NCBI GenBank assembly: GCA_023078555.1
Contig: CM041196.1
Location: 12,108,985 to 12,172,984, forward strand
DNA length: 64,000 nucleotides
Direction: 5' to 3'
Source of the DNA: Ulva prolifera
Lineage: Eukaryota > Chlorophyta > Ulvophyceae > Ulvales > Ulvaceae
The notes under the pieces are model-generated. The model searched no databases and was not told the origin of the DNA. It saw only the letters and a list, made by a program, of their open reading frames with translations. This document shows positions 1 to 64,000 of this stretch, one piece after another. Numbering within the stretch: the first letter of the stretch is position 1; every line of letters starts with the position of its first letter. The position numbers were made by a program, and so were the translations under genes.

Positions 1-64
1 CTCCAATGATGAGGCCTTCCAAGCATCCGCTAGCGGAAACCTCCAATTATGAGGCCTTCCAAGC
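1..64. repeat. 24-bp direct repeat, two copies
   Basis: A 24-bp sequence beginning CTCCAATNATGAGGCC occurs twice with a 40-bp period. It touches the window edge, so more copies may lie outside. No coding or transposon context is visible. Confidence 0.75.
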
Positions 65-1100
65 CGCCTTTATGCTCGCGCGCAGCCTGTTCGGTCGTGG
101 CCAGCATGAAGGCGAGATACGACTCAGTGTTGGGGCTCACGATGTGCCTAGTGTAGTGTTGTTTGACTTTATCGGCAAGCTTCGGCGTTGGTCATCGACA
201 AGCTGCCACGCACACGGACGCGCCACGCAAATATGCACATGAATTATCCCTTTTTGTGTCAAACATGCCGCATACACCCGCCGTTCAACACCGTGCTCAA
301 CATGTCGATCCCGCCCCGGGTGGTTTCCCCATGTCGATTCACTCCGGATGCTGCATTTTGAGAAATGTCGCCAAAGTGCTTTGCCGTCTGCATGCACTTG
401 GGTTGTTTTGATCGTATATCTACCGGGCGCACAAGCAAAGGAAATGAGAATCTACAAGCACGGAAGCCACATAGTTGGTAAGAGATGTATTACCTCTTAG
501 TGAATAAGTATGTCTCGGGTGTGCGGAACTCATCCCCATCACGGTCAAAGCATCGTCTATACTGAGATTTTTTATGTCTCGAATGCAGTATGTCGTTTTG
601 TGTGTGTGGGACACTGCCCAGGCGTGACCAAGACCACCGAAAGGCCATCTACCGCTAACATGGGTGGGGCACATGTTGCGAGCTGAGCGTGTGATGTTAT
701 AAGTTGGCGACAACCTCAAGACATATGAGCAACATGTGCTCTACATGACAGTGTATGGAAGGTTGCGGATAGTGTTGTGCAATGTGCTCACGTGCCATGG
801 CAGACTCGTCATGTGAGCAAATTTTCATGTCCGGGCCACTCAACCTGAAAATTGATGTTCGCACCACGGATGAACTGCGCTCAGGAGCAACGCATCTTCG
901 CAAGTTGTCGCACATGCTGCCTCATGAGATGAGGTCACATGTGTTTGCGTGTATGCAATTTACAAAGCTGCTGCAGCATACTCGGCGGTCCACCTGACGT
1001 AACCCTAGGGGGCGACACCAGATGTCGGTGCCACCCAGCTTGACCACCAAGATGCGTCGAGATACACAAGCACTGCCGATGTTACTATGGCAATTTATGT
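65..1100. other. No gene seen; dispersed repeat fragments
   Basis: No convincing coding frame. Two short stretches recur elsewhere: CTCATGAGATGAGGTCAC (about 921) resembles 7868, and AAATTTTCATGTCCGG (about 819) resembles 59419. This marks the interval as decayed repeat DNA. Confidence 0.5.
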
Positions 1101-1102
1101 GC

Positions 1103-1843
1103 TTAGGCCGCGCAAAGCCAACTAAGATGATCTATTATCGCCGACACCCGAGACATCAGGACAACGTTGCATGCCACAGCTTCCTTGCTGCCGAGTGTGT
1201 CTGCCGCAGGCACATGCATGAGCACCCGGTGTTCGCCCGGTCCAAAGCTGTAGCTCAGCATCTCACTGGCTGCAAGCACAGCACTCGGCTTCAGCGGCAA
1301 CTGAATGTGCATCGAAGTCAGCATCGTCCGGAACTTGTCGACAGGGTCCTCCTCGAGCAGGACAGTCACAGTTGGCATGAAGGGCACATTTTCATGCATG
1401 CGGTCGCCGACACTGTCCCATGCATCCCCGATTGCGTAGCGGATCTCTCTGCTTGGGTGCCCATTTGTATTGTTTACGGGATACTGAAGTGGCGCCAGTG
1501 CTTCAGCCATCAGTGCGGGCAACTTTTCAGCCAAGATGTTGTCAATGACATGGCCATGCTCACGCGCAAACCCCCTCCGCGTGAGAAAGTCCTTCATGTG
1601 CACCTTCAAAGCCTCTTCCATCGCCCCCCTCACCGAGCCAGCCGCCTGTCGCTTGAATGACTGTATCTCCCCCGGCGACAGCCGTGACGTCGCATGGGTG
1701 GTGATGTATGGCTCCTTCCGAGCCAGCACCAGCCGTGACCATGCTTTGGCCGGAGCCAATTGCTGGCTCCTGCTCGCATGTCCCGTCCGTCCTGCACAAC
1801 ACTGGGTCATGAATGTGACGCCCTGACCACTGCAATCGGTCAC
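1103..1843 (-). CDS. Coding-like exon downstream of helicase A, unknown
   Basis: Open frame of 246 codons with balanced, globular composition, so probably real coding sequence. The apparent start is not a convincing ATG start and may be an exon edge. It contains a helical stretch (EEALKVHMKDFLTRRGF) and ends near a segment (VLMHVPAADTLGSKE) that faintly resembles the region after motif IV in PIF1-type helicases. That resemblance is too weak for a domain call. It lies 0.5 kb downstream of the helicase exons on the same strand and would be the last exon or gene of element A. No counterpart survives in copy B, which stops before this point. Confidence 0.4.
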   Translation of the reverse strand: MTDCSGQGVTFMTQCCAGRTGHASRSQQLAPAKAWSRLVLARKEPYITTHATSRLSPGEIQSFKRQAAGSVRGAMEEALKVHMKDFLTRRGFAREHGHVIDNILAEKLPALMAEALAPLQYPVNNTNGHPSREIRYAIGDAWDSVGDRMHENVPFMPTVTVLLEEDPVDKFRTMLTSMHIQLPLKPSAVLAASEMLSYSFGPGEHRVLMHVPAADTLGSKEAVACNVVLMSRVSAIIDHLSWLCAA

Positions 1844-1993
1844 TGCACAACTTCACCTGTTACATACACACGCCATTGCAACAGTCACCCAAGATGATGC
1901 ACATTCAAAGGCAGACTTGAAGAAGTAGTTGCTTTTGCGGTCGCATGTCACCTCCACGACGCGCTCCGTCGGGTTGCCGTGAACATGACCCTT

Positions 1994-2260
1994 CTAGAAT
2001 CCAGGAGCGGGGAGCGCTTCTCCCTCAGGTGCCCAAGGAAGCTGGGATGCGTCCCGGTATTCCTGCCGCCGCCAGACGTGGTTGTAGAATATCTTCTCAG
2101 TCTCTGCGAACGTCGCAACGGCGATGATGCAGAACGGCAAGACAGGGTAACCCACGGGTGCCGACAACGGGTATCCCTGTCGCCGCACCCAGACCAGGAA
2201 CCAGCCGGGACTGTTTAGTGACTCCACACGCATGAACAGCAGGTCCATGCAGTCTCCAGA
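1994..2260 (-). CDS. Coding-like exon between helicase A and the terminal exon
   Basis: Open minus-strand frame of about 89 codons with ordinary amino-acid use (segments such as FCIIAVATFAETEKIFYNHV and WRRQEYRDASQLPW). It sits between the helicase segment and the 1.1-1.8 kb exon on the same strand, so it may be a further exon of the helicase gene. No domain is recognised and no counterpart is seen in copy B. Confidence 0.35.
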   Translation of the reverse strand, partial: SGDCMDLLFMRVESLNSPGWFLVWVRRQGYPLSAPVGYPVLPFCIIAVATFAETEKIFYNHVWRRQEYRDASQLPWAPEGEALPAPGF

Positions 2261-2305
2261 GATCTCGCCACTTGGCCTGCATGGCAAAGCATATCAAGCA
2301 CTGCA

Positions 2306-2833
2306 CTAAAAGACAACCGCGTCAACAACATCAAACATGCCGCTGATGTAGCATGGCATGTGACTGCGGCAGCACTGCCCAAAGATGTATGTGACCAACA
2401 CGACGGGGGCAACGTGACATTGCCAAAAACCATACGATACGGCTACACAAAAGCTACACACTACCACAGACGCCCGCTCTTCGGACTGCAGTGCATGCAG
2501 CCGCGTAATGCCATTCATTCGAGCGAAGGACCCAGACCGATACAGTTGGCACGGCAACATCAACCGGCACCCGATGCCACCAAGAGAACCGCACCCAGTG
2601 CAATGTAGCTTGTGCATCATGCCGAGCAGACGATGGTTACCATGCGCGACAATCACAAGCACCTTGGCGCCTTGCAGAATCGGCAAGTCCCAGATACACT
2701 TGCCATGCTTGGCTGGCTGCGCGGGCACGACAACGCCTGCTTCTTCACCCGACGCAATCACCCGTCCAACGCTCCCAGTGGAAACGATCTGCTGAAGATG
2801 GTCCCCGCTGACCATCAGCTTGAGCCCGTCCAA
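2306..2833 (-). CDS. SF1 helicase, motif III/IV segment (element A)
   Basis: The N-terminal third of this frame reads SGDHLQQIVSTGSVGRVI. GDxxQ is motif III of superfamily-1 (PIF1/RecD-like) helicases. About 35 residues on comes CIWDLPILQGAKVLVIVAH then NHR, which fits the strand and arginine of motif IV. Copy B has SGDHLQQIVAPGGIGRIV at the equivalent place. The last 70 or so codons are Cys-rich and probably run past an intron boundary. It belongs directly downstream of the Walker A exon at 2886-3241. Helicases of this class unwind DNA from 5' to 3'; a role in replicating the element is inference. Confidence 0.6.
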   Translation of the reverse strand: MDGLKLMVSGDHLQQIVSTGSVGRVIASGEEAGVVVPAQPAKHGKCIWDLPILQGAKVLVIVAHGNHRLLGMMHKLHCTGCGSLGGIGCRLMLPCQLYRSGSFARMNGITRLHALQSEERASVVVCSFCVAVSYGFWQCHVAPVVLVTYIFGQCCRSHMPCYISGMFDVVDAVVF

Positions 2834-2885
2834 ACCCGTGGTGATCTCATAAGGGGCGTCTTGCTGGAGGCGCGTACGTGCAAGG

Positions 2886-3241
2886 TTAACGGATTTCCGC
2901 GCCGCCGTCCCCGATTTGCTGCTGCAACATGTGGGTCGGCACAGACGTCGCCTCCTCTATGATGGGCATTGGAATCTGGGAGACCTCGTCGGCAGCCTGC
3001 AGGTTGAGGTATATCTGCACTCGCTGCACAAATGAAGCATACCTTAGACGGCGTGCCAGCGTCATGCGCCTTGCATTCGCTGCGTGCTTGCCACTTTGCG
3101 CACACCGTGCCGCCTCCTCTTCTCCGAATGTTATGACTGCTCGCCCGTGTACATTCTCACCCAACACCGTTTTGCCAGAACCGCCGGGGCCGAGCAGAAT
3201 CACGGCATCGTATGCGCCGTTCGCCAACACAACAAAGACTT
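2886..3241 (-). CDS. SF1 helicase, Walker A/B exon (element A)
   Basis: The frame contains GPGGSGKT, a textbook P-loop, preceded by a hydrophobic strand (YDAVILL). About 80 residues later PIIEEATSVP occupies the motif II position, with EE instead of the usual DE. Copy B shows the same order: GADGCGKT then MFAEEVTAMP. Both copies also share an ARC-x2-SG block between the motifs. A likely acceptor (TGCATGCAAG) gives a start near 3241; the frame runs open further upstream without coding character. The protein is recognised as superfamily-1 PIF1/RecD-like from motif order. The gap to the GDHLQQI segment at 2833 looks like a short intron or a frame change. Confidence 0.7.
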
Positions 3242-3337
3242 CTTGCATGCAACTTCTCATAAAAGGAAATACTGAACAGCAGATTGCACGAAACTCCCTG
3301 ACTGTTGTACTTGGCAGCAGTGGCAAATGGATTCCCA

Positions 3338-3510
3338 TGGCAAATGGATTCTACGTACCGCAGTGGGGCGGCGTCGCCCCACCTGCAGCTGGGACTTGGA
3401 GGATTCCACCTACCGCAGAGGTGGGGCGGCGTCGCCCCACCTGCAGCTGGGACTTGGAGGATTCCACCTACCGCAGAGGTGGGGCAGCGTCGCCCCACCT
3501 CCTCTACGTC
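3338..3510. repeat. 58-bp tandem repeat with 9-bp hairpins
   Basis: Nearly three copies of a 58-bp unit that includes GATTCCACCTACCGCAGAGG. Each copy contains GGTGGGGCG-GCGT-CGCCCCACC, a perfect 9-bp stem with a 4-nt loop. It lies between the helicase exon and the 3' end of the upstream Pro-rich gene. A transcript from either strand would fold, so termination or an insertion scar are both possible. Confidence 0.85.
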
Positions 3511-3682
3511 GTTCTGTTCTGAAGGCTTTCCTAGGACTGTTAGTAATCGCTCGCGTCGGTGCCTTGGCAGCTCAAATATTTATGGTGTTGTGAGATCATA
3601 CATTCATGATGATATCTCGATTTATTTACGGTACAACTAGTGAGTGACCCAAACATGCAGTAAGGAAGACAGTATTGCTGCA

Positions 3683-5399
3683 CTACTCCAATTTACGCTG
3701 AACACGCTCTCTCTTCTCGTCAGCAGGCACAAATCGTTGCTGACTGTCGATCAGCTCCCTTAGCTGCCTTGCCCTGCGTTTGTCCCTCCCAACTTCAGCT
3801 GGCCCTGGTGGTGCTATTGGATTCTCCACCGGCGTGGCTTCATTGGAGCCTTCCTCGACTGGCATCAGACGGGGTGGTTGGATACGAGTGTCTTCGTTGG
3901 CTGCTGCTGCAACGCGGGATGGACCTGCAGGATTGCGTGAAGCAGATCGTGTGGATAGTGCTGGTGGGCGGCTGCCCCTGATGCTGACGACAGCAAGTTG
4001 CTGCTCTAGCTGCATCTTTAAGGTCTCCACTTCTGCCAGCTGCTTCCTCAGCTGCTCTTCAGATGGCTCCGCCTGCTCATACATCATCTGCGGAACCCTT
4101 CTCAACGCTGCGCCTTCATCCTCAGTCACCTCCATTGAAGAAGCTGCTTTGCGTGCCTGCCTGCACCTCACCCTGCGGATGACAGCTGATGCTGGGGGTG
4201 ACATGTTCATCAGCTGTGCTGTCATCTTTACCAGCCTGACACGAACCGCATCATCATTCAAAGCCCGCTGCATTGCTTCTGTGTTGTATTCAGACATTGG
4301 CAGTACATCATCCTGGCGGCGGGTGACAGGAGTTTGGGGGGATGCATTTGGCTGGTCACGCTGCGGGGGGCTAACTGTTGATGCAGGGTCATCGGCCGGG
4401 TTGGGATTTGGAACGGGGTGTGGGCTGGGGTCAGCGTTAGAGGGGTTGGGGTGGGGACTGGCGGCTGGGTCAGGGTTGGGATCGGGGGTGGGTGGCTGGT
4501 CCTCCTCCCTGGCATCGTCATCGAGATGGGGCTGGGGATCATCTCTGAGTTGGGAATCTGGGTTGGCATCGGGATTGGGGTTGGGGTTGGGCTGCGGGCT
4601 GGGTACATTGGAACTGTTGGCATGGGGGTCTGTGATGGTGGTACGATCAGGGGTGGTTGGTCGCTTGGGGAATGGGGTTGGTGCGGCAGGCACACGCCGC
4701 CAGATGTCATCTTCAGACAAATCCTCTGGCATGGGATAGTAACTATCAATGGCCCGGAGAATGAGCCATTCTGCATAAGCCTGTACTCCAGCCTGATCCC
4801 ACACTGTTATCCCAGCAGCATTGGTCCCCTGCCCCAAAACACAGCCAAACGCATGAAACGCTAACGGCCATATGCGCATCTCCACGTTGGGGTGCTTCAT
4901 TGCAATCCCCTGAACTCCGTACCGCATGATGTTCAGGAGTGTGCCACGCACAGTGGATATGTTGGCGGTAAACAACAACTGTTCCTCAGTCGGTGCGTCT
5001 GTTGTGTGATCCTTCTCCGTCTGTGCCCACCACCAACACTGGGCCTGCCCGAAGTGATTTGCTGCTACCACAAGCAATGCTTGTGGCAGCATCGCAATCA
5101 ACACTTCCAGCACATCCCTCTTCTCTGTGATGCCATCACAGAGGTGACCCCAAAGCACAGCCAGTGTTGACACTTGGTGCGTCAAACAACTGGGTGCGCT
5201 ATGTGGATACACCATCCGCTCCCAGATGTACAAAAGTTCATCTTGAAGTGATCTCTCATTCAAGGCATGCATAGCTTCCAGGGCTACGCCATCCCATGCC
5301 TTTGCCATGATCTGGTCGTTAAACCATCTCTTCAAGATAGGGCACACCACAGCAATCAGTGAAAATAGATCTTGCATCACTTCAAAGTCAGCCTGCATT
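3683..5399 (-). CDS. Pro-rich coiled-coil protein, terminal exon (element A)
   Basis: Open frame of about 570 codons, the longest in the window. Residues 1-230 are globular and helix-rich, with Trp-rich patches (AQCWWWAQTEK). Residues 240-350 are low complexity with Pro-Asn-Pro-Asp repeats. Residues 380-480 hold a coiled coil (PSEEQLRKQLAEVETLKM). The tail is strongly basic and ends in TAG. A good acceptor (TGTTGTGCTCAG) at 5399, only 110 bp after the GTATGTTCTG donor of the exon at 5508-5855, argues that it is the next exon of that gene. Copy B lacks it. The coiled-coil part recurs at 52.87-53.23 kb, so the sequence is itself repeated. No known family is recognised. Confidence 0.6.
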
Positions 5400-5507
5400 C
5401 TGAGCACAACATTGTATGGTGGACCATCCCATGCGGGTCACCTTCATATAATAATGACTGCCACCACCTGCACTGCACACATCAACATGGGCATGACCAG
5501 AACATAC

Positions 5508-5855
5508 CGCAGGCGTGACAGCCTTGATCGCGGCACGGACATCTGCTGCCAACACCGTCAGATCGTACTTGTATGTGTCAATGTTTATGTTGTGCTGCGA
5601 TGCCTCCACATCACTCAGTGACAGCACTTGGTCATTCGGCAAGGACTCGTGAGCAGACCGTGGGCTAGGTTCCAGGCGCTGCAGTGCTGCGCCGAGATCG
5701 ACAGCAGCCAGCTGCGCAGCATCACCTGCAGCCTCTGCCGTCGGCGCAGCTGTGGGCACTCGCTGTTCTGCAATTGGCGGGGCCTCCTCATCCGAAGAAA
5801 CGGTGATGACTTCCTTAAGGCAAGGCATGGTAACAGGCTCAGTCTTCGCCTTCAC
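5508..5855 (-). CDS. SIM / IDTY-domain exon (element A)
   Basis: The exon opens with a Lys/Glu segment (KAKTEPVTM) and EVITVSSDEEAPP. Hydrophobic V-I-x-V followed by S-S-D-E-E is the classical form of a SUMO-interacting motif. After an Ala-rich linker comes VEASQHNINIDTYKYD and KAVTPA, then a donor (GTATGTTCTG). Copy B (22335-22880) carries AASQHHVDIDTYVYD and MTVRPA with a donor at the identical place, so the domain is conserved. Function unknown; the conserved block is too short to name a fold. Confidence 0.65.
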
Positions 5856-6044
5856 CTTCTCAACGGGTGGCGCGTCCGCTACACTAGTGACTCAAATCGC
5901 TGGATCATCAACAACTGCTTTAATTGCAGTGGTGTCGGACCAGGGTGCCTACAGACCACCACCGCCACTACCAGTGAGCATGTCATGTGACGGTCCAACT
6001 GTACAAGAGCCGACTGCATCGGAACTGCTGCCGCCGCAGGCCAC

Positions 6045-6410
6045 TCAAACGCAGCCACGTGAATCAGACCGCATTGCATCCATTGCAACACTGTCGTCTG
6101 CGTGGGCGACGCTGTCACCAGCGTAGGATCGTGTCGGCACAACCCCGGTGCCGGGTGCTGCGTCACCTGCAACAAAGTCGCGCAACGCTTCTGATGTGTT
6201 GGGCCCGCCACCCACGATCCCTGCCATCACCAGCCCCGAGAAGATAGCTTTGTGACGCGTCAGCAACACCTCTTCAGGGAACGCTGCGTTTGCAAGGCCG
6301 ACGGGAACGCTGCGTTTGCACGGCCGCAGTACAGCGTGGCTCCCGCTGCATATGATGGTGGTGTAGTCACAGATTGGACCGATGCCAAGCAGGTGCGTTT
6401 GCACTGCAAA
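6045..6410 (-). CDS. Helical exon homologous to copy B 24.06-24.8 kb
   Basis: The minus frame shows EEVLLTRHKAIFSGLVMAG followed by TSEALRDFVAGDA. Copy B has DAVLLNHAGDRAAGFLIAA and TTAERLRAHVTG in register. The upstream part, DYTTIICSGSHAVL, aligns with copy B IAIMTACGAGPPDHALYV. Inside the exon a 25-bp sequence (GGGAACGCTGCGTTTGC...) is duplicated head to tail at about 6278-6327, adding residues absent from B. Homology with B ends near 6410, where the foreign cargo begins. Function unknown. Confidence 0.5.
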   Translation of the reverse strand, partial: FAVQTHLLGIGPICDYTTIICSGSHAVLRPCKRSVPVGLANAAFPEEVLLTRHKAIFSGLVMAGIVGGGPNTSEALRDFVAGDAAPGTGVVPTRSYAGDSVAHADDSVAMDAMRSDSRGCV

Positions 6411-6464
6411 TGCATGCATGCATGCTGCTCTCTCCTCATATGCATCGTTTGCTGATGTGTGCAG

Positions 6465-7069
6465 GATTTATATAGACAACCTGGCACAGCCGAGGGACGA
6501 TGCCGCAAACGTGGTGTTTCTGCTAGGGCCCCCGTGCAACAGGGAGTCTGGCCTCATTATCGATTCCATGTCTGTAGCGACAGCGGTCCCCGTTGAGAGA
6601 GAGCATTCGTGCCGTGGGGGTGGAGCCCGCGCACGGTGCGCACAAGGTGTCACTGATGGTGCACAAGGCCCTCATGCGTTTCAACCTGGGTCACCCCGCG
6701 GAGACGCTTGCCCGCGGCATGTGCGCGTCGGCGTGGATGCCCGGGGCCACCCCCGCCTTCCAGCATGACGCCGCCTGCGCCATCGCGGCGCTGAAGTTGC
6801 ACGTCTTGGACGAGGTGCAAGCCATGACACCGCTGCTACGGCAGTACCTGCTGCAGCTGCGGAAGGCGCACGCTCAGGCGACCAACGTTGACGGCATGCC
6901 ACATGCGGAGGTGCTGCGGTGGTGCCCGCACATTTTTGCCCTCGACCCGCAAGAGAGTCCCTGCCGGAAGATCGGCGTGAAGAATGTGGATGCCAACGGG
7001 CGCGAGATGATGCGTGCCACGTCTGTGATCATGCCGTGGAGGATGCGCATGGACGTGTGCGGCCTTTGA
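6465..7069 (+). CDS. Plus-strand exon, unknown protein (cargo of A)
   Basis: A strong acceptor (GCTGATGTGTGCAG) precedes this exon, and a matching intron upstream starts at a GTGCGTTTGC donor near 6391 and contains TGCATGCATGCATG. The exon first reads NVVFLLGPPCNRESGLIID, then changes frame near 6590 at a C run and continues as HKALMRFNLGHPAETLARG and HAEVLRWCPHIFALDPQE to a TGA at 7067. GC-rich third positions and even composition support real coding. No family is recognised. It is opposite in strand to the element backbone, as expected for inserted cargo. Confidence 0.5.
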
Positions 7070-7349
7070 GCGTCGCTGAGGTACCACTTTGTCGTCCTCC
7101 ACGGCCAGTAACGCATGAGCGGACTGCTGTACCGCTTGCTGTACAGCGCGTATGTTCTCCCCGCGGATGCATGTGTCTAGGACGCGAGGTCCCTTGTCTC
7201 TGAGCGGAGTACCTTGGAAAGCTTGACAGTGGAAGCGTGGGCTTACGGCCAGGCACGAGGACCTATGTGGCGACAACAAACAGAGATTGGATGCGTGTAC
7301 GCAGGACAAGATGGAAGAAGTGCTCAATAGAAGCGCCCCATCCGAACCA

Positions 7350-7510
7350 GTGCGAACTGTGTCGGACCCAGCAAGCGCGCAGTATAAATACTGCTTGTGA
7401 TGCGCCCAGGACTACCCCTTGCTATGGCTGGCCTCGCCAAGATGCTGCGCACCCTACGCAGTCATCTGATGGAATCCCCAATAAGTGAGGGATCCCCAGT
7501 GACTAGTGGT
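7350..7510 (+). repeat. TATA-bearing dispersed repeat, copy 1
   Basis: This segment matches 51840-51990 on the same strand through interrupted blocks: TATAAATA (7383), CCCAGGACTA, GGCTGGCC and GGAATCCCCAATAA. The TATAAATA box is conserved in both. It may be a fragment of a transposon promoter. The DNA from 7510 to 7860 shows nothing recognisable. Confidence 0.6.
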
Positions 7511-7859
7511 GACACGCTGAAATGCGTGAGTGTTTGACAGTGTTCTGTGCGCAGTGCGTGGTGCATGAGGATCTCTGAGGGAGGGAGCTGCGCACGATGC
7601 TGCCCCATGGGCGGGCGTGGCGTGGTGCGAGCCAGAGATCGACACGCTGAAAGCTGGATCTCATCCCGAGATTGTGCGCGATAATGTGCAGCATCTTGAC
7701 ATAGCCGCCACAGTGTGTAACTAGAGGGGCGCCGGGACTGAGCTGTCCGTGCCTGTGTACATTTTGACGTGCACAGCTGAGTCTGACGGCGCGCAAGCGC
7801 ACCGCGTCTCCGCGACGCGTGCGACTGCCCGATCTGGCGGATGGTTGTAACTTGTCGCA

Positions 7860-8200
7860 GAGGCGGCCTCATAAGCTGAGGTCACTTGTGTTCGCGTGCA
7901 TGATTAGGTGCACGACCTTTTATAAGCTGACTTTGTGAAATGCAATAGAGTGTGTGACCATACAAGTGTGTGCGGCGCAAGCGCCACGTGTTAGTATCTT
8001 GTGGGATTCTGACTTGGTGATCTTCGTGAAGCACGAGGATCTTAATATATACAAGTGTGCCATGGCATGTGTCATGACAGGCACCTGTGTAGGAATGTAC
8101 ATCATGACACAATGCATGAGTTTCATGCATTGTGACCACATGCCTGCGCCAGCGTGAGGTGCCATCTCACGACAGCATGACTGCGTGATTGACTCTGGCC
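7860..8200 (+). repeat. Dispersed repeat ending in a GTGAG/CTCAC hairpin
   Basis: The end of this segment, GCCTGCGCCAGCGTGAGGTG then CCATCTCACGACAGC, recurs at 59200-59230 and in a diverged form at 52675-52705. In all three a short inverted repeat (GTGAG...CTCAC here) is kept. It lies just before the gene at 8299. Without clear ends the element type is open. Confidence 0.5.
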
Positions 8201-8298
8201 AAAGACATGTTGTGCCGGCAGGCGCACGATCGTGGTGTCGTTCATTCGAGTCGGCTGCGGATCTGCTGGCGGTGTCAGAGCGGGTCGTGGACGTCGAG

Positions 8299-9152
8299 AT
8301 GAATCACAACTTTGTGACATTCTTCGCGCCGGACCGGGAGGCAGCTGTTGTGGACTCGGACAAGTTAACGATGCGGGGCTTCGGAAACGAGGCAGAGGGC
8401 GAGAGTGTGTACGTCTGGGACGGAGGCGACTGCGCGCTGAGGCTCCACCCAACATTGATCACCACCACGACCAAGGATGGTGCGAAGGCGATGTATGATC
8501 GGGTCAAGGGCCGCTTGGACTACTATAGATTCATCAACGCAGCGCATGCGTCTGCTCAGGCAAAGGTGCAGATGCGAGCAGAGCTGAAGGCTGCAGAGTT
8601 GCGCTGTCTCAATCGCGAGCAGGAGGCGGCTGCTGTGCAGGCTGCACCAGTCGTGTTGGCTGCTTCGTTCGGTGTGTCCACGCCCGGTGCCGGCTGCCCG
8701 TATGTGTGCATGCATGCATGTGTACTAAGCTGTATCCCGTCCAGCATCGCCCGTGGCATGTTCACTAGACCTGAGGGAGGGGATGTGTGTGCAGGCACGA
8801 GGATGAGGTGGGGCAGCAGATGGTGCAGCGGCTGGAGGGGTTCGTGTACATCAGCTGGGACGCGGTCCGCCTGCAGGGGGGGGGGAGCAGTATCTGCTGA
8901 CCTCGGGGTTGGGCCCAAACTATCCGAGGGGTTCTGTGTGCGCCGTGGCGTGCTTTGAGCGTGCGCCGTGCGCAAAGGTCGTGCGTGACGCAGTAGCATC
9001 CTTCAAGGTGCTCACAAAGGATGCACATGAACGCGGCCTTGGGTGGGACAAAGTACATTACAGTGTCGGCGGCCTTGTAGGCCCCCCCGGCGAGCAACAG
9101 CACATGCTCAATGTGGTGCGGCGGGTGGCGCAGCGGTTTGTCGAGAAGCATG
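8299..9152 (+). CDS. Two-exon plus-strand gene, unknown (cargo of A)
   Basis: An ATG at 8299 opens MNHNFVTFFAPDREAAVVD. The first exon runs to 8699, with a donor GTATGTGTGCATGCATG. A 95-bp intron ends in GTGTGTGCAG at 8794. The second exon reads HEDEVGQQMVQRLEGFVYI and later GWDKVHYSVGGLVGPPGEQ to VEKHG, before a GTGAGAG donor at 9153, so more exons are expected. A run of ten G at 8876-8885 shifts the frame inside exon 2; either a real mutation or a homopolymer sequencing error. Exon 1 ends in an Arg/Glu/Ala-rich helix. No family recognised. Confidence 0.55.
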
Positions 9153-10120
9153 GTGAGAGATGTTTGTGCCGATTAGTGGATGTGCTGTAGATGTGCACGC
9201 GTGTTGCTGCAGCTGCCTCTCCTACCGAAAGTCGTGTGGCTTTGGGGGTTATGTTGCTTGACCGGGGCATCCCTGTCACAGCGGCGAAACGGAGGTGTTG
9301 TCAGAGGTCGAGATCAGTTCGCTGTGGCACGGCTAAAAGTGAAGATAACAGACGAAAGAGGAATCCCGAGATCAAAATCAGCACGTGTACACCGCTTAAG
9401 CTGCAAGGGGCACAAGTCGAAGGGGAGGTCCAAGCCTTTTAACTTGTTGAGATAGCGCAGCGTATCACGCGATGCAGTGCATATGCCATGGAGCGCTACC
9501 TATCGAGACGCATATCAATGAATACATGTAAGTCCCGCTGTGACCTGTCCTAGCAACGGCTCGCTAGCACGACGGCATCTAGAGCTGCGATGTACACAAC
9601 TGCAGCATCGTGTCGCCTAGCACACATTACTGGGACACGCAGACGTCCACCGTACGCATATGTGATCAGATACACTGCATATGTTCCTGCAACGGCTGCC
9701 GAACCCCCCTCCGGTGAGCCAGGCTGTGCAGTGTATGACTCTGCTCGGCATATCAACACACAGCCGCTGGGCCTGTAATGTACGTTACATATTTACTTCA
9801 GCATACAACGTATGATTAGAGCAATGCTCGCCAGCGCACATATAGGCTGCTGCGCCTAGACCAGTGATGCGGCGTCGTGTCGCATACCAAATGTACCATC
9901 GACAAGCAGCGACCAGCCAAAAAACGTATACGAGACAGAGCATGAGTTCCTTCGATGGCACGCCGGTACGCTTGTGTACCAGGCCGTCCCGCGCGTGCCT
10001 GAGTGCAGCATTGTGACGAACGACTTGGTAGCTGAACGAAGTCGCCAATGCTAAGCAGCTGTCTAGCAGACTTTCGTGTTGATGATCACACACTGACATA
10101 CATAGGAGAGCAGGCTGCTT
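9153..10120. other. No gene assigned
   Basis: Open frames here are short and lack coding character on both strands. A minus-strand frame from 9785 upward encodes one hydrophobic stretch (LCLVYVFWLVAACRWY), but it lies past a donor (GTATAGCAAGC) of the exon at 10125-10440 and is more likely intron. Nothing else is recognised. Confidence 0.4.
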
Positions 10121-10124
10121 GCTA

Positions 10125-10440
10125 TACCCCCATGGCCATTCCACGGCTATCCACGCCTTGCACCGATGTCTCCGTGCCCGCGCAGGCCATGCACCGACGT
10201 TCCCAGCGACATTCGCCCCCCAAAGCCTTTCCAGGCTCCCCAATAAGCTCAATCCACCACCAATGACGTCAATAACAATATTCTCAATCGTGACACCGCA
10301 GTAAGGGCGCTCCAAACCCTTCAGGACCCCCCCGAGGCCCGAGGAAGCCTCCACCGGCTCTGTGAGTCGCTCCTGGACATCCCCAGGCATAGAGAAGCAT
10401 CTCAAAATGACAAGGAAGACTCTATGTCCGCACTCGACTA
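10125..10440 (-). CDS. Downstream exon of the TET/JBP-like gene
   Basis: A possible acceptor (GTCGGTGTTTAG) at 10441 is followed by an open frame reading FSMPGDVQERLTEPVEASSG and IENIVIDVIGGGLSLLGSLE, ending at a GTATAGC donor near 10125. Composition is coding-like. It would follow the dioxygenase core exon across an intron of about 0.32 kb that contains long G runs on this strand. Assignment to the same gene rests only on strand, spacing and splice signals. Confidence 0.4.
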
Positions 10441-10544
10441 AACACCGACACCGCGGTCACTGCCCGCACCCGCCACAGTCGCCGCAACGGGCCCACCCCC
10501 ACAGCGACAGCACCCATCACGGCCGCCTACACCACCGTCGCCGC

Positions 10545-10700
10545 TCGCGGCGCGCGCCGGTCCCCCCCGTAGCCACGCCGACCCAAAACCCCCCCACATC
10601 CCCCCCCCCCCACACCCCCCCCCCCCACCCCCCGGACCCCCCCGCACCCCCCGCAGCCCCCCGCCGCCCCCCCGCCGCCTCAACGGAAGCTCTCGGCCGC
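10545..10700. repeat. C-rich homopolymer tract
   Basis: About 150 bp made almost wholly of C runs (up to 12-14) broken by single A or G. On the minus strand these are G runs able to form G-quadruplexes, inside the predicted intron between the dioxygenase core and its downstream exon. Length may be misassembled. Confidence 0.8.
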
Positions 10701-10757
10701 CGCTAAACAGCCTCCGGGCGTCATTATCACTATCAACATTTCTCCACCCTTTGTCTA

Positions 10758-11326
10758 GCAGACCTACGTGATTGATCTTGGGTGAAAAAGCCGTATTTGC
10801 TCGGCTTAGCCTGCACATCCGCATCGCCCTCAACTGCCTGGTTGCACACTGTCATAGCACGCTTGGCAGCATAAAACGCCATGCCAAGTCTCACAGCTGT
10901 TCCATCGGCAAACTGGGCTCCACCTGTGGTCCCATGACGGACGACCCCTCCGCGAAGCCAAACCACACGGCCGCTCACAATGCGAATCCGCACCCCGAGC
11001 TGGCTGATTCAAAAGAACTGCCCATGGACACTCGGAATGGTACCTCGGACGACAGAATCAAGCCATGTGATGAACCCCCCTAAGTCACTATCATTGCTGT
11101 CGAGATGTTGTAGAACACACTGGTTGGCCGACTCTTGATTCAAGATGGTGAGCGCTCGTGTGGGGTACTCGATCGGCGCAATGAGATTGTGCTCTTCCTT
11201 CTCCCACGCAAACGCTTTCGCGGTCGCCTTCGCCACCCTGCGATCGGCTCGCATAGCGCCTCTGAGCCACCCCGTGCCCGACCCCTTGCAAGAGTCAGCA
11301 CCCAGCGCCCAAAGACTATTCTGCAC
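10758..11326 (-). CDS. TET/JBP-like Fe(II)/2-oxoglutarate dioxygenase core
   Basis: The frame shows the active-site order of the TET/JBP double-stranded beta-helix family. QHLDSNDSDLGGFITWLDS gives the HxD metal pair, GVRIRIVSGRVVWLRGGVV is the strand before the distal histidine in VVRHGT, and AVRLGMAFY supplies the arginine that would bind 2-oxoglutarate. TET/JBP enzymes oxidise the methyl group of thymine or 5-methylcytosine in DNA; related genes ride in transposons of fungi and algae. That is family knowledge; activity here is untested. A TGA lies in frame between the HxD and distal-His parts (about 11009), so this copy is probably broken. A donor (CACGTAGGTC) ends the exon near 10758. Copy B has no equivalent. 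Confidence 0.55.
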
Positions 11327-11529
11327 ACGCCATACCCATTGTGAGCTGCAATCCGAACACCGAAACCAGTCCCTCGGTGCAACAACGTAACGCGAAGCAC
11401 ATCGCGATCGAAGGAATGTAGGTGCGCGCTCACAGTGAATCTGACATCATACCAATACCGCACATCCGTATATATGCAAACGTGCACTGTGGGACCTCAT
11501 GCGAGCGAGCGTCACATGGAGTAGGCCTA

Positions 11530-11791
11530 CAACCACCGCATTTTGGGAGCCAGCGTGATCGAGGTTGTGAATAGACGCCTTGCCCCGCTTGTCGCCCCCC
11601 GCAGTCGCACACAACCCTCCGGTCGCCATTGGGGCCTTGCCACGGTTGCGCCCACGTGTCTTGGCAGTGGAAGACCCTTTCTTGCGGGGCTTTTTAGGTG
11701 CCTTTCTGGCCTTTCTAAGACCATGCTTGCGGAGCTTGAGGACTTCGGCTTCTACCTGGAAACATGGTATACCACGTTCACAATCTAGCAA
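11530..11791 (-). CDS. Lys/Arg-rich exon upstream of the dioxygenase core
   Basis: The frame reads FQVEAEVLKLRKHGLRKARK followed by KKPRKKGSSTAKTRGRNRGK, then turns less biased. Such basic tracts act as nuclear localisation or DNA-binding tails. It sits 0.2 kb upstream of the dioxygenase core on the same strand and is probably an N-terminal exon of that gene. Exact exon ends were not resolved. Confidence 0.4.
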
Positions 11792-12139
11792 AGATAGGCC
11801 TCAACATCAACGCACCCGCCTCTCACAATCACAAAGCGACCGTATTGGCTACGGATTCCCAACGCCAAGGAACCGTGCATCGCACACAATATCTACTTCA
11901 ACTATTTTCACCTTGGCTATCGACAGACCCGAGTCAGAAAACGCACGATGGACGACTCCACACCCCCACCGTTCATGTCACTCAACCTAAACTCCATGCC
12001 ACCGGAGACCAATGATGATAGAGGGGTCACACCATTTTGTTGATGTACGGTGGCGGTCCCCGGCACATACTCACCACTGCCATGAGGTCTTCAAACTTGG
12101 GTTGTGGCACGGGCCGCATGAAACATGTCGTCTTGTGGT

Positions 12140-12940
12140 CTATGGGAGCTCCAATAAATCGTGGCAGTCTTCGATGGCGCTACCATCCTTCGTCATCGCT
12201 TCGGCGGGGACGCCGTCCAACATGACAATGTTGATGTCCTCGTGTGCCAAAGGCTCGTGCATGTCCTCCCATCCATCTTTCATCTGCTGCAGCTCATTGA
12301 CGACGGAAGCAAATAGGGGGCTACCATGGAGCACATGGTAGTGCACACACACATCATGATGATGTGATGATACGTAGGACCTCGCTAGGTCAAGGCCGTG
12401 GCAGGTAGATGTATACAAATCGCAGTCATTTCCGGTGGCCTGTGTACGCAACCCGACACGGTGCACCTCACCACCCCCAATGGCAACGCTATCTAGTGCA
12501 TCCACGGATGGTTGATTATTTGCCACACATGGCTGCGATAGAGAACGCGGGACATGGCAGCGGACACGAGTGAAGAACTTGGCAAAGCTCTTGGCGAATT
12601 TTTGCCTTCCAGTGCCAGTGCACATGAATAGACTCGTGTCGTCGTGCTGCTCGAGGAGACGCTCCCTCCCGAGTTTGGTGGGCACGACCCACGGCTTCAT
12701 CCATGGGAAACACACTTCAAAAATGTCGTCATGGATGCTCTGATCCACCCATCTGACCCCCCCTCCGGGTTTGCAGTTGCGGCTGTAGTGACCCATGCAG
12801 TACACATGCACTACCTCGTCCAGCCTCTTCCTCCCCCTTTTGGGTCTAGGCATGTTGATCCTATACCACATTTGCAGGCTAACAAATGTTATGGGCACGT
12901 CGTATCGAAAAGCCGAATTGACGTGCGCATTTGATGACAC
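12140..12940 (-). CDS. Unknown 240-260-codon exon, likely start of the dioxygenase gene
   Basis: A long open frame. An internal ATG opens MPRPKRGRKRLDEVVHVYC, and further on it shows CMGHYSRNCKPGGGVRW and RQKFAKSFAKFFTRVRCH. The C-terminal third is acidic and helix-like (WEDMHEPLAHEDINIVMLDG). The Cys/His spacing near the start could bind zinc, but no known finger matches. Strand and position make it a candidate 5' exon of the TET/JBP-like gene or a separate transposon gene. Confidence 0.45.
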   Translation of the reverse strand: MSSNAHVNSAFRYDVPITFVSLQMWYRINMPRPKRGRKRLDEVVHVYCMGHYSRNCKPGGGVRWVDQSIHDDIFEVCFPWMKPWVVPTKLGRERLLEQHDDTSLFMCTGTGRQKFAKSFAKFFTRVRCHVPRSLSQPCVANNQPSVDALDSVAIGGGEVHRVGLRTQATGNDCDLYTSTCHGLDLARSYVSSHHHDVCVHYHVLHGSPLFASVVNELQQMKDGWEDMHEPLAHEDINIVMLDGVPAEAMTKDGSAIEDCHDLLELP

Positions 12941-13355
12941 GGACCACGGCCGGTTCGGTGGTGGCGTACCCTAGAAGCAAATTCGTACGGTACATCCGCC
13001 ACACAAAAAAATCTTTTTTTTTGCCACGGCCATCGCAATATGAGGAGACAGGACGTTGTGATGACGCATGCCAGAAATTTTGAATTTTTGTGCACTTTGG
13101 GCAAGCCCTCATAAAGGACAACCACCTACATACCCAGCCGCACACACGAAAACCCCGGGATCTCCGACCTGGTGGACACACCGCTCTAATACGAAACATT
13201 CAAGTGCAAATCGTATGAATGCGCTCGTTCGTTTGGACTGCTACATGCGACGCCGATCGAAACAAACAGTACATGCAAGCCGAACACGCATCTGCACAGA
13301 CGAGCACACCACCGCGATCCGATGCGCGAGAGGCGCCGTATCTAACAGCGGACGA
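12941..13355. other. Gap between the dioxygenase gene and the Harbinger element
   Basis: No coding frame of note. A run of T (about 13013-13022) and short GC-poor stretches. The left end of the Harbinger element should fall in or near here, but no terminal inverted repeat could be matched by eye with the 15.4-15.5 kb side. Confidence 0.35.
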
Positions 13356-13359
13356 TAAA

Positions 13360-14043
13360 CAGATCGGCAAAGTGGCGATGAAGATGCATACCTCTGTGCT
13401 CTTGCCGCTTTTGCGGCCATTGCCCATGCCGTTCAGTCTGACACCGATGATGCGGTGGAGGTGCCTCCGCCTCCTGCTCTGGAGGTGGAGTCCTCGTGGG
13501 ACTCCTCCTATGAGGGGCAGGGTCTGGTGAACCCTGAAATGGCAGGATGGGAGAATTACAACGCACGCCTGACACGCCATCTCAAGCGGAAGGCTGCTCG
13601 CGAGGCTGTGGCCAACGCGACTAGCAAGAAATGGAAGGCCAGTGCGGGGGGGGGATAGTGAGGGGAGAAAGAGTGAGGCTGATGTGGTCAAACGAGAGAG
13701 CAGTCGTGACCGCCGCTTGGCCGAGCAGGTCGAGTCGCAGAGGGCGGGTAATGCGAAGGAGGTTGAGCGAATGCGGGGAGAGATGTTTGGGGATGTTATG
13801 AAAGGTGTGACTCGCAGTAAGGTGGCAGCCCTTGAGAAGTAGACTGCGGCCATTGTGGGGATAGAGCGTGAGAAGGCGGCTGCGGCTGTAGCCATTGCCA
13901 GGGACCAGATTGACCAGCAACGCTTGGACAAGTTGGTTGACATGTACATGAGGCAGAACCCTGATTTGTCCCCCTCAAAGGCCATGGTGAAAGCGCATGC
14001 TGTGGTGGACCGTGAGAGGGCACGCCAGGTGCCGAATGTGTAG
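13360..14043 (+). CDS. Harbinger accessory protein, coiled coil (broken)
   Basis: The frame begins around an acidic segment (VQSDTDDAVEVPPPPALEVE), continues through NPEMAGWENYNARLTRHLKR, crosses a run of nine G at about 13647 where the frame slips, then gives an Arg/Glu-rich coiled coil (LAEQVESQRAGNAKEVERMR). It ends with RLDKLVDMYMRQNPDLSPSK and a TAG at 14041. One further TAG sits in frame near 13840. In this superfamily the second protein usually has a Myb/SANT domain and helps the transposase reach the nucleus and bind DNA. No Myb/SANT helix is visible here, so the N-terminus may be lost. Confidence 0.55.
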
Positions 14044-14141
14044 GAATGGGTAGGACACCGTGGTAGTGTCACAGAATTCAACGAATAGGCAATGTACCGT
14101 ACGGTCATGGATGTCTTGCCTCACGAACACCGCATCACACA

Positions 14142-15470
14142 TCACATCTTGTACATCATGAAAAACTTGAATGACATTACTGATGCGACGTACTTTGTGA
14201 GGAACTCCCTCACTGATCTGCCCTGCGCCGCAATACCCCCCACACCGGCCTGAGCCGCGGGGGCGGGTCCTACATTTGCCACCTGTGGCGCCACACCACC
14301 CTGCGCATGCCACTCCTCCTGAAATTCCACATTGTGCGCCTCCACAAAGTTGTGCAGGGCACAACAAACCCGGACAGCCCGCTTGATTAGAGCAGGCTCC
14401 CGTATGAAAGCATTGCGCCGACAAAATGCCCACCGACCCTTCAGTCTACCGAAGGTGCACTCAATTCCACGCCGGCAATTGATCACACAGCGATTGAACT
14501 TCCCCTTCCCCCCCGCACGAAACTGTTGCAACCCACATGGTCCGTGCTCGTCCCAGATCTTCATCCTGTTGGGCCAAGAGGGAAGGCAGCGTCCCCCACA
14601 AGAAGGGTCGGACCACCTGAGTCTCACCCTCCGCGTGAAGCTCAAGCCCAGCCCCATCTAACAAACCCTCGTCGATGAGCTTGCACAGGTCAAAGCGGCC
14701 CCACAGCCCGGCATCACCCACTGTGCCTGGAGCCCCAGCATTCACGTACAAGAACCGACCATTCGCATCGCAGATGGCTAGCAGCAAGCTGGCTGGGCTA
14801 CCTTTGTAGCTCCAGAAAGCATCAGCATCACCACCATATTACCATCTTGTGCACTGGATGGCTTGCGCTGTGGGATCAGGCTGCCATCGATTGCACCGAC
14901 AGCTGGAAGATGCCACCTGGCCCTGAATCCCCGCATGATTCGCCCCTGTTCAGCAGCTGTTCGAGGAAAACCAATCTGCTTGGTCTCTGGAATCTCAAGC
15001 AGGGCTGTCTCAAGGGCACCCAGTACTGGCTTCACACAGACATCAGAGATGCTGTTGTGTGGAATGCCAAACAAGCGGCTCATGCACCTCAACGTAGGAA
15101 CATGAGCCAGGAAATACAACGCAACTATCAATTTTGCTCTCTTCGAGTAGTGCCTGTGTGATGGGACCACCGGAGTGGACTCTGGAATATGGTCGACCAC
15201 CATATCATACAAGTCATCAAAGACAGCTGGTGGCATACGGCACAGGTCCATCCAACGACGCCTCCTCTCGTCAGGAGGCAAATTATCCCAGTTCATGCCC
15301 GGAGTGGGGTGATCGCATTCGATGCACTGCAATAAATCACCGCTGTACATCCAAGTCAGTACTCTCCTTCCTACCCGGATCCGGTCCTGCTCCGTGTCAT
15401 CCATCGGCCCCGCATCTTCACCGTCGGAGTCCAGCATCACGTCTGCGCTGTCTGAGGCGCTGTCCGAGGT
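14142..15470 (-). pseudogene. PIF/Harbinger transposase (DDE_Tnp_4 type), frameshifted
   Basis: All catalytic blocks are visible. CRMPPAVFDDLYDMVVDHI and LIVALYFLAHVPTLRCMSRL form the N-terminal half; GFRARWHLPAVGAIDGS carries the first D; ICDANGRFLYVNAG then GTVGDAG the second D; RRGIECTFGRLKGRW the E. The C-terminus NFVEAHNVEFQEEW matches the family end. The frame changes near 14800 and again near 14600, so no full product can be made. The enzyme normally cuts and pastes the element into a 3-bp target. Its 5' end has no separate start: it reads in frame from the acidic exon of element A. Confidence 0.9.
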
Positions 15471-15697
15471 GGCGTCATCCCCGTCTTCGCCAAACGGTCC
15501 GTGCGGGAAGTCGATCTCGACGTCCTCGACAGTCGTGCGCGGAGGTGCGAGCGCCGCCCTGCGCTTCTCGACAGTGAGCCCCGCCTTGTCCACGCCGGTG
15601 ACAGCCAGAGCGCCCTTCAGCCACTTGTCCTTGACGCTGCGCGCCGTGGCCACCGCACGCGTGAGCTTGAGCTTGCCGACCACCTCAGCGGCGCGCT
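15400..15697 (-). CDS. Acidic exon of element A, fused to Harbinger frame
   Basis: An acceptor (GAGGTGATGCAG) at 15698 opens an exon reading VATARSVKDKWLKGALAVTG, TTVEDVEIDFPHGPFGEDGD and a Ser/Asp-rich stretch. Copy B has the same order: AAKDAWLEGAEKV, MNDIVEDYPRGPFDADEVDD, then an acidic run. Homology to B ends at about 15400 where the Harbinger transposase starts in the same frame. Acidic stretches next to a recombinase may mimic DNA or recruit partners; no function is shown. Confidence 0.65.
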
Positions 15698-15772
15698 CTG
15701 CATCACCTCGCCCCAGTCAGAAGCGTGGAATCAGGCCCTTTGCCCCCACAGACATTCAACACAACACCACAC

Positions 15773-15995
15773 ACATGCAGAGGTGCGGCACAGCAGGGGG
15801 ACCGGCCGAAACACAGAACAGAAACACACACATGCAGAGATGCGGCAGAGCAGGCGGACACGCCGAACACATCAGAGAAACAAAAACATGCAGAGATGCG
15901 GCAGAGGGTGCGGACACACAGAAACACAGCAGAGAAACACACGCATGCAGCAATGCGGCAGAGCAGACGGGCACGCAGAAACACGTGCACATCAC
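15773..15995. repeat. 56-57-bp tandem array in an intron of A
   Basis: Four copies with TGCAG anchors at 15776, 15833, 15889 and 15946. The unit contains ATGCAGAGATGCGGCAGAGC and a GAAACACA tail. It fills most of the intron 15698-16012. A second array of the same family fills another intron at 17.2-17.4 kb. Confidence 0.85.
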
Positions 15996-16012
15996 AGGGC
16001 GGTTTGCTGCAC

Positions 16013-16361
16013 CTGGGAGCTGGGCGAGGCGGTGGGCTGGCATCGCGCTCTGGAGGAGCCACCTCCCCGGATACGGTGCCACCCGCCGCATGATGCGGTG
16101 GTAGATCGTCGAGACCTTGCCGGCACCTCCGACCTGGTGGCACCCGATATGATCCGCCAGGAGCTTGGACATCTCCGTGAGGACGGCCTGCTATGCCGCA
16201 CCGTCCTTGGATTTTTGGAAGGCGATGAAGAGGAACAGCTCACGCTCGGGCTGAACCTGTGCCGTGGCCATCAGGCCGACGGCTCCTGCATCGCCGCCGA
16301 CGCGCGTGACCGTGCGCGCATGCTCCATTCCCCGGGCGTCCCCCGTGATGTGAGCCTGTGC
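16013..16361 (-). CDS. LADH exon of element A
   Basis: An acceptor (GTCGCTGTGCAG) at 16362 and a donor (GTGCAGC) at 16012 bound a frame reading GMEHARTVTRVG, ERELFLFIAFQKSKDG, LLADHIGCHQ and APYPGRWLL. Copy B (29064-29417) aligns throughout: DMETARIIQRVA, ERELACFLEFQASQQG, RLADHVGGHD, APGRWL. One TAG lies in frame where B has a His codon. The domain is not recognised. It follows the recombinase C-terminus, so it may be a recombinase tail. Confidence 0.6.
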
Positions 16362-16659
16362 CTGCACAGCGACCTGTCGTCACCACCGTAAGCCGCGCGT
16401 CCAGCGGCTAGCGTGGCCACCGGTGCGTTTGGAACGCAGGTGCCTGCACCTACTGCAGCGGCGGCGCGCAACGCCCTTTGCGAAGCCATGATAGCTAGTC
16501 CTCTCTGAACACACGTTCGCACCGGCTACAGGAGACACCGCTAACACGGGCACACGCGCGATCACAGTCCATGCTGATGGGCCAAAACCATCGCATCTGC
16601 ACTTTGCGCACAGAGCACCAAGCCATGTCCTCCACGCCCTTCCAGAACAGGTGACGCAC

Positions 16660-16987
16660 CATGCCGGCAAGAGTCGCGGCCGCGCCGCGGCTGGAGAAGT
16701 AGTGGACCATGGCAGCGGCCGTTGCGTTCTGGACCCACGTGCCGAGGTGGCGCATGAGGACCTCATCAGGCACACGGTCAGATGTGATGCGCCCGAGGAC
16801 CATGCGCAGCACCATGGACGAGCGCTACGAGCGGGGCCCCACGCGCACGCCTTTGCCGGTGGACGCTTGCGCCCCATCGTCCGGCTCTGCCAGGAGGCCG
16901 CAAATCGCGACCAGCCACGAGATGCGATTGCCCGGCACGTTGATGTGCGGCAGGAAGAACATATCGTGATGAGTGCAGATGACATAC
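16660..16987 (-). CDS. Tyrosine recombinase C-terminal catalytic exon, element A
   Basis: Flanked by an acceptor (GACTGCTACAG) and a donor (GTGCGTCACC). The frame reads FFLPHINVPGNRISWLVAIC, then RSSMVLRMVLGRITSD, then LMRHLGTWVQNATAAAMVHY followed by FSSRGAAATL. The G-x-W...Y arrangement fits box II/III of Crypton-type recombinases, with Trp in the late His/Trp position and Tyr as the candidate nucleophile. Copy B is 15 bp shorter but otherwise collinear. Such enzymes cut and rejoin DNA through a covalent 3'-phosphotyrosine without a target duplication. Confidence 0.65.
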
Positions 16988-17199
16988 CTGTAGCAGTCAA
17001 AGGAGCAGTCGCGAGCCATCATATGGCACAACGCCAACACACCACAGCAATCGGCAGCGGATCGAAGGGCAAAATCACCATCACGCACACCGGCCGATAA
17101 GCCACATGACAGCAACACAGGTCATCCCACTGCGCCATCCACGTACTCGTCGCGGCATGCGTGCCGGCAGCCTGCCATAGCGATCACATCTGGGTACTG

Positions 17200-17440
17200 C
17201 ACCATACGCAGGGGGGCCGACCGAAACACAGCACGGAATCAAACACATGCAGAGACACGGCACTGCGGGCGGACACACAGAAACACGGGCGACGACACAC
17301 GCATGTAGAGATTCAGCAGGGCAAGCGGACATGCGAAACACAGCAGAGAATCCCACACATGCAGAGATGCAGCGGAGAGGCGGACGGGCCGAACACAGCA
17401 CAGAAACACACACATGCAGACACGCATGCATGCAGGCCGC
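17200..17440. repeat. 56-bp tandem array in a second intron of A
   Basis: Four copies anchored at 17248, 17304, 17360 and 17415, plus a partial one before them. The unit is the same family as 15773-15995 (CATGCAGAGATGC, AGCGGAGAGGCGGAC, GAAACACA). It occupies the intron 16988-17469. Confidence 0.85.
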
Positions 17441-17469
17441 GTAAGGCACATTTGTCGCAAGAGACACAC

Positions 17470-17696
17470 CACTCCTGTGCATGCGGCTTCGGACAGAGGC
17501 GCGTGTTGTAAGGCAGGCTCACGATCTGCTCCGCATCAAAGACGCCCATCACTACCCCCGGCTGCATGAGGAGGCTGCCGACGACCGGCATGGAGGGCGA
17601 GGCACGCTGCCCCGTCGGGTCGAGCGCCAGTACCGGTGTCCCGAACTGGTTTGGGCACTTGTTGACGACGTGATGGCTGACAAATGCAAAGCCCAT
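17470..17696 (-). CDS. Tyrosine recombinase middle exon, element A
   Basis: The acceptor CCGTGCAG at 17697 is followed by GFAFVSHHVVNKCPNQFG, PVLALDPTG and VVMGVFDAEQIV. A GTGTGTCTC donor follows at 17469. The exon is 227 bp; the copy B exon is 245 bp and the 18-bp difference is exactly an 18-bp tandem duplication in B. This block would hold the beta-hairpin lysine region of the catalytic domain (inference). No stop interrupts it. Confidence 0.65.
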
Positions 17697-17862
17697 CTGC
17701 ACGGTCTATACCCGTCATGACCCGCCAGGGCGGATGCCTCGTCGGCGCAATCACACAACATGAGCAAGCGACGCAACCAAGCACACAGCATTCGATCGGC
17801 ATGGGCTGCAGCGATGACAAGGGGTGGCTACTGGCACGCTCATCAAGGCGCCGATGCCACAC

Positions 17863-18326
17863 CTGCGTGTCACGGTCGTGCAGCACCCTGTCCGTTGCCT
17901 CCATCACCTCTCCTCGCAACATGGGGACTTTGATGAGCTCCACGTCTTGCCAGCGCCAGTATTGGAAGAACGGCGTGCGCAGGCCGGCGATCGCCGTCAA
18001 TGCAAAAACAATGCGAGCCTGTAAAGACAGGTCGGCTTGTGCCAGCGCCAATGGCTGACGACGCGCGGAGGACATAGGAGAAAGGGGCCAAGGCTCGGGG
18101 TAGCTGCATGGTCGCCGCCCCGGTCTGCACCGCCGCTGCGTACGGGGGTGCGCACCTGCATCATGCCAAAGCCCCCCACATACATGGACTCCACGGTTCG
18201 CATGATCTGGCCGTGCGTGAGGGGCGTGATCTTGCGGACGCCGCCGAGCGGCGAGCCCTTGATTTGCATGTGCACGCCCTTCACGAGCGCCGAGAAGCGC
18301 AGGAAGGGGCTGGGCGACTCGACAAC
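17863..18326 (-). CDS. Tyrosine recombinase box-I exons, element A (two exons)
   Basis: Exon 18156-18326 (171 bp) reads VVESPSPFLRFSALVKGVHM and TPLTHGQIMRTVESMYVGGF, closing at a GTGCGCACC donor. Exon 17863-18018 (156 bp) follows a TCTTTACAG acceptor: IVFALTAIAGLRTPFFQYWR then WQDVEL. The Arg in AGLR with the following WRWQDV matches box I of tyrosine recombinases. Copy B encodes the same 327 bp without interruption, so the 137-bp intron at 18019-18155 is specific to A. The first of the two exons would be the core-binding part. Confidence 0.7.
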
Positions 18327-18494
18327 CTGCAGACCGGCGCCCCCGTGGTCACCCCGCACCAAAACTCTGCAGCGTCCCACGCAGTCCGGGCAACAGGCGG
18401 CGGGTCCCGGTCGGCCATCGCGCGGAGGACACACGCACGCTCAGCATGACAGGTGGCAGCCGAAGGCGGTGTGCGCGAACTCCGAAGCACGCAC

Positions 18495-18856
18495 CTCGTC
18501 CACAGCTGCATAGTAGGCCTTGCAACAGCAGCCGACCGTGTACATGTACGCGTCCAGCGACTGCCTGCTGCCGACTTGCTTCGTGTACAACAAAATGTGC
18601 AGAATCGCGGTAAACACATCCCGGGGCATCGTGCGCCACGACTCGATCATCTGGAACATGTTGAGCTGCACACGCCCACACGCTGTCAGCGGTACCGAAC
18701 GCAAGCACTCACATCCCTGTGCACGCCCGCCGGGTGCGGGGGGGGCAGGTGTTACAAGCACCAAGGTGGCGAGGCGGGCAGCACCGCGAAAGAAACAAGC
18801 GGATCAAGCACACAACCATACACCCACGCACGCAACACACACAGACGCCAGGTGCA

Positions 18857-18894
<38 letters not shown>

Positions 18895-19258
18895 GTGCCT
18901 GGCCATGGGAACACACCTCATCGTCTCTGGTTGCAGCAAGTGATCGGTGTCGAGCCCGCGTGTGCTGAGGACGGCGTAGTGAGCGCGGGCGAAGCGCAGC
19001 ACGGTGCGCTCCGCGTTCTCCAGCCCCGACAATGTGCGATGGTGATGACTAAGCAGCAGTCGCCAAACGTCGAGGTGCGGCAGGGGGACGCCGCTGGCCG
19101 CAACAAAGGCGGCGCGCGAGGGCTCCCCGCGCTCGCTGGCTCGCACCGCAGCGGCGTTGATGCACGCACGTGCCTGTTGCACGCGCTCCCCCGTGATGCC
19201 CATCCGCGCCATCTCCTCCACGAGCGCCTCGCCCGCGTGATTGAGCTCGTAGCGTGCC
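18495..19258 (-). CDS. Tyrosine recombinase N-terminal exons, element A (two exons)
   Basis: Exon 18917-19258 opens after TGTCTGTGCAG with ARYELNHAGEALVEEMARMG, continues through INAAAVRASERGEPSRAAF and ENAERTVLRFARAHYAVLST, and ends at a GTGTGTTCCC donor. Exon 18495-18665 follows CGTGTGCAG: NMFQMIESWRTMPRDVFTAI, YTKQVGSRQSLDAYMY, ending at a GTGCGTGC donor. Copy B has one uninterrupted exon of 550 bp. The two A exons sum to 513 bp and do not keep frame exactly, so one boundary is mis-set or the copy has a small indel. The region is helical and would bind DNA. Confidence 0.6.
18666..18916. repeat. A-specific intron with G tract and dispersed repeat
   Basis: This intron is missing from copy B. 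It contains a run of more than 40 G (about 18857-18893) and a segment GAGGCGGGCAGCACCGCG near 18772 that matches dispersed repeats at 23.15-23.24 kb (inverted) and 58.44-58.53 kb. It is a candidate for an intron created by, or invaded by, a short mobile repeat. The G-run length may be inaccurate. Confidence 0.65.
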
Positions 19259-19930
19259 CTGCACAGACACGTTGCCGTCGGCGGCACGCCCACGCATGAC
19301 CATGTGCGCAGGCTTGCGAGTGCGGTGCGCGTGCACGGGCCTGAACCGCGCCGCCTGCCCCGTCAGCTGTGACGCCTGGCCAGCGGAGTCGCGCCACTGG
19401 AGCACCTGTGCACACTGGAGCAGCGGTGTACGAACGCGACGCCGCGACGCTCGGGCCGTGAATCGCAGCCCATGGGTCACCCGGGCCAGCATGCCCCGAT
19501 GGTAGCCGTGCGCAGACACCCGCACCGAATCTCGACGAGCTCATCCGAATCAACAGCAGCACGCACAAACCCACCCGATCACACACCGCCATGCATGTCG
19601 AGTCGACCCCTTTCGATGGCACGGCCCATGACCGGGAGACACTTCGAGCACGATCGCATGTGGCCACACCGCTGACATTCAACGGCACGCACGTACGCAC
19701 GCGTGCACGAGCCGCGGGCACCGGGTCGCGCTGCAAACACCGAACGTCATTGACAACGGACGCACCCCATCGCGGCGACGTCGGCGTCGTCGCTGGCCAT
19801 CTTGGCCTCCCTCTCACGCTCACGACGGCGCGACGTTTCGACTCCACCGATGGACACAACTTGAAAGAGAATGAACGGGAGAGAAAACAGACACTGAAGC
19901 TTCGATTCCACTGATGGCAATTCGATGGGT
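19259..19930 (-). other. Upstream region of element A, weak coding signals
   Basis: A minus-strand frame (to 19525) encodes a basic, Arg-rich stretch (HAHRTRKPAHMVMRGRAADG) and might be a leader exon ahead of the recombinase. Another basic frame runs to 19859. Nothing matches the leader of copy B convincingly. The 5' end of element A is therefore not located. Confidence 0.25.
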
Positions 19931-21625
19931 TCCGGGCACGTCGTTCGACGCTGCAGATGCCGTCTGACGACAGAATCGCCCCGTCCGCGCTTCTCTACTC
20001 TGCTCGCGAGTCACCGTCGCTGGCGACCCTGGCTGATGTATACAGGCTCTCTCCGCCGCGTCGCCCCTTTTATAGCAAACGCGCCCCCCTTCGAAAGCAT
20101 GCAGTCCTTCCCTCTGTCCGCGAGCCCGCACTCGCGCCTGTGACGAGGGTGCGAGCGGTCGACGATATCACCCCGTTACACCGGTGCACGCGGTGCCACC
20201 CTGGCTCCGATCGGCTACGGCCGCTCCTCGCGGCGCCACAGCCGCTGCCTCCCGTCTCGCCTCGCTCCACTCCGCGCACACGTCCACGCCGCTGCAGAGG
20301 TCGTCCACGCCTGCTGCGTCGTGCGGCGCGACCTCGTGGATAATTGCCTGCTGCGCGTGGCCCGCGTGGCCGCCTCGCACGTACGTCACCCCGTCCTCTC
20401 GCTGTCACTACCATGTTACGCGGGCCTTGAGGCCGCGGCGCTGCCGGACGGAGGCCTGGGCGCCGCTGTTGCGAGCCGTGTGCGTTTGCCCCTTCGATCC
20501 GGATGAGCTTTCCCTGCTGTGGGAGCCCGCCCGTGTTCACGCTCATGTGGTGATGGGGTGTCGCGCGGTCGCGTCGCTGCGGGCGCCCAGCCCGCCGCGC
20601 GGTCACGTTGCTGCGGGCGCCCCTGCCCGCCGTGGCCCGCCGGTGGCCCGCTGCCTTCCGGCCCTCGCCCGCGGCCTGAGCGGCGTGTCCCGAGATACGT
20701 CTGCGCCGAGGCGCGTCGCCGACCTCCGTCGGCTCGCATCCTGCATCCTGCCGCACGCAGCGTGCGCTCCGCGTGCCTACGTGCTACCTGCCCGCCGCCG
20801 CGCCTCGCGCTCTCACGTACGCGTCCGTATCCCGTCTCCATGAGCAGATCCACGCCGCGCGCCCGTGTTCACGTCCATATCCCAACTCCCACGTGCGGAT
20901 CCACGCCCCGCTTCGCTGTGTCAAGACTGTTCAGTCCAGAGTCATGGTGTATGGGATTTGTTGATCCCCCTTTAAGGTCCAGCTGCTTGTACACTGCTGG
21001 CAGCCTGTGTACGACACCGGCCACAGTGCGCCACGCTCAGCGCACTGATCCCCGTACGCACCAGAGACTCCCATCGCGTTCATCCGGCAAAGCTCTCGCT
21101 ACAATAGCTAGGAGCTCGCTCAGGAGCTCCATCTACTGCAGCAGACATATCCAGGATGTTTGCGATAGCTCGTCTTGCATAATCATGACCGTCTGGTGGC
21201 CACTGTTAACAAAGACCCGCGCGCCGTCAGGCCTGAGCCCATGCGCGGATGTTTTCCTACGTCTGACAAGAAGGGTCATTCCGGCCGCTTCCGGAACACT
21301 CTCATGCATCTCCATGCATGCCCGTGACGTTTCGTCACACCATGCCCGCGTCCTTATCCCGATCGTTCCGAGACCTGCTCACGTCCACGGCCCATGCGCT
21401 CGCCCGTGTCTCGTGCTGCGCCAACACTGTGTCGTGCACTGGCTGCAAGCGCCTGCACCTGACAGGGTACACGACAGCTGTCACCCTCCGTGTCGCTACA
21501 CTGACAGGCCTGCCGCCGCTCCTCGCCTCGCGGCGCCACCGGTCCGTCCCGCGCCGCGCGCCCCGCCAGGGTCCCCGCTTCGACCCGTCCCCGCACCGCG
21601 GCTTCGACCAAAAGTGTAGGTTCTT
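19930..21625. other. GC-rich island between elements A and B
   Basis: Very GC-rich DNA that opens long but Arg/Pro/Ala-only frames on both strands, which I do not accept as genes. Its right edge (GCGGCTTCGACCAAAAGTG at about 21600) resembles edges of other GC-rich islands at 35.2 and 39.1 kb. It abuts the last readable helicase codons of element B. Confidence 0.45.
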
Positions 21626-21636
21626 AAGTGCTTATC

Positions 21637-22140
21637 CTACGTCACAATGCGGCCGATGCCACCCGGAGCGACGATCTGCTGCAAGTGGTCTCCGCTGGCA
21701 ACGAGCTTCATGCCAGCCAGCGGCTGCTCAAGGTCGCCATACGGTTCTGGCCTCAGCAGCCGGCTCGCTGCCCAGTTCACCGACTGCTTCACTGCTTTGT
21801 ACGCCCCCAGGTGGTGCTCTGTCGATCGATTCGGCATGGCCGTGACCTCCTCCGCGAACATCATGTTCAGGTCCGCAATCCTCTTGGCCGCTGAGATGTC
21901 GCTGTACGGCGGGTTTTCGTGTGGCACGTACGAACCGTAGCTCATGCATCGTGCGTACGTCTCGCAGCCGATAGTGGCGGCCAACCTGCCACTGTGCACA
22001 CAGCGCGCCACCGCCGCCGCTCTGAGCAAGATCTTGGCGAGCCTAAACATCTCTTTGCCGGTGAAGGTCTTGCCGCAGCCGTCGGCGCCCAGCATCAGAA
22101 TTGCGTTGAACGGGCCGTGCATCAGTGCGTGGAGCAGATC
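21637..22140 (-). CDS. SF1 helicase N-terminal part (element B)
   Basis: The acceptor GGCATGCCATGCAG at 22141 gives an exon reading DLLHALMHGPFNAILMLG, the P-loop GADGCGKT, an ARC-VHSG block, MFAEEVTAMP at motif II and ASGDHLQQI at motif III. It stops at GRIVT with TAG near 21637. Compared with A the order and spacing are the same, but motif IV onward is absent. Motifs place it in superfamily 1 near PIF1/RecD. It follows the IDTY exon after a 194-bp intron. Confidence 0.7.
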   Translation of the reverse strand, partial: DLLHALMHGPFNAILMLGADGCGKTFTGKEMFRLAKILLRAAAVARCVHSGRLAATIGCETYARCMSYGSYVPHENPPYSDISAAKRIADLNMMFAEEVTAMPNRSTEHHLGAYKAVKQSVNWAASRLLRPEPYGDLEQPLAGMKLVASGDHLQQIVAPGGIGRIVT

Positions 22141-22334
22141 CTGCATGGCATGCCCACAGTGACAGCCAGGCGATGACAGATCAGGGCGCGGGTGACAGCC
22201 TGAAACAAGATGTACCGATATGTACGTGCATGGAGTTGACGTTGCTACAGGCAGTAACTCCAAGGCGCCAGATCGCACATAGTGGACAAGGCACACACAG
22301 GAGCAAGTGCGAGTCTGACGGAGTGGGTGCACAC

Positions 22335-22880
22335 CGCCGGGCGGACCGTCATGATCGCGGCATACAAGTCTGGTGGGAGGCCGGCACGATCGTACACGTA
22401 CGTGTCGATGTCGACGTGGTGCTGGGACGCCGCCAGGTTGCTGAGAGGCTCGCCCGGGACATCAGGCTCCGCAGGCACGGCTGCTGGCTGCACAGCAGCG
22501 GCGAGCGCAGCACCCATCAGTCCGGCGGCGAGGTCCATCGCGCCCTCAACGGCGGGTTGTCCGCCGAGTGGTGGCACAGGCTGGGCGTTGGGGACAGCCG
22601 CAGGGTGCGCGACATAGGGAGCCTGAGCATGAGCAGGCACTGGGGCCAGCGCAGCGGCGGGCGGCGCAGCGGCGTTGGCGGGCCCCCGCACACCCATGAC
22701 CGCGGCGGCGAGATTCATCGCGCCCCCGGCAGGCAGTCCGCCCGGCTGCGGCGCGGGCTGGGAGCCAGGCAGAGCAAGCACGGGTTGACCCTGTTGGGCA
22801 CCGGGAGCAGCGGCAGGTGCAGCGACGCCACCCCCACCGGCGGGGTCATGGTCGAGCAGCGGTGCGGGCGGGACATGCAT
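22335..22880 (-). CDS. IDTY-domain exon with Ala/Pro-rich linker (element B)
   Basis: An ATG at 22880 begins MHVPPAPLLDHDPAGGGG. Two repeats of the kind G-(A/G)-MNLAA-x-MG / GAMDLAAGLMG lie in a Pro/Ala linker, then AASQHHVDIDTYVYD and IMTVRPA close the exon at a GTGTGCACC donor. The IDTY block is the part shared with A (ASQHNINIDTYKYD). The linker is compositionally biased and probably disordered. Function unknown. Confidence 0.55.
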
Positions 22881-22894
22881 GTTATAAGCAAGGA

Positions 22895-23400
22895 CCTATG
22901 CGCAGCATTCATCAAGCTAGCTAGTGGGCTGCAGAGCCGTTACCTGTGGAGCACTCAGGTCGTACGTCGGCAATGCACAGATCAGGGGATGTACTGTAAT
23001 GCAGTGAGGCAATACAGGAACCACGTAAGACTGTAAGAGAATGGTTACAGTAGACTTGGAGGCACATGACTATATGCCACCGATCAGTCATGTCTACAAC
23101 GGTCATAATCACAGTGACCGCACACAATCCTCACATGGATTGTGCGCTTCGTGTGGCTTGCTGCGTGGTGTGCGTTTCCCCTGCTTCTTGCTTGCGGTGC
23201 TACCTGCCTCGCTTGCTTTGTCCTTGTAACACATGGATTGTGCTGGATTATGCTCATGCATATGATCATGCATATGTCCTAACATAACAGGAGTTGGGCC
23301 CGTGGCCACCACACTCATGTGCGTACTTGCACGTCATGCATTGTGTCCCAGGATGGACCTCATTTATGACAATGCACAGCAGCGGCCGGGGACTGCCCGG
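22895..23400. other. Intergenic or intronic gap with a dispersed repeat
   Basis: No coding frame. It contains the repeat at 23150-23240 and several TGCATATGATCATGCAT-like palindromic stretches near 23250. CTGTAACCATTCTCTT on the minus strand near 23033 also occurs near 33328. Confidence 0.4.
23150..23240 (+). repeat. Dispersed short repeat, copy 1
   Basis: GTGCGTTTCCCCTGCTTCTT, GCGGTGCTACCTGCCTCGC and TTGTCCTTGTAACACATG recur in inverted orientation at 58435-58530. A shorter match is at 58100-58130, and a diverged copy lies inside the A-specific intron at 18750-18830. No coding capacity; a small non-autonomous element is the likeliest reading. Confidence 0.7.
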
Positions 23401-23405
23401 TGACA

Positions 23406-24053
23406 TCAGACGCCGGAGGCACGCCCGGAGGGGCTTCGGGGGGGGGCAAGGACGACTTCCGGATCAGCGTCGGAGTAATCACTGGATGATATCAGTATCG
23501 GCGGCCCGCCGTAGAGACGTCCAGGCACGCCACGAATTGCATCCCCGGCCCCCTCCTGCTTGATCACCACAGGTAGGGTCTGTGCGGTGCCGGGGGGCTG
23601 CGCGTCCTCCGGGGGCGCTTGGCCTGCGCCTCCGAGGGGCTGTGCTGCCTCCGGGGGGGCCCGCACCACTGCGCCCCGGGGGTACCCAGCCGCAGGGGGA
23701 GCTTGGGAAGCCGTCTCCGAGGCTGCCGCATGGGAGGCCTGCGCTCCTGCGCCAAGACGCGCTTCTCCGGGATGGGCCTCGGCTGCCGGGGAGGCGTGGC
23801 CTGTCGCGCCGAGGGGACGAGCTGCCGCAGCGGGGGCCCGGCTGGCCGTCGCGGGGACGGTCGAGTCAAGTGGACGCGCTGCTGGGGGGGCCTGGAATGC
23901 TCGCCGAGGGGCCGGGACCGCCCCGCCGTCCCCACTCGCGAGTGCAAACTGCGTCGACGCTCCCGCGCCGTCACCTCTCGGTCCAGCGACGGAGCATTCG
24001 CCATGGGCGGCAGCACCGGCGCGCTCGTCCGGGAACAGGCGCGACGGCGTGAT
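23406..24053 (-). CDS. Disordered Pro/Ala exon with SUMO-like motifs (element B)
   Basis: An open frame, strongly Ala/Pro/Gly-rich, ends with LPVVIKQEGAGDAIRG and PPILISSSDYSDADPEVVL before TGA. IKQE fits the psi-K-x-E sumoylation consensus, and ILISSSDYSDAD has the hydrophobic-then-acidic form of a SUMO-interacting motif. Element A has EVITVSSDEEAPP in the same relative place. The rest is low complexity and may be partly out of frame. No fold expected. Confidence 0.45.
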   Translation of the reverse strand: MTPSRLFPDERAGAAAHGECSVAGPRGDGAGASTQFALASGDGGAVPAPRRAFQAPPAARPLDSTVPATASRAPAAAARPLGATGHASPAAEAHPGEARLGAGAQASHAAASETASQAPPAAGYPRGAVVRAPPEAAQPLGGAGQAPPEDAQPPGTAQTLPVVIKQEGAGDAIRGVPGRLYGGPPILISSSDYSDADPEVVLAPPRSPSGRASGV

Positions 24054-24059
24054 GCCTAC

Positions 24060-24800
24060 GCCCGGGGCAATCCCGTGACGTGCGCCCGTAGACGCTCGGC
24101 CGTCGTCACGTCGGAGTTTGTGACGGCAGCTATGAGAAAGCCGGCGGCGCGGTCGCCGGCGTGGTTCAGGAGGACAGCGTCAGGCAGCTTCCGTTTGATC
24201 TTCTTGCAGGCCTCCTTTGCGCCGGCGACGTAGAGGGCGTGATCTGGCGGGCCGGCGCCACACGCTGTCATGATCGCGATGGCAGTGCCGCGAATACATG
24301 TCCACAGGGGTTTGGGCAGGTCTCCGCTGACGGTCGCTGCCATCAGGGCACACGTCATGAGTGCAGTGCAGTAGCCGACTGCTTCTGGCAAATGAACACC
24401 AGCATGCTCTTGATGGGCGATGCTTGCAGCAAACAGGTGTGTCGGGATCAGCAGCGTCGGCTGCGTCTGTTCTTGCACCAGCCCCGGCGCCAGGCTGTCG
24501 CCGCACTGCCGGAGGAGTGCGAGTGTCAGCACATGCACGGGGCCCATTGGGGAGGAGGTGAACAACGCCGGCAGCCGAGCGAGAAGCAGCGCGATAGAGT
24601 CCCGTGCCACTTGCACGGCGGCTGCGTGCATTGGAGTGTCACTGCCGCTGGCCAGCTTGCGACTCAAGTTCCCGCTCTTCATGACCACGGTGCCGAAGAC
24701 CGTGTCACGATGTTTTCCGATGCGGACGCCACCGAACCAGGCCCAATCCGCGAGGTCTTCAGAGGCCCCCTTCTTGCTGGCACGCATGCCGTGCATGCGT
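24060..24800 (-). CDS. Conserved helical exon (element B)
   Basis: The frame has even composition: KKGASEDLADWAWFGGVRIG, SDTPMHAAAVQVARDSIALL, FAASIAHQEHAGVHLPEAVG, ACKKIKRKLPDAVLLNHAGD. It is rich in predicted helices with a gate of small residues (YCTALMTCALMAATVSGD) that could be a buried helix rather than a membrane segment. It ends near a GTAGGC donor at 24059. The last 60 residues match the A exon at 6045-6410. No family is recognised. A probable acceptor (GCGTGCCAG) sets the 5' edge near 24780. Confidence 0.55.
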
Positions 24801-24997
24801 GCACACACAACATGCACCAGGTCGCACTCACAGCCCACTGTGGTAACACTGATCGACACAATTTGGGTGCTCAGGTAAGGCGACAGGCCTGATCAACTTT
24901 TCCGCGCGATCGTCCACACAACTGTGCCCGGGTCATAGTCAGGGGCGGACGCGCTGAGGTTTTGGGGCATGCCTGTTGGAATTTCCTTGAGGGCCAC

Positions 24998-25673
24998 TCA
25001 AGGACCCTCAACGCGATGGTACAGGTCGTGGCCAGGGACCTGGATCGAGTCAGGGGATGCAAAGTTGCAGCGCCCATGACCCCGCTTGAATGGCTGCAAC
25101 TCTTCAGCCGCGTCGACCATGGCGTTGCGCGTCTGGTACTCATCCTGGAGCCACTCCTGCCCGTGTGCTTGGAGTGCACTGGCGACCGCCAACAGAAATC
25201 CATCCGCGATCGGGACGACGTCGGGCTGCTGCCCGCCCTCTGCATGTAGATGGTTCGTGCGCGCTCGGGGTCGGTGAGATAGATGCCGCAGGGGTGCATG
25301 TAGTCTTTGCGTAGAGTCGATTCGCATGGAGCCGCCAGACACGGCGCCACTCGCCAGACATGTACATTGCAGTGCTGTCGGACGGCTGGTCAGCGGGCGC
25401 ACCGTCCATCGGAGCAGCGCCATCGTCATCCTGAAGCACACGCTGTGCCTTGCCCTTGCGCTTCCCGGCCGCAGCCTGCGCCTTCCGCTTGTGGTTATGG
25501 CTGATGAGCTGCCGGAAGCGCCGCTCAACGTCAGTGCATGTACCGGTGCCGATCACGGTGATGTGCCTGCGGCTGCGCAGCTCGGCATACGCTTCCGCAT
25601 GCTCGGCCGGCACTCCGTGCATGAGCGACAGCCGCGGAAGGACGGCGCGCGCCGGCTTTGTCATCATGCGGCC
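24998..25673 (-). CDS. Exon(s) downstream of the Cys/His array (element B)
   Basis: First frame: MMTKPARAVLPRLSLMHGVP, ELRSRRHITVIGTGTCTDVE, then a Lys/Arg-rich stretch and SGEWRRVWRLHANRLYAK. The frame changes at about 25320 (DYMHPCGIYLTDPERARTIY) and again near 25240 (FLLAVASALQAHGQEWLQDE, NAMVDAAEELQPFKRG). Smooth composition across the switches shows coding sequence damaged by small indels or unseen short introns. The IGTGTCTDVERRF segment hints at a GIY-YIG end but lacks its partner motif, so no call is made. Confidence 0.45.
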
Positions 25674-25906
25674 TGCATGCGCTGTGACATCTGAGTGTTG
25701 CAGCTTCGGACACGCCAGCTGCCCTCCCCAGCATCGCTCAAAGGGCGCATAGGGTCCGCGAGGTGGCCACATGCACGCTGATCGGCAAGCTTGCACGTGG
25801 GTCCCCCGCGCAGGCTCGGGCAAGCAGGTACGGGAGCAGTACCAACGGACACACATGCACAGGCACATGCAGTGAAACAAATGCACCGGCACGGCTGCGG
25901 CCACAC

Positions 25907-26520
25907 ATCTTTCCCGTACAGCAGCCCGGTCACGAGCGCGTGGTTCACATCAATCATCGAGAGGCCCCCGGCGCCCCTGCCGCGCGCCGCGCATGTGAGG
26001 CACACTGACTGACCGACGAAGCCCGCCGGGCACGTGTACTGATCGCAGATGGCACACGTCCTGAATGCTGGAGCTAGCGGCAGCGGCGTGCCGGTTGCTG
26101 TGATCTCCCGAGGTGCCTGGCCGTCGTCGCACAGCTTTCTGACCGCCTCCTCGTCGAAGCTGTCCTCCTCGTCGATCGCGGACAGGTCGCGACCGAGCAC
26201 GCGCGCGGCCCATTTGGTGACCCCATCTCCAAGGTGGCCCTCCAGCTGCGCACACGCGTCCTGGCCGTGCACGAGCACCGACTGCCGCCCCCATTCGGGG
26301 TTCCAGGCACCCTCCTTGCCCGCGCCATCGGGACCTGCATCAGCGGCATCTGCAGCGACAGCTGCAGCCACGCGCGCCGCTTCCACCGCTTCGTCGCTCG
26401 TCGCCGGCAGGCGGCGGCCCTGGCACGTACGGAAGTACCTGCTGAAACAGGCGAGTGGCTCCCACTGACCGTGGATGGAGCACCAGCGAATCTTGCGCCC
26501 CGTCTTGAGGTCGATGCAAC
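25907..26520 (-). CDS. Cys/His module 3 (element B)
   Basis: The acceptor GCGAATGCAG starts an exon AYCCIDLKTGRKIRWCSIHG then QWEPLACFSRYFRTCQGR. This aligns residue by residue with module 2 (CSTCGQGLPLQLFRPGRASC). A linker with an acidic helix (FDEEAVRKLCDDGQAP) leads to CAICDQYTCPAGFVGQSVCL then TC, and DVNHALVTGLLYGKD before a GTGTGGCC donor. The first half has lost some Cys ligands; the second keeps two CxxC pairs. Probably zinc-binding. Confidence 0.55.
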
Positions 26521-26569
26521 AATACGCCTGCATTCGCAACACCACCTGTCACCGTGGTGAATCACCACA

Positions 26570-27078
26570 CGGGTGAGGGTGTCATATGGCACCCTCACGG
26601 GGGGCGCGCTGTCTATGCAGGTGTTCCCGGACTCGACAGCACACGTAGCGATGAGCACCATGGATAGGTTGCTGGCATCCATGTGGCCTGGGGGGCATAC
26701 CGGCATGTGAGTCAGACACAATGGAAGCACTCGCTGCGCAGCCTCCGGACCTGCGCCCTTCCGCGCAGCCTCTACCGTGCAGGTCTCGGCCTTGCAGACG
26801 CCGGCCTCCCGGTCCATGACAAGCCTCAGCGCGTTCTCGGGCGTCACCCACTGTGCGCCTGCGGGGGCATCAGGGCGCTCTGTTCGCGGCGCACGCTGGC
26901 GCCGATATACCGCGTTCCTGTCGACGCAGCGGCTGCATGACGCGCGCCCGGGCCGGAACAATTGCAGCGGCAAGCCTTGCCCGCACGTGCTGCACGGGCG
27001 GATGTACATGAGCTTGCCGGTGTGCTTGCCCGCGCTGTCCACGGCGGCCACGAGTACGAACTGCAGCCCCCGCACATC
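26570..27078 (-). CDS. Cys/His module 2 (element B)
   Basis: Preceded by the acceptor GCTGGCCTGCAG at 27079. It reads VRGLQFVLVAAVDSAGKHTG, then CSTCGQGLPLQLFRPGRASC followed by SRC, then TPENALRLVMDREAGVCKAE, LPLCLTHMPVCPPGH and DASNLSMVLIATC. The C-C...C-C unit is the zinc-ribbon type often seen beside HNH nucleases (C-x2-C-x-(K/Q)-x-PL-x2-F). The second half (C-x4-C...LC-x2-H...N) resembles an HNH/zinc fold, but the catalytic His-His-Asn set is not certain. Coding appears clean. Confidence 0.6.
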
Positions 27079-27227
27079 CTGCAGGCCAGCGACGGCGCTC
27101 AAGCCGGCTCTGACTCTGGAATGCCAAACTCCAACCCGCAGGATCAACATGAGGTCCACACCAATCACACACATGTGTACATACCACAAGGCAGCAATGG
27201 CGCGCAACAGACACGCTGGACACGCAC

Positions 27228-28608
27228 ATCAAAGCACTTCTTGCACAGCATGGCCCCGTCGCGGTCCTTGAGCTTGCCGTCGCCCTGGCAGCCGATGCGC
27301 ACGCAGCGGTGGAGATGGCCCTGCGCTCCTTGTCGTAGAACGCGTAGGCGACGTACGGCGAGTTCAGGGACTCGCCGGGCCGGACCGAGAGGTTGGCATC
27401 GGAGCGCTGCTTGGCCGCACGCCGGTCGAGAATGAAGGACTGGTCGGCATCCTTTCCAGACTCCACCTCCTGTGGAGAGACGGGCAGGTGGCCCGGGACC
27501 GGCTGCCCTCGGCCAGGGTTCTTCCGCTTGTTGTCCACCACATAACACCGCTTGCACACCCCTCCGTCACCGTCGACTCCCGCGCCGTGCCGGAACTCCC
27601 GCACGTCGCGGAGCGCGTGACACTTGGTGCAGCGGCGCATGCCCTCCTCTGTACCCCGAATGCGAAAGTCCCCCTTGATGTGCTAAGGGCACAGCCGGAG
27701 CGCATGGTCCGTGCCGAGCTTCACACGGTCGGGACAGCCGATCACGAGGCACATGTGCGACTCGTTCAGCTCTTCCCGCACGGAGGGCTCGAGATTGCAG
27801 GCTCGCGCCGGAATGATGGGCAGCGTGCCATGCAATACATTTTCAAGGTCCTCAAGGAGGGTGTCCCCACTGTCGTGCGCAAGGTGCAGAAGGTACAGCT
27901 CGAACTCGGCATGCGCCTTGGGCACCCGGCTGTAGCTCGGATACGGCACCGCAGACTTGCCGGTCTCGGGGTGTATCGTGAGGCTGTGCTGATGGAATGT
28001 GCGCGACTGTATCACGGCCAGGGCGGCTCGGTGGCTGACGTGCACCTTGACCACCTTGCCTCCGGCGGACACGGTGCGGCCGACACCCCCCCTCGGCTCG
28101 TCCGGGTCCATCGGGACCTCCGAAGCCGAGTCTGCCACAGCTGACGGTCCGTCGTCACGGGCTGCGTCGCGTCCGAGTGCATCTGCCGGAGCGCCTTGCG
28201 GGCCCGCCGCCGCCAGCTCCATCGCCAATTCGAGCTCCATGGCGTCGGCAGGGACAGCCGCGATCTCGGTGGCGGCCTCGATGACATCGCTGAGCTCTCT
28301 GTCTGCATGCGCGACTGCCTCGGCTTCCTCCTCAGCCGCGCTGCCGTCCATGTCGATGACATCCTCAGCAGCCTCCTCCTCCTCCTCCTCGTCCTCATCG
28401 TCAACCTCGTCGGCGTCGAATGGACCGCGTGGGTAGTCCTCCACGATGTCGTTCATCGTTGCGCGCAGTGGCGCAGCCTTCTCCTGAAGCGCCCTCAGGC
28501 GCCGCCTGTCGATGAACATGACCTTCTCGGCGCCCTCAAGCCAGGCGTCCTTGGCGGCGACCGCTCCCACCACGACGCCGGTGAAGTCGGTCATCACAGC
28601 GCGGTGCT
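27228..28608 (-). CDS. Acidic exon plus Cys/His module 1 (element B)
   Basis: The exon starts after CCTGTGTGCAG at 28609: AAKDAWLEGAEKVMFIDRRR, IVEDYPRGPFDADEVDDEDE, a long acidic stretch, then a globular part (VSHRAALAVIQSRTFHQHSL, FELYLLHLAHDSGDTLLEDL). It then gives CLVIGCPDRVKLGTDHALRL-CP, a TAG at 27683, and H, preserving an LC-x2-H spacing across the stop. Next come CTKCHALRDVREF, GGVCKRC and, after a one-base frame change near 27300, CVRIGCQGDGKLKDRDGAML-CKKC. A donor (GTGCGTGTCC) ends it at 27228. The conserved ligand spacing shows that the stop and shift are recent damage. Confidence 0.6.
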
Positions 28609-28699
28609 CTGCACACAGGGTCGACTCACAACATCGCACAGTGCAAGCCGAATCAGCACAGAACGCCCCCATCAAACACCATGCTGATGTTCTGGCGGT

Positions 28700-29030
28700 G
28701 CGTCGTCTGCAGCCCCAGCCAAACCGTGGCATCGCATGCCCCGTTACAGCAACGCCGCAGTTCGGGCAACAAGGGCAGCTCAGTCCCGCCCGTCGTCGGC
28801 ACTCACACAGCCACCAACAGCGCCGACGCACCAGTGATGCTGACGCCACTGCAATCCCACACGCCATCGGCACTCGCATGCCCACCCACAGCGGCGTCCT
28901 AGTGACATCGCTTTGCCCCTGAAACTCCAATCCGCCGTCAACACTCACATGCCCACCGCATATAGTGCCCCAGCGACACACGCATGGACACCGCCGAGCA
29001 GACACAAGTGGGCATGATGCCCCAGCGGCA
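28700..29030. repeat. 71-bp tandem array in an intron of B
   Basis: Four to five copies anchored at 28730, 28800, 28871 and 28942, with a last diverged unit near 29013. The unit contains CACTCGCATGCCCACC. The array fills the intron 28609-29063, the same intron position that holds the unrelated 56-57-bp array in A. Confidence 0.8.
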
Positions 29031-29063
29031 CCAGTGTGAGTGTGTGTGAGGGGCGGAGGACAC

Positions 29064-29417
29064 ACCTTCCGGGAGGGCAGCCAGTCGCTCCTCCGACAAC
29101 GGCTTCTTCTGAAGCCATCTACCCGGGGCACGGGACACTCGCCTGAAGAGCCGCAGGATCACCGTCGCGATCTGCGTGCCGGAGCCGTCGTCGTGGCCAC
29201 CGACGTGGTCCGCAAGGCGCTTGCTGGCCGCGGTCACTCGCGCCTGGTGCACCTGCCCCTGCTGACTGGCCTGGAACTCCAAGAAGCATGCGAGCTCTCG
29301 CTCCGCCTCGTTGCCAGCGACCGGCGCCGGGCCGGAGTTGACCGCGCCGGCGGCGACACGCTGGATTATTCGAGCCGTCTCCATGTCTTGCAAGTTACCC
29401 GTCACGCCGGCGTGCTG
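29064..29417 (-). CDS. LADH exon of element B
   Basis: Bounded by the acceptor GCCTCTGCAG and a GTGTGTCC donor. It reads QHAGVTGNLQDMETARIIQR, NEAERELACFLEFQASQQG, SKRLADHVGGHDDGSGTQ, VSRAPGRWLQKKPLSEERL. It starts at the same codon as the A exon (AQAHITGDARGMEHAR) and is 5 bp longer. The block is uninterrupted here. It contains a helix-turn-like segment, but I cannot name a domain. Confidence 0.65.
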
Positions 29418-29497
29418 CTGCAGAGGCAAACGCGCGCAATCAGACGCCATACGCGGGCGGGCGGTGGGACCGGAGCACAGATGGGCTGGCGACGTAC

Positions 29498-29810
29498 CAT
29501 GCCTCCGAGCGTGGTCGCGGCCGCCCGGTTGGAGAAGTAGTGCACCATCGCGGCAGAGTTGCTGTTCTGCACCCAAGCGCCCACGTGCCGCATGACGGTC
29601 TCGTCCGGGGCGCGATCCGAGGTGATGTGCATCAGCACCTGCCGCAAGACCATCGAGGACCGCAGCGCCCGGACGCCGACCTTGACGCCGCGGCCATGCG
29701 GACCGACGTCCGCGAGAACGCCCGCCATCGCGACCAACCACGAGATCCGCGTCCCCGGCACATTGATGTAGGGCAGCATCAGTAGGTCGTCCTGAGCACA
29801 GAAGACGTAC
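29498..29810 (-). CDS. Tyrosine recombinase C-terminal catalytic exon, element B
   Basis: The acceptor CGTGTTGCAG at 29811 and donor GTACGTCG at 29497 frame an open exon: LMLPYINVPGTRISWLVAMA, VRALRSSMVLRQVLMHITSD, VMRHVGAWVQNSNSAAMVHY, FSNRAAATTLGGM. It shows the late Trp (GAW) and the candidate nucleophile Tyr (VHYF). Identity with A is highest in this block, as expected for a catalytic core. No frame break is seen. Confidence 0.7.
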
Positions 29811-30330
29811 CTGCAACACGTCACAGGTGAGGTGCGAGTGGACACGGCAGCTCTGCTGAGCCCACTTCCCTGCTCCATAGCTTGCGTCCGTTCAGATTGT
29901 GATGGCTCTGCCGACAGCTGAGCAGGAGGCTGATATGCTGTACGAGGCTTTGGCTGGTCCAGCGCTGGGAAAGGCAGTGGATGGATTCGTGGTTGAATCT
30001 CCGAGCGACAGCGAAAGCGCACGAGGGGGTGTGCGGGGAGCAGAGCTCCCCTGGTGCAAGCGTGTCTTAGCTGTGATGATGCCGTAGCAGGTCATCTTAG
30101 ACTGGCAATTGGCAGGTGAGAATGCTTTGCTGTGTCCGTGTGTTTGTCTACCGACTACATCGGAGATCAGAGTGCTGAGCGTGATACGTGGTGCAGCAGT
30201 CTGTACTGTATGACTAGTGATCCTAGCAGCTGACAGAGGTCAGACTGCCGCAGGTGGGACACCCGGCAGAGTTATTCTGCAAGGTCTCTGACTGGCAATT
30301 GACAGGAGTCTGTGACAGGGCGCGGCGCAC
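29811..30330. other. Intron of element B recombinase gene
   Basis: A 520-bp intron between the middle and C-terminal recombinase exons. A plus-strand frame at 29899-30087 (LYEALAGPALGKAVDGFVVE) opens with ATG, but nothing supports it as a gene. CTGGCAATTG is repeated at about 30103 and 30292. Confidence 0.5.
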
Positions 30331-30575
30331 CACTCCTCCGTCCCAGGCTTGCACGGCAGCATCTCCCCGAAGGCGAGGGCGTCGAGGGACGCCCTGTCGA
30401 AGACGCCCATCGCCAGGCCAAGCTCGACCACGGCATTTCCGACGAGCGGCAGGCCCCGCCTCGCCGGCAGGCCCCGCCTCGCCGGCAGGCCCGTGGGGTC
30501 GAGCGCGAGGACGTTGACGCCGTACGCGTTGGGCGCCTTGGTGACCACGTGGCGCGTGACGAGAGCGTAGCCGAT
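30331..30575 (-). CDS. Tyrosine recombinase middle exon, element B
   Basis: The exon reads IGYALVTRHVVTKAPNAYGV, VLALDPTG, then LPARRGLPARRGLP from an 18-bp duplication, and VVELGLAMGVFDRASLDALA. It ends at a GTGCGCCGC donor, matching A in phase. The acceptor position reads CCGCAA where A has TGCAG, so the AG of the splice site is changed. Without a nearby substitute, normal splicing of this copy would fail. Confidence 0.65.
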
Positions 30576-30702
30576 TTGCGGAGGCAACGGCGCGGGTGAG
30601 CGCAGAGGACGCAGGCACGGCGGGCGCAGGCACAGCGGGCGGGTCCGGCGCAAGCGGCCCGAAGGGCGGGTTGCAGTCGGGTCCGGAGCGGGAGCCGCGC
30701 AC

Positions 30703-31029
30703 CGTCGTGTCCTTCTGGGCCATGTTCTTCTCAAAGGCCTGCACCGCCTCGCCGTCAAGCACCAGGTTCTTCTGCAGGATCACGTCCTGCCAGCGCCAGA
30801 ACTGGAAGAACGTGCTGCGGACGCCCACGATGGCGGTCAGCGCGAACACGGCGCGCGCCTGGAGCATTGCGAACCCGCCGACGTACATGCCCTCCACCGT
30901 CCGACGGATCTGGCCCTCCGTCAGGGGCGTGGCCTTACGCGTCCCGCCGAGCCCCGACGACTTGATGTACATCGCGACGCCCTTCACGTCGCTCTTGTAG
31001 CGCTGGAAGGGGCTCGCAGCCTCCACCAC
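30703..31029 (-). CDS. Tyrosine recombinase box-I exon, element B
   Basis: The acceptor CCTGTCCAG starts VVEAASPFQRYKSDVKGVAM, then TPLTEGQIRRTVEGMYVGGF and VFALTAIVGVRSTFFQFWRW-QDV, closing at a GTGCGCGG donor. Its length of 327 bp equals the summed A exons (171 + 156) exactly. The Arg in VGVR is the box-I catalytic arginine candidate. Uninterrupted. Confidence 0.75.
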
Positions 31030-31261
31030 CTGGACAGGCGGCGGGATGAGAACGGTCGCATGCGCCGTGAGACTGCAGGCCCCCGCCCACAGCGGCTGAC
31101 AGGCCAGCGGCGCGGCAGGGCGCCCCCTCCGAGCACAACTGCGGCCCGGGCCCCTCCGCGACGCCGCGGACGACAGGCCGAACCTTCGTCGGCCACAGGA
31201 GCAAACCCTCAGCAACGCGGCCGCCCGTGAGCGGCGCGGCGACGCCGGACGGGGCACGAAC

Positions 31262-31811
31262 CTCGTTCGTCGCCGCATAGTACTCGCCCATGAGGCTCCC
31301 CACCGCGCCCTTGATACCATCCAGGGAGCGCTTGCTGCCGATGACCTTGCTGTATAGCAGCACGTGGAGGACCTCGACGAACCGGTCCTTCGTCATGGTC
31401 CTCCACGACTTGACGGCCTCGAACATGTCGACGACGAGGCTCTTCTGCCCGTCGCCGGACGTCACCTCCCGCAGCATGGCGTCGGTTTCCTCGCCGCGGA
31501 GGGACATGACTGCGTAGTGGGCGCGGGTGAAACGCAGCGCGCCGCGCTCGCCAACCTCGAGGCCGGGCAGCGTGCGGTGGAAGCGCGACAGCAGGAGGCG
31601 CCACTCCGCGGGGTCCGGGAGGACGCAGTCGGGCTTCTCGGTGGCGTTCAGCGCTGCGCAAACCGCGCGCGACGGCTCGCCCATCCGGCTGACCTCCTCC
31701 GCCGCGCGGTTCAGGCACGCGCGGGCTTTCTCCATGCGCTCCCTCGTCAGGCCGGCGCCCTCCAGCGCTCTGAAGGCCTCCTCGCCCGCCGGGTTCAACT
31801 CGTACCTCCGC
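31262..31811 (-). CDS. Tyrosine recombinase N-terminal exon, element B
   Basis: Begins after the acceptor GCCGCTCGCAG: RRYELNPAGEEAFRALEGAG, CLNRAAEEVSRMGEPSRAV, PAEWRLLLSRFHRTLPGLEV, RFTRAHYAVMSLRGEETDAM, KSWRTMTKDRFVEVLHVLLY, SKRSLDGIKGAVGSL, and ends at a GTTCGTGCC donor. 550 bp, one open frame. It matches the two A exons throughout except for a divergent 12-residue stretch at the A intron site. The helix-rich region should form the core-binding domain. Confidence 0.7.
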
Positions 31812-31879
31812 CTGCGAGCGGCGACATGTCGGGTCACACGCGCTGCTGTGCTCGAGCAGACGCCCCGTGTACGGGGACG

Positions 31880-31960
31880 CTGTCACGTGGGTGGGCCCTC
31901 GGGGGCCACACGGCTGCGTGTACTGACGGCGCATGCATGCGGTGCGGTACGCTCCGGGCG
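31880..31960 (-). repeat. Leader sequence of element B, repeated at 34.03 kb
   Basis: On the minus strand ATGCGCC-(G/A)-(T/G)-CAGTACACGC then GAGGGCCCAC lies just upstream of the first recombinase exon. The same sequence occurs at 34030-34100 in the same orientation. It could encode a short N-terminal leader (MRRQYTQPCGPRGPTHV here, MRQQYTRPPRAHVAY there). Confidence 0.55.
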
Positions 31961-32719
31961 GTCAGAAAATCGCTAATGGGGCCATCCGCTGTAGACGACA
32001 CTGTAAGTGGCATCCAAGGTGGGCTAAGCTTGCACATGCGGCGCACCTGCACACACAATGCGCATGTGCACGTGTGCATGGGAGAGCGACGCCCGGAACG
32101 ACAGGCATCTGTCGTGCACGAGAGCAGGCGTGGATGGCACAGTCGAGCAGAGGGCGTTTTTGTGAGACTCATGATGCTCGCACAGGTCATATGGTGCACT
32201 GTGTGGGCCGGCATGGCGGGTTGACTGCCCCGAGAACAGCCATTATCGCCCAGCCTGTGGCGGGTTCGCTGGCCAGATCTCGGATCCATGATAGCAATAT
32301 GGTGCTGGATTAGTCTTCGAACGCCGCCGTGGACCGGGCGACTGTAGAGAGTCTGATATGCCACCAGGCTGGTACGGAGTCTTGTACCGGCGAGAGTTTG
32401 TGTAGACATCACGCAGTGGGTGATCTGTTGTCTGTAAACTTTTCAGAGATAAATTAGGCGATCTGTGTAGTCGGGCATGATTGCGCTCTCTGTAGGCTTG
32501 GCTGCCATCCGGGGGTGCAGCACAGCATCCATACACCGCTCTGACACCCCCGCCGCACGGGCCACATCTGCGCAACAATCCCGTCCTTTGGATGCAAACA
32601 ACACAGTTTGCTTTAGAGTCTACTGTGCTTGATTGTTGTGTATTCCGCCAGGCAGTGTGCGGGTGGGCCCGATGATCCGCAGAGTCGAGTGGCCCCATAA
32701 GCTTTTTCGTGACCGTGTC
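31961..32719. other. No gene seen
   Basis: Short frames only. TGCACATGCGGCGCACC and similar TGCATG/GCGCA motifs occur near 32030-32060. No repeat match found by eye. Confidence 0.4.
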
Positions 32720-34010
32720 CACACACCCGACTCAGCGTGCGAATGTGGGCTGCGCTGCTGGCTCAAGCGTGAGAAACGCGCGCAGCACACATGACCAAGG
32801 AAACAGGTAAGTGTAGAATACACCCTTCTCATCATGCACAAGCTGTCTCAGCTCTCAATCTCCATTGGGCTGTGCATGCTGCTCTCTCCAGCAAGAGGAT
32901 ACACAGAGACAAAAGTGACAGGACAGGACACCCAGGAGGGCAACAGCCAATAGTAAGATATCGCATGCCACCTCCAGTGTACTATGGCAGCGAGCTGGTG
33001 TACTGTGGCAGCGAGCTGGCTGCATATGTGACCTTGCAGTGGTCGGGTTGTCCATATTGCTGGCACGTGCTCCATGAGCCACTCATGCAGCATGCTGGAG
33101 GTGAAAACTACTGCTTTGTGAGTCGCTGAACACTGTCACAATGCATGAGCCTGCGGGCAGCAGTGTGGTGACAGGTGCACCCATGCACGGACGATCCGCG
33201 GATCCAGTGCAGGGGTAAGCCGCCAGCCGAGATTGCCTCGATGTAGTGAGAGAGATCCCGTGAGGGTTTCCCGCCGTAACCTTGAGTGTTCAGTGTGCAT
33301 ATAAGCATGTGCACACTGAGATCTGTAACCATTCTCTTTACTGTTTCCCAGTACTAGCACTCTCCCAAAGCATCTCTCGGTTCTACCTCTGTGCGCAGCA
33401 GGTATGAGATGCTGGCTGTCCTGACCTGACCTGAATAAGGACTGCGCGTCCGACCTGCACAAATCATAGCTTTTCTGACAAACACATGAAACACTTGTAC
33501 GTGCCTCTGATGAGCTACAGAGCTGCAGCTGTGGTTGACTGGAGCCCGATAGCATTGTCAGCTGCGGCCTTCGGCAACAAGACCTGCATGCAAGCCTTTG
33601 AGCACTTCCGACCCGGAGAGCACGATTACGAGCGACCATGTAGTAAATATGTGCATGAAATTGGGATGTAGCTGCGGACTGGGCCGATCGTGCGGCCATC
33701 TAGACACTGCTCGCTGATGTAGCGCTTGCATGCCACGGACAGCACCGGGTCGCGCTTGCAGGCCCTTGTGAGATCGGGTACACCGCACTAGCCAGAGACG
33801 TTCCACGAGCAACAACAAGCGCGTCGATGTAGCAACTACGCGCATGAGCACACACATGTGAAGAATCGTCGACTATTCCGAGCAGGTCATGTGCGACAGG
33901 CGCAATGGATACTGTGATAGCCTGCGCGAAACCATCCCAGCGTGCATGGAACATACAACTGCTGCTGCTCCCGTCATCAACATGTTCGTCAATCGATGTC
34001 TAGTTCGCCG
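32720..34010 (+). repeat. Inverted duplicate, copy 1
   Basis: Matches 41500-42440 in reverse orientation over most of its length. Examples: CTTCTCATCATGCACAAGC (32826), GGCAACAGCC, CATGCTGGAGGTGAAAACT (about 33090), TCCATGCACGCTGGGATGG on the minus strand (about 33940). A 350-bp block at 33131-33480 is absent from copy 2. A 21-bp unit (GTACTRTGGCAGCGAGCTG) is doubled at 32978-33019 here only. On the minus strand both copies can be read as FHARWD-x2-AQAITVSIAP, with interruptions, so the element once had coding content. Confidence 0.8.
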
Positions 34011-34029
34011 ATGCCGGACAGCGACCCGG

Positions 34030-34100
34030 CATATGCCACGTGGGCCCTCGGCGGCCGCGTGTACTGCTGGCGCATGCATGTAGCGCGGAACTGCTGCCGC
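34030..34100 (-). repeat. Second copy of the element leader
   Basis: Same sequence as 31880-31960 (CACGTGGGCCCTCGGCGGCC, GCATGCATG). It may mark the 5' end of a third, otherwise lost, composite element. Confidence 0.5.
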
Positions 34101-35216
34101 TCCGCGGGCAGCGCCAGACGGCTGCAACCTTCGCCACACCGCGATGCGCGAAAGGTGCGGAAATTCCACCTATTGTGAACAGGTGTTGGCGCGGCTGCCG
34201 CGCGATATGCATGCGGTGTGCCACGTGCGACCGCGACCTCGCCCCGTCCGCGCGCCCTCCATCCCGGACCGCCGCAGCGATTGGCGCCCGGGCGGCGCCG
34301 CGTGCACCGCGAGGCCTCCCGGGAGGCCGTCGTGCACTCGACCTCGCCGTTGCGGCCGCCACGACCGCGCAGCGGCGCCAATGGGTAGCGGTCGGTGCGT
34401 CGACAGTGCGCGGCGCGTGTGCGCGTCGCGCATGCACGCGCCGCGGCGACCTTGCTGACGCCGCGGCCTTACGCACGCGTCCACGGGCTGCAGCAGCTCG
34501 CGCACCTCTCCGCGGCCTTCCTCGGCTGCTCTGCGGCCGAATCCTGCACCACCTCTTCTTCCTAGATGATATCTCGCCCGTGCCGGCCGGCTGCCGGCCG
34601 TGGCGGGCTGTCCTGCCTCGCTGCCTCGGAGACCGCCAACGTCCCGCACTTCGCCCCGCGACGCCTGCTCCGCGCCCTACGCCCGCCTACAGGGTCGAAT
34701 ACCGATGAATCTCTTCTGATAGACCCGCCCTCGCCGCACCGTGCGCCTCTCGCCCGCCACGCCACCCGTTGCACGTCGCTGCGCTGCCTCGGCGCTCGCA
34801 CCGCCGCTCCTACCTCCGACCGCTCGAAACGAAGCCTCTGAAACGCTCTGAAAGGCTATATCACCTATTCTCACGAAAAATACCGGCCGCCGCGCCGTTT
34901 CCACTTCGCTGTCGCTCGCCCGGGTCCGTAACAACGCCGACATCTCGGACGCACGCTCGCCCGTGCTAACAACGCACGCGAATGCCATCCGCACGCTCCC
35001 CAGCCGTCCCTAACAGGCCTCGCCCGCCACGAAACGTCGGTTTCCCGTCGGTCTCGCGAAACGCGCGCCCCCCCTGCGCCACGCCCCGATGGTCCGGGTT
35101 TCGCGCGCTTCCTGCACCGCCCCCGGCCGCTACTGCCGCCGCCGCCAAAACCGCCGCGCTTTCGACGCCCGCCGCCGCGTGGCCGCCGCGAAAAGTGCTA
35201 AAAGACTCTCCTATCA
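34101..35216. other. GC-rich island 2
   Basis: About 1.1 kb of very GC-rich DNA. The stretch GCATGCACGCGCCGCGGCGA (34430) also occurs at 36401. The right end, CTTTCGACGCC then GCCGCGAAAAGTGCTAAAAG, recurs at 39108-39155 almost exactly. TTTCGCGC (35098) fits an E2F-type site. Long Arg/Pro/Ala frames are not accepted as genes. Confidence 0.55.
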
Positions 35217-35257
35217 GGAAGCTGGCACGCATAGAGTAATTACCGGAGATATTTGAG

Positions 35258-35614
35258 ATGCCTTTTCGGGTCTGGCGAGATCATTGCTTGCTCTCTGTCG
35301 GTCTGGCTGGGCAGATTGGCTGCTGCGTTTTGTGCTCCATAGTGCTGGCCATTGTCAATAGGCAATCACGACAGTGCCAGGCACAGACTCTGCAGCACAT
35401 ACGATTGGCACGTCCTGATAGCATATGTGACACTTGTCCTTCCATTCAGCTTACGTGTGACGCCCTTGTTGCATACATGTGTGACTCCGTACCACCGGAA
35501 AGCAGTGTATCGCCCTCGTCAGCAGATCAGGCACTGTTTAGGACCATGGCAGGCTGTCTCGTAAAACAGTGCGTCGCTCTACTGCATGTGGGTGTGGACT
35601 CAGGCAAACAGTGA
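35258..35614 (+). CDS. Possible small ORF, unknown
   Basis: An ATG-initiated frame of 118 codons with a hydrophobic stretch near the start (LAGQIGCCVLCSIVLAIV) that could span a membrane. No homolog is recognised and no splice or promoter signal supports it. It may be chance. Confidence 0.2.
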   Translation: MPFRVWRDHCLLSVGLAGQIGCCVLCSIVLAIVNRQSRQCQAQTLQHIRLARPDSICDTCPSIQLTCDALVAYMCDSVPPESSVSPSSADQALFRTMAGCLVKQCVALLHVGVDSGKQ

Positions 35615-35871
35615 CGTGCCTACACAAGCCTCCCATCTTGTACAATGGTGTCTGCTTGCAGTCCATGCTGATGATAGGCATGTACATGTACATCTCTGAT
35701 CGCTTTTGAACATTCCTGGTGGTGGTGATGTCCCTGCGATCTCATGGTGTAAAGGTGCATTGCTATGCAGTGTAGCATGCTACATTGACCGACAGGAGGT
35801 TCACGCAGTACTGTATGGACAGGCATCAAGTTATAGGTAGTAACACATCAATACTGTTTTTCAGGTGAAGC

Positions 35872-36060
35872 TCACAACATTGGAGCTGCTGCGATGTTTA
35901 GAGTCTCTGCAAGGAGCACCTCGTCCACGTGCTTTTTGTTCACCAAACAGGACAGCTGCATGTTTGCTAATAGCTCGATAAGCTCGTGGAAAGCATGGTC
36001 TCGTTGGGATTCATCCCGCCAGTATGGTCGCCCGCCGTGATGCTGGTCGGACGCGAACAC
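35872..36060 (-). CDS. Coding-like exon fragment, unknown
   Basis: A minus frame reads VFASDQHHGGRPYWRDESQR, ELIELLANMQLSCLVNKKHV and DEVLLAETL. Balanced composition suggests an old exon; no family or partner exon recognised. The rest of 35.6-36.3 kb shows nothing. Confidence 0.3.
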   Translation of the reverse strand: MFASDQHHGGRPYWRDESQRDHAFHELIELLANMQLSCLVNKKHVDEVLLAETLNIAAAPML

Positions 36061-36299
36061 CGCACAGTGACACAGGTGGTGTTGGCAGACAGTGGAACAT
36101 CAGTGCATCACGGTACGGTGTTTTTGGAGTGCTCTCTGCCCGCTGAGCACGACGGGCATACGTTGGGCACCGTTCGAGGCCATCTACGCCGTCGCTGGTT
36201 GCGCTGGGCGTTTGCGCCTGTTTTCGCCCAGACTGCTGACAATCGATTCAGGCGGTGGTCACTGTGAGTCTACAGGACGTTTCTGCGTTGTCTGGAGCT

Positions 36300-37200
36300 T
36301 TCTGAGCTGCTCGCGATGCACCGATGCGGACCGCGACGGTGGCCGAAGCGGTGCTGGCGCGCGCTGTATGCATGCGCGTTGCACGCTCTATCCCGGCCCG
36401 CATGCACGCGCCGCGGCGACCCCGCCCCGCGCCGCGCCCTTACGTACACCCCACGACATCCAGCAGCTCGCGTACCTGTCGAGGGCCTCGTCCCGCCGTC
36501 CATCGGCCGCCTGGCCCGTGCCTGCCATCCTCCTCCGCTGTAGAGCCTCCTCCTGCCGTGGAGGTGCCTGATGGCAGCCGGCGGCCGCGTCCGTTGCGCT
36601 CCCGTGCGCCTCGCCGCGTGCCCCGTTCGCCGACGGTCGCCCAACGCCTCGCCTGCGCCCCTCCGCCGCACTCCCGCGGCCTCCGCCACCCGCTGCACGC
36701 TCAGACTCACTCCCTGATGCCCCTCCGCCGCGCCGTCGGCCCGTCGCCGGCGCCGCGGGCCGCTGCACGCCGTTCGACAGCGCCGAGCAAGCGAGCGCTC
36801 GCCCCGCCGCTCCTGCCCCGCTGCCTCCGCCGCTGGCCCTCTAAAACGCCGTACCTCCTTCTTACAGAGCTCCGTGCCTACTCGGGCGGAGATCGGACAC
36901 GGCTGCAGGCCTCCACGCCTCCTACGCTACTCTGGGTGGCGTGCACCGCCGACCTCTCGACAGCTGGGCGTTTCTGCAATCCCGACTGCGCTCTGCGACT
37001 TGTTTCGCCTGCCAACATCGCTCCTGCGAATCGTCCGCCCGTTCCCCGTCGCTCCCTTATACGTCCCACGAAACGTCGGTCGCCGCTCTCCCGTCGACAT
37101 CTCCACCCCCTGCGCCACGGCCGGGCGGCCTGCGTTTCGACGGCGCGCATTTGACGCCGCGTACGCCCCACATGCACGCGCCGCGGCCACCCCGATGACG
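36300..37200. other. GC-rich island 3
   Basis: GC-rich DNA that shares GCATGCACGCGCCGCGGCGA and CAGCAGCTCGCG with island 2, and CTGCGTTTCGACGGCGCGC (37130) with the 39.05 kb edge. Open frames on both strands are composition artefacts. The 37.2-38.1 kb stretch after it has no accepted gene. Confidence 0.5.
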
Positions 37201-38099
37201 CCGCCCCCTCAGCCACCCTCGCTTCCGTGCAGGCACATCCACATCCGTGGCACGGGCAGCGAGACAGCAGCGAGAGCACAGTAACACGCCCATGTAGCTC
37301 TTTTTCTTTCGTTCTCATCGTGGCGTTACCTTCGTGCCGCGGTGCGTGCAGATGCCAGGGCCGATACGACTGTCGCTGCGCTGCCGGACCTGGCCGGCGA
37401 GGTGGACGTTCGTGACTTACGTGTGAAGCCTTAGGCCGTTGCATATGCTGCTTGTTGTTGAGATCCGTTACTCTTTGGCGATCCGCGCAGGGCCGTCGCT
37501 GCGTGCCTCAAGCGACAGCATGTCATCACAACACCCGGGCATTCTGTGCTCGCTTCGACAGCCGCGGAATTTACCAGCACAAAAATGACGACGTTAGAAT
37601 AAAAATATGGAATCCCACGGTGCCTGCGGTGCTGGTGTCACCTGTGGCGGTCGCGAGTACCACCTGCGCTGTCTGCAGCCCCCCGTTGATTGCCATTCCG
37701 ATACAACAGCCGAGGATCGCAGCGTCGACATCCAACACATGGCGAGGCTTGCTCGAGCGTGCGATGTTGATCGTATGGTTTGCGCACGGTGCCGCGGTTG
37801 CAGGTGTGCGTGTGTTCCTCGTGTGTGCGAGTCAGGTCCAGGCACCCTCGCGCCAGCTCTCCACACGTCATCGATGTCTGCATCCCTTTTAGAACGACAT
37901 CGATTCTTGCTATCTGTCGCTGGTGGCAGGACGGTGTCGCTGGTGGCGGACATGGGCGATGCAGTTGCGTCGACTCACGACCTGGAGGCCGATTGCCTGA
38001 TGCGTGGTGGCCCTATCTGCGGCGTCACACACTCACATACTCGTTCTTCAGCATCGTGCAGCTGCAGCTGCAGCTGCACCGCCACGCTGCGACGTGCTG

Positions 38100-39040
38100 A
38101 TCAGCGACGCGGCCGCTCTGTCGACGGCACAGCGCCACATCGCCCGCCTCGCTCGCTGCTGTTTTTTTTATATACATTATATACAAGTGCTAAAATACTA
38201 CATATCGCGCTGCCTCTATACGGCCTTCTCCCAGGACACCCCGGTCCCCGAAGACGGCATCGGTGCTGGTGTCACCTGGTGAGCGAGCGACGCAGCCGCC
38301 CTGTCGACGGCACATCGCCCGCCTCGATCGCTCGCATTGTTTGTTTTATACATATATAGAGCGCTGAGTCTATACGGCCTTCTCCCAGGACACCCCGGTC
38401 CCCGAAGACGGCATCGGTGCTGGTGAGCGAGCGACGCGGCCGCTCTGTCGACGGCACAGCGCCACATCGCCCGCCTCGATCGCTGCTGTTTTTTTTATAT
38501 ACATTATATACAAGTGTTTTATACCTGTCGCGCTGGCTCTATACGGCCCGGTCCCTGAAGACGGCATCGGTGTCACCTGTTGAGGTTGAGAGCGACGCGG
38601 CCGCTCTGTCGACGGAACATCGCCCGCCTCGCTCGCTGCTGTTTTTTTTATATACATTATATACAAGTGTTTTATACCTATCGCGCTGCCTCTATACGGC
38701 CCGGTCCCTGCAGACGGCATCGGTGTCACCTGTTGAGGTTGAGAGCGACGCGGCCGCTCTGTCGACGGCACAGCGCCCGCCTCGATCGCTGCTGTTTTTT
38801 TTATATACATTATATACAAGTGTTTTATACCTGTCGCGCTGGCTCTATACGGCCCGGTCCCTGCAGACGGCATCGGTGTCACCTGTTGAGGTCGAGAGCG
38901 ACGCGGCCGCTCTGTCGACGGCACATCGCCCGCCTCGATCGCCCGCGTTTTTTTTATATACATTATATACAAGTGTTTTATACCTGTCGCGCTGCCTCTA
39001 TACGGCCCGGTCCCTGCAGACGGTGCCGCCCGCCTGCCCG
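38100..39040. repeat. About 153-bp tandem array with repeated TATA motifs
   Basis: Six units anchored by GACGCGGCCGCTCTGTCGAC at 38106, 38289, 38432, 38593, 38747 and 38900. Spacings are 183, 143, 161, 154 and 153 bp. Each unit has a GC-rich part, then T7-8 and ATATACATTATATACAAGTG, then TTTTATACCTGTCGCGC. On the minus strand this gives GCGCGACAGGTATAAAAC, a good TATA box, repeated in nearly every unit. The array ends about 130 bp from the 3' end of tRNA-Ala. Confidence 0.85.
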
Positions 39041-39160
39041 CCGGGAGGCCCGCGTTTCGACCGCGCGCCGCGGCCCGCCGGGCGCGGCCCCGCCCCCGGC
39101 CCCGCGCTTTCGACGCCCCCCGCCGCGTGGCCGCCGCGAAAAGTGCTAAAAGACTCTTCT
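39041..39160 (-). repeat. GC-rich flank shared with 35.2 kb
   Basis: The stretch 39108-39160 is nearly identical to 35162-35216, including GAAAAGTGCTAAAAGACTC. On the minus strand its two TTTT runs lie about 20 and 29 nt past the tRNA 3' end and could stop RNA polymerase III. Confidence 0.7.
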
Positions 39161-39170
39161 GTCGAGAATT

Positions 39171-39242
39171 TGGAGCATGAGGTAGTCGAAACCTCGACCT
39201 CCTGCATGCTAAGCAGGCGCTCTACCACTGAGCTAAAGCCCC
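39171..39242 (-). tRNA. tRNA-Ala (AGC)
   Basis: 72 nt, folded by hand. The acceptor GGGGCTT pairs with ATGCTCC, with G3:U70 (the alanine identity pair), one T:T mismatch at 6:67 and discriminator A. D arm GCTC-AGTGGTA-GAGC; anticodon arm CCTGC-TTAGCAT-GCAGG with anticodon AGC; variable AGGTC; T arm GAGGT-TTCGACT-ACCTC. There is no intron. The T-stem closing pair is T:A rather than the near-universal G:C, which weakens the internal B box. Downstream TTTT runs are possible terminators. Confidence 0.85.
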
Positions 39243-39282
39243 GACGGATGAAAACAGTAGCACCTAAATATTATATATTTTT

Positions 39283-39489
39283 TCATGTTTTGTAATTTTT
39301 ACCGTTCCTGAATTTCCCGTCGTACAATTTTCTTGTGATTGCTGTTTGCAAGGCGATGTCTGGGTGACTGTTGCTCATTGGAAATGTAATGCTTCGTACA
39401 AAGTCCAACTGAGTAGATGCCCCTTCCTCATCATGTATTGGTGGGGCAACCTCAAATGAATCATTTGAAATGATACAAAGGATGAGCAT
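39283..39489 (-). CDS. Coding-like fragment, unknown
   Basis: A minus frame reads ISNDSFEVAPPIHDEEGAST and QLDFVRSITFPMSNSHPDIA. Even composition hints at an old exon. No family recognised; may be chance. DNA from 39.5 to 40.19 kb shows nothing further. Confidence 0.25.
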   Translation of the reverse strand: MLILCIISNDSFEVAPPIHDEEGASTQLDFVRSITFPMSNSHPDIALQTAITRKLYDGKFRNGKNYKT

Positions 39490-40189
39490 ATCAAACGTGC
39501 AAAGGCATGTCGGGTAGAGCTGGTGCCTTGTGTGTGCAGCACACCGATCCGATTCGATGGGCCACTATGTTGTACATGTAAGACACACCAGCATGGGCAT
39601 TTGGACAATCCACCAAGGTGAGGGTGCCATGTGTAGTGATGTGCATAACCTGAAAGAGTCACGGTGGTAAACTTATCAGACCATCATGGGACTGCATAGA
39701 GGCTAGACCACGTCATGGGGTGCAGCTCTCGCCATTGTGACCGCACCACTATATGAAAAGACACATTGGTGAGCGACTATCACCATAACTTTGCCAATCG
39801 AACATTGTGGCACATTGTGATGTTGAGGCCATCATGGCACTTCCTTCGGCCCTTGTGGGCCACTGTGGATGTGTACATGTGAAATCCCACAATGATACGC
39901 AAGGATGACCTCAACGTGTGATGTAACCTCTGAGCTATGTATACATGAGGGTTGTATGCTTAAGCTTGGCACCATAGCCCTCACAAGTTTCGCGCCACAA
40001 GTCTCAGGGAAGATGGATTAGTGAGTGTCAATCACAGCGCAACAAGTAGACAGACACGGCTGCACCATCGGACATGTATGGTGGCAGATGTTAACCACAC
40101 CACTACAACCACTGTAAGGATGCTGAGGGGGTCATGATGTACACAATTCTGTCTACATTTCTGGTCGAAATGTGGACCAATTGTATCGC

Positions 40190-40440
40190 ACTTCACCCAA
40201 AGGTCTGAATTGATGTACACTAACAGTACATTCTACGCCGACGTGTGCAAGCAAGTGTACCGCAGGGGAATAGGCGTAGAGATGTACACTCTTGGGTTGA
40301 AGTGTACCATTCTGGCTCGGATGTACGCATAAGGGGTACATGGTGTACATTTCATACGTGGAGTGTAAAAGCAAAGTGTACACTACATGTACACCAATTG
40401 TACATTAGTTACCCGACTGTACATCACGTGTTGTGAGACA
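40190..40440. repeat. GTAC-dense cluster 1
   Basis: About twelve GTAC tetramers in roughly 210 bp, mostly as TGTAC or GTACA (chance is about one per 256 bp). GTAC is the core recognised by SBP-box factors in plants and green algae. Related clusters lie at 43.2, 46.3 and 62.8 kb. Confidence 0.75.
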
Positions 40441-41499
40441 TACATTGCACTAAAAACATATCAGCGAAACACATGTGTTGTCACTCGCTGACTCAGATGC
40501 ATGCATGCTCGCTGACGCGACCCTTGCATCCAAGGGGTCAGCTTTCACAGAAATGGGCACTTTCAAATTTCGAAAACATTGCATATCAGTGAAACCGCTA
40601 AGAATTCGATACAGATCACACAGTGCACATCCTTGATAACCAAATGTGCATGCTGTGTGAGTAATTCCTGAGTGATGCGGGTGATCGCACTATTCAGCTT
40701 TTTTGCTGCGATGGTCGTGTGGCTGACTTTGCAGCCCCCACCCCCCATGACAGGAGCACACTGTGGCTGCACCTCTAGGATCACAGCAACAATTCTGGCC
40801 TTGATCCTTTGGGGACATGTAGCTGACACACCAAGCCATCACCTGACTTGAGCTTGCCGATACACGTCTCCGTACCTGCAACGTAGCGTCGCTAGCGTGC
40901 ACGCCTCGCCGCCCCCGCCATAACGGCTTAAAGTCTATAAATATAGCTTGCAGATATTTGTAACAGTCGTAATTGAGTGCGGTGTGCCACAGGTTGCTCG
41001 AGTGCCTGTATCACTAGGACGGTCACTCGGCTGTGTAAGAGCCTGTACTCCACCATTTACAACGTGCAAGCATTCTATAGGCCACCTGAGACACCCTCTG
41101 TTTTACTACGCTGCTTGTCACGTCTTTCATTTACTTGATGTGCTCGCCTGCTAGGGCATCGTAGCCCATGCATTGCCACAAAACTGCTCCATATGCGCTG
41201 TGCATGGCTCGGTCAGGCCTCTCATGTTTTGATATGTTCATATTGCATTGTGCATGAAGTGCCGGTTTGTGCATGTGCTGACCGTATTCTCATTTCTAAA
41301 TTCCGTATTAAGCGTCCGTTGCAGCCGCCGCCTCTTCAGGTACACCAGGGATACTGTACATTGCACATTTCGGTGTTCAGGTGGCACCGCACCCGGCGCA
41401 AACCCGACCGCATGGTCAACCCCGCGCCCGCGCCTGTTAGTGGCGTGTCACCTCAGCCACATTCGTGCACAGTTTCGGCTCGCTGGCCGGCATTGGCTC
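40441..41499. other. No gene seen
   Basis: Short frames only on both strands. Nothing recognised. Confidence 0.4.
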
Positions 41500-42440
41500 C
41501 TAGACAGCGATTGACGGATATATTCATGACGAGAGAGAGCAGCAATTGTGTGTTCCATGCACGCTGGGATGATGTCGCGCAGGCTATCACCGTATCCATT
41601 GCGCCTGTCACACATGGCCTGCTTGGATTAGTTGATGATTCTTCAAATCTGTGTGGCCATGCGCGTAGTTGCAACATCGATGCTTCTATTGCTTCTTGAG
41701 GATCGTCTCTGGCTAGTGCGGTCTGCCCGAGTTCGCAAGGGCCTACAAGCGCGACCCGATGCTGTCCGTGGCATGCAAGCGCGTCATCAGCGAGCAGTGT
41801 TGAGATAGCCGCATGATCCCACTCCGCAGCATGGCCCACTCCGCAGCTACATCCAAACTACATGCGCGTACTTACCACATGGTCGCTCGCAATTGTGCTC
41901 TCCGGGTCAGAAGTACTTAAAGGATTGCACACAGGTCTTGTTACTGAAGGCGTGGAGCTGACAATGCTATCGGGCTCAAGCCAACCACAGCTGCAGCTCT
42001 TTAACACATCAGAGCACACACAAGTCTTTCATGGGTTCATCGACTCACAAAGCATCAGTTTTCACCTCCAGCATGCTGCATGAGTGGTTTGTGGAGCATG
42101 TGCCAGCAATATGGTACAGCCCCGACCACTGCAAGGTCACACATGCAGCCAGTTCGCTGCCACAGTACACTAGAGGTGGCATGCGACATTCTACCATCGG
42201 CTGTTGCCCGCCTACGTGTGTTGTCCTGACACTTTTGTCTTTGTGAGTCCTCTTGCTGGAATAAACAGCACACACAACTCCTTGGAGCTTGAGAGCTGAG
42301 ACAGCTTGTGCATGATGAGAAGGGTGTATGCACATACCTGGGTGCATACACATATCTGTGCCATTGATCATGTGTGCTGGTGTATTCCTCACATTTGAGC
42401 CAGCAGCGCGGCCCACATGCACACGCTGAGTCAGGTGTGA
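41500..42440 (-). repeat. Inverted duplicate, copy 2
   Basis: Reverse-orientation copy of 32720-34010. Plus-strand CGTTCCATGCACGCTGGGAT-like sequence at 41551 corresponds to 33950 on the minus strand; GCATGCTGCATGAGTGG at 42073 corresponds to 33085. It lacks the 350-bp block found in copy 1. One reading (minus, 41453-41839) stays open for 128 codons (ALACHGQHRVALVGPCELGQ) while copy 1 is interrupted in the same frame. Confidence 0.8.
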
Positions 42441-43130
42441 ACCCACAATATACACTCCAAATGCGTGCAAGACAAATACATGAAGTTCGGGCAACACCAT
42501 TCACCGAAATACGTCTGGTCGCAACTCGAACACTGCACCATGCTCAAAGTATGCGGAGCAACCTTGAACGCTGCGACATGAACAGCCACGCGCCTGACGC
42601 GTCTACAGCCAACTCAGCGGCGCACACCATGTCCATCAACACAATAATCACAGACGATGAAACCTAACAAACCTCCTACCGAGATACTGCCCAACAAGCA
42701 CTTGCACCGAGCCATCAGCGTCCCACGCGCCTGCTACCATATGCCACGCCACAGCGAGCTTAGGGTGCATCCTACATTGGCGCATGCATATACCGCTGCT
42801 CACACATCCAGCGCGGGCACTCCGTAATGTCAACGCAGCGCCAGGTCTGATGAATATCAACCCTAACATACAGATTCCCCTCGCATATTCGGGATCTCTG
42901 GTGGGTGCTCGCGATTGCGCGGCATCTCGGCAAGGCCAGTGAATCAGAGGGTCATATTGGGCGCATCACGGGTATTTCTACCTACGCTTGCTGGGTCTGG
43001 ACACGCATTCTTCTGTCCAGATGGGGTGCCATCTATTTCTGCATAGTGCTTACACACGCTGTCGTAACATATTGCGTATCTTCTGCTTGTCACACTGTCG
43101 GCAAAGGTCTTCGTACCGTGACGAAAGCCC

Positions 43131-43190
43131 ATCACTGCGCTACATCCGGAGGTAACAAGCCCCCACAGAGCTCCGCTCCTAGACATCACG
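43131..43190 (+). repeat. Short dispersed repeat, copy 1
   Basis: CGCTACATCCGGAGGTAACA, AGCCCCCACAGAGCTCCGCT recurs at about 47965-48020 on the same strand. No coding role seen. The flanking 42.45-43.13 kb holds no recognised gene. Confidence 0.65.
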
Positions 43191-43204
43191 TGCACCCTTA
43201 ACTA

Positions 43205-43300
43205 GTAAACATGTGGTGTACATCTGGTGTACACTTGATGACAACCCTTGCGATGTGTGGAGTACACCGGAAGTGTACATGCCATGTACATTCCGTGATC
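43205..43300. repeat. GTAC-dense cluster 2
   Basis: Five GTAC tetramers in about 75 bp (43217, 43227, 43262, 43276, 43286). Same sequence character as the cluster at 40.2 kb. Confidence 0.6.
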
Positions 43301-46215
43301 ACATGTGTCATAGCTTCAGTGCGTCACGTAGACTTGAATGCTCGTGTTGTGCTGGACTTGGGTATTGCTCCATGTTGCGGGCGGGTGGCCAGCAGTCCAC
43401 GCGAACACACGGCTGACATGCCCAACAACATGGCCACTCATGGTCATGATAAAGGCCTCACATGGCGGACATGTCCGTTTTTTGTAGCCCTACTCACTGC
43501 AACCGCTGCATACCCAACTCGTCCAGAATTTGCAAGATGGTCTAGTTCGCGCATTCAAGTGCTATGTCATGGTTGCAACCATATGGTGCCTGACAGGCTA
43601 GGCCTTCATTGCCAGCACCACATCATTCACCTTGGCGTGACCGTCAAATGGAGATGAAGGATTTGAGGTGTGCCGTATGTCACTTGCAAGGGCAATTGCT
43701 TGATGTAGGAGTAGTCCCAGGCGCACAATGTATACATGCAGTGTGTGTACAATGGACCATGCATATGCCGCTTGGTCCGTGAGCAGTGTCACATGGCATG
43801 GTGCATGCATGTGTGCCACTAGTATGAACCACTCAAGCGTGGCAGCTGGTGGCGGAGTCGAAACATCACATGTACACCACAGATGAAACATGAAAATGTT
43901 CGACGTAGCCATTGTTTGTCCCCGGAACGATGGAGAAGCATCGCTCCAACGTCTGTTCTTTGCCGGAAGCATCCCTCTTGATCACGTATGGGACCTGGGA
44001 ACATTGGACTGGTCAACGTAAACCGTAGAGGCAAGGCACCAAAACGGTTCCGCCACCTAGCCAAAGGTTTGGAAGAACTGTTATGGTCAACAAGGTGATG
44101 GTGGGTGTAGGCGAGCGACAAGAGTGATTTAGTGCCACAGCCGTTGCTTTTTGGGTGAGCAGAAGCCATGAAGTTTCATGACACGGTATAACAGAAAGCA
44201 CATCTTCATCTTGGCAACAATGCTGCGTGAGGTGGCAAAGCGCTTGCACTCTTGCCCAAAAGGCCAGCAATGCTATCGCACGTCACGCGATCGGGCGCCA
44301 CCACGTAATTTGATGTGAGGGCATAACACAAATTATTTCATTCAAATTATTTCAGTGCTATGGCGGACATTGTAGAGCACTGTGTAGCGTTGGGCGTCAC
44401 AACGAAGGAATAAAATATCCGCCTACAATATCATGCAGCGTTATCGTACTTCAATCATCAAGCCATACAATCAATCATGTTAATTTGTCGAACATTTGAT
44501 CAGAAACAGAGCCTCACGTCTAGGACACACATGCGCGCAGCATGTGCATCCGCAAAGGCGCAGCCGTAAATCAATAATGCATACCATTGAAGTGATTGCA
44601 TAATGCTGTTGCTGGCATCGGTCCGGTGTTTTTGTAGCTTTTGCATGGTAACAAGGGCATGTCGGTTCAGTATGAAGAAGAAGGTAGACGATCAACCAAT
44701 CATGAAACACAATCAGCTACATCAATATCAGAGGTTTCACTCTCTGATACATTGCTTCGTTCTTTCAGCTATTTCCAGAGATACGTCGCAGAATCTGCAT
44801 TGTGTAAGCACGCGAAGTCGTTGGCTCACTGTTGTACCTATTGGGAATTCACGTGATGTGGGATGTCCATATCTAGGGATCCAAGAATATAGATGACATA
44901 ATCAAGGGGGGTGGCATCTAACAAATGACTCGTTGCTTCAGGTGAGCGCTATTGGTTGGAGCGTACCGTGTATAATCTAGAGATCACCAATTCAATTCTT
45001 GCTTTCATTTCGCCACGCGCAACTGTACGCGGCGGCAAGGTACGCTCCCCTCCACGTCAGCATGCATCGTCAGCAGGCTTGCCACCTCAGGCACGCGCGT
45101 TAACCCCTGTGCACACTCGATGAGGTTGACCATCGTCTTGACATCACACCATCCCTACATGCATGTAAACTTGTGGGACGCAGCATTGATGCTGCACATG
45201 TTCATGTCGATGTCTCACATTCGGTCATTGCGCCTGGACTGACGAGCGGCGTGCGCCTTGTCATGCATGGGCCAATGCAGCAAGTGTGGCGCTGGCGCAA
45301 ATGCGCTTTAGTTGCAGTGTTGAGATTGTGTTGCGCCAGTTTTGTCAGTTCGGCGTTACATTTTTTCACACCGCAATGATGTGTGATGCCGAAGTGTTTG
45401 AATGTAGTGAGATAGAGACTGCCTTGGCTTGTGCAGCATTCTATAGCGGCACATGCATGTGCCTGTGCCATCGCACGCCAGCACACAAAGAAACGACTGC
45501 ATTGGAAAATGGCATTCCACAAAAAGATCCAGCGTGTTGCAACTTGTCGATAGCCCAACAAATGATGGGCCATGCGCAATGTCAACACTGAAACCAGCAG
45601 CGGTCGTGTATCGCACCTTCGTACACACCGGTCACAACAACTAAGTCTCAACGCCATGATCTGCAGTCGGATGAATCGTCGGTCGGCACCGCACTCGCGA
45701 ACAAAAAGACAGTCAAGTACCACAACACATAACTACGCCTTCGGTCAGCACGCGATAGAAAACAAATAGATCCTTGTCATATCTCGCCTATGTATGGCAT
45801 CATGGTCATGTGGTCCCTGTGTAGTTTGTCTCGCGGGGCGTCAGGCCTATAGTTGAGACTTGCATGCTCTTTCATGTATTGTGTAGTGGATGCTGCGGCT
45901 TATGTATTTCGCTATTGCGCCTAGAAAATGGCCACTCACGACACATGAGCACTTGTGGAAGACCTGTGCATGTGTCCTAAGCCCATATTTCGTAAAACGA
46001 TGGTGTTGTTAAGCTTTGGGCATCTCCCTAATGACATGCCACCTTAAGCGTGAACTCTCTACGCATGTTGAACCAGATAATGGTGAAAATGGAGCAACCT
46101 AGTTGCTTGGATCGGCGGCAAGACCGCAAACACAACAAGGCCACTACAATTGCAGCCTAGTATTTGTATTGACTGTCCGTTTGGACATGGGGTCTGGGAC
46201 AACGCGAAGCTCGCA
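43301..46215. other. Gene-poor stretch
   Basis: No accepted gene. A minus frame at 45202-45723 (173 codons) is Cys/His/Thr-rich without a motif and is not convincing. Composition is more AT-rich than the element regions. Confidence 0.4.
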
Positions 46216-46445
46216 ACACAATTGGAAGGGTACACTTTTTGACCGCGTCGAAGCGCGTGGGCGAACTGTACAGCCAAGCAACATACCACGCGCACAAGAT
46301 GTACAGCTCATGTGCACCCTTACACACGAGGGAAATGTACACCACGTTTTCAGAGTACATCACAACAGAAAGTGTAGTCGAAAGGTGCCAGAACTGTACA
46401 CTCCCACCTCGAAGGGGGAAAGTGGCTCCGAACTGTACAACTGGG
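46216..46445. repeat. GTAC-dense cluster 3
   Basis: Seven GTAC tetramers in about 220 bp. The context TACACTTTTTGACCGCGTCG, GTGGGCGAACTGTAC aligns with 62672 (TACACTTTGGCACGACGAG, GTGGGCGAGCTGT), so clusters 3 and 4 are true relatives. Confidence 0.7.
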
Positions 46446-46486
46446 GTCCGCCACCATCCTTGTAGTGAACGGCAAGCTTGAGATAG

Positions 46487-46738
46487 CTACGTAAGGTTGA
46501 TGTGGTGGACGAAAGCGTTTGCGGATGACCATAGACGGCCATCATGAACACTCCCCTTAAATCGTAGATTATGTGTAATACAATTGTGATTGTGGTGGGT
46601 CATGGAGACGGACAAGCTCCCGTAATAACATAGCACGTGAATCAGCGGCCTCATCAGATATACGCCCTTATAGCCGGCGGCGGCGTAGACTATAGTACTA
46701 GCGCCCCGAGGATACTGATCACAGTGCCAAGAAATCAT
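46487..46738 (-). pseudogene. Possible PIF/Harbinger transposase fragment
   Basis: The minus frame contains LRFKGSVHDGRLWSSANAF, which resembles the GSVHD-x-R block around the second catalytic Asp of PIF/Harbinger transposases. Nothing upstream or downstream supports a longer copy. It is too short for certainty. Confidence 0.35.
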
Positions 46739-47960
46739 GCTGGGACATTTGTCGGCGTAGCGGTGGACGTCCGAGTCTCAGTGTCGAGCTGACGTGGTGC
46801 ACCTCAACCGGACTGAAGGTCCCCACATGCATGGATCACGGAAGGACATGCAGCACATCACACATATGAACTCTCAGGAGACGAGAGTGATTGCAGAGCA
46901 TCTATAGATAAAGTTCTATTCATGTGCGCAGTAGCGCGCCTCTTCGCGGCACCGCCGCAAATGTACGCGCTCGTGTAGTCGGGCTTTCGGAGCAATTCCA
47001 AATGGGGCCCAAGACCAAGTGCACTCAACAATCCATACCTCAGTGCATACTTCTCAGATTGCTGTACTTTTTGGTTCCCTGGATCCGCAACAGTCCTCTC
47101 AGTTAGCTGGCGCTAGAGGGTAGGTACTAGGCCCCGTCTAGGCCCAAAAACTGCATTTTCGTCATTGCAGGCTCTAGCCGAGAGATACATCCACTCAAAG
47201 GTAGCCCTTGGTCAAGGCCATGGGTGAGACATGCCAGCCTTGCCCTGCCTCCCAACTCAGACAGCCAAATGCCAACACATATCACGGGTGAACACCTTGA
47301 CCTTTCTGTTCAGCCATGGTTGTAAAAGCGTAGCATGTTAGCACATTGTAACATACTTTTGCCCCAATGTACCTGGCCCATGTTGCCGTGGCAACCCAAC
47401 CCCCAAGGCCAAACAAGAGATGCACAACCTCCCATTGATCGTCGTTCATTGGCGGCCGGGCGCAAAGTTCGGAATGAATTGCGGGATTGCCAAGTTTCGG
47501 TAGGTTTGGCTGATGTGATTGAATCTACTCATGCGTTTGGTTTATCGCCTTACCAGAAATTACCATGTGCCATACAAATGGCTACAGGCTCATCGTCAAC
47601 AGCCTCCTTAAATCCTGAAAAAATTGGAGCATTGCAATGCAATGGAGAATAGGCAATGGTATGTGAATCATGCTATGTGTGGCCACCTACTGCTAACTGT
47701 GCAACAAAAGGAGTTAGACCTACACAAATAACAAGCACGAACTCTACATGGATCTATTGCACATAAGCATATTTGCCTTACGAGGGCTGCCTGCGGGTCG
47801 CGGTAACGGGCTAGAGCCTTGACGCTTTGCACGGCCACGGGAGTCCGTATCGGAGGGGCCGGTGTCGCATTCGCCACATCGTCCACCACGGAGACAATGT
47901 CCAAAATGGAGGTCAATGTCCAGAATGGAGGTCAATGTCTAAGGAACCCCAGTAACGCCC
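46739..47960. other. No gene seen; small duplication
   Basis: No accepted coding frame. TGTCCARAATGGAGGTCAA is doubled at about 47898-47938. Confidence 0.4.
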
Positions 47961-48020
47961 CTCATCACGCTACATCCGGACGTAACAAGCCCCCATGGAG
48001 CTCTGCTACGAGACAATCAA
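47961..48020 (+). repeat. Short dispersed repeat, copy 2
   Basis: Matches 43131-43190 (CGCTACATCCGGACGTAACA-like, AGCCCCCATGGAGCTCTGCT). Same strand. Confidence 0.6.
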
Positions 48021-48515
48021 CCTGGACGGAGCCTACCACCGCCGGTATGCAAGCACCTACCGACGTAACCCGGCGGTGCACGCGCACTGCACCTGCACGA
48101 ACAAAGGTCCCGGGCGGGCGAGGAGCTGAGGAAAAGAAGAGCTATCACATGCACGGTACAAATATCCCTTGCGTGAAGGGCTCCAGCTCCCGCTATTATG
48201 CTCCGCGTGCCACATGACAATAGCTGCTCTCGACAACATCCGTGCGCACCTCTGGCCGCGCTTGCCGCTTGTAAGCATGCTGCTCATGTAGGTGTGATGT
48301 AAGGTGCATCACGGGCTGAGTACTCCGCACACATACTTAATTATTTGCTCACCCAAACCTGACAGTATGACGCTTCCACTTGCGTTGGACTTTAAACACA
48401 CAATGAGTACACACTCAATGCATATGACCATAAAACAATGCCATTAATTTATTTTCTCCCTAGAAGTCTTTTGCGTTGCAGCCCCCTTTGCCCCCCTTGC
48501 TGACAAACGCGCTTG

Positions 48516-48713
48516 CTAAGCTTCCGCGGCTCTGCACCTTTTCAAAGAATTTTTCGACCTAGAACCATTGCCTTTGAATTCAACCCACAGGCGGTTCAAA
48601 GCGGGATACGCGCCCTCATGGTCGAAATCATTCTTTTCCGGCTTGAAATTGTCAGAAAGCCAAAGCATAGCCAATGGGCGTAATAGGTAATCTTCAGTGT
48701 TGTTCCCACACAA
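48516..48713 (-). CDS. Coding-like fragment, unknown
   Basis: A minus frame reads NNTEDYLLRPLAMLWLSDNF, KPEKNDFDHEGAYPALNRLW and VEFKGNGSRSKN. Good composition. Part of it (SDNF...EFKG) resembles a minus frame at 54654-54866 (SDNLPPLIQFKG), so it may belong to a repeat family. No named domain. Confidence 0.4.
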   Translation of the reverse strand: MCGNNTEDYLLRPLAMLWLSDNFKPEKNDFDHEGAYPALNRLWVEFKGNGSRSKNSLKRCRAAEA

Positions 48714-48771
48714 ACGGCTACTTCCTGATAGTTAACTCCCAAAGACAAAGAACGCTTCAAGATCTGTCTTC

Positions 48772-49239
48772 TCACGGCGCGTCAAGCAGGTTCAAGTCCG
48801 CGAATGAAATAGGGTGACCGGGAACCTGCGGAGAAATCGCCGCCTTGAAGCTTCCGTGGGAAGACGAGAAGGCTGCGACGACCATGGGGTGGGCTTGCGG
48901 GGCAAGCCAGAGGAAGAGCACCCGCAGATAGTTGATTGCCCACTGCGCGTGGGCCGCAAACCTCTCAAGCACTGCGTGCTGCACTGCGTCGGGCAGTCGC
49001 AACAGCTCCCTCGACACTGTGGGGCACTCCTCTGTCGGCATTCTCTCGACGTACTGCATATCGAACTGCTCAGCTATGCGCTGGACGTGACGCGCGGTGA
49101 GCTCGACCCACTCCTTGAGATCCCACGCGCCCGCGATGTCATGTGCGCCGCGTGCGGGCCCCCACATCGACCCTGCTTCGAATTCCCTGGTCGGAGATGC
49201 ACATTGGAGTCCTGCTTGACAAAGCTTTGCCATGGCCAA
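48772..49239 (-). CDS. 155-codon coding-like ORF, unknown
   Basis: An open frame with normal protein composition: AWDLKEWVELTARHVQRIAE, PDAVQHAVLERFAAHAQWAI, LFLWLAPQAHPMVVAAF. It ends at TGA. The first residues may not be the true start. It lies between the fragment at 48.5-48.7 kb and the gag fossil at 49.39 kb, all on the minus strand. No family recognised. Confidence 0.45.
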   Translation of the reverse strand: MAMAKLCQAGLQCASPTREFEAGSMWGPARGAHDIAGAWDLKEWVELTARHVQRIAEQFDMQYVERMPTEECPTVSRELLRLPDAVQHAVLERFAAHAQWAINYLRVLFLWLAPQAHPMVVAAFSSSHGSFKAAISPQVPGHPISFADLNLLDAP

Positions 49240-49389
49240 TGCCCTGCGTCAATGAATTCATAGCTGTGGAAACTTGCGGCGTGCAGCTTAGGTTTCATTT
49301 CTCATTTGGTGTATCGCTCTAACAGCTCACTTGCATTAGTGATCGCTGCTCAAACACGTACTCCCGGGCGGGGGATCGCGCCTGTCGAG

Positions 49390-49995
49390 TCAACGATGCG
49401 TTTTCCACGCGTTTTTGACAAGACGAATACGCAGTGAGTCCTTCAATCCATCAACAAAGCGGGTACTGGCTTCGTTTTCACTGACAGTGTGACCCAACTG
49501 ACCTAACAGGTTCTCGAGCACCATTAAATGCTGATAGTACGATGCAACTGTATCACCAGAACGCTGCTTTGCGTTCGACCACTGGGATTGAACAGACACA
49601 AGATCTGCTCCTGCAGAAATGAAGTGTGTGCGAAACGCGTCTTCAAATGCTGCGTATGATGCAAGAGTGGACTGCACTTGTGCAAACCACGTGCGCGCAT
49701 ACGAATTTTCAGGAAAACATTTGATGCGCAACCCAGCGCTGCGGCGCCGCCAAGCAAGGTCGGCGTCAGCTGGGTGATAAAAGTCGACCACTTCAAAATA
49801 CACTTCGATATCTTTCAGGAACGTGATAGCACGCGCAGAGTCACGAGTCTTACCTGCAGCAAAAGTAGGAGGCTTGAACAGTCTGTTGATATTGCCCGTC
49901 GCCATGACCGGAGAAACCGCGGTGCTCAGAGCCGCGCCGTCGAGAGGCGGTCCAGAAAAAGTGTCAGCCGCAACCTGCGTAACCGATGGATGCAC
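49390..49995 (-). mobile_element. Fossil LTR-retrotransposon gag fragment (Ty3/mdg4-like)
   Basis: The frame has the look of a retrotransposon capsid (gag) domain: a helical region with a Trp-containing FVEDAFRTHF-like segment and a serpentine of helices ending near a short basic tail. No protease, reverse transcriptase, integrase or LTR is visible next to it, so it is a stray piece of an LTR element. Family assignment by overall pattern only. It looks partial; age cannot be judged without relatives. Confidence 0.6.
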
Positions 49996-49999
49996 ATGA

Positions 50000-51290
50000 C
50001 GTCACTCTGCAGTTGCATCCGCCGTCATTCGACCGGTCGATGCAGCTGCAGAGTCTCAAGGCTGCTCGTTTGCAGCTGCACGCAGGTCGAGGTGTAGACG
50101 GTCTAGCTCTCACTGTCAACAAAGTCCCTTGCAGTGAGCTACAAGCTTGTGGTCTGACGTGACTAGTGGTATGCACCTCCATATGTTGGCGAATAGATTA
50201 TTCTGGAATACACGTGACATCCACCTTTCAACATGTCAACCATCATCCTACGACACTACACGCCAAACCCCTGTTGCTTTGGTGTACATTTCACGAGGCA
50301 CCAAACCCCAAAACTTACGAGCATGCGTGGGCGTCGCCGGTGGGAAAGAAAGCTGGGAACATCAAGTTCTCAATGGCCTCTCCACGGCCGTGCACACATT
50401 CCATGATTTGATACAAGCCACATGCTCTTTTGACCGCGGGGGTATTTGGGCGGGGATCTACATCACAAACCGCCCCGGCAGAGGCGGTGAGAGTTGTGGG
50501 AATGGTTGTGTTGTTGACATACACCTAAAGTGCAGCTAGTTGTGGTGTTGTCCGTCACAAGCGCCTACCCGACCGTTGCCGCTCGATGATGTGCTGCCAT
50601 GCAGCGGGCTACAATGGAAGATGCTGCTGAGAGGGTATGAAGCGAAGGGGGCATAATGCTGGTACCCCACATAATTCGATGCGAGGTACTCATGGAGTTA
50701 TGACGAGTGATGGAAAGATGACCGCCCAGGTCGCCTCGTGCCAGCAATGGAGTAGCCACGAGTATGTGGTGGTCAAATTACCCCGTCACATAACCGTATG
50801 CATGGGTGTTCAGCCGGTAGCATACATGAATTCAAGGAGTGATTTTGCAATGTCTTATACGGCAAGATCATTAGCGCATAGTGGGGTGTCATGCAGCTTG
50901 GGATCGCACGAATCTTTTTAAGTAATGCATCATGTGATTTACGCTGTGTGTCCTCATATTGCTGGAAGGCGCATCTAATGCCAGCTTATTGTTCACTCAC
51001 ACGATTCATCTAAGTGATGTGTGGTGGCTTGCGGTAGCAATGTCTGAATGTTTTCCGTCACCTCAGAGCGTGTTGCTTGAGAATCCAATACAATCGCACG
51101 CAAATTATCTTGTTGCGTGATTTGTTGTAAGAAACCCATAGTCAATGCAGATGGTGTTAGAGATGATTGATGTTACACCCAAAACTAGTACGCTGACTCG
51201 CCTGACCCTGCAGCACTGTTTGGTTTCAGAGGGAGGTCCTTGTAGCCTACGAAGTCGTCTCGCCTTAGACGTGTCTCAATCACCGATAGG
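50000..51290. other. No gene seen
   Basis: Short frames only. No recognised repeat or motif apart from ordinary TGCATG-rich sequence. Confidence 0.4.
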
Positions 51291-51339
51291 TAGTTGTGTA
51301 ACTCGATTGACCAAGTCAAAACGCTCGTTCCGGATTGTT

Positions 51340-51600
51340 TGCTAATAGTCACCGGAGAGGCGGTCGAAGTTGCGGCGCAGCTGAGTGCAGCATCTCGCTC
51401 AAGTTGCCGACCAGCTCCTCCACGTTGCGAAAGCCTCCTTCATGTTCCGCAAATCGTCCTTCACGTTGCGAAACCCTCCTTCATGTTCCGCAAATCTTCC
51501 TTCACGGTGCGAAAACCCTCCTTCATGTTCCGCAAATCCTTCTTCACTTCACTCAAATCCTCCTTCACTTCACTCAAACCCGTCACAATGCATGCGCCTG
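51340..51600 (-). CDS. Heptad-repeat coiled-coil exon, C-terminal end
   Basis: After a likely acceptor (CTGTTGTCCGCAG) the minus strand encodes regular seven-residue repeats: GLSEVKE, DLSEVKK, DLRNMKE, GFRTVKE, DLRNMKE and so on for about eight heptads. The DNA repeats with 21- and 42-bp periods. A final part reads NVEELVGNLSEMLHSAAPQL before TGA. Two single-base frame slips interrupt the array. A long two- or three-stranded coiled coil is expected; protein family unknown. Upstream sequence (about 51600-51650) recurs at 33140-33200. Confidence 0.6.
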
Positions 51601-51839
51601 CGGACAACAGTGTGGTGACATGCGCATCCATGCACGAGCGATCCGAGGTGGAAGCTTCCGGGGTGCTGACAAGCGCCTGGATCTAACTGGGTGTATATGA
51701 TCGGGCCTTACGTCGTAGTGCGAAGACTATGTTCGACTATGGGACATGACAGGTTGTCACAGGATGCGTGAAAGACAACAATGTGTTATAGCAGAATGGA
51801 AATAGGTTTCCCCAATTCGATATCTGAAAACCAGAAGGA

Positions 51840-51990
51840 CGAATCCCAAGAAGTGCATGGTATAAATACCGTTTGAAATACACCCAGGACATCCCGCTAC
51901 GGCTGGCCAAGCTAAAGTGCTACACAAAAGTGGAGCACACTGAATGGAATCCCTAATAATCGCGGGATATCTAACTTGATTGGCTGACAA
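51840..51990 (+). repeat. TATA-bearing dispersed repeat, copy 2
   Basis: Matches 7350-7510, with TATAAATA at 51861 and GGAATCCCTAATAA near 51945. The stretch 52000-52660 downstream holds no gene; 52675-52705 carries a diverged version of the repeat end at 8150. Confidence 0.6.
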
Positions 51991-52869
51991 GCGCTGGACA
52001 CCGGACTTGGTGCCAACAATATGGTGTGGCAAGTATGATTGTGCTCACTGACATATGCATGTAACTTCCTGTGCGATGCCTTCCTGTGCGATAACAGCGC
52101 GTCTCGGAGTATAACATGCATGTCGGAGTTTAACCCCAAATGTGACTTTATGACAATTTCGTGTAGTACTCTAGCGTGGCCACCACGTTGCGGGTTCGGG
52201 GCTCAGATGAATGAGTGCCTACAAATGGCGTGTGCACCGTTGAATGTGTGCATGCTAAGTATGACTGATGACGTGTGACTATGAATGTGGAATAATGCAT
52301 GTCGCGCGACCAGTGACTTACCTCACTACTGATATGATGTGTCGTTTGATGTGATCTAAGTTGTGTTCGTGCGCACGTCTAAATGCACAATGATCTCAGT
52401 GCTTCATAATGAGATATACATGAAGATGTTAGTGAAGAGTGATATGATTGGTGCGCGACGCCCTCGTAGCCACTTGGTGAGCATTGTGACTGATGCCCAT
52501 GACGTTAAAAAGGCCAAATACTATATCGATGTCCAGGTATTCGACAACGCGAAATGACAAATGATTATAATCTGCTGACTATGTGATGATGCATATCCGG
52601 ACCGCGTTATATTATTTGGTCATGTACGTGCTTGCGAGCACCTGGAGGTCATGATGCATGTGTGCATCTACCAGCCTGCGCCGGAGGTGAGATGGACATC
52701 TCAAAACAGTTGGCTTCTGCGTGACGAGGGATGTGGTGCAGCACATCCCTTGTCACGCACAAGCCAATCGACATGGTTGATGCACGTCCATTTGACGGTT
52801 GAACTGCCTCGTTGAATTGCATGCCACGTCAAGGTCAAGAGTATGATAATATTACGGGATACGATGTGT

Positions 52870-53230
52870 TGCGTTGGCTGTTGCTGTTGATGGACCTGCC
52901 CCACCTGCTCGGGATGCAGACCTGGTGAAACGCCCTGCGGGGCCCCCTCTGTTGCGACTCACCACTGACAACTGCTGCTCAAGCTGCATCTTCAGAGTTA
53001 CCACCTATGCCAGTTGTGCTCTCAGAGTGTCTTCGGACACGTCTTCAACATCAAAGAATGGCATGGGATGTCTGTCCTACAACCTGCTGCCTCCCTGCTG
53101 TTCCTCCTCTGCAACCGTTGCCCTGCGAGCTTGCCTGTGACGAACCCTGCGGATGACCGCTGCCGCTGGTGGAGGTGGACGCTGGTGGAGGTTACCCGGC
53201 GGACGTCCTCATCCTTAGAAATGGCGAGAT
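52870..53230 (-). pseudogene. Second copy of the coiled-coil part of the 3.7-5.4 kb gene
   Basis: Plus-strand sequence GCTGCTCAAGCTGCATCTT (52977) corresponds to GCTGCTCTAGCTGCATCTTT at 4000. Flanking matches include GACCTGC, CTGCGAGCTTGCCTG and CCTGCGGATGACCGCTG versus 4170. The frame is interrupted. It shows that this coding segment has been duplicated in the genome. Confidence 0.6.
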
Positions 53231-53458
53231 GCTTTGCACCTCAGTTGTCACGTTCCTAATGATTTAGGCAGTTGTGGGGGTGTGCAAGGAGCCCAGGCTG
53301 CCAGTGTGCGAGGGGGATCTACCATTCCCGTATGCACTTCCAGATTCCGCACTCACGATAGTAGTGCTTCCTTCAGATGTAGGAGCTAGCATCCTCAATG
53401 CTACGCGCCTAGCCAAGGTGCGCCATGCCGCCCGGTTGATGCTTTATCATAAGCGAAC

Positions 53459-53930
53459 TTGCACACAGAGCCCCAAAGAAGTATAAGCAGCTTCAGCAGA
53501 TACAATTTGCAGGTACACAACTGTGACCCGACGTTCACAAGCGGCGCAGGGGTCAACGAATGGGCTTTGCATGACAGGTGCCCGATTTTGGAAAGTGACG
53601 TCTGGGCGTGCACTGTGCAGCCCATGAAGTGGTGGAACAACGACGACGACATTAACCCCAGCGCGGAAGGTGTGCATTGGGTAATCTACACGTTTGTCAA
53701 CATTTTGATAAATCAGTTCGACTGGTGTGCATAGGCCCCCAATACTAACACGGCCCGCACATTCGTGTTTGACTCCCTTACATCGGCGGTGTCCGACGAC
53801 AAGATGACATTAGTTGTACAAGCGTTCACTCAGTTCTTGTCAAGGGCTGCATGTGACCTGCACAAAACGAGCCCAGAGGTGGCTCGTAGGACCATTGCCG
53901 CCATAAAGTGGGACAAAGTGTGACTTCTGT
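53459..53930 (+). CDS. Coding-like plus-strand region, unknown (broken)
   Basis: The frame reads CDPTFTSGAGVNEWALHDRC, MKWWNNDDDINPSAEGVHWV, INQFDWCA, then a TAG at 53732, and continues in the same frame as FVFDSLTSAVSDDKMTLVVQ and SPEVARRTIAAIKWDKV to TGA. Continuity across the stop suggests a decayed gene. No domain recognised; a transposon protein is likely given the surroundings. Confidence 0.45.
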
Positions 53931-54653
53931 CTCCATGACTGTATCTACCAACTGTGCAATCATGTGTTACGTGATCATCCCATGTATTGGACCCAGCAAT
54001 AGCACTAGTAGCCCCACCATGTGTGTTGCATGTAGGTTTGTGTACCACAACCAGCTCTGCAATCGGAGCTGATAGATGAGGGCTCTGTGACGCCCGGCCT
54101 CAACACGTGCGGCATCAACGCCCCCTACTTTTTTTAACGCTTCCTAGAAGGAGTCGTAGCAAATCGGAAGCGTCCACGCCAATCTAAACGTCGCCCACCT
54201 CGTGTGCATGCCGCTGCTTGTGTAACTCCTGTGACGTGGGTGCAAGGGCACATGGTGAATCCCTTGTCCTCAGAATCCATGGAACAAGCACGCGGATCGG
54301 GAATGAGATACCTTCTTGAAGCTGTTGACAAGTACACCGACATCGGACCGGCGGGGCCGATCGATCGAGATGTGAGCAGGCGACTAGACCAACTGTACCC
54401 GGAAAGCAGATAAAACACCCCTTCGCAGTGCTTCCCACTGTGGAGTAGACCCCCTTTCAGGGTATGTAGCTGTCACTGAGCAGTTTTAGTGAACAACGGA
54501 CAATACATGTTGTACAAGAGGGGGAAGGTGGCACAACATGTGGAATGGGCACCGCAACTAAGGTGAGGACTACATCGCTGACAACGTCAGCGGTAAGGAT
54601 GCATCGCAAGATCGTTGATGAGGGATCAACCGAAAGGCCTTGTACTAAGCTTG

Positions 54654-54866
54654 CTATCGTGGGGAGTCAATGGCCTGGTACATGCATGGCAGTTGTATGA
54701 GGTGCCCTTTGAATTGAATTAGAGGCGGCAAATTGTCGGAGAACATGTAAAATATTGATGCATCCCTGCAAGCACAGCTGCGTATTGCTTTCAAACGATT
54801 GTGTTGCACTGATCTCAAGGCGCCAATGTAGGGGACAATGAACCGATGTTTGTCAAGGTTATACAT
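54654..54866 (-). pseudogene. Fragment related to 48.5-48.7 kb
   Basis: The minus frame SDNLPPLIQFKGHLIQL resembles the fragment at 48516-48713. Short and weak. Confidence 0.25.
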
Positions 54867-54989
54867 CCAAAACAGTACTTAAAAATGAGACTCATGGACA
54901 TGCCGTTTGTATCCTGCGACGTGCTTCTGTTCTTACACGAGCCACTGGACTCGAAGATGCCCACACAGTTGGAGCACTACTCGGGCGTA

Positions 54990-55140
54990 AACGTCTGAAC
55001 GATTAAATAGACGAACCAATTATGGGTATTAGGGTTTCCCAAGTGTATGCGTTCCCAATAGCCAACACACTAGTGAAGATTGCCTCCATCGAGCGCCTAA
55101 TGTCCAAATGCGGTTTCGGCTTGGCGCTGCTCGTCACCGG
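54990..55140 (+). pseudogene. Possible hAT-type transposase C-terminal remnant
   Basis: A plus frame reads VSQVYAFPIANTLVKIASIE then RLMSKCGFGL. The order FP...A...S-x-ER-x2-S-x2-G is reminiscent of the hAT dimerisation tail. No other hAT block is found, so this is tentative. Confidence 0.2.
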
Positions 55141-55429
55141 CTGTGACACGCAACCAACTGTGCCAGTTTTGTAGCTAGAGCGATGTAGCCCATTAAATTG
55201 TATGAAGACACTGACTATGAGTGTCCAGCGACCACACTCGCCCGTTCCTCAGGGCTGGCAATGGGACGTCCATGTACACGGGCGGACCAAGAGTCCACGA
55301 GCCACCACGCACGCCTTCGAGTAGCTACGTCTTTCCATCTTAATATAAATTGATTAGTAGACTCATTTCCGTTTGATCGATATCTTGCAGCCGGGCTACA
55401 CATCGCCGACATGCGTCCACCACCTCCCC

Positions 55430-56000
55430 CTCCTCTAGAGCTTCATCCCGCTCCCCCGCTCTGTCATGCTCAGCCCCTCCGTGCGCCTGTGCCTCTGTAG
55501 CCACCGGCTCACGCTCTGCTCTGTCGAGTCCAGCACACGCCGCCGCCACAGCCGGAGGCGCATTGTGCCCGATCTCGCCGTCAGACAGCTCCACATCGGA
55601 GCGCTGGCTGTCACACACCTCCTCGCCGTTGCGCAGCACCGCTTCGGCGTCAACGGCCGTCGTCGTCAGCGCTGCCGCGTCGCCTGGCACCGTGGCAGCG
55701 CGTCTGACACGGACGCCGGCGGTGGTAGGTGGAGGCGCCATGTCCAGGGGGTGGGAGTTGATGGTAGCGGGGCGGCTTGTACCATCCGGAGGGTGGCAGG
55801 ATGTGGTGGCTGGGGGGGCTGCAACGGCTCGGGGGTCGCAGGAGGTGGCTGCGGCGGCCTGGCTGCAACGAGCGCCTCGCCGTCGCCGCAGTGGCGGGGA
55901 GTTGTGCCGAGTGGTCTGCGTGGCTGCCACGCCTCGGCCCACTCGACACAGTGCCTGCAGGCCTGTGGCGCCTCGTGCCGCCACTGGACCGGCACCTGAG
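55430..56000 (-). other. GC-rich ORF region, doubtful
   Basis: A minus frame of about 237 codons carries Pro/Thr/Ala-rich sequence and an acidic tail (DEALEEGEVVDACRRCVARL). Competing frames of equal length exist on both strands, so composition alone can explain it. Confidence 0.2.
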
Positions 56001-58090
56001 TGCTTGCGGCCGCTTCGTCCACCTGAACACACACCCCAATGACATGCCTCCATGCATGTTCAGGCTATCGCGTTTCCGAGTGCATTGCAGGGTGCCAGAG
56101 TGACGCGACCATGTGCACTGCTCCATGCACATCAACTTATGTATTCCCACCGCCCACATGGAGCAGTTATCCTCCCACATGAGATCGAGCCCAGAAATAT
56201 GCGGCCATGGACACCAAATCTGCACATGTACATGCAGTATTCCCATCCTAGCAAAAATTGCAGCATTCCCATCCTTGTCCCGATTGAACCATAGCGGTTA
56301 CTTCAGCTCCACTTCCTGTGATGACAGGGCAACTGTGCTGTTCCGAAAGTGCAATCCAACGGAATTGGATATTGGAATTGCAAACGCATAACATGTTGTA
56401 GACCCAAAAATACATCCATTTTTCAGTGATGTATCCCCTGATTATAGCTCACAGACACCACCACTCGAGTCGGATGGCATTAGGCGTTGCAGTCCCATGT
56501 AACATGATAATGGACAATCAAGTTTTTCCAAGCGCGCTGCAGCCGTCAGTATATGGCTAGGCGGATGCTACCATGATCAGACTGTTGTCTCCAAGGAGTC
56601 GCACCAGTCCCACGACACGTCCAGCATCCGCTAAGTTCCTCGACATACCCTAAACAGCGCAAATGTGAGTCAAGATACGCTCAGTGCATACAGCAGTAGC
56701 ATTTACCTTGGGTGTTGACTTCCACCACTACTACTGCAGCGCACCATGAAGCGTCCACAAGCAGCGTCAAGCGCGCTGGGCTGTGGCTCTTGATGCGATT
56801 CCCTCTCAGTGAGAAATCGTATGATAAGCTCCCCGTATCAAGCGAGCTGGGTGGCCGAACAATGTGGCAAAAGCAAGGATGCCTGCATCACGTTCCGACC
56901 GCATCTCCCCCTGCCATGTGTAGCCTGCACCAATGCTGCACGCGACCTGCGCTGACAGTGGTAAAGGCAATACAGGTGCGTTGTGGGCGTACTGGAAGGG
57001 CTTCCAAGGGCAGCAGCGGATCCTATCAGGCGCAAAAGCACAGGCCAGAAGCAGTCTATCTGCGACTTCGGCCGTGAATTAATCCCACAAGTGCCTCAAG
57101 TATGCTGAGAGCCGTAAATATATAGCATGGAAGTTTGCGATTCTGCTCTGGAATGGCCTGCACGGCTGATTCGCTTTCTCCATGGAGCTCCCGGCCACGA
57201 GAATCGATGGCTTGGGTGGAAACGAAAGGCAGCTCAGACTCGCGCGGGCTCAGCAGGCTCCCGATGCAAAGCCTGCCCAACCCTTGCTGCTGGTATGTGT
57301 CTCTCAACGGAATCGCATATGCGCTGATCGCTATACCTTGGGCCGCGAAATCAGCTCTCTCGGTGTTTGGATTTACTTGAAAGTCCCTGTTGCGGGGCTA
57401 TCTCTGCACACGTCAACATAGCTTCAATGTGTCACTGACAGCTGGTAGTAAGTTTGTTTTCGCATCGCCAGTGAACGGGTGCTATATCATGACTGTCGTC
57501 CAGTCACAGGGCCGTTTCATCACACTTTGGCAGCCCGCTGTGTCAAAAGGGATGCACTTGCTTCCATCGGACGAGCCTGTCAGCTCAGACTGTGAACAAT
57601 TCTCATCGATGGCAGCCTTTGCCTCTCGCTGGCATGAGCAATGGCCACGCACAGGTCCTGTTGCAGACACCAAGCCTTTCTGAGTTCAATTCATTGTTGC
57701 GATGCTCAGCTTTTCTGGGACATAGCCACATGAGTTCTGGCCGAGGCAGGGCACAACAACTAGACGCATTCTAACTACACAGCTTGGAATGTGTGACTGC
57801 AACGCCACGAGGTAGCGAGGTCGCCGGTCCACGATGGCCTGGCTTCCAGCAGCAAGGAAAGCCAGTGCATGCAACTATGCACGCTGTCTCCCGATTCTGA
57901 TGCTGCACCGATCGTCTAGATGGTGCTTAGGTGGACTTGGGTCTTCCAAAACTGCAGCACCTTGCTCAAGCGCATCTACCGCCGGTCCCTCCTGATCAGG
58001 AGCATCCTCCCGGCCCCCAACACACGGGGTGAGAGAAGGTATCTGCCTGGACCGGGCCGGCGGGCGGTGCCCTTCCTAGTGATACATCAC
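56001..58090. other. No gene seen
   Basis: Only short frames. No repeats recognised by eye. Moderate composition. Confidence 0.4.
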
Positions 58091-58434
58091 ACAGTGTGCC
58101 TGTGTTACAAGGACAAAGGCAGGGCTGTGTGCCTGTGTGGTCTGCCTCAACTCGTTCATGCACAGCAGCATGAAGGCAGGGCTGTTTCGCACGCAGGGCA
58201 ATCTAGGAGGCCTGATAACAGGGGCGTTTTCGCATGCATGCGCACGCAGTGAAACCAGCGCATGGGGCTCGGCGAGCTGTGTCCCTGAAGTGCACGGCAT
58301 CATGGCAAAAGACATGTGTACCTCAGGCTCATCACAGAGCCATATGTACCTCAGGCTCATCAGAATTGGCAGATACATGGCGCTGCAGCTCCACGCAGAA
58401 GTGTGACGGAAGCAGTTGGTGAAAGAATGCTGTC

Positions 58435-58530
58435 TTTGCTCATGTGTTACAAGGACAGAGCAAGCAAGGCAGGTAGCACCGCGAGCAACAAACAGAGGAA
58501 ACGCACATCCGCGCAACCAGCCGCACGCAG
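58435..58530 (-). repeat. Dispersed short repeat, copy 2
   Basis: Reverse-orientation match to 23150-23240 (CATGTGTTACAAGGACAGAG, GGCAGGTAGCACCGCGAGC). A shorter part (TGTGTTACAAGGACAAAGGC) is also at about 58102. Confidence 0.7.
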
Positions 58531-58539
58531 CACACATCA

Positions 58540-58860
58540 GCACTCCCATGCAACGCGAGCACCTGCGCTGACCACAGCCACACAACCACATACAAGCCCC
58601 CACACTCAAGCCCCTATACCCCACACCCACAACCACAACCGCACACCCGCCCACACTCGCCCACCAGCTCGGCTCCAGAGCCCGGAAAGCACACGCCGAG
58701 GCCGCGTAGCCCAACACACCGAGACACCAACACCAAACCCCCCGGGGAGGCCCCAGCCTCCCCCAGCAAACCCCACCCCGTCCAGCCCCCGACACAACCC
58801 CGCCCACCCGCTAGCCTAGACCCCCAACCCCCAATCCCCAGCCCGGCGCGCCTGGACCCA
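58540..58860. repeat. C/A-rich low-complexity stretch
   Basis: Mostly C and A in short CCCAC/CCACA motifs. Long Pro/Thr or Gly-rich frames here are artefacts of composition. Confidence 0.6.
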
Positions 58861-59149
58861 TATATGAAGAAGCCGCTGGCCTCCAGGCCCGAAAAAGACA
58901 GCAGAATGGCCACCTTCCAGCTATGATCATGTGTTGTAGTGATTTTGATCGCGCCAACGATCAGGCTCTGCCGAACAGGTACTGGTTGAAAGAAGCTCAC
59001 GAAATGTGCCGTTTTGCTACATCAATACACCACAAGAACGCAGAAAAAGAATATCGTTCACCAATACTAAGCTTGCTTATACCATTTACGCCACAAACGC
59101 TGCAAACTGCATCAGTTTGCGCTCCGCAAATTCCCCCCTTGTCAGGCCC

Positions 59150-59230
59150 GCCCTTGTAACATGAGCCAGGACGTGTACAGACGTGTGACCACAGGCCTGC
59201 GCCAGCGTGAAGTACCATCTCACGACAGCG
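59150..59230 (+). repeat. Dispersed repeat with GTGA...TCAC hairpin
   Basis: CCTGCGCCAGCGTGAAGTAC then CATCTCACGACAGC matches the end of the 7860-8200 repeat. From 59.23 to 60.7 kb no gene is recognised. Confidence 0.6.
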
Positions 59231-60792
59231 ACGGTTGGTGCGCAGTTGAACTGCGAACAACCATCTTGCGCACACTGCTTCAAAACGCGTTCCACACTAC
59301 AACCGCGCCGGAAACACAGTCCACTGCAATGTACTTGTAACGTACTCCTCGCGCCATCCTGCTGTTTGGCGGCGCACTACCATCACGCACATGGAATCCC
59401 AGTACAGTGTAGAGACCGAAATTTTCGTGTCCGGTCCAGGCACCTGAACTAGCAGCATGCCTGAACTGCAGCATCCGTCCAGCTCGTCTTACAGCTTAGC
59501 TGCCGGAACCGCGGTTCCGCATCAACATATGAAAGGCTGCTGTCATCGCTCAATCTCATGTATGGAGCTCACATCTCGACTAGCGTACCTGCTTTAGTCA
59601 CGGCGCATGTATCTGGTGTCCACCCTCTGTCTCCTGCTCTCAGTTGCCTGTGGTGCGCTTGCCAAACGCACCCTGACGTCCAAATGCCCAAGTTCATACC
59701 CATGCAGAGCAGTTGTCATGAGTGTGCCTGTATTTCTGTCCGTAGCTCTATCAAGGAAGCATGTGCCACGTCTGCACTGAGACTCGACCCGGTTGCACTT
59801 GCCGACTGGCCCGTAGTCGACCATGGCCCACGCTCCGATTGCAGCTGCACGCAGCCTGGTCATGTCACGTCATGTCACATGTCACAGCTCGTGTGTGTAC
59901 AGCCCGTGTGGCATCAGCATGTTGTTGATTTAGAGGAGTTGATTTATAAGTCTTCGCTCGCTTGCTGTTTCTTTGTAAGCACTGTGTTGGGCACGTACCT
60001 ATCCCCCTCTACACCACACTCAATTTATAGCACCAGACAAGATGCAGACCGCCTCCAGACCCCCAACATCCAGATCATGGAACTACCAAGAAGCCACTGT
60101 GGTGGCATTTATGCAATGCTTCTCGTGATGTGTTGTTCCCGCTGCGAGGCAGCCTGAATCAGACAAAACTGTGAGAATCTCAGGTGATCAGTCTTTGCTA
60201 TTGACTCTGCTCGAGATCAATACGACACCTGCAACAACTGCTCTATAAGCACTTGTGCCTCACAGTGTTCCGCTCATGATAACGACAACACAATCAAACA
60301 TACTTGAGCTGACGTGGCTATAGGTGCTTACCTGTGCATTCCTCTGCTTAGACAAGATGCCTCTCAGAGAATGCACAGCTCTATATATAGTACTTCCACG
60401 CACAACGTAGCTCACAGAAACCTATTGCTCTGTGGCACTTCGTTCCACCTTTCAACTCCATCACACCATTCCCTCACTAGCTGGTGCTCTTATGTACCAG
60501 TACCTTGCTCACAATACACTAGATGTGCACAAGACGTGCCACTGCTACAAAGTGCACAGTGCACAATGTACTGCTACAGCATGTCTCATTCATGCAGCTC
60601 AGAAGATAACTGTGCTGCCACAAAAACCCGCCGAGTCCACAGCGTACAGTTTACACGCAAGGCTATCTCAAACTGAAGCAAGGTACAGCGGTCTGAGCGA
60701 GTGTTCGTTGCGTAGGTGTTATCGGACCACAAGCAGCGCGCCTGCCAGTGTCCGCGCGGTCGCGTTGTGTCGGCGCCGCCGCCTCGCAACTC

Positions 60793-60950
60793 ACCAGCTC
60801 CATAGCACGCTGCAGGCTCTTCACGTCCGCCCGCGAGGGGTTATTGTACAGATGCATGCTCCACTTGCCTGCCAGCGCCACGATGCCCGCCACCAGCTCC
60901 GCATCCCCCAGGCATGCACCGACGCTCCCGCATGACTGCAAGTACCCAGC
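60793..60950 (-). CDS. Isolated coding exon, unknown
   Basis: A minus-strand exon between a TACTTGCAG acceptor and a GTGAGTTGCG donor: SCGSVGACLGDAELVAGIVA, LAGKWSMHLYNNPSRADVKS, LQRAMEL. High third-position GC and clean splice sites resemble the exons of elements A and B, but no match to them was found. Neighbouring exons were not identified. Confidence 0.5.
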
Positions 60951-61295
60951 CCCACCGATGCAACGCGAGCCTGAACCTGCAGTGCGGTCGATGTGCATGT
61001 ACCATGTGTTGGGCTGCAAACGCTTGTGTGGAAGACAAGGCAAAGGCCACAGGCGGGAACCGCTCTCGCAGATGCACCCATATGTGAAGCTTCGAGGGGC
61101 AGTGGTCCCGCATGACGGCAGAGGAGGGTCTCAGCTAATGATGCACCTCCTGAAACCAAATTTGCATCATCTGGGACAGCCGGAGAGGCGTGTGTTAGAC
61201 ATGAGCGGTGCAGGTGTAGTTTAAGGTAATGTATGCCCAGATGTAGACACAGGTTGCAGCCTTGTGTGATCTCAACAGACTGCTTTCCTTTGCAG

Positions 61296-61735
61296 CTTGG
61301 AGATCTGTTCGTCGTAAATATGACCCACACGGACACGTGCTGCACAGGCGTCATCAAGGACAAGCGGCCGCACCCGCCGCCACACGATCAAGGTGGCCCA
61401 CAGCAGCTAGCGGACGCTGGTACGTGCAAAAGAACGGCGAGCGTACCGCTCGATCGAGACTCGCTCGCTACTCAGCAACGCATACCTAGAAGAGCAGCAT
61501 GTGATCCTTTGAATGATCTTGGCATGTTAACGCTTCTCTTGTGGCTCCACCGACCTTGCTCGAAGACTGTTCACAAAAGTCAGAATGTATCTCAACTCCG
61601 GTCAACTAACCGCGATCGCATACGCACTGAATTGTCCCAGCCACCTCAAAGCCGACGATCCTCAAGGATCAGAAGGCTTATGAGCACAGCCACTGCACCA
61701 AGCAATGCAGTGACAAGCGTGCACCAGAGCTGATG
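61296..61735 (+). CDS. Plus-strand exon, unknown
   Basis: A strong acceptor (CTGCTTTCCTTTGCAG) at 61295 precedes LGDLFVVNMTHTDTCCTGVI and KDKRPHPPPHDQGGPQQLAD. The later part is Arg/Ser/Thr-rich and less convincing, so the exon may end earlier than the TGA at 61731. No family recognised. Confidence 0.35.
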
Positions 61736-62193
61736 CCACGGCTGAGCGCACGGTCGCGCATGCAAACATGTGCAAACATATGCACGCAGTGTGAGTGCAT
61801 TAACGCGCAGCTGCGCTGACTAGAGCAATGCTATCCACGAGCCTTGCTCAGTTACATAGCTAGGCCACGACAACCTACGGTAGGGAATGCATTTCCGCAT
61901 TTCATTTGCATTGCAGCGTCGCAGCCTCGTACCTTCTGCAGGCGTGGTGCAAGTGATGATGATGGAAGGGGTTCCTGACTGACACCTACCCAAGGACATC
62001 GAATCGTCACCGAGAGGCACGGTCGCGGCAGTTACGGAGCGTCATTCTGTTCCTGCAAGGTGAATCCCCTCATTGCTGCCCAAGCGGCTTGCAGTGACCT
62101 CGGGCCATTCCCCGCGGTTCTCGCTGCCTGAATGGACAGTCTTCGATTACATTGTTTGTTCTGCATGTGTGAGATGTGTTTATCTCTTGGTAA

Positions 62194-62445
62194 TCATGCA
62201 GACCTTGGCAGTTGATATGCAACGACATTTGCCTGCATCGTTACCATGAACTCAGGAAAATTCTCTGCCATGACCGCCTTATACAACTGGGTGACATCCG
62301 TTTCTTTGCCATGTGCCATGAATGCGTTGTTTGGCTCGTGTTTATTGTCGTCCACTTCTGGACCTACGTCTATCTCCAGCCACACACCTTTGTTCTGTCC
62401 AAAGGCGACCATGCACAGGATCAGGTGGTCATGTTGCGCAAACAC
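62194..62445 (-). CDS. Coding-like exon, unknown
   Basis: A minus frame reads HLILCMVAFGQNKGVWLEID, VGPEVDDNKHEPNNAFMAHG and TDVTQLYKAVMAENFPEFMV. Good composition for a soluble protein. No motif or partner exon recognised. The stretch 61.75-62.19 kb holds nothing. Confidence 0.4.
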   Translation of the reverse strand: MFAQHDHLILCMVAFGQNKGVWLEIDVGPEVDDNKHEPNNAFMAHGKETDVTQLYKAVMAENFPEFMVTMQANVVAYQLPRSA

Positions 62446-62659
62446 CTAGCTTAGCGATTGTGCCACTTCCTACACTACAAGAACGCCAGACATGTGATAA
62501 TATGCATTTCGGCAACACATTAGCGGCTGAACACTGTGAAAGCAGTGTCGTGATGTGGATGAAATGTTCGGAGAATGCCGCTCCGGTGTATGTGAGCCGC
62601 ACACTTTACGTTCTTGTGGGACCGGAATGTGCCATGTGCTAGGAACAATCGATGCGCTT

Positions 62660-62940
62660 CCAATGTTGCAGATGTACACTTTGGCACGACGAGTGGGCGA
62701 GCTGTCCTCGATACGTTGGAGTGTGGACGAGAGTACATGAGATGTGCATTTTGGCGTATGCATGTGGACCGGAAAGATGTGCACATGCTTGTCGAGTACA
62801 GCTCGCGCATGGTGTGTACATCTTCATAAAAACTAAGCATCATTGACACCTTCCAGGCACTCTTCATCCGAACGGGTACTCGCCGGATGCAGGCGTCGTG
62901 TACTGTTGCGGGACGATGATGTACACGTGGTGTACACGAC
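62660..62940. repeat. GTAC-dense cluster 4
   Basis: Seven GTAC tetramers in about 270 bp. Context related to the 46.2-46.4 kb cluster. Confidence 0.65.
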
Positions 62941-63109
62941 TAGCAGTATCATGTAATAATATATTTCGATTCCACAGTGCGTCGGCAGGCCTATTTACAT
63001 CATCAATATCAAATAATAGCTTATTCGTATGTTTAGCAAAGCATCGTGGTTCGCAGTATGCTCCACTGTTGCACTAAGCTTAAGCAACATCCACCAGATC
63101 TAGATGGCT

Positions 63110-63959
63110 GAATCCTCCTTCACGGTGCCTACTCTATAGACTATGAAGGTCGTCGTAGAGAGATGTCTTCTCCATGAGGTTGACCTTGGTCGCATATTTA
63201 ACAGCGGTGACTGCACTTGACAGCTGTGTTTGGTTTCTGTGGCAAGATACAGCTCACACATCCAGGGCGGCACGTAGCGCACACTAAAGTTAGGACAGAC
63301 CTGGAGCTCTGTGATCTTGTCCAGAGCTATACGGATCTTGGGTTGGGTGTGGTTGCGTATACCAGCGCCTAGCTTCTTGTAGTCAAGGAGGACAGCTTCT
63401 TGCTCTGGGATTTCCCGCTTGGCAGCTTCGATGTCTTGGTTCAGTCTAGCTAACTCACTTTCAATGTACGACTTCCCGTACGTTTGCTCACTGTTTGGAC
63501 CAGTTGAGCTGATCTGCATACTGGTACGCACGATATTGAGCATGCCTACGCTATGTGCAGTTCCGGTGTAGTGACGTAGCGGCTGCATTGAGGCACGCTG
63601 CAAATACATGCGGTCTTGCTCACCTAAACCTCGGGTGACTTGAGTGTAGCATCTTTATTTCCCGGCTCCTTGGTGCTCAAAGGCAGTCCGAGTAGATCGT
63701 CCTCAGCCATGCCCATCATTCTCACTACGTTATCGATTGCTACCTCAGTTAAACCCGCATGTACATGTGCGAACGTATGGGTTGCTGCTGCCCAGTCGTT
63801 CTGGTGCAGCTGTGGCTGCTCTGTAGCTGGGTGGGCTAGCTGCTCACAGATCTGGGCTGGGGAGACATATGACTTCTCGGGAAGGGGGTGTGGTGAGCCT
63901 TGCAGTGACGATTCAACTGAGCTCAGCTGTGTATTGGGATGGCGATAAATACAAGGCAC
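63110..63959 (-). CDS. Possible host gene, helical protein (3' exons)
   Basis: Minus-strand exons. The upstream part reads SPAQICEQLAHPATEQPQLH, FAHVHAGLTEVAIDNVVRMM. A second part reads GLGEQDRMYLQRASMQPLRH and ELARLNQDIEAAKREIPEQE, a coiled coil. A 77-bp intron (GTCTGTCCTAAC...AAACACAG) then gives LSSAVTAVKYATKVNLMEKT-SLYDDLHSL and TAG at about 63119. This is the cleanest multi-exon reading outside the elements. The upstream junction near 63.64 kb is uncertain. The helical make-up suggests a subunit of a complex; I cannot name it. The 5' end lies beyond the window. Confidence 0.5.
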
Positions 63960-64000
63960 TTTGCATGCAGCTGAGATGCGCGCACCTGCATTGCTGGCAG

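Follow-up and report, generated by a model that had tools for sequence, protein, structure and literature searches.

The window, that is the whole 64,000-nucleotide stretch of DNA that was analysed, carries two elements, A and B, that lie side by side on the minus strand and share one gene order: a spliced recombinase-like gene is followed by a short exon conserved in both and then by a P-loop gene (Table 1). Self-tblastn aligned them in collinear minus-strand blocks covering the recombinase-like gene (19260-15492 in A, 31813-28418 in B), the small exon (5618-5499 and 22445-22326) and the P-loop gene (3248-2756 and 22146-21643). These blocks bear out the claim of an earlier sequence-only reading that recombinase-like and helicase-like copies occur here twice in the same order and on the same strand. 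The several conserved exons described in that reading do exist, but they sit within the recombinase-like and P-loop genes; the middles of A (12.9-6 kb) and B (27.7-23 kb) gave only weak matches (E ~0.002 or worse per single query, with no correction for the number of queries). The earlier start of the locus at 1103 was set by an ORF (1106-1852) for which no counterpart was found in B.

Table 1. Features of elements A and B and neighbouring ORFs (positions in the window)
Feature	Position	Strand	Remarks
Element A	19.3-2.7 kb	-	
A exon 1	18917..19254	-	
A exon 2	18495..18665	-	intron upstream missing in B
A exon 3	18156..18326	-	
A exon 4	17863..18018	-	box-I-like GLRTPFFQYWRWQDV; intron upstream missing in B
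A exon 5	17466..17696	-	
A exon 6	16660..16987	-	box-II-like + MVHYF; in-frame TAG 16825-16827
A exon 7	16014..16358	-	C-terminal extension; in-frame TAG 16191-16193
A exon 8	15402..15662	-	acidic region; interrupted by Harbinger-type insertion
Harbinger-type DNA transposon within A	12933..15401	-	24-nt imperfect TIRs, DDE_Tnp_4
Candidate third helicase-like fragment	6578..7066	+ (opposite)	LHVLDEVQAM (has DE); E 0.0067
A small exon	5391..5891	-	VITVSSDEE; conserved core 5508-5600
584-codon ORF between A small exon and A helicase-like gene	3686..5437	-	relative at 52855-53208
A helicase-like gene	2600..3248	-	GPGGSGKT, EE, SGDHLQQ, then KCIWDLPIL...NHRLL; frameshift near 2899
Element B	31.8-21.6 kb	-	
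B first recognised exon	31262..31811	-	N-terminal region; homologous to A 18495-19254; GT donor
B exon 2	30703..31029	-	PLTEGQI + box-I-like GVRSTFFQFWRWQDV; motif by eye
B exon 3	30331..30575	-	candidate catalytic-Lys region
B exon 4	29498..29810	-	box-II-like region + MVHYF (candidate catalytic Tyr)
B exon 5	29066..29417	-	C-terminal extension; 43% identity to A 16358-16014
B exon 6	27683..28608	-	acidic C-terminal region, TAG end; first part 36% identical to A 15662-15402
B-only overlapping ORFs	25667..27682	-	CxxC pairs, possible Zn-binding protein
B-only ORFs 24059-24892 and 23409-24179	23409..24892	-	
B exon preceding P-loop gene	22248..22895	-	conserved core 22335-22427, 55% identical to A 5600-5508
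B helicase-like gene	21640..22146	-	GADGCGKT, EE, SGDHLQQ; TAG directly past motif III

The recombinase-like gene has five or more introns in B and six or more in A. Of the five B introns examined, four coincide in position with introns of A, where the fifth was not delineated, and two extra introns of A are absent from B; the shared GT-AG positions uphold the earlier description of the genes as spliced. Across 462 codons the recombinase-like exons of A and B are 56% identical, with identities of 0.66, 0.71 and 0.50 at the three codon positions, a dS of 1.17 and a dN of 0.39 (dN/dS ~0.33); GC3 of this gene is 0.82 in A and 0.92 in B. For the helicase-like gene we obtained a pS of 0.68 and a pN of 0.41. 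The shared intron positions and the dN/dS ratio show that these were real genes under purifying selection in the past; the two copies are anciently diverged. Both copies are damaged: A by two in-frame TAG codons and one frameshift, B by an intron ahead of exon 3 (30702-30576) without an AG acceptor and by a P-loop frame that stops after motif III. No first exon was found upstream of the first recognised exon of the B recombinase-like gene. Both in-frame stops in the A exons as well as the ends of the B recombinase-like gene and of the B helicase-like frame are TAG, and TAG recoding was considered for this reason.

In self-blastn at E 1e-5, neither the introns nor the intergenic DNA of A matched those of B, and only short exonic matches appeared; the flanks have nothing in common except a single 24-base match (E 0.71). 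A segmental duplication of one host locus, which the sequence-only reading had named as a rival to its view, is therefore rejected as a recent event. Within the 64-kb window we found no termini, target site duplication (TSD), short terminal direct repeats or further complete copy.

Judged from its sequence, the large protein of roughly 900 residues appears to be laid out like the large tyrosine recombinases of eukaryotes. Candidate catalytic residues, picked by eye, are R253, K304, R420xxR423, W452 and Y464 (numbering of the spliced B protein), and their counterparts fall in columns that are invariant between A and B. Relative to the catalytic pattern R-K-HxxR-H/W-Y, Arg replaces His in the candidate box, and A has a stop between both Arg. 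The R-K, K-R and R-Y spacings in B are 51, 119 and 41; for the recombinase of the Starship Sanctuary (R260, K308, R427, Y458) the residues given in the relevant passage of PMC12506042 correspond to 48, 119 and 31. A PSSM built from eight known recombinases found its best placement at the same box I in both proteins, scoring 3.3 in B and 5.3 in A against 21.1-34.6 for real recombinases (leave-one-out); 1047 of 2000 shuffles of B and 439 of 2000 of A score as well, and unrelated window positions reach 12.7. No recombinase family was listed among the matches from Pfam (E up to 5 or 10), NCBIfam (E up to 10) or PHROGs (E up to 1), and no recombinase among those from the PDB (E up to 10); the HMMER filters discard most matches above E ~0.1. 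The profiles PF00589 and DUF3435, DUF3504 and the NCBIfam recombinase profiles did not match the large protein, and local hhalign against a P2-type integrase profile scored under the best of 100 shuffles. Two AlphaFold models, one of them of a single exon of the recombinase-like gene, reached pLDDT values of 39 (the single exon) and 44, and neither was usable. The former label of a Crypton-like tyrosine recombinase thus keeps the motif layout in its favour, with the Pfam, NCBIfam, PHROGs, PDB, hhalign and PSSM tests all negative.

SF1 (Pif1/RecD-like) helicases are marked by Walker A, a DE box and motif III GDxxQ. GxxGxGKT, EE and SGDHLQQ are kept in both copies of the P-loop gene, which are 37% identical, with EE where DE is expected. 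As to motifs IV-VI, A runs on to IWDLP...NHRLL, past which no later motifs were recognised, and B terminates after motif III. The best Pfam matches were AAA_28 (E 0.0064) and AAA_16 (E 0.02), followed by AAA_30 (E 0.028, below cut-off); in the PDB dynein (E 0.013) ranked ahead of PIF1 (E 0.58), and the best PHROGs match was a thymidylate kinase (E 0.014); AAA_28, dynein and thymidylate kinase all represent other P-loop families. With hhalign, the alignment to T4 Dda was restricted to Walker A and 1 of 100 shuffles scored higher. In favour of the earlier SF1 assignment stand Walker A and a motif III of SF1 type; no SF1 (Pif1/RecD-like) helicase profile matched significantly in Pfam, PDB, PHROGs or hhalign. 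Profile searches, the check proposed at the outset, confirmed neither a tyrosine recombinase nor an SF1 helicase. The candidate third helicase-like fragment on the plus strand scored 14.0 bits, a value that none of 200 shuffles reached (best 6.1), with five other ORF pairs outranking it in the same ORF-wide search. The motif in the small exon of A is presumably SUMO-interaction-like, as is ILISSSDYSD in the B-only ORF 23409-24179.

Both copies are real, but the previously stated size of 10-18 kb is inflated by nested insertions in A, whose length is increased by the Harbinger-type transposon and the 584-codon ORF. DDE_Tnp_4 in this transposon scored 28.7 bits (cut-off 24.8) in one scan and 22.2 bits, below the cut-off, in another. 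Other mobile-element parts lie near A and B. Enrichment of CxxC pairs in the overlapping B-only ORFs is weak: 27, 40 and 226 of 500 shuffles reach the observed number.

We tentatively favour the reading that A and B are anciently diverged, degenerate head-to-tail copies of one intron-bearing element with a recombinase and an SF1 (Pif1/RecD-like) helicase. The recombinase would act at a short core site, excising and integrating the element by way of a circle, and the helicase would open or replicate the DNA intermediate. Such site-specific integration of circles could account for the side-by-side position of A and B. That the enzymes are active, that the element moves, that it forms circles and how it chooses its sites are what we infer; the recombinase-like and helicase-like genes could also be independent of each other. 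It is rather unlikely that a pair of host genes, whether derived from a recombinase or unrelated nuclear ones, was duplicated in tandem long ago, later decayed among transposons and never moved as a unit. The same-strand tandem order, the intron-rich genes, the two complete sets only, the past purifying selection and the lack of termini or TSD in the window agree with such a duplication, whereas the unmatched introns, intergenic DNA and flanks, the possible extra helicase-like fragment in inverted orientation and the mobile-element parts nearby speak against it. It is unlikely, too, that the element is mobile but its large protein is some unrecognised transposase, or a DNA-binding protein of another kind, that resembles a recombinase by chance: the family and PDB searches without a recombinase and the PSSM and hhalign scores, which are not separable from shuffles, fit this view, but A and B keep the candidate residues (R, K, RxxR, W, Y) in recombinase-like order and spacing (cf. 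the Sanctuary residues in PMC12506042). It is improbable that A and B are what is left of an endogenous DNA virus, polinton-like or other: passages of the literature describe tyrosine recombinases and some SF1 helicases in these viruses and their relatives, several of them integrated in algal or protist genomes, but a Pfam scan of 38 stretches of the window, a part of the 176 ORFs of at least 120 aa listed, matched neither a capsid nor a packaging ATPase nor a polymerase, several introns are of spliceosomal type, GC3 is high and the viral contig scans gave no relative.

These four scans returned 56, 64, 11 and 62 pattern matches, and two on prokaryotic genome contigs 95 and 50; none was confirmed as a relative. 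Tblastn found no relatives of A and B in phage genomes, nor, with one exon only, in plasmids. A scan with a DIRS-type motif led to a single contig whose long ORFs looked phage-like by eye, and it was set aside. In the open-licence PMC papers searched there was no description of a spliced transposon with recombinase and helicase, and none naming Crypton, tyrosine recombinase and Pif1 together. The favoured recombinase-helicase element may represent a novel type of transposable element. That it represents an undescribed superfamily of intron-rich eukaryotic elements, with a highly diverged tyrosine recombinase and a Pif1-like helicase of their own and placed in tandem by site-specific integration, is conceivable but on the doubtful side.

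To our knowledge, the known eukaryotic recombinase transposons, the Cryptons, carry little besides the recombinase; one is reportedly active in Chlamydomonas, in a study of structural mutations. Cryptons (CryptonF, S, A and I; Kojima and Jurka 2011) form a group of DNA elements whose hallmark is a tyrosine recombinase (PMC3212892); according to the legend of Figure 1 some encode an additional domain or protein (C48 peptidase, DDE), and the word 'helicase' does not occur in the main text of that paper. A and B resemble them as DNA elements with a candidate tyrosine recombinase and additional protein. Cryptons have defined ends with terminal direct repeats of 4-6 bp; for A and B none were found in the window, the recombinase-like gene has introns (numbers as above) and its protein has no Pfam recombinase match, DUF3504 included. 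Academ, Inton, Enton and Helitron-type TEs are DDE or rolling-circle elements. They carry a helicase of their own, as A and B may do: RecQ is described in Academ and SNF2 in Inton and Enton (PMC3627910), and PIF1 in Helitron-type TEs (PMC10799480). A and B have no Rep or Helitron_like_N match. Among polinton-like viruses and their relatives, some have tyrosine recombinases and some have SF1 helicases, PIF1-like in Tlr1, as stated in passages of PMC4642659, PMC12721341 and PMC12220804; the candidate enzymes of A and B are of these two kinds, whereas the A and B genes are spliced and no capsid, ATPase or polymerase was found in the ORFs scanned. The Starships of fungi have a DUF3435 captain as first gene and large cargo, while A and B lack a DUF3435 Pfam match, showed no cargo or ends, and gave no sign of a fungal origin; the likeness lies in a large candidate recombinase with diverged catalytic residues and similar spacing of the candidate residues. 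If mobility and the recombinase fold were confirmed in intact copies, the recombinase-helicase unit would stand beside Starships and polinton-like viruses as their spliced, non-viral counterpart and would help to explain how elements with a recombinase become larger.

We found two collinear sets of homologous blocks in the window (G+C 57.5%), every block on the minus strand, by self-tblastn with ORFs of at least 50 codons. Both neighbouring elements, A and B, carry a large recombinase-like gene, a small conserved exon and a helicase-like P-loop gene, so the common order and strand described in the sequence-only reading are borne out. A profile search yielded no convincing further copy of the large gene in the window, matches elsewhere having E values of 0.4 or worse; all statements on copy number refer to these 64 kb. 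The Cys-rich ORFs of B at 27682–25667 (−) and its ORFs at 24892–23409 (−) gave no more than weak matches in A, with per-query E values of about 0.002 at best, and CxxC enrichment was weak: the observed number was reached by 27/500, 40/500 and 226/500 shuffles. In both copies a stretch that we take to be SUMO-interaction-like lies ahead of the helicase-like gene (ILISSSDYSD in B, VITVSSDEE in A).

Features of elements A and B (window positions)
Feature	Position	Strand	Remark
Large gene, B	31811–27683	−	recognised exons; self-tblastn
Large gene, A	19254–15402	−	recognised exons; self-tblastn
Small exon, B	22427–22335	−	self-tblastn
Small exon, A	5600–5508	−	self-tblastn
P-loop gene, B	22146–21640	−	self-tblastn
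P-loop gene, A	3248 to about 2600	−	self-tblastn
In-frame TAG, A large gene	16825–16827	−	
In-frame TAG, A large gene	16191–16193	−	
Terminal TAG, B large gene	27683–27685	−	
Terminal TAG, B helicase-like frame	21637–21639	−	
Frameshift, A helicase-like gene	near 2899	−	
Harbinger-type transposon interrupting A	12933–15401	−	24-nt imperfect TIRs, 12933–12956 and 15378–15401
584-codon ORF	3686–5437	−	proline-rich repeats; between A small exon and A helicase-like gene
Possible helicase-like fragment inside A	6578–7066	+	aligns with helicase-like gene around motif II; canonical DE

Spliced genes are present in the window. All five introns examined in B open with GT; four of them close with AG, and the fifth (30702–30576) contains no AG anywhere; in A, GT was found at 6/6 starts and AG at 5/6 ends at the boundaries as set, with an AG 3 bases upstream of the set boundary in the sixth. 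Four intron positions are common to A and B and two A introns lack a B counterpart, B's fifth intron not being delineated in A; the description of the genes as intron-bearing thus holds. The large genes are 56% identical over 462 aligned codons (0.66, 0.71 and 0.50 by codon position), with dS 1.17 and dN 0.39; their GC3 is 0.82 in A and 0.92 in B. In the four other conserved A/B segments, too, pS exceeds pN. The blocks are formerly genuine genes.

Both copies carry damage. A has two in-frame stops and a frameshift; in B a large-gene intron lacks an acceptor and the helicase-like reading frame closes directly after motif III. TAG is common to all four stops, the two in-frame ones in A and the terminal ones in B. 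The acidic exon of A is the insertion point of the Harbinger-type transposon, whose DDE_Tnp_4 domain scores above the Pfam cut-off and whose flanks show no clear 3-bp target duplication. The 584-codon ORF has a partial second copy at 52855–53208 (−), about 50% identical. With both insertions inside A, its span does not equal the element size, and the length read from it (up to 18 kb) is not upheld. The A/B sets are real, anciently diverged, paired and decayed.

Related 56–57-bp tandem repeats (15768–15984, 17222–17420) occupy two stretches between exons of the A recombinase-like gene. Just upstream of B, inverted repeats about 80% identical lie >7 kb apart (32722–34028/41476–42439); they could be the long inverted termini of one element, or else two separate copies. 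The window also holds a 56-bp direct repeat (35154–35209/39102–39157, 98% identical), a 153-bp tandem repeat (3.7 copies, 38463–39023) adjoining a tRNA-Ala (agc) gene (39171–39242), and a retrotransposon gag domain (49393–50001, −; Pfam E 3.2e-07).

By eye, the large protein displays RKATPLTEGQI, then ALTAIVGVRSTFFQFWRWQDV, a conserved Lys, RALRSS, VGAW and MVHYF, a layout that suggests a tyrosine recombinase (R, K, RxxR, W, Y in sequence) whose His has been replaced. The candidate catalytic residues are kept in A and B, except for a stop in A between the two Arg, and their spacings (51, 119, 41) are similar to the 48, 119, 31 given for a Starship captain in a passage of PMC12506042. Searches of Pfam, PHROGs, NCBIfam and PDB returned no recombinase match, and a P2-type integrase profile aligned no better than to shuffles. 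A box-I matrix built from eight known recombinases scored 3.3 (B) and 5.3 (A), whereas known recombinases reached 21.1–34.6 in leave-one-out scoring. As many as 1047/2000 (B) and 439/2000 (A) shuffles did no worse, and of the 72,731 window positions scored, sites elsewhere gave values up to 12.7. The AlphaFold model, of a single exon, was of unusable quality. The motif layout read by eye and the retained candidate residues speak for the recombinase claim, while profiles and matrix give it no support; we infer, with the odds slightly in favour, that the protein is a putative tyrosine recombinase.

The P-loop proteins share Walker A (GADGCGKT/GPGGSGKT), a motif II box reading EE, not DE, and SGDHLQQ. 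All best matches are weak (Pfam AAA_28, E 0.0064; PDB dynein, E 0.013; PHROG thymidylate kinase, E 0.014) and outrank the superfamily-1 side (AAA_30, E 0.028; PDB PIF1, E 0.58); the AlphaFold model was unusable. Motif III (SGDHLQQ) makes a putative SF1-like helicase the simplest interpretation, while no helicase profile matched significantly. The plus-strand fragment inside A (E 0.0067 in a profile search of the window; GC3 0.84) aligns to the helicase-like gene with 14.0 bits versus at most 6.1 in 200 shuffles and may be a third, inverted relative; five other pairs outrank it in the same ORF-wide comparison, so it could be a chance match. The fragment lies among exon-like plus-strand ORFs inside A (6367–9190) and may belong to a third element in inverted orientation.

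No relatives were found by scans of viral and prokaryotic collections, by tblastn in phages, or by tblastn in plasmids with one exon as query. We infer that the elements may have been mobile; they would be of interest if intact, dispersed copies exist; as found here, they are a moderate-interest lead. Cryptons, as portrayed in parts of PMC3212892, have no more than a small number of additional domains; the word ‘helicase’ is absent from its main text, whereas A and B carry a helicase-like gene. According to passages of PMC4642659, PMC12721341 and PMC12220804, tyrosine recombinases are encoded by polinton-like viruses and their relatives, and SF1 or PIF1-like helicases by some of them; in the window, however, a Pfam scan of 38 stretches turned up neither a capsid nor a polymerase gene.
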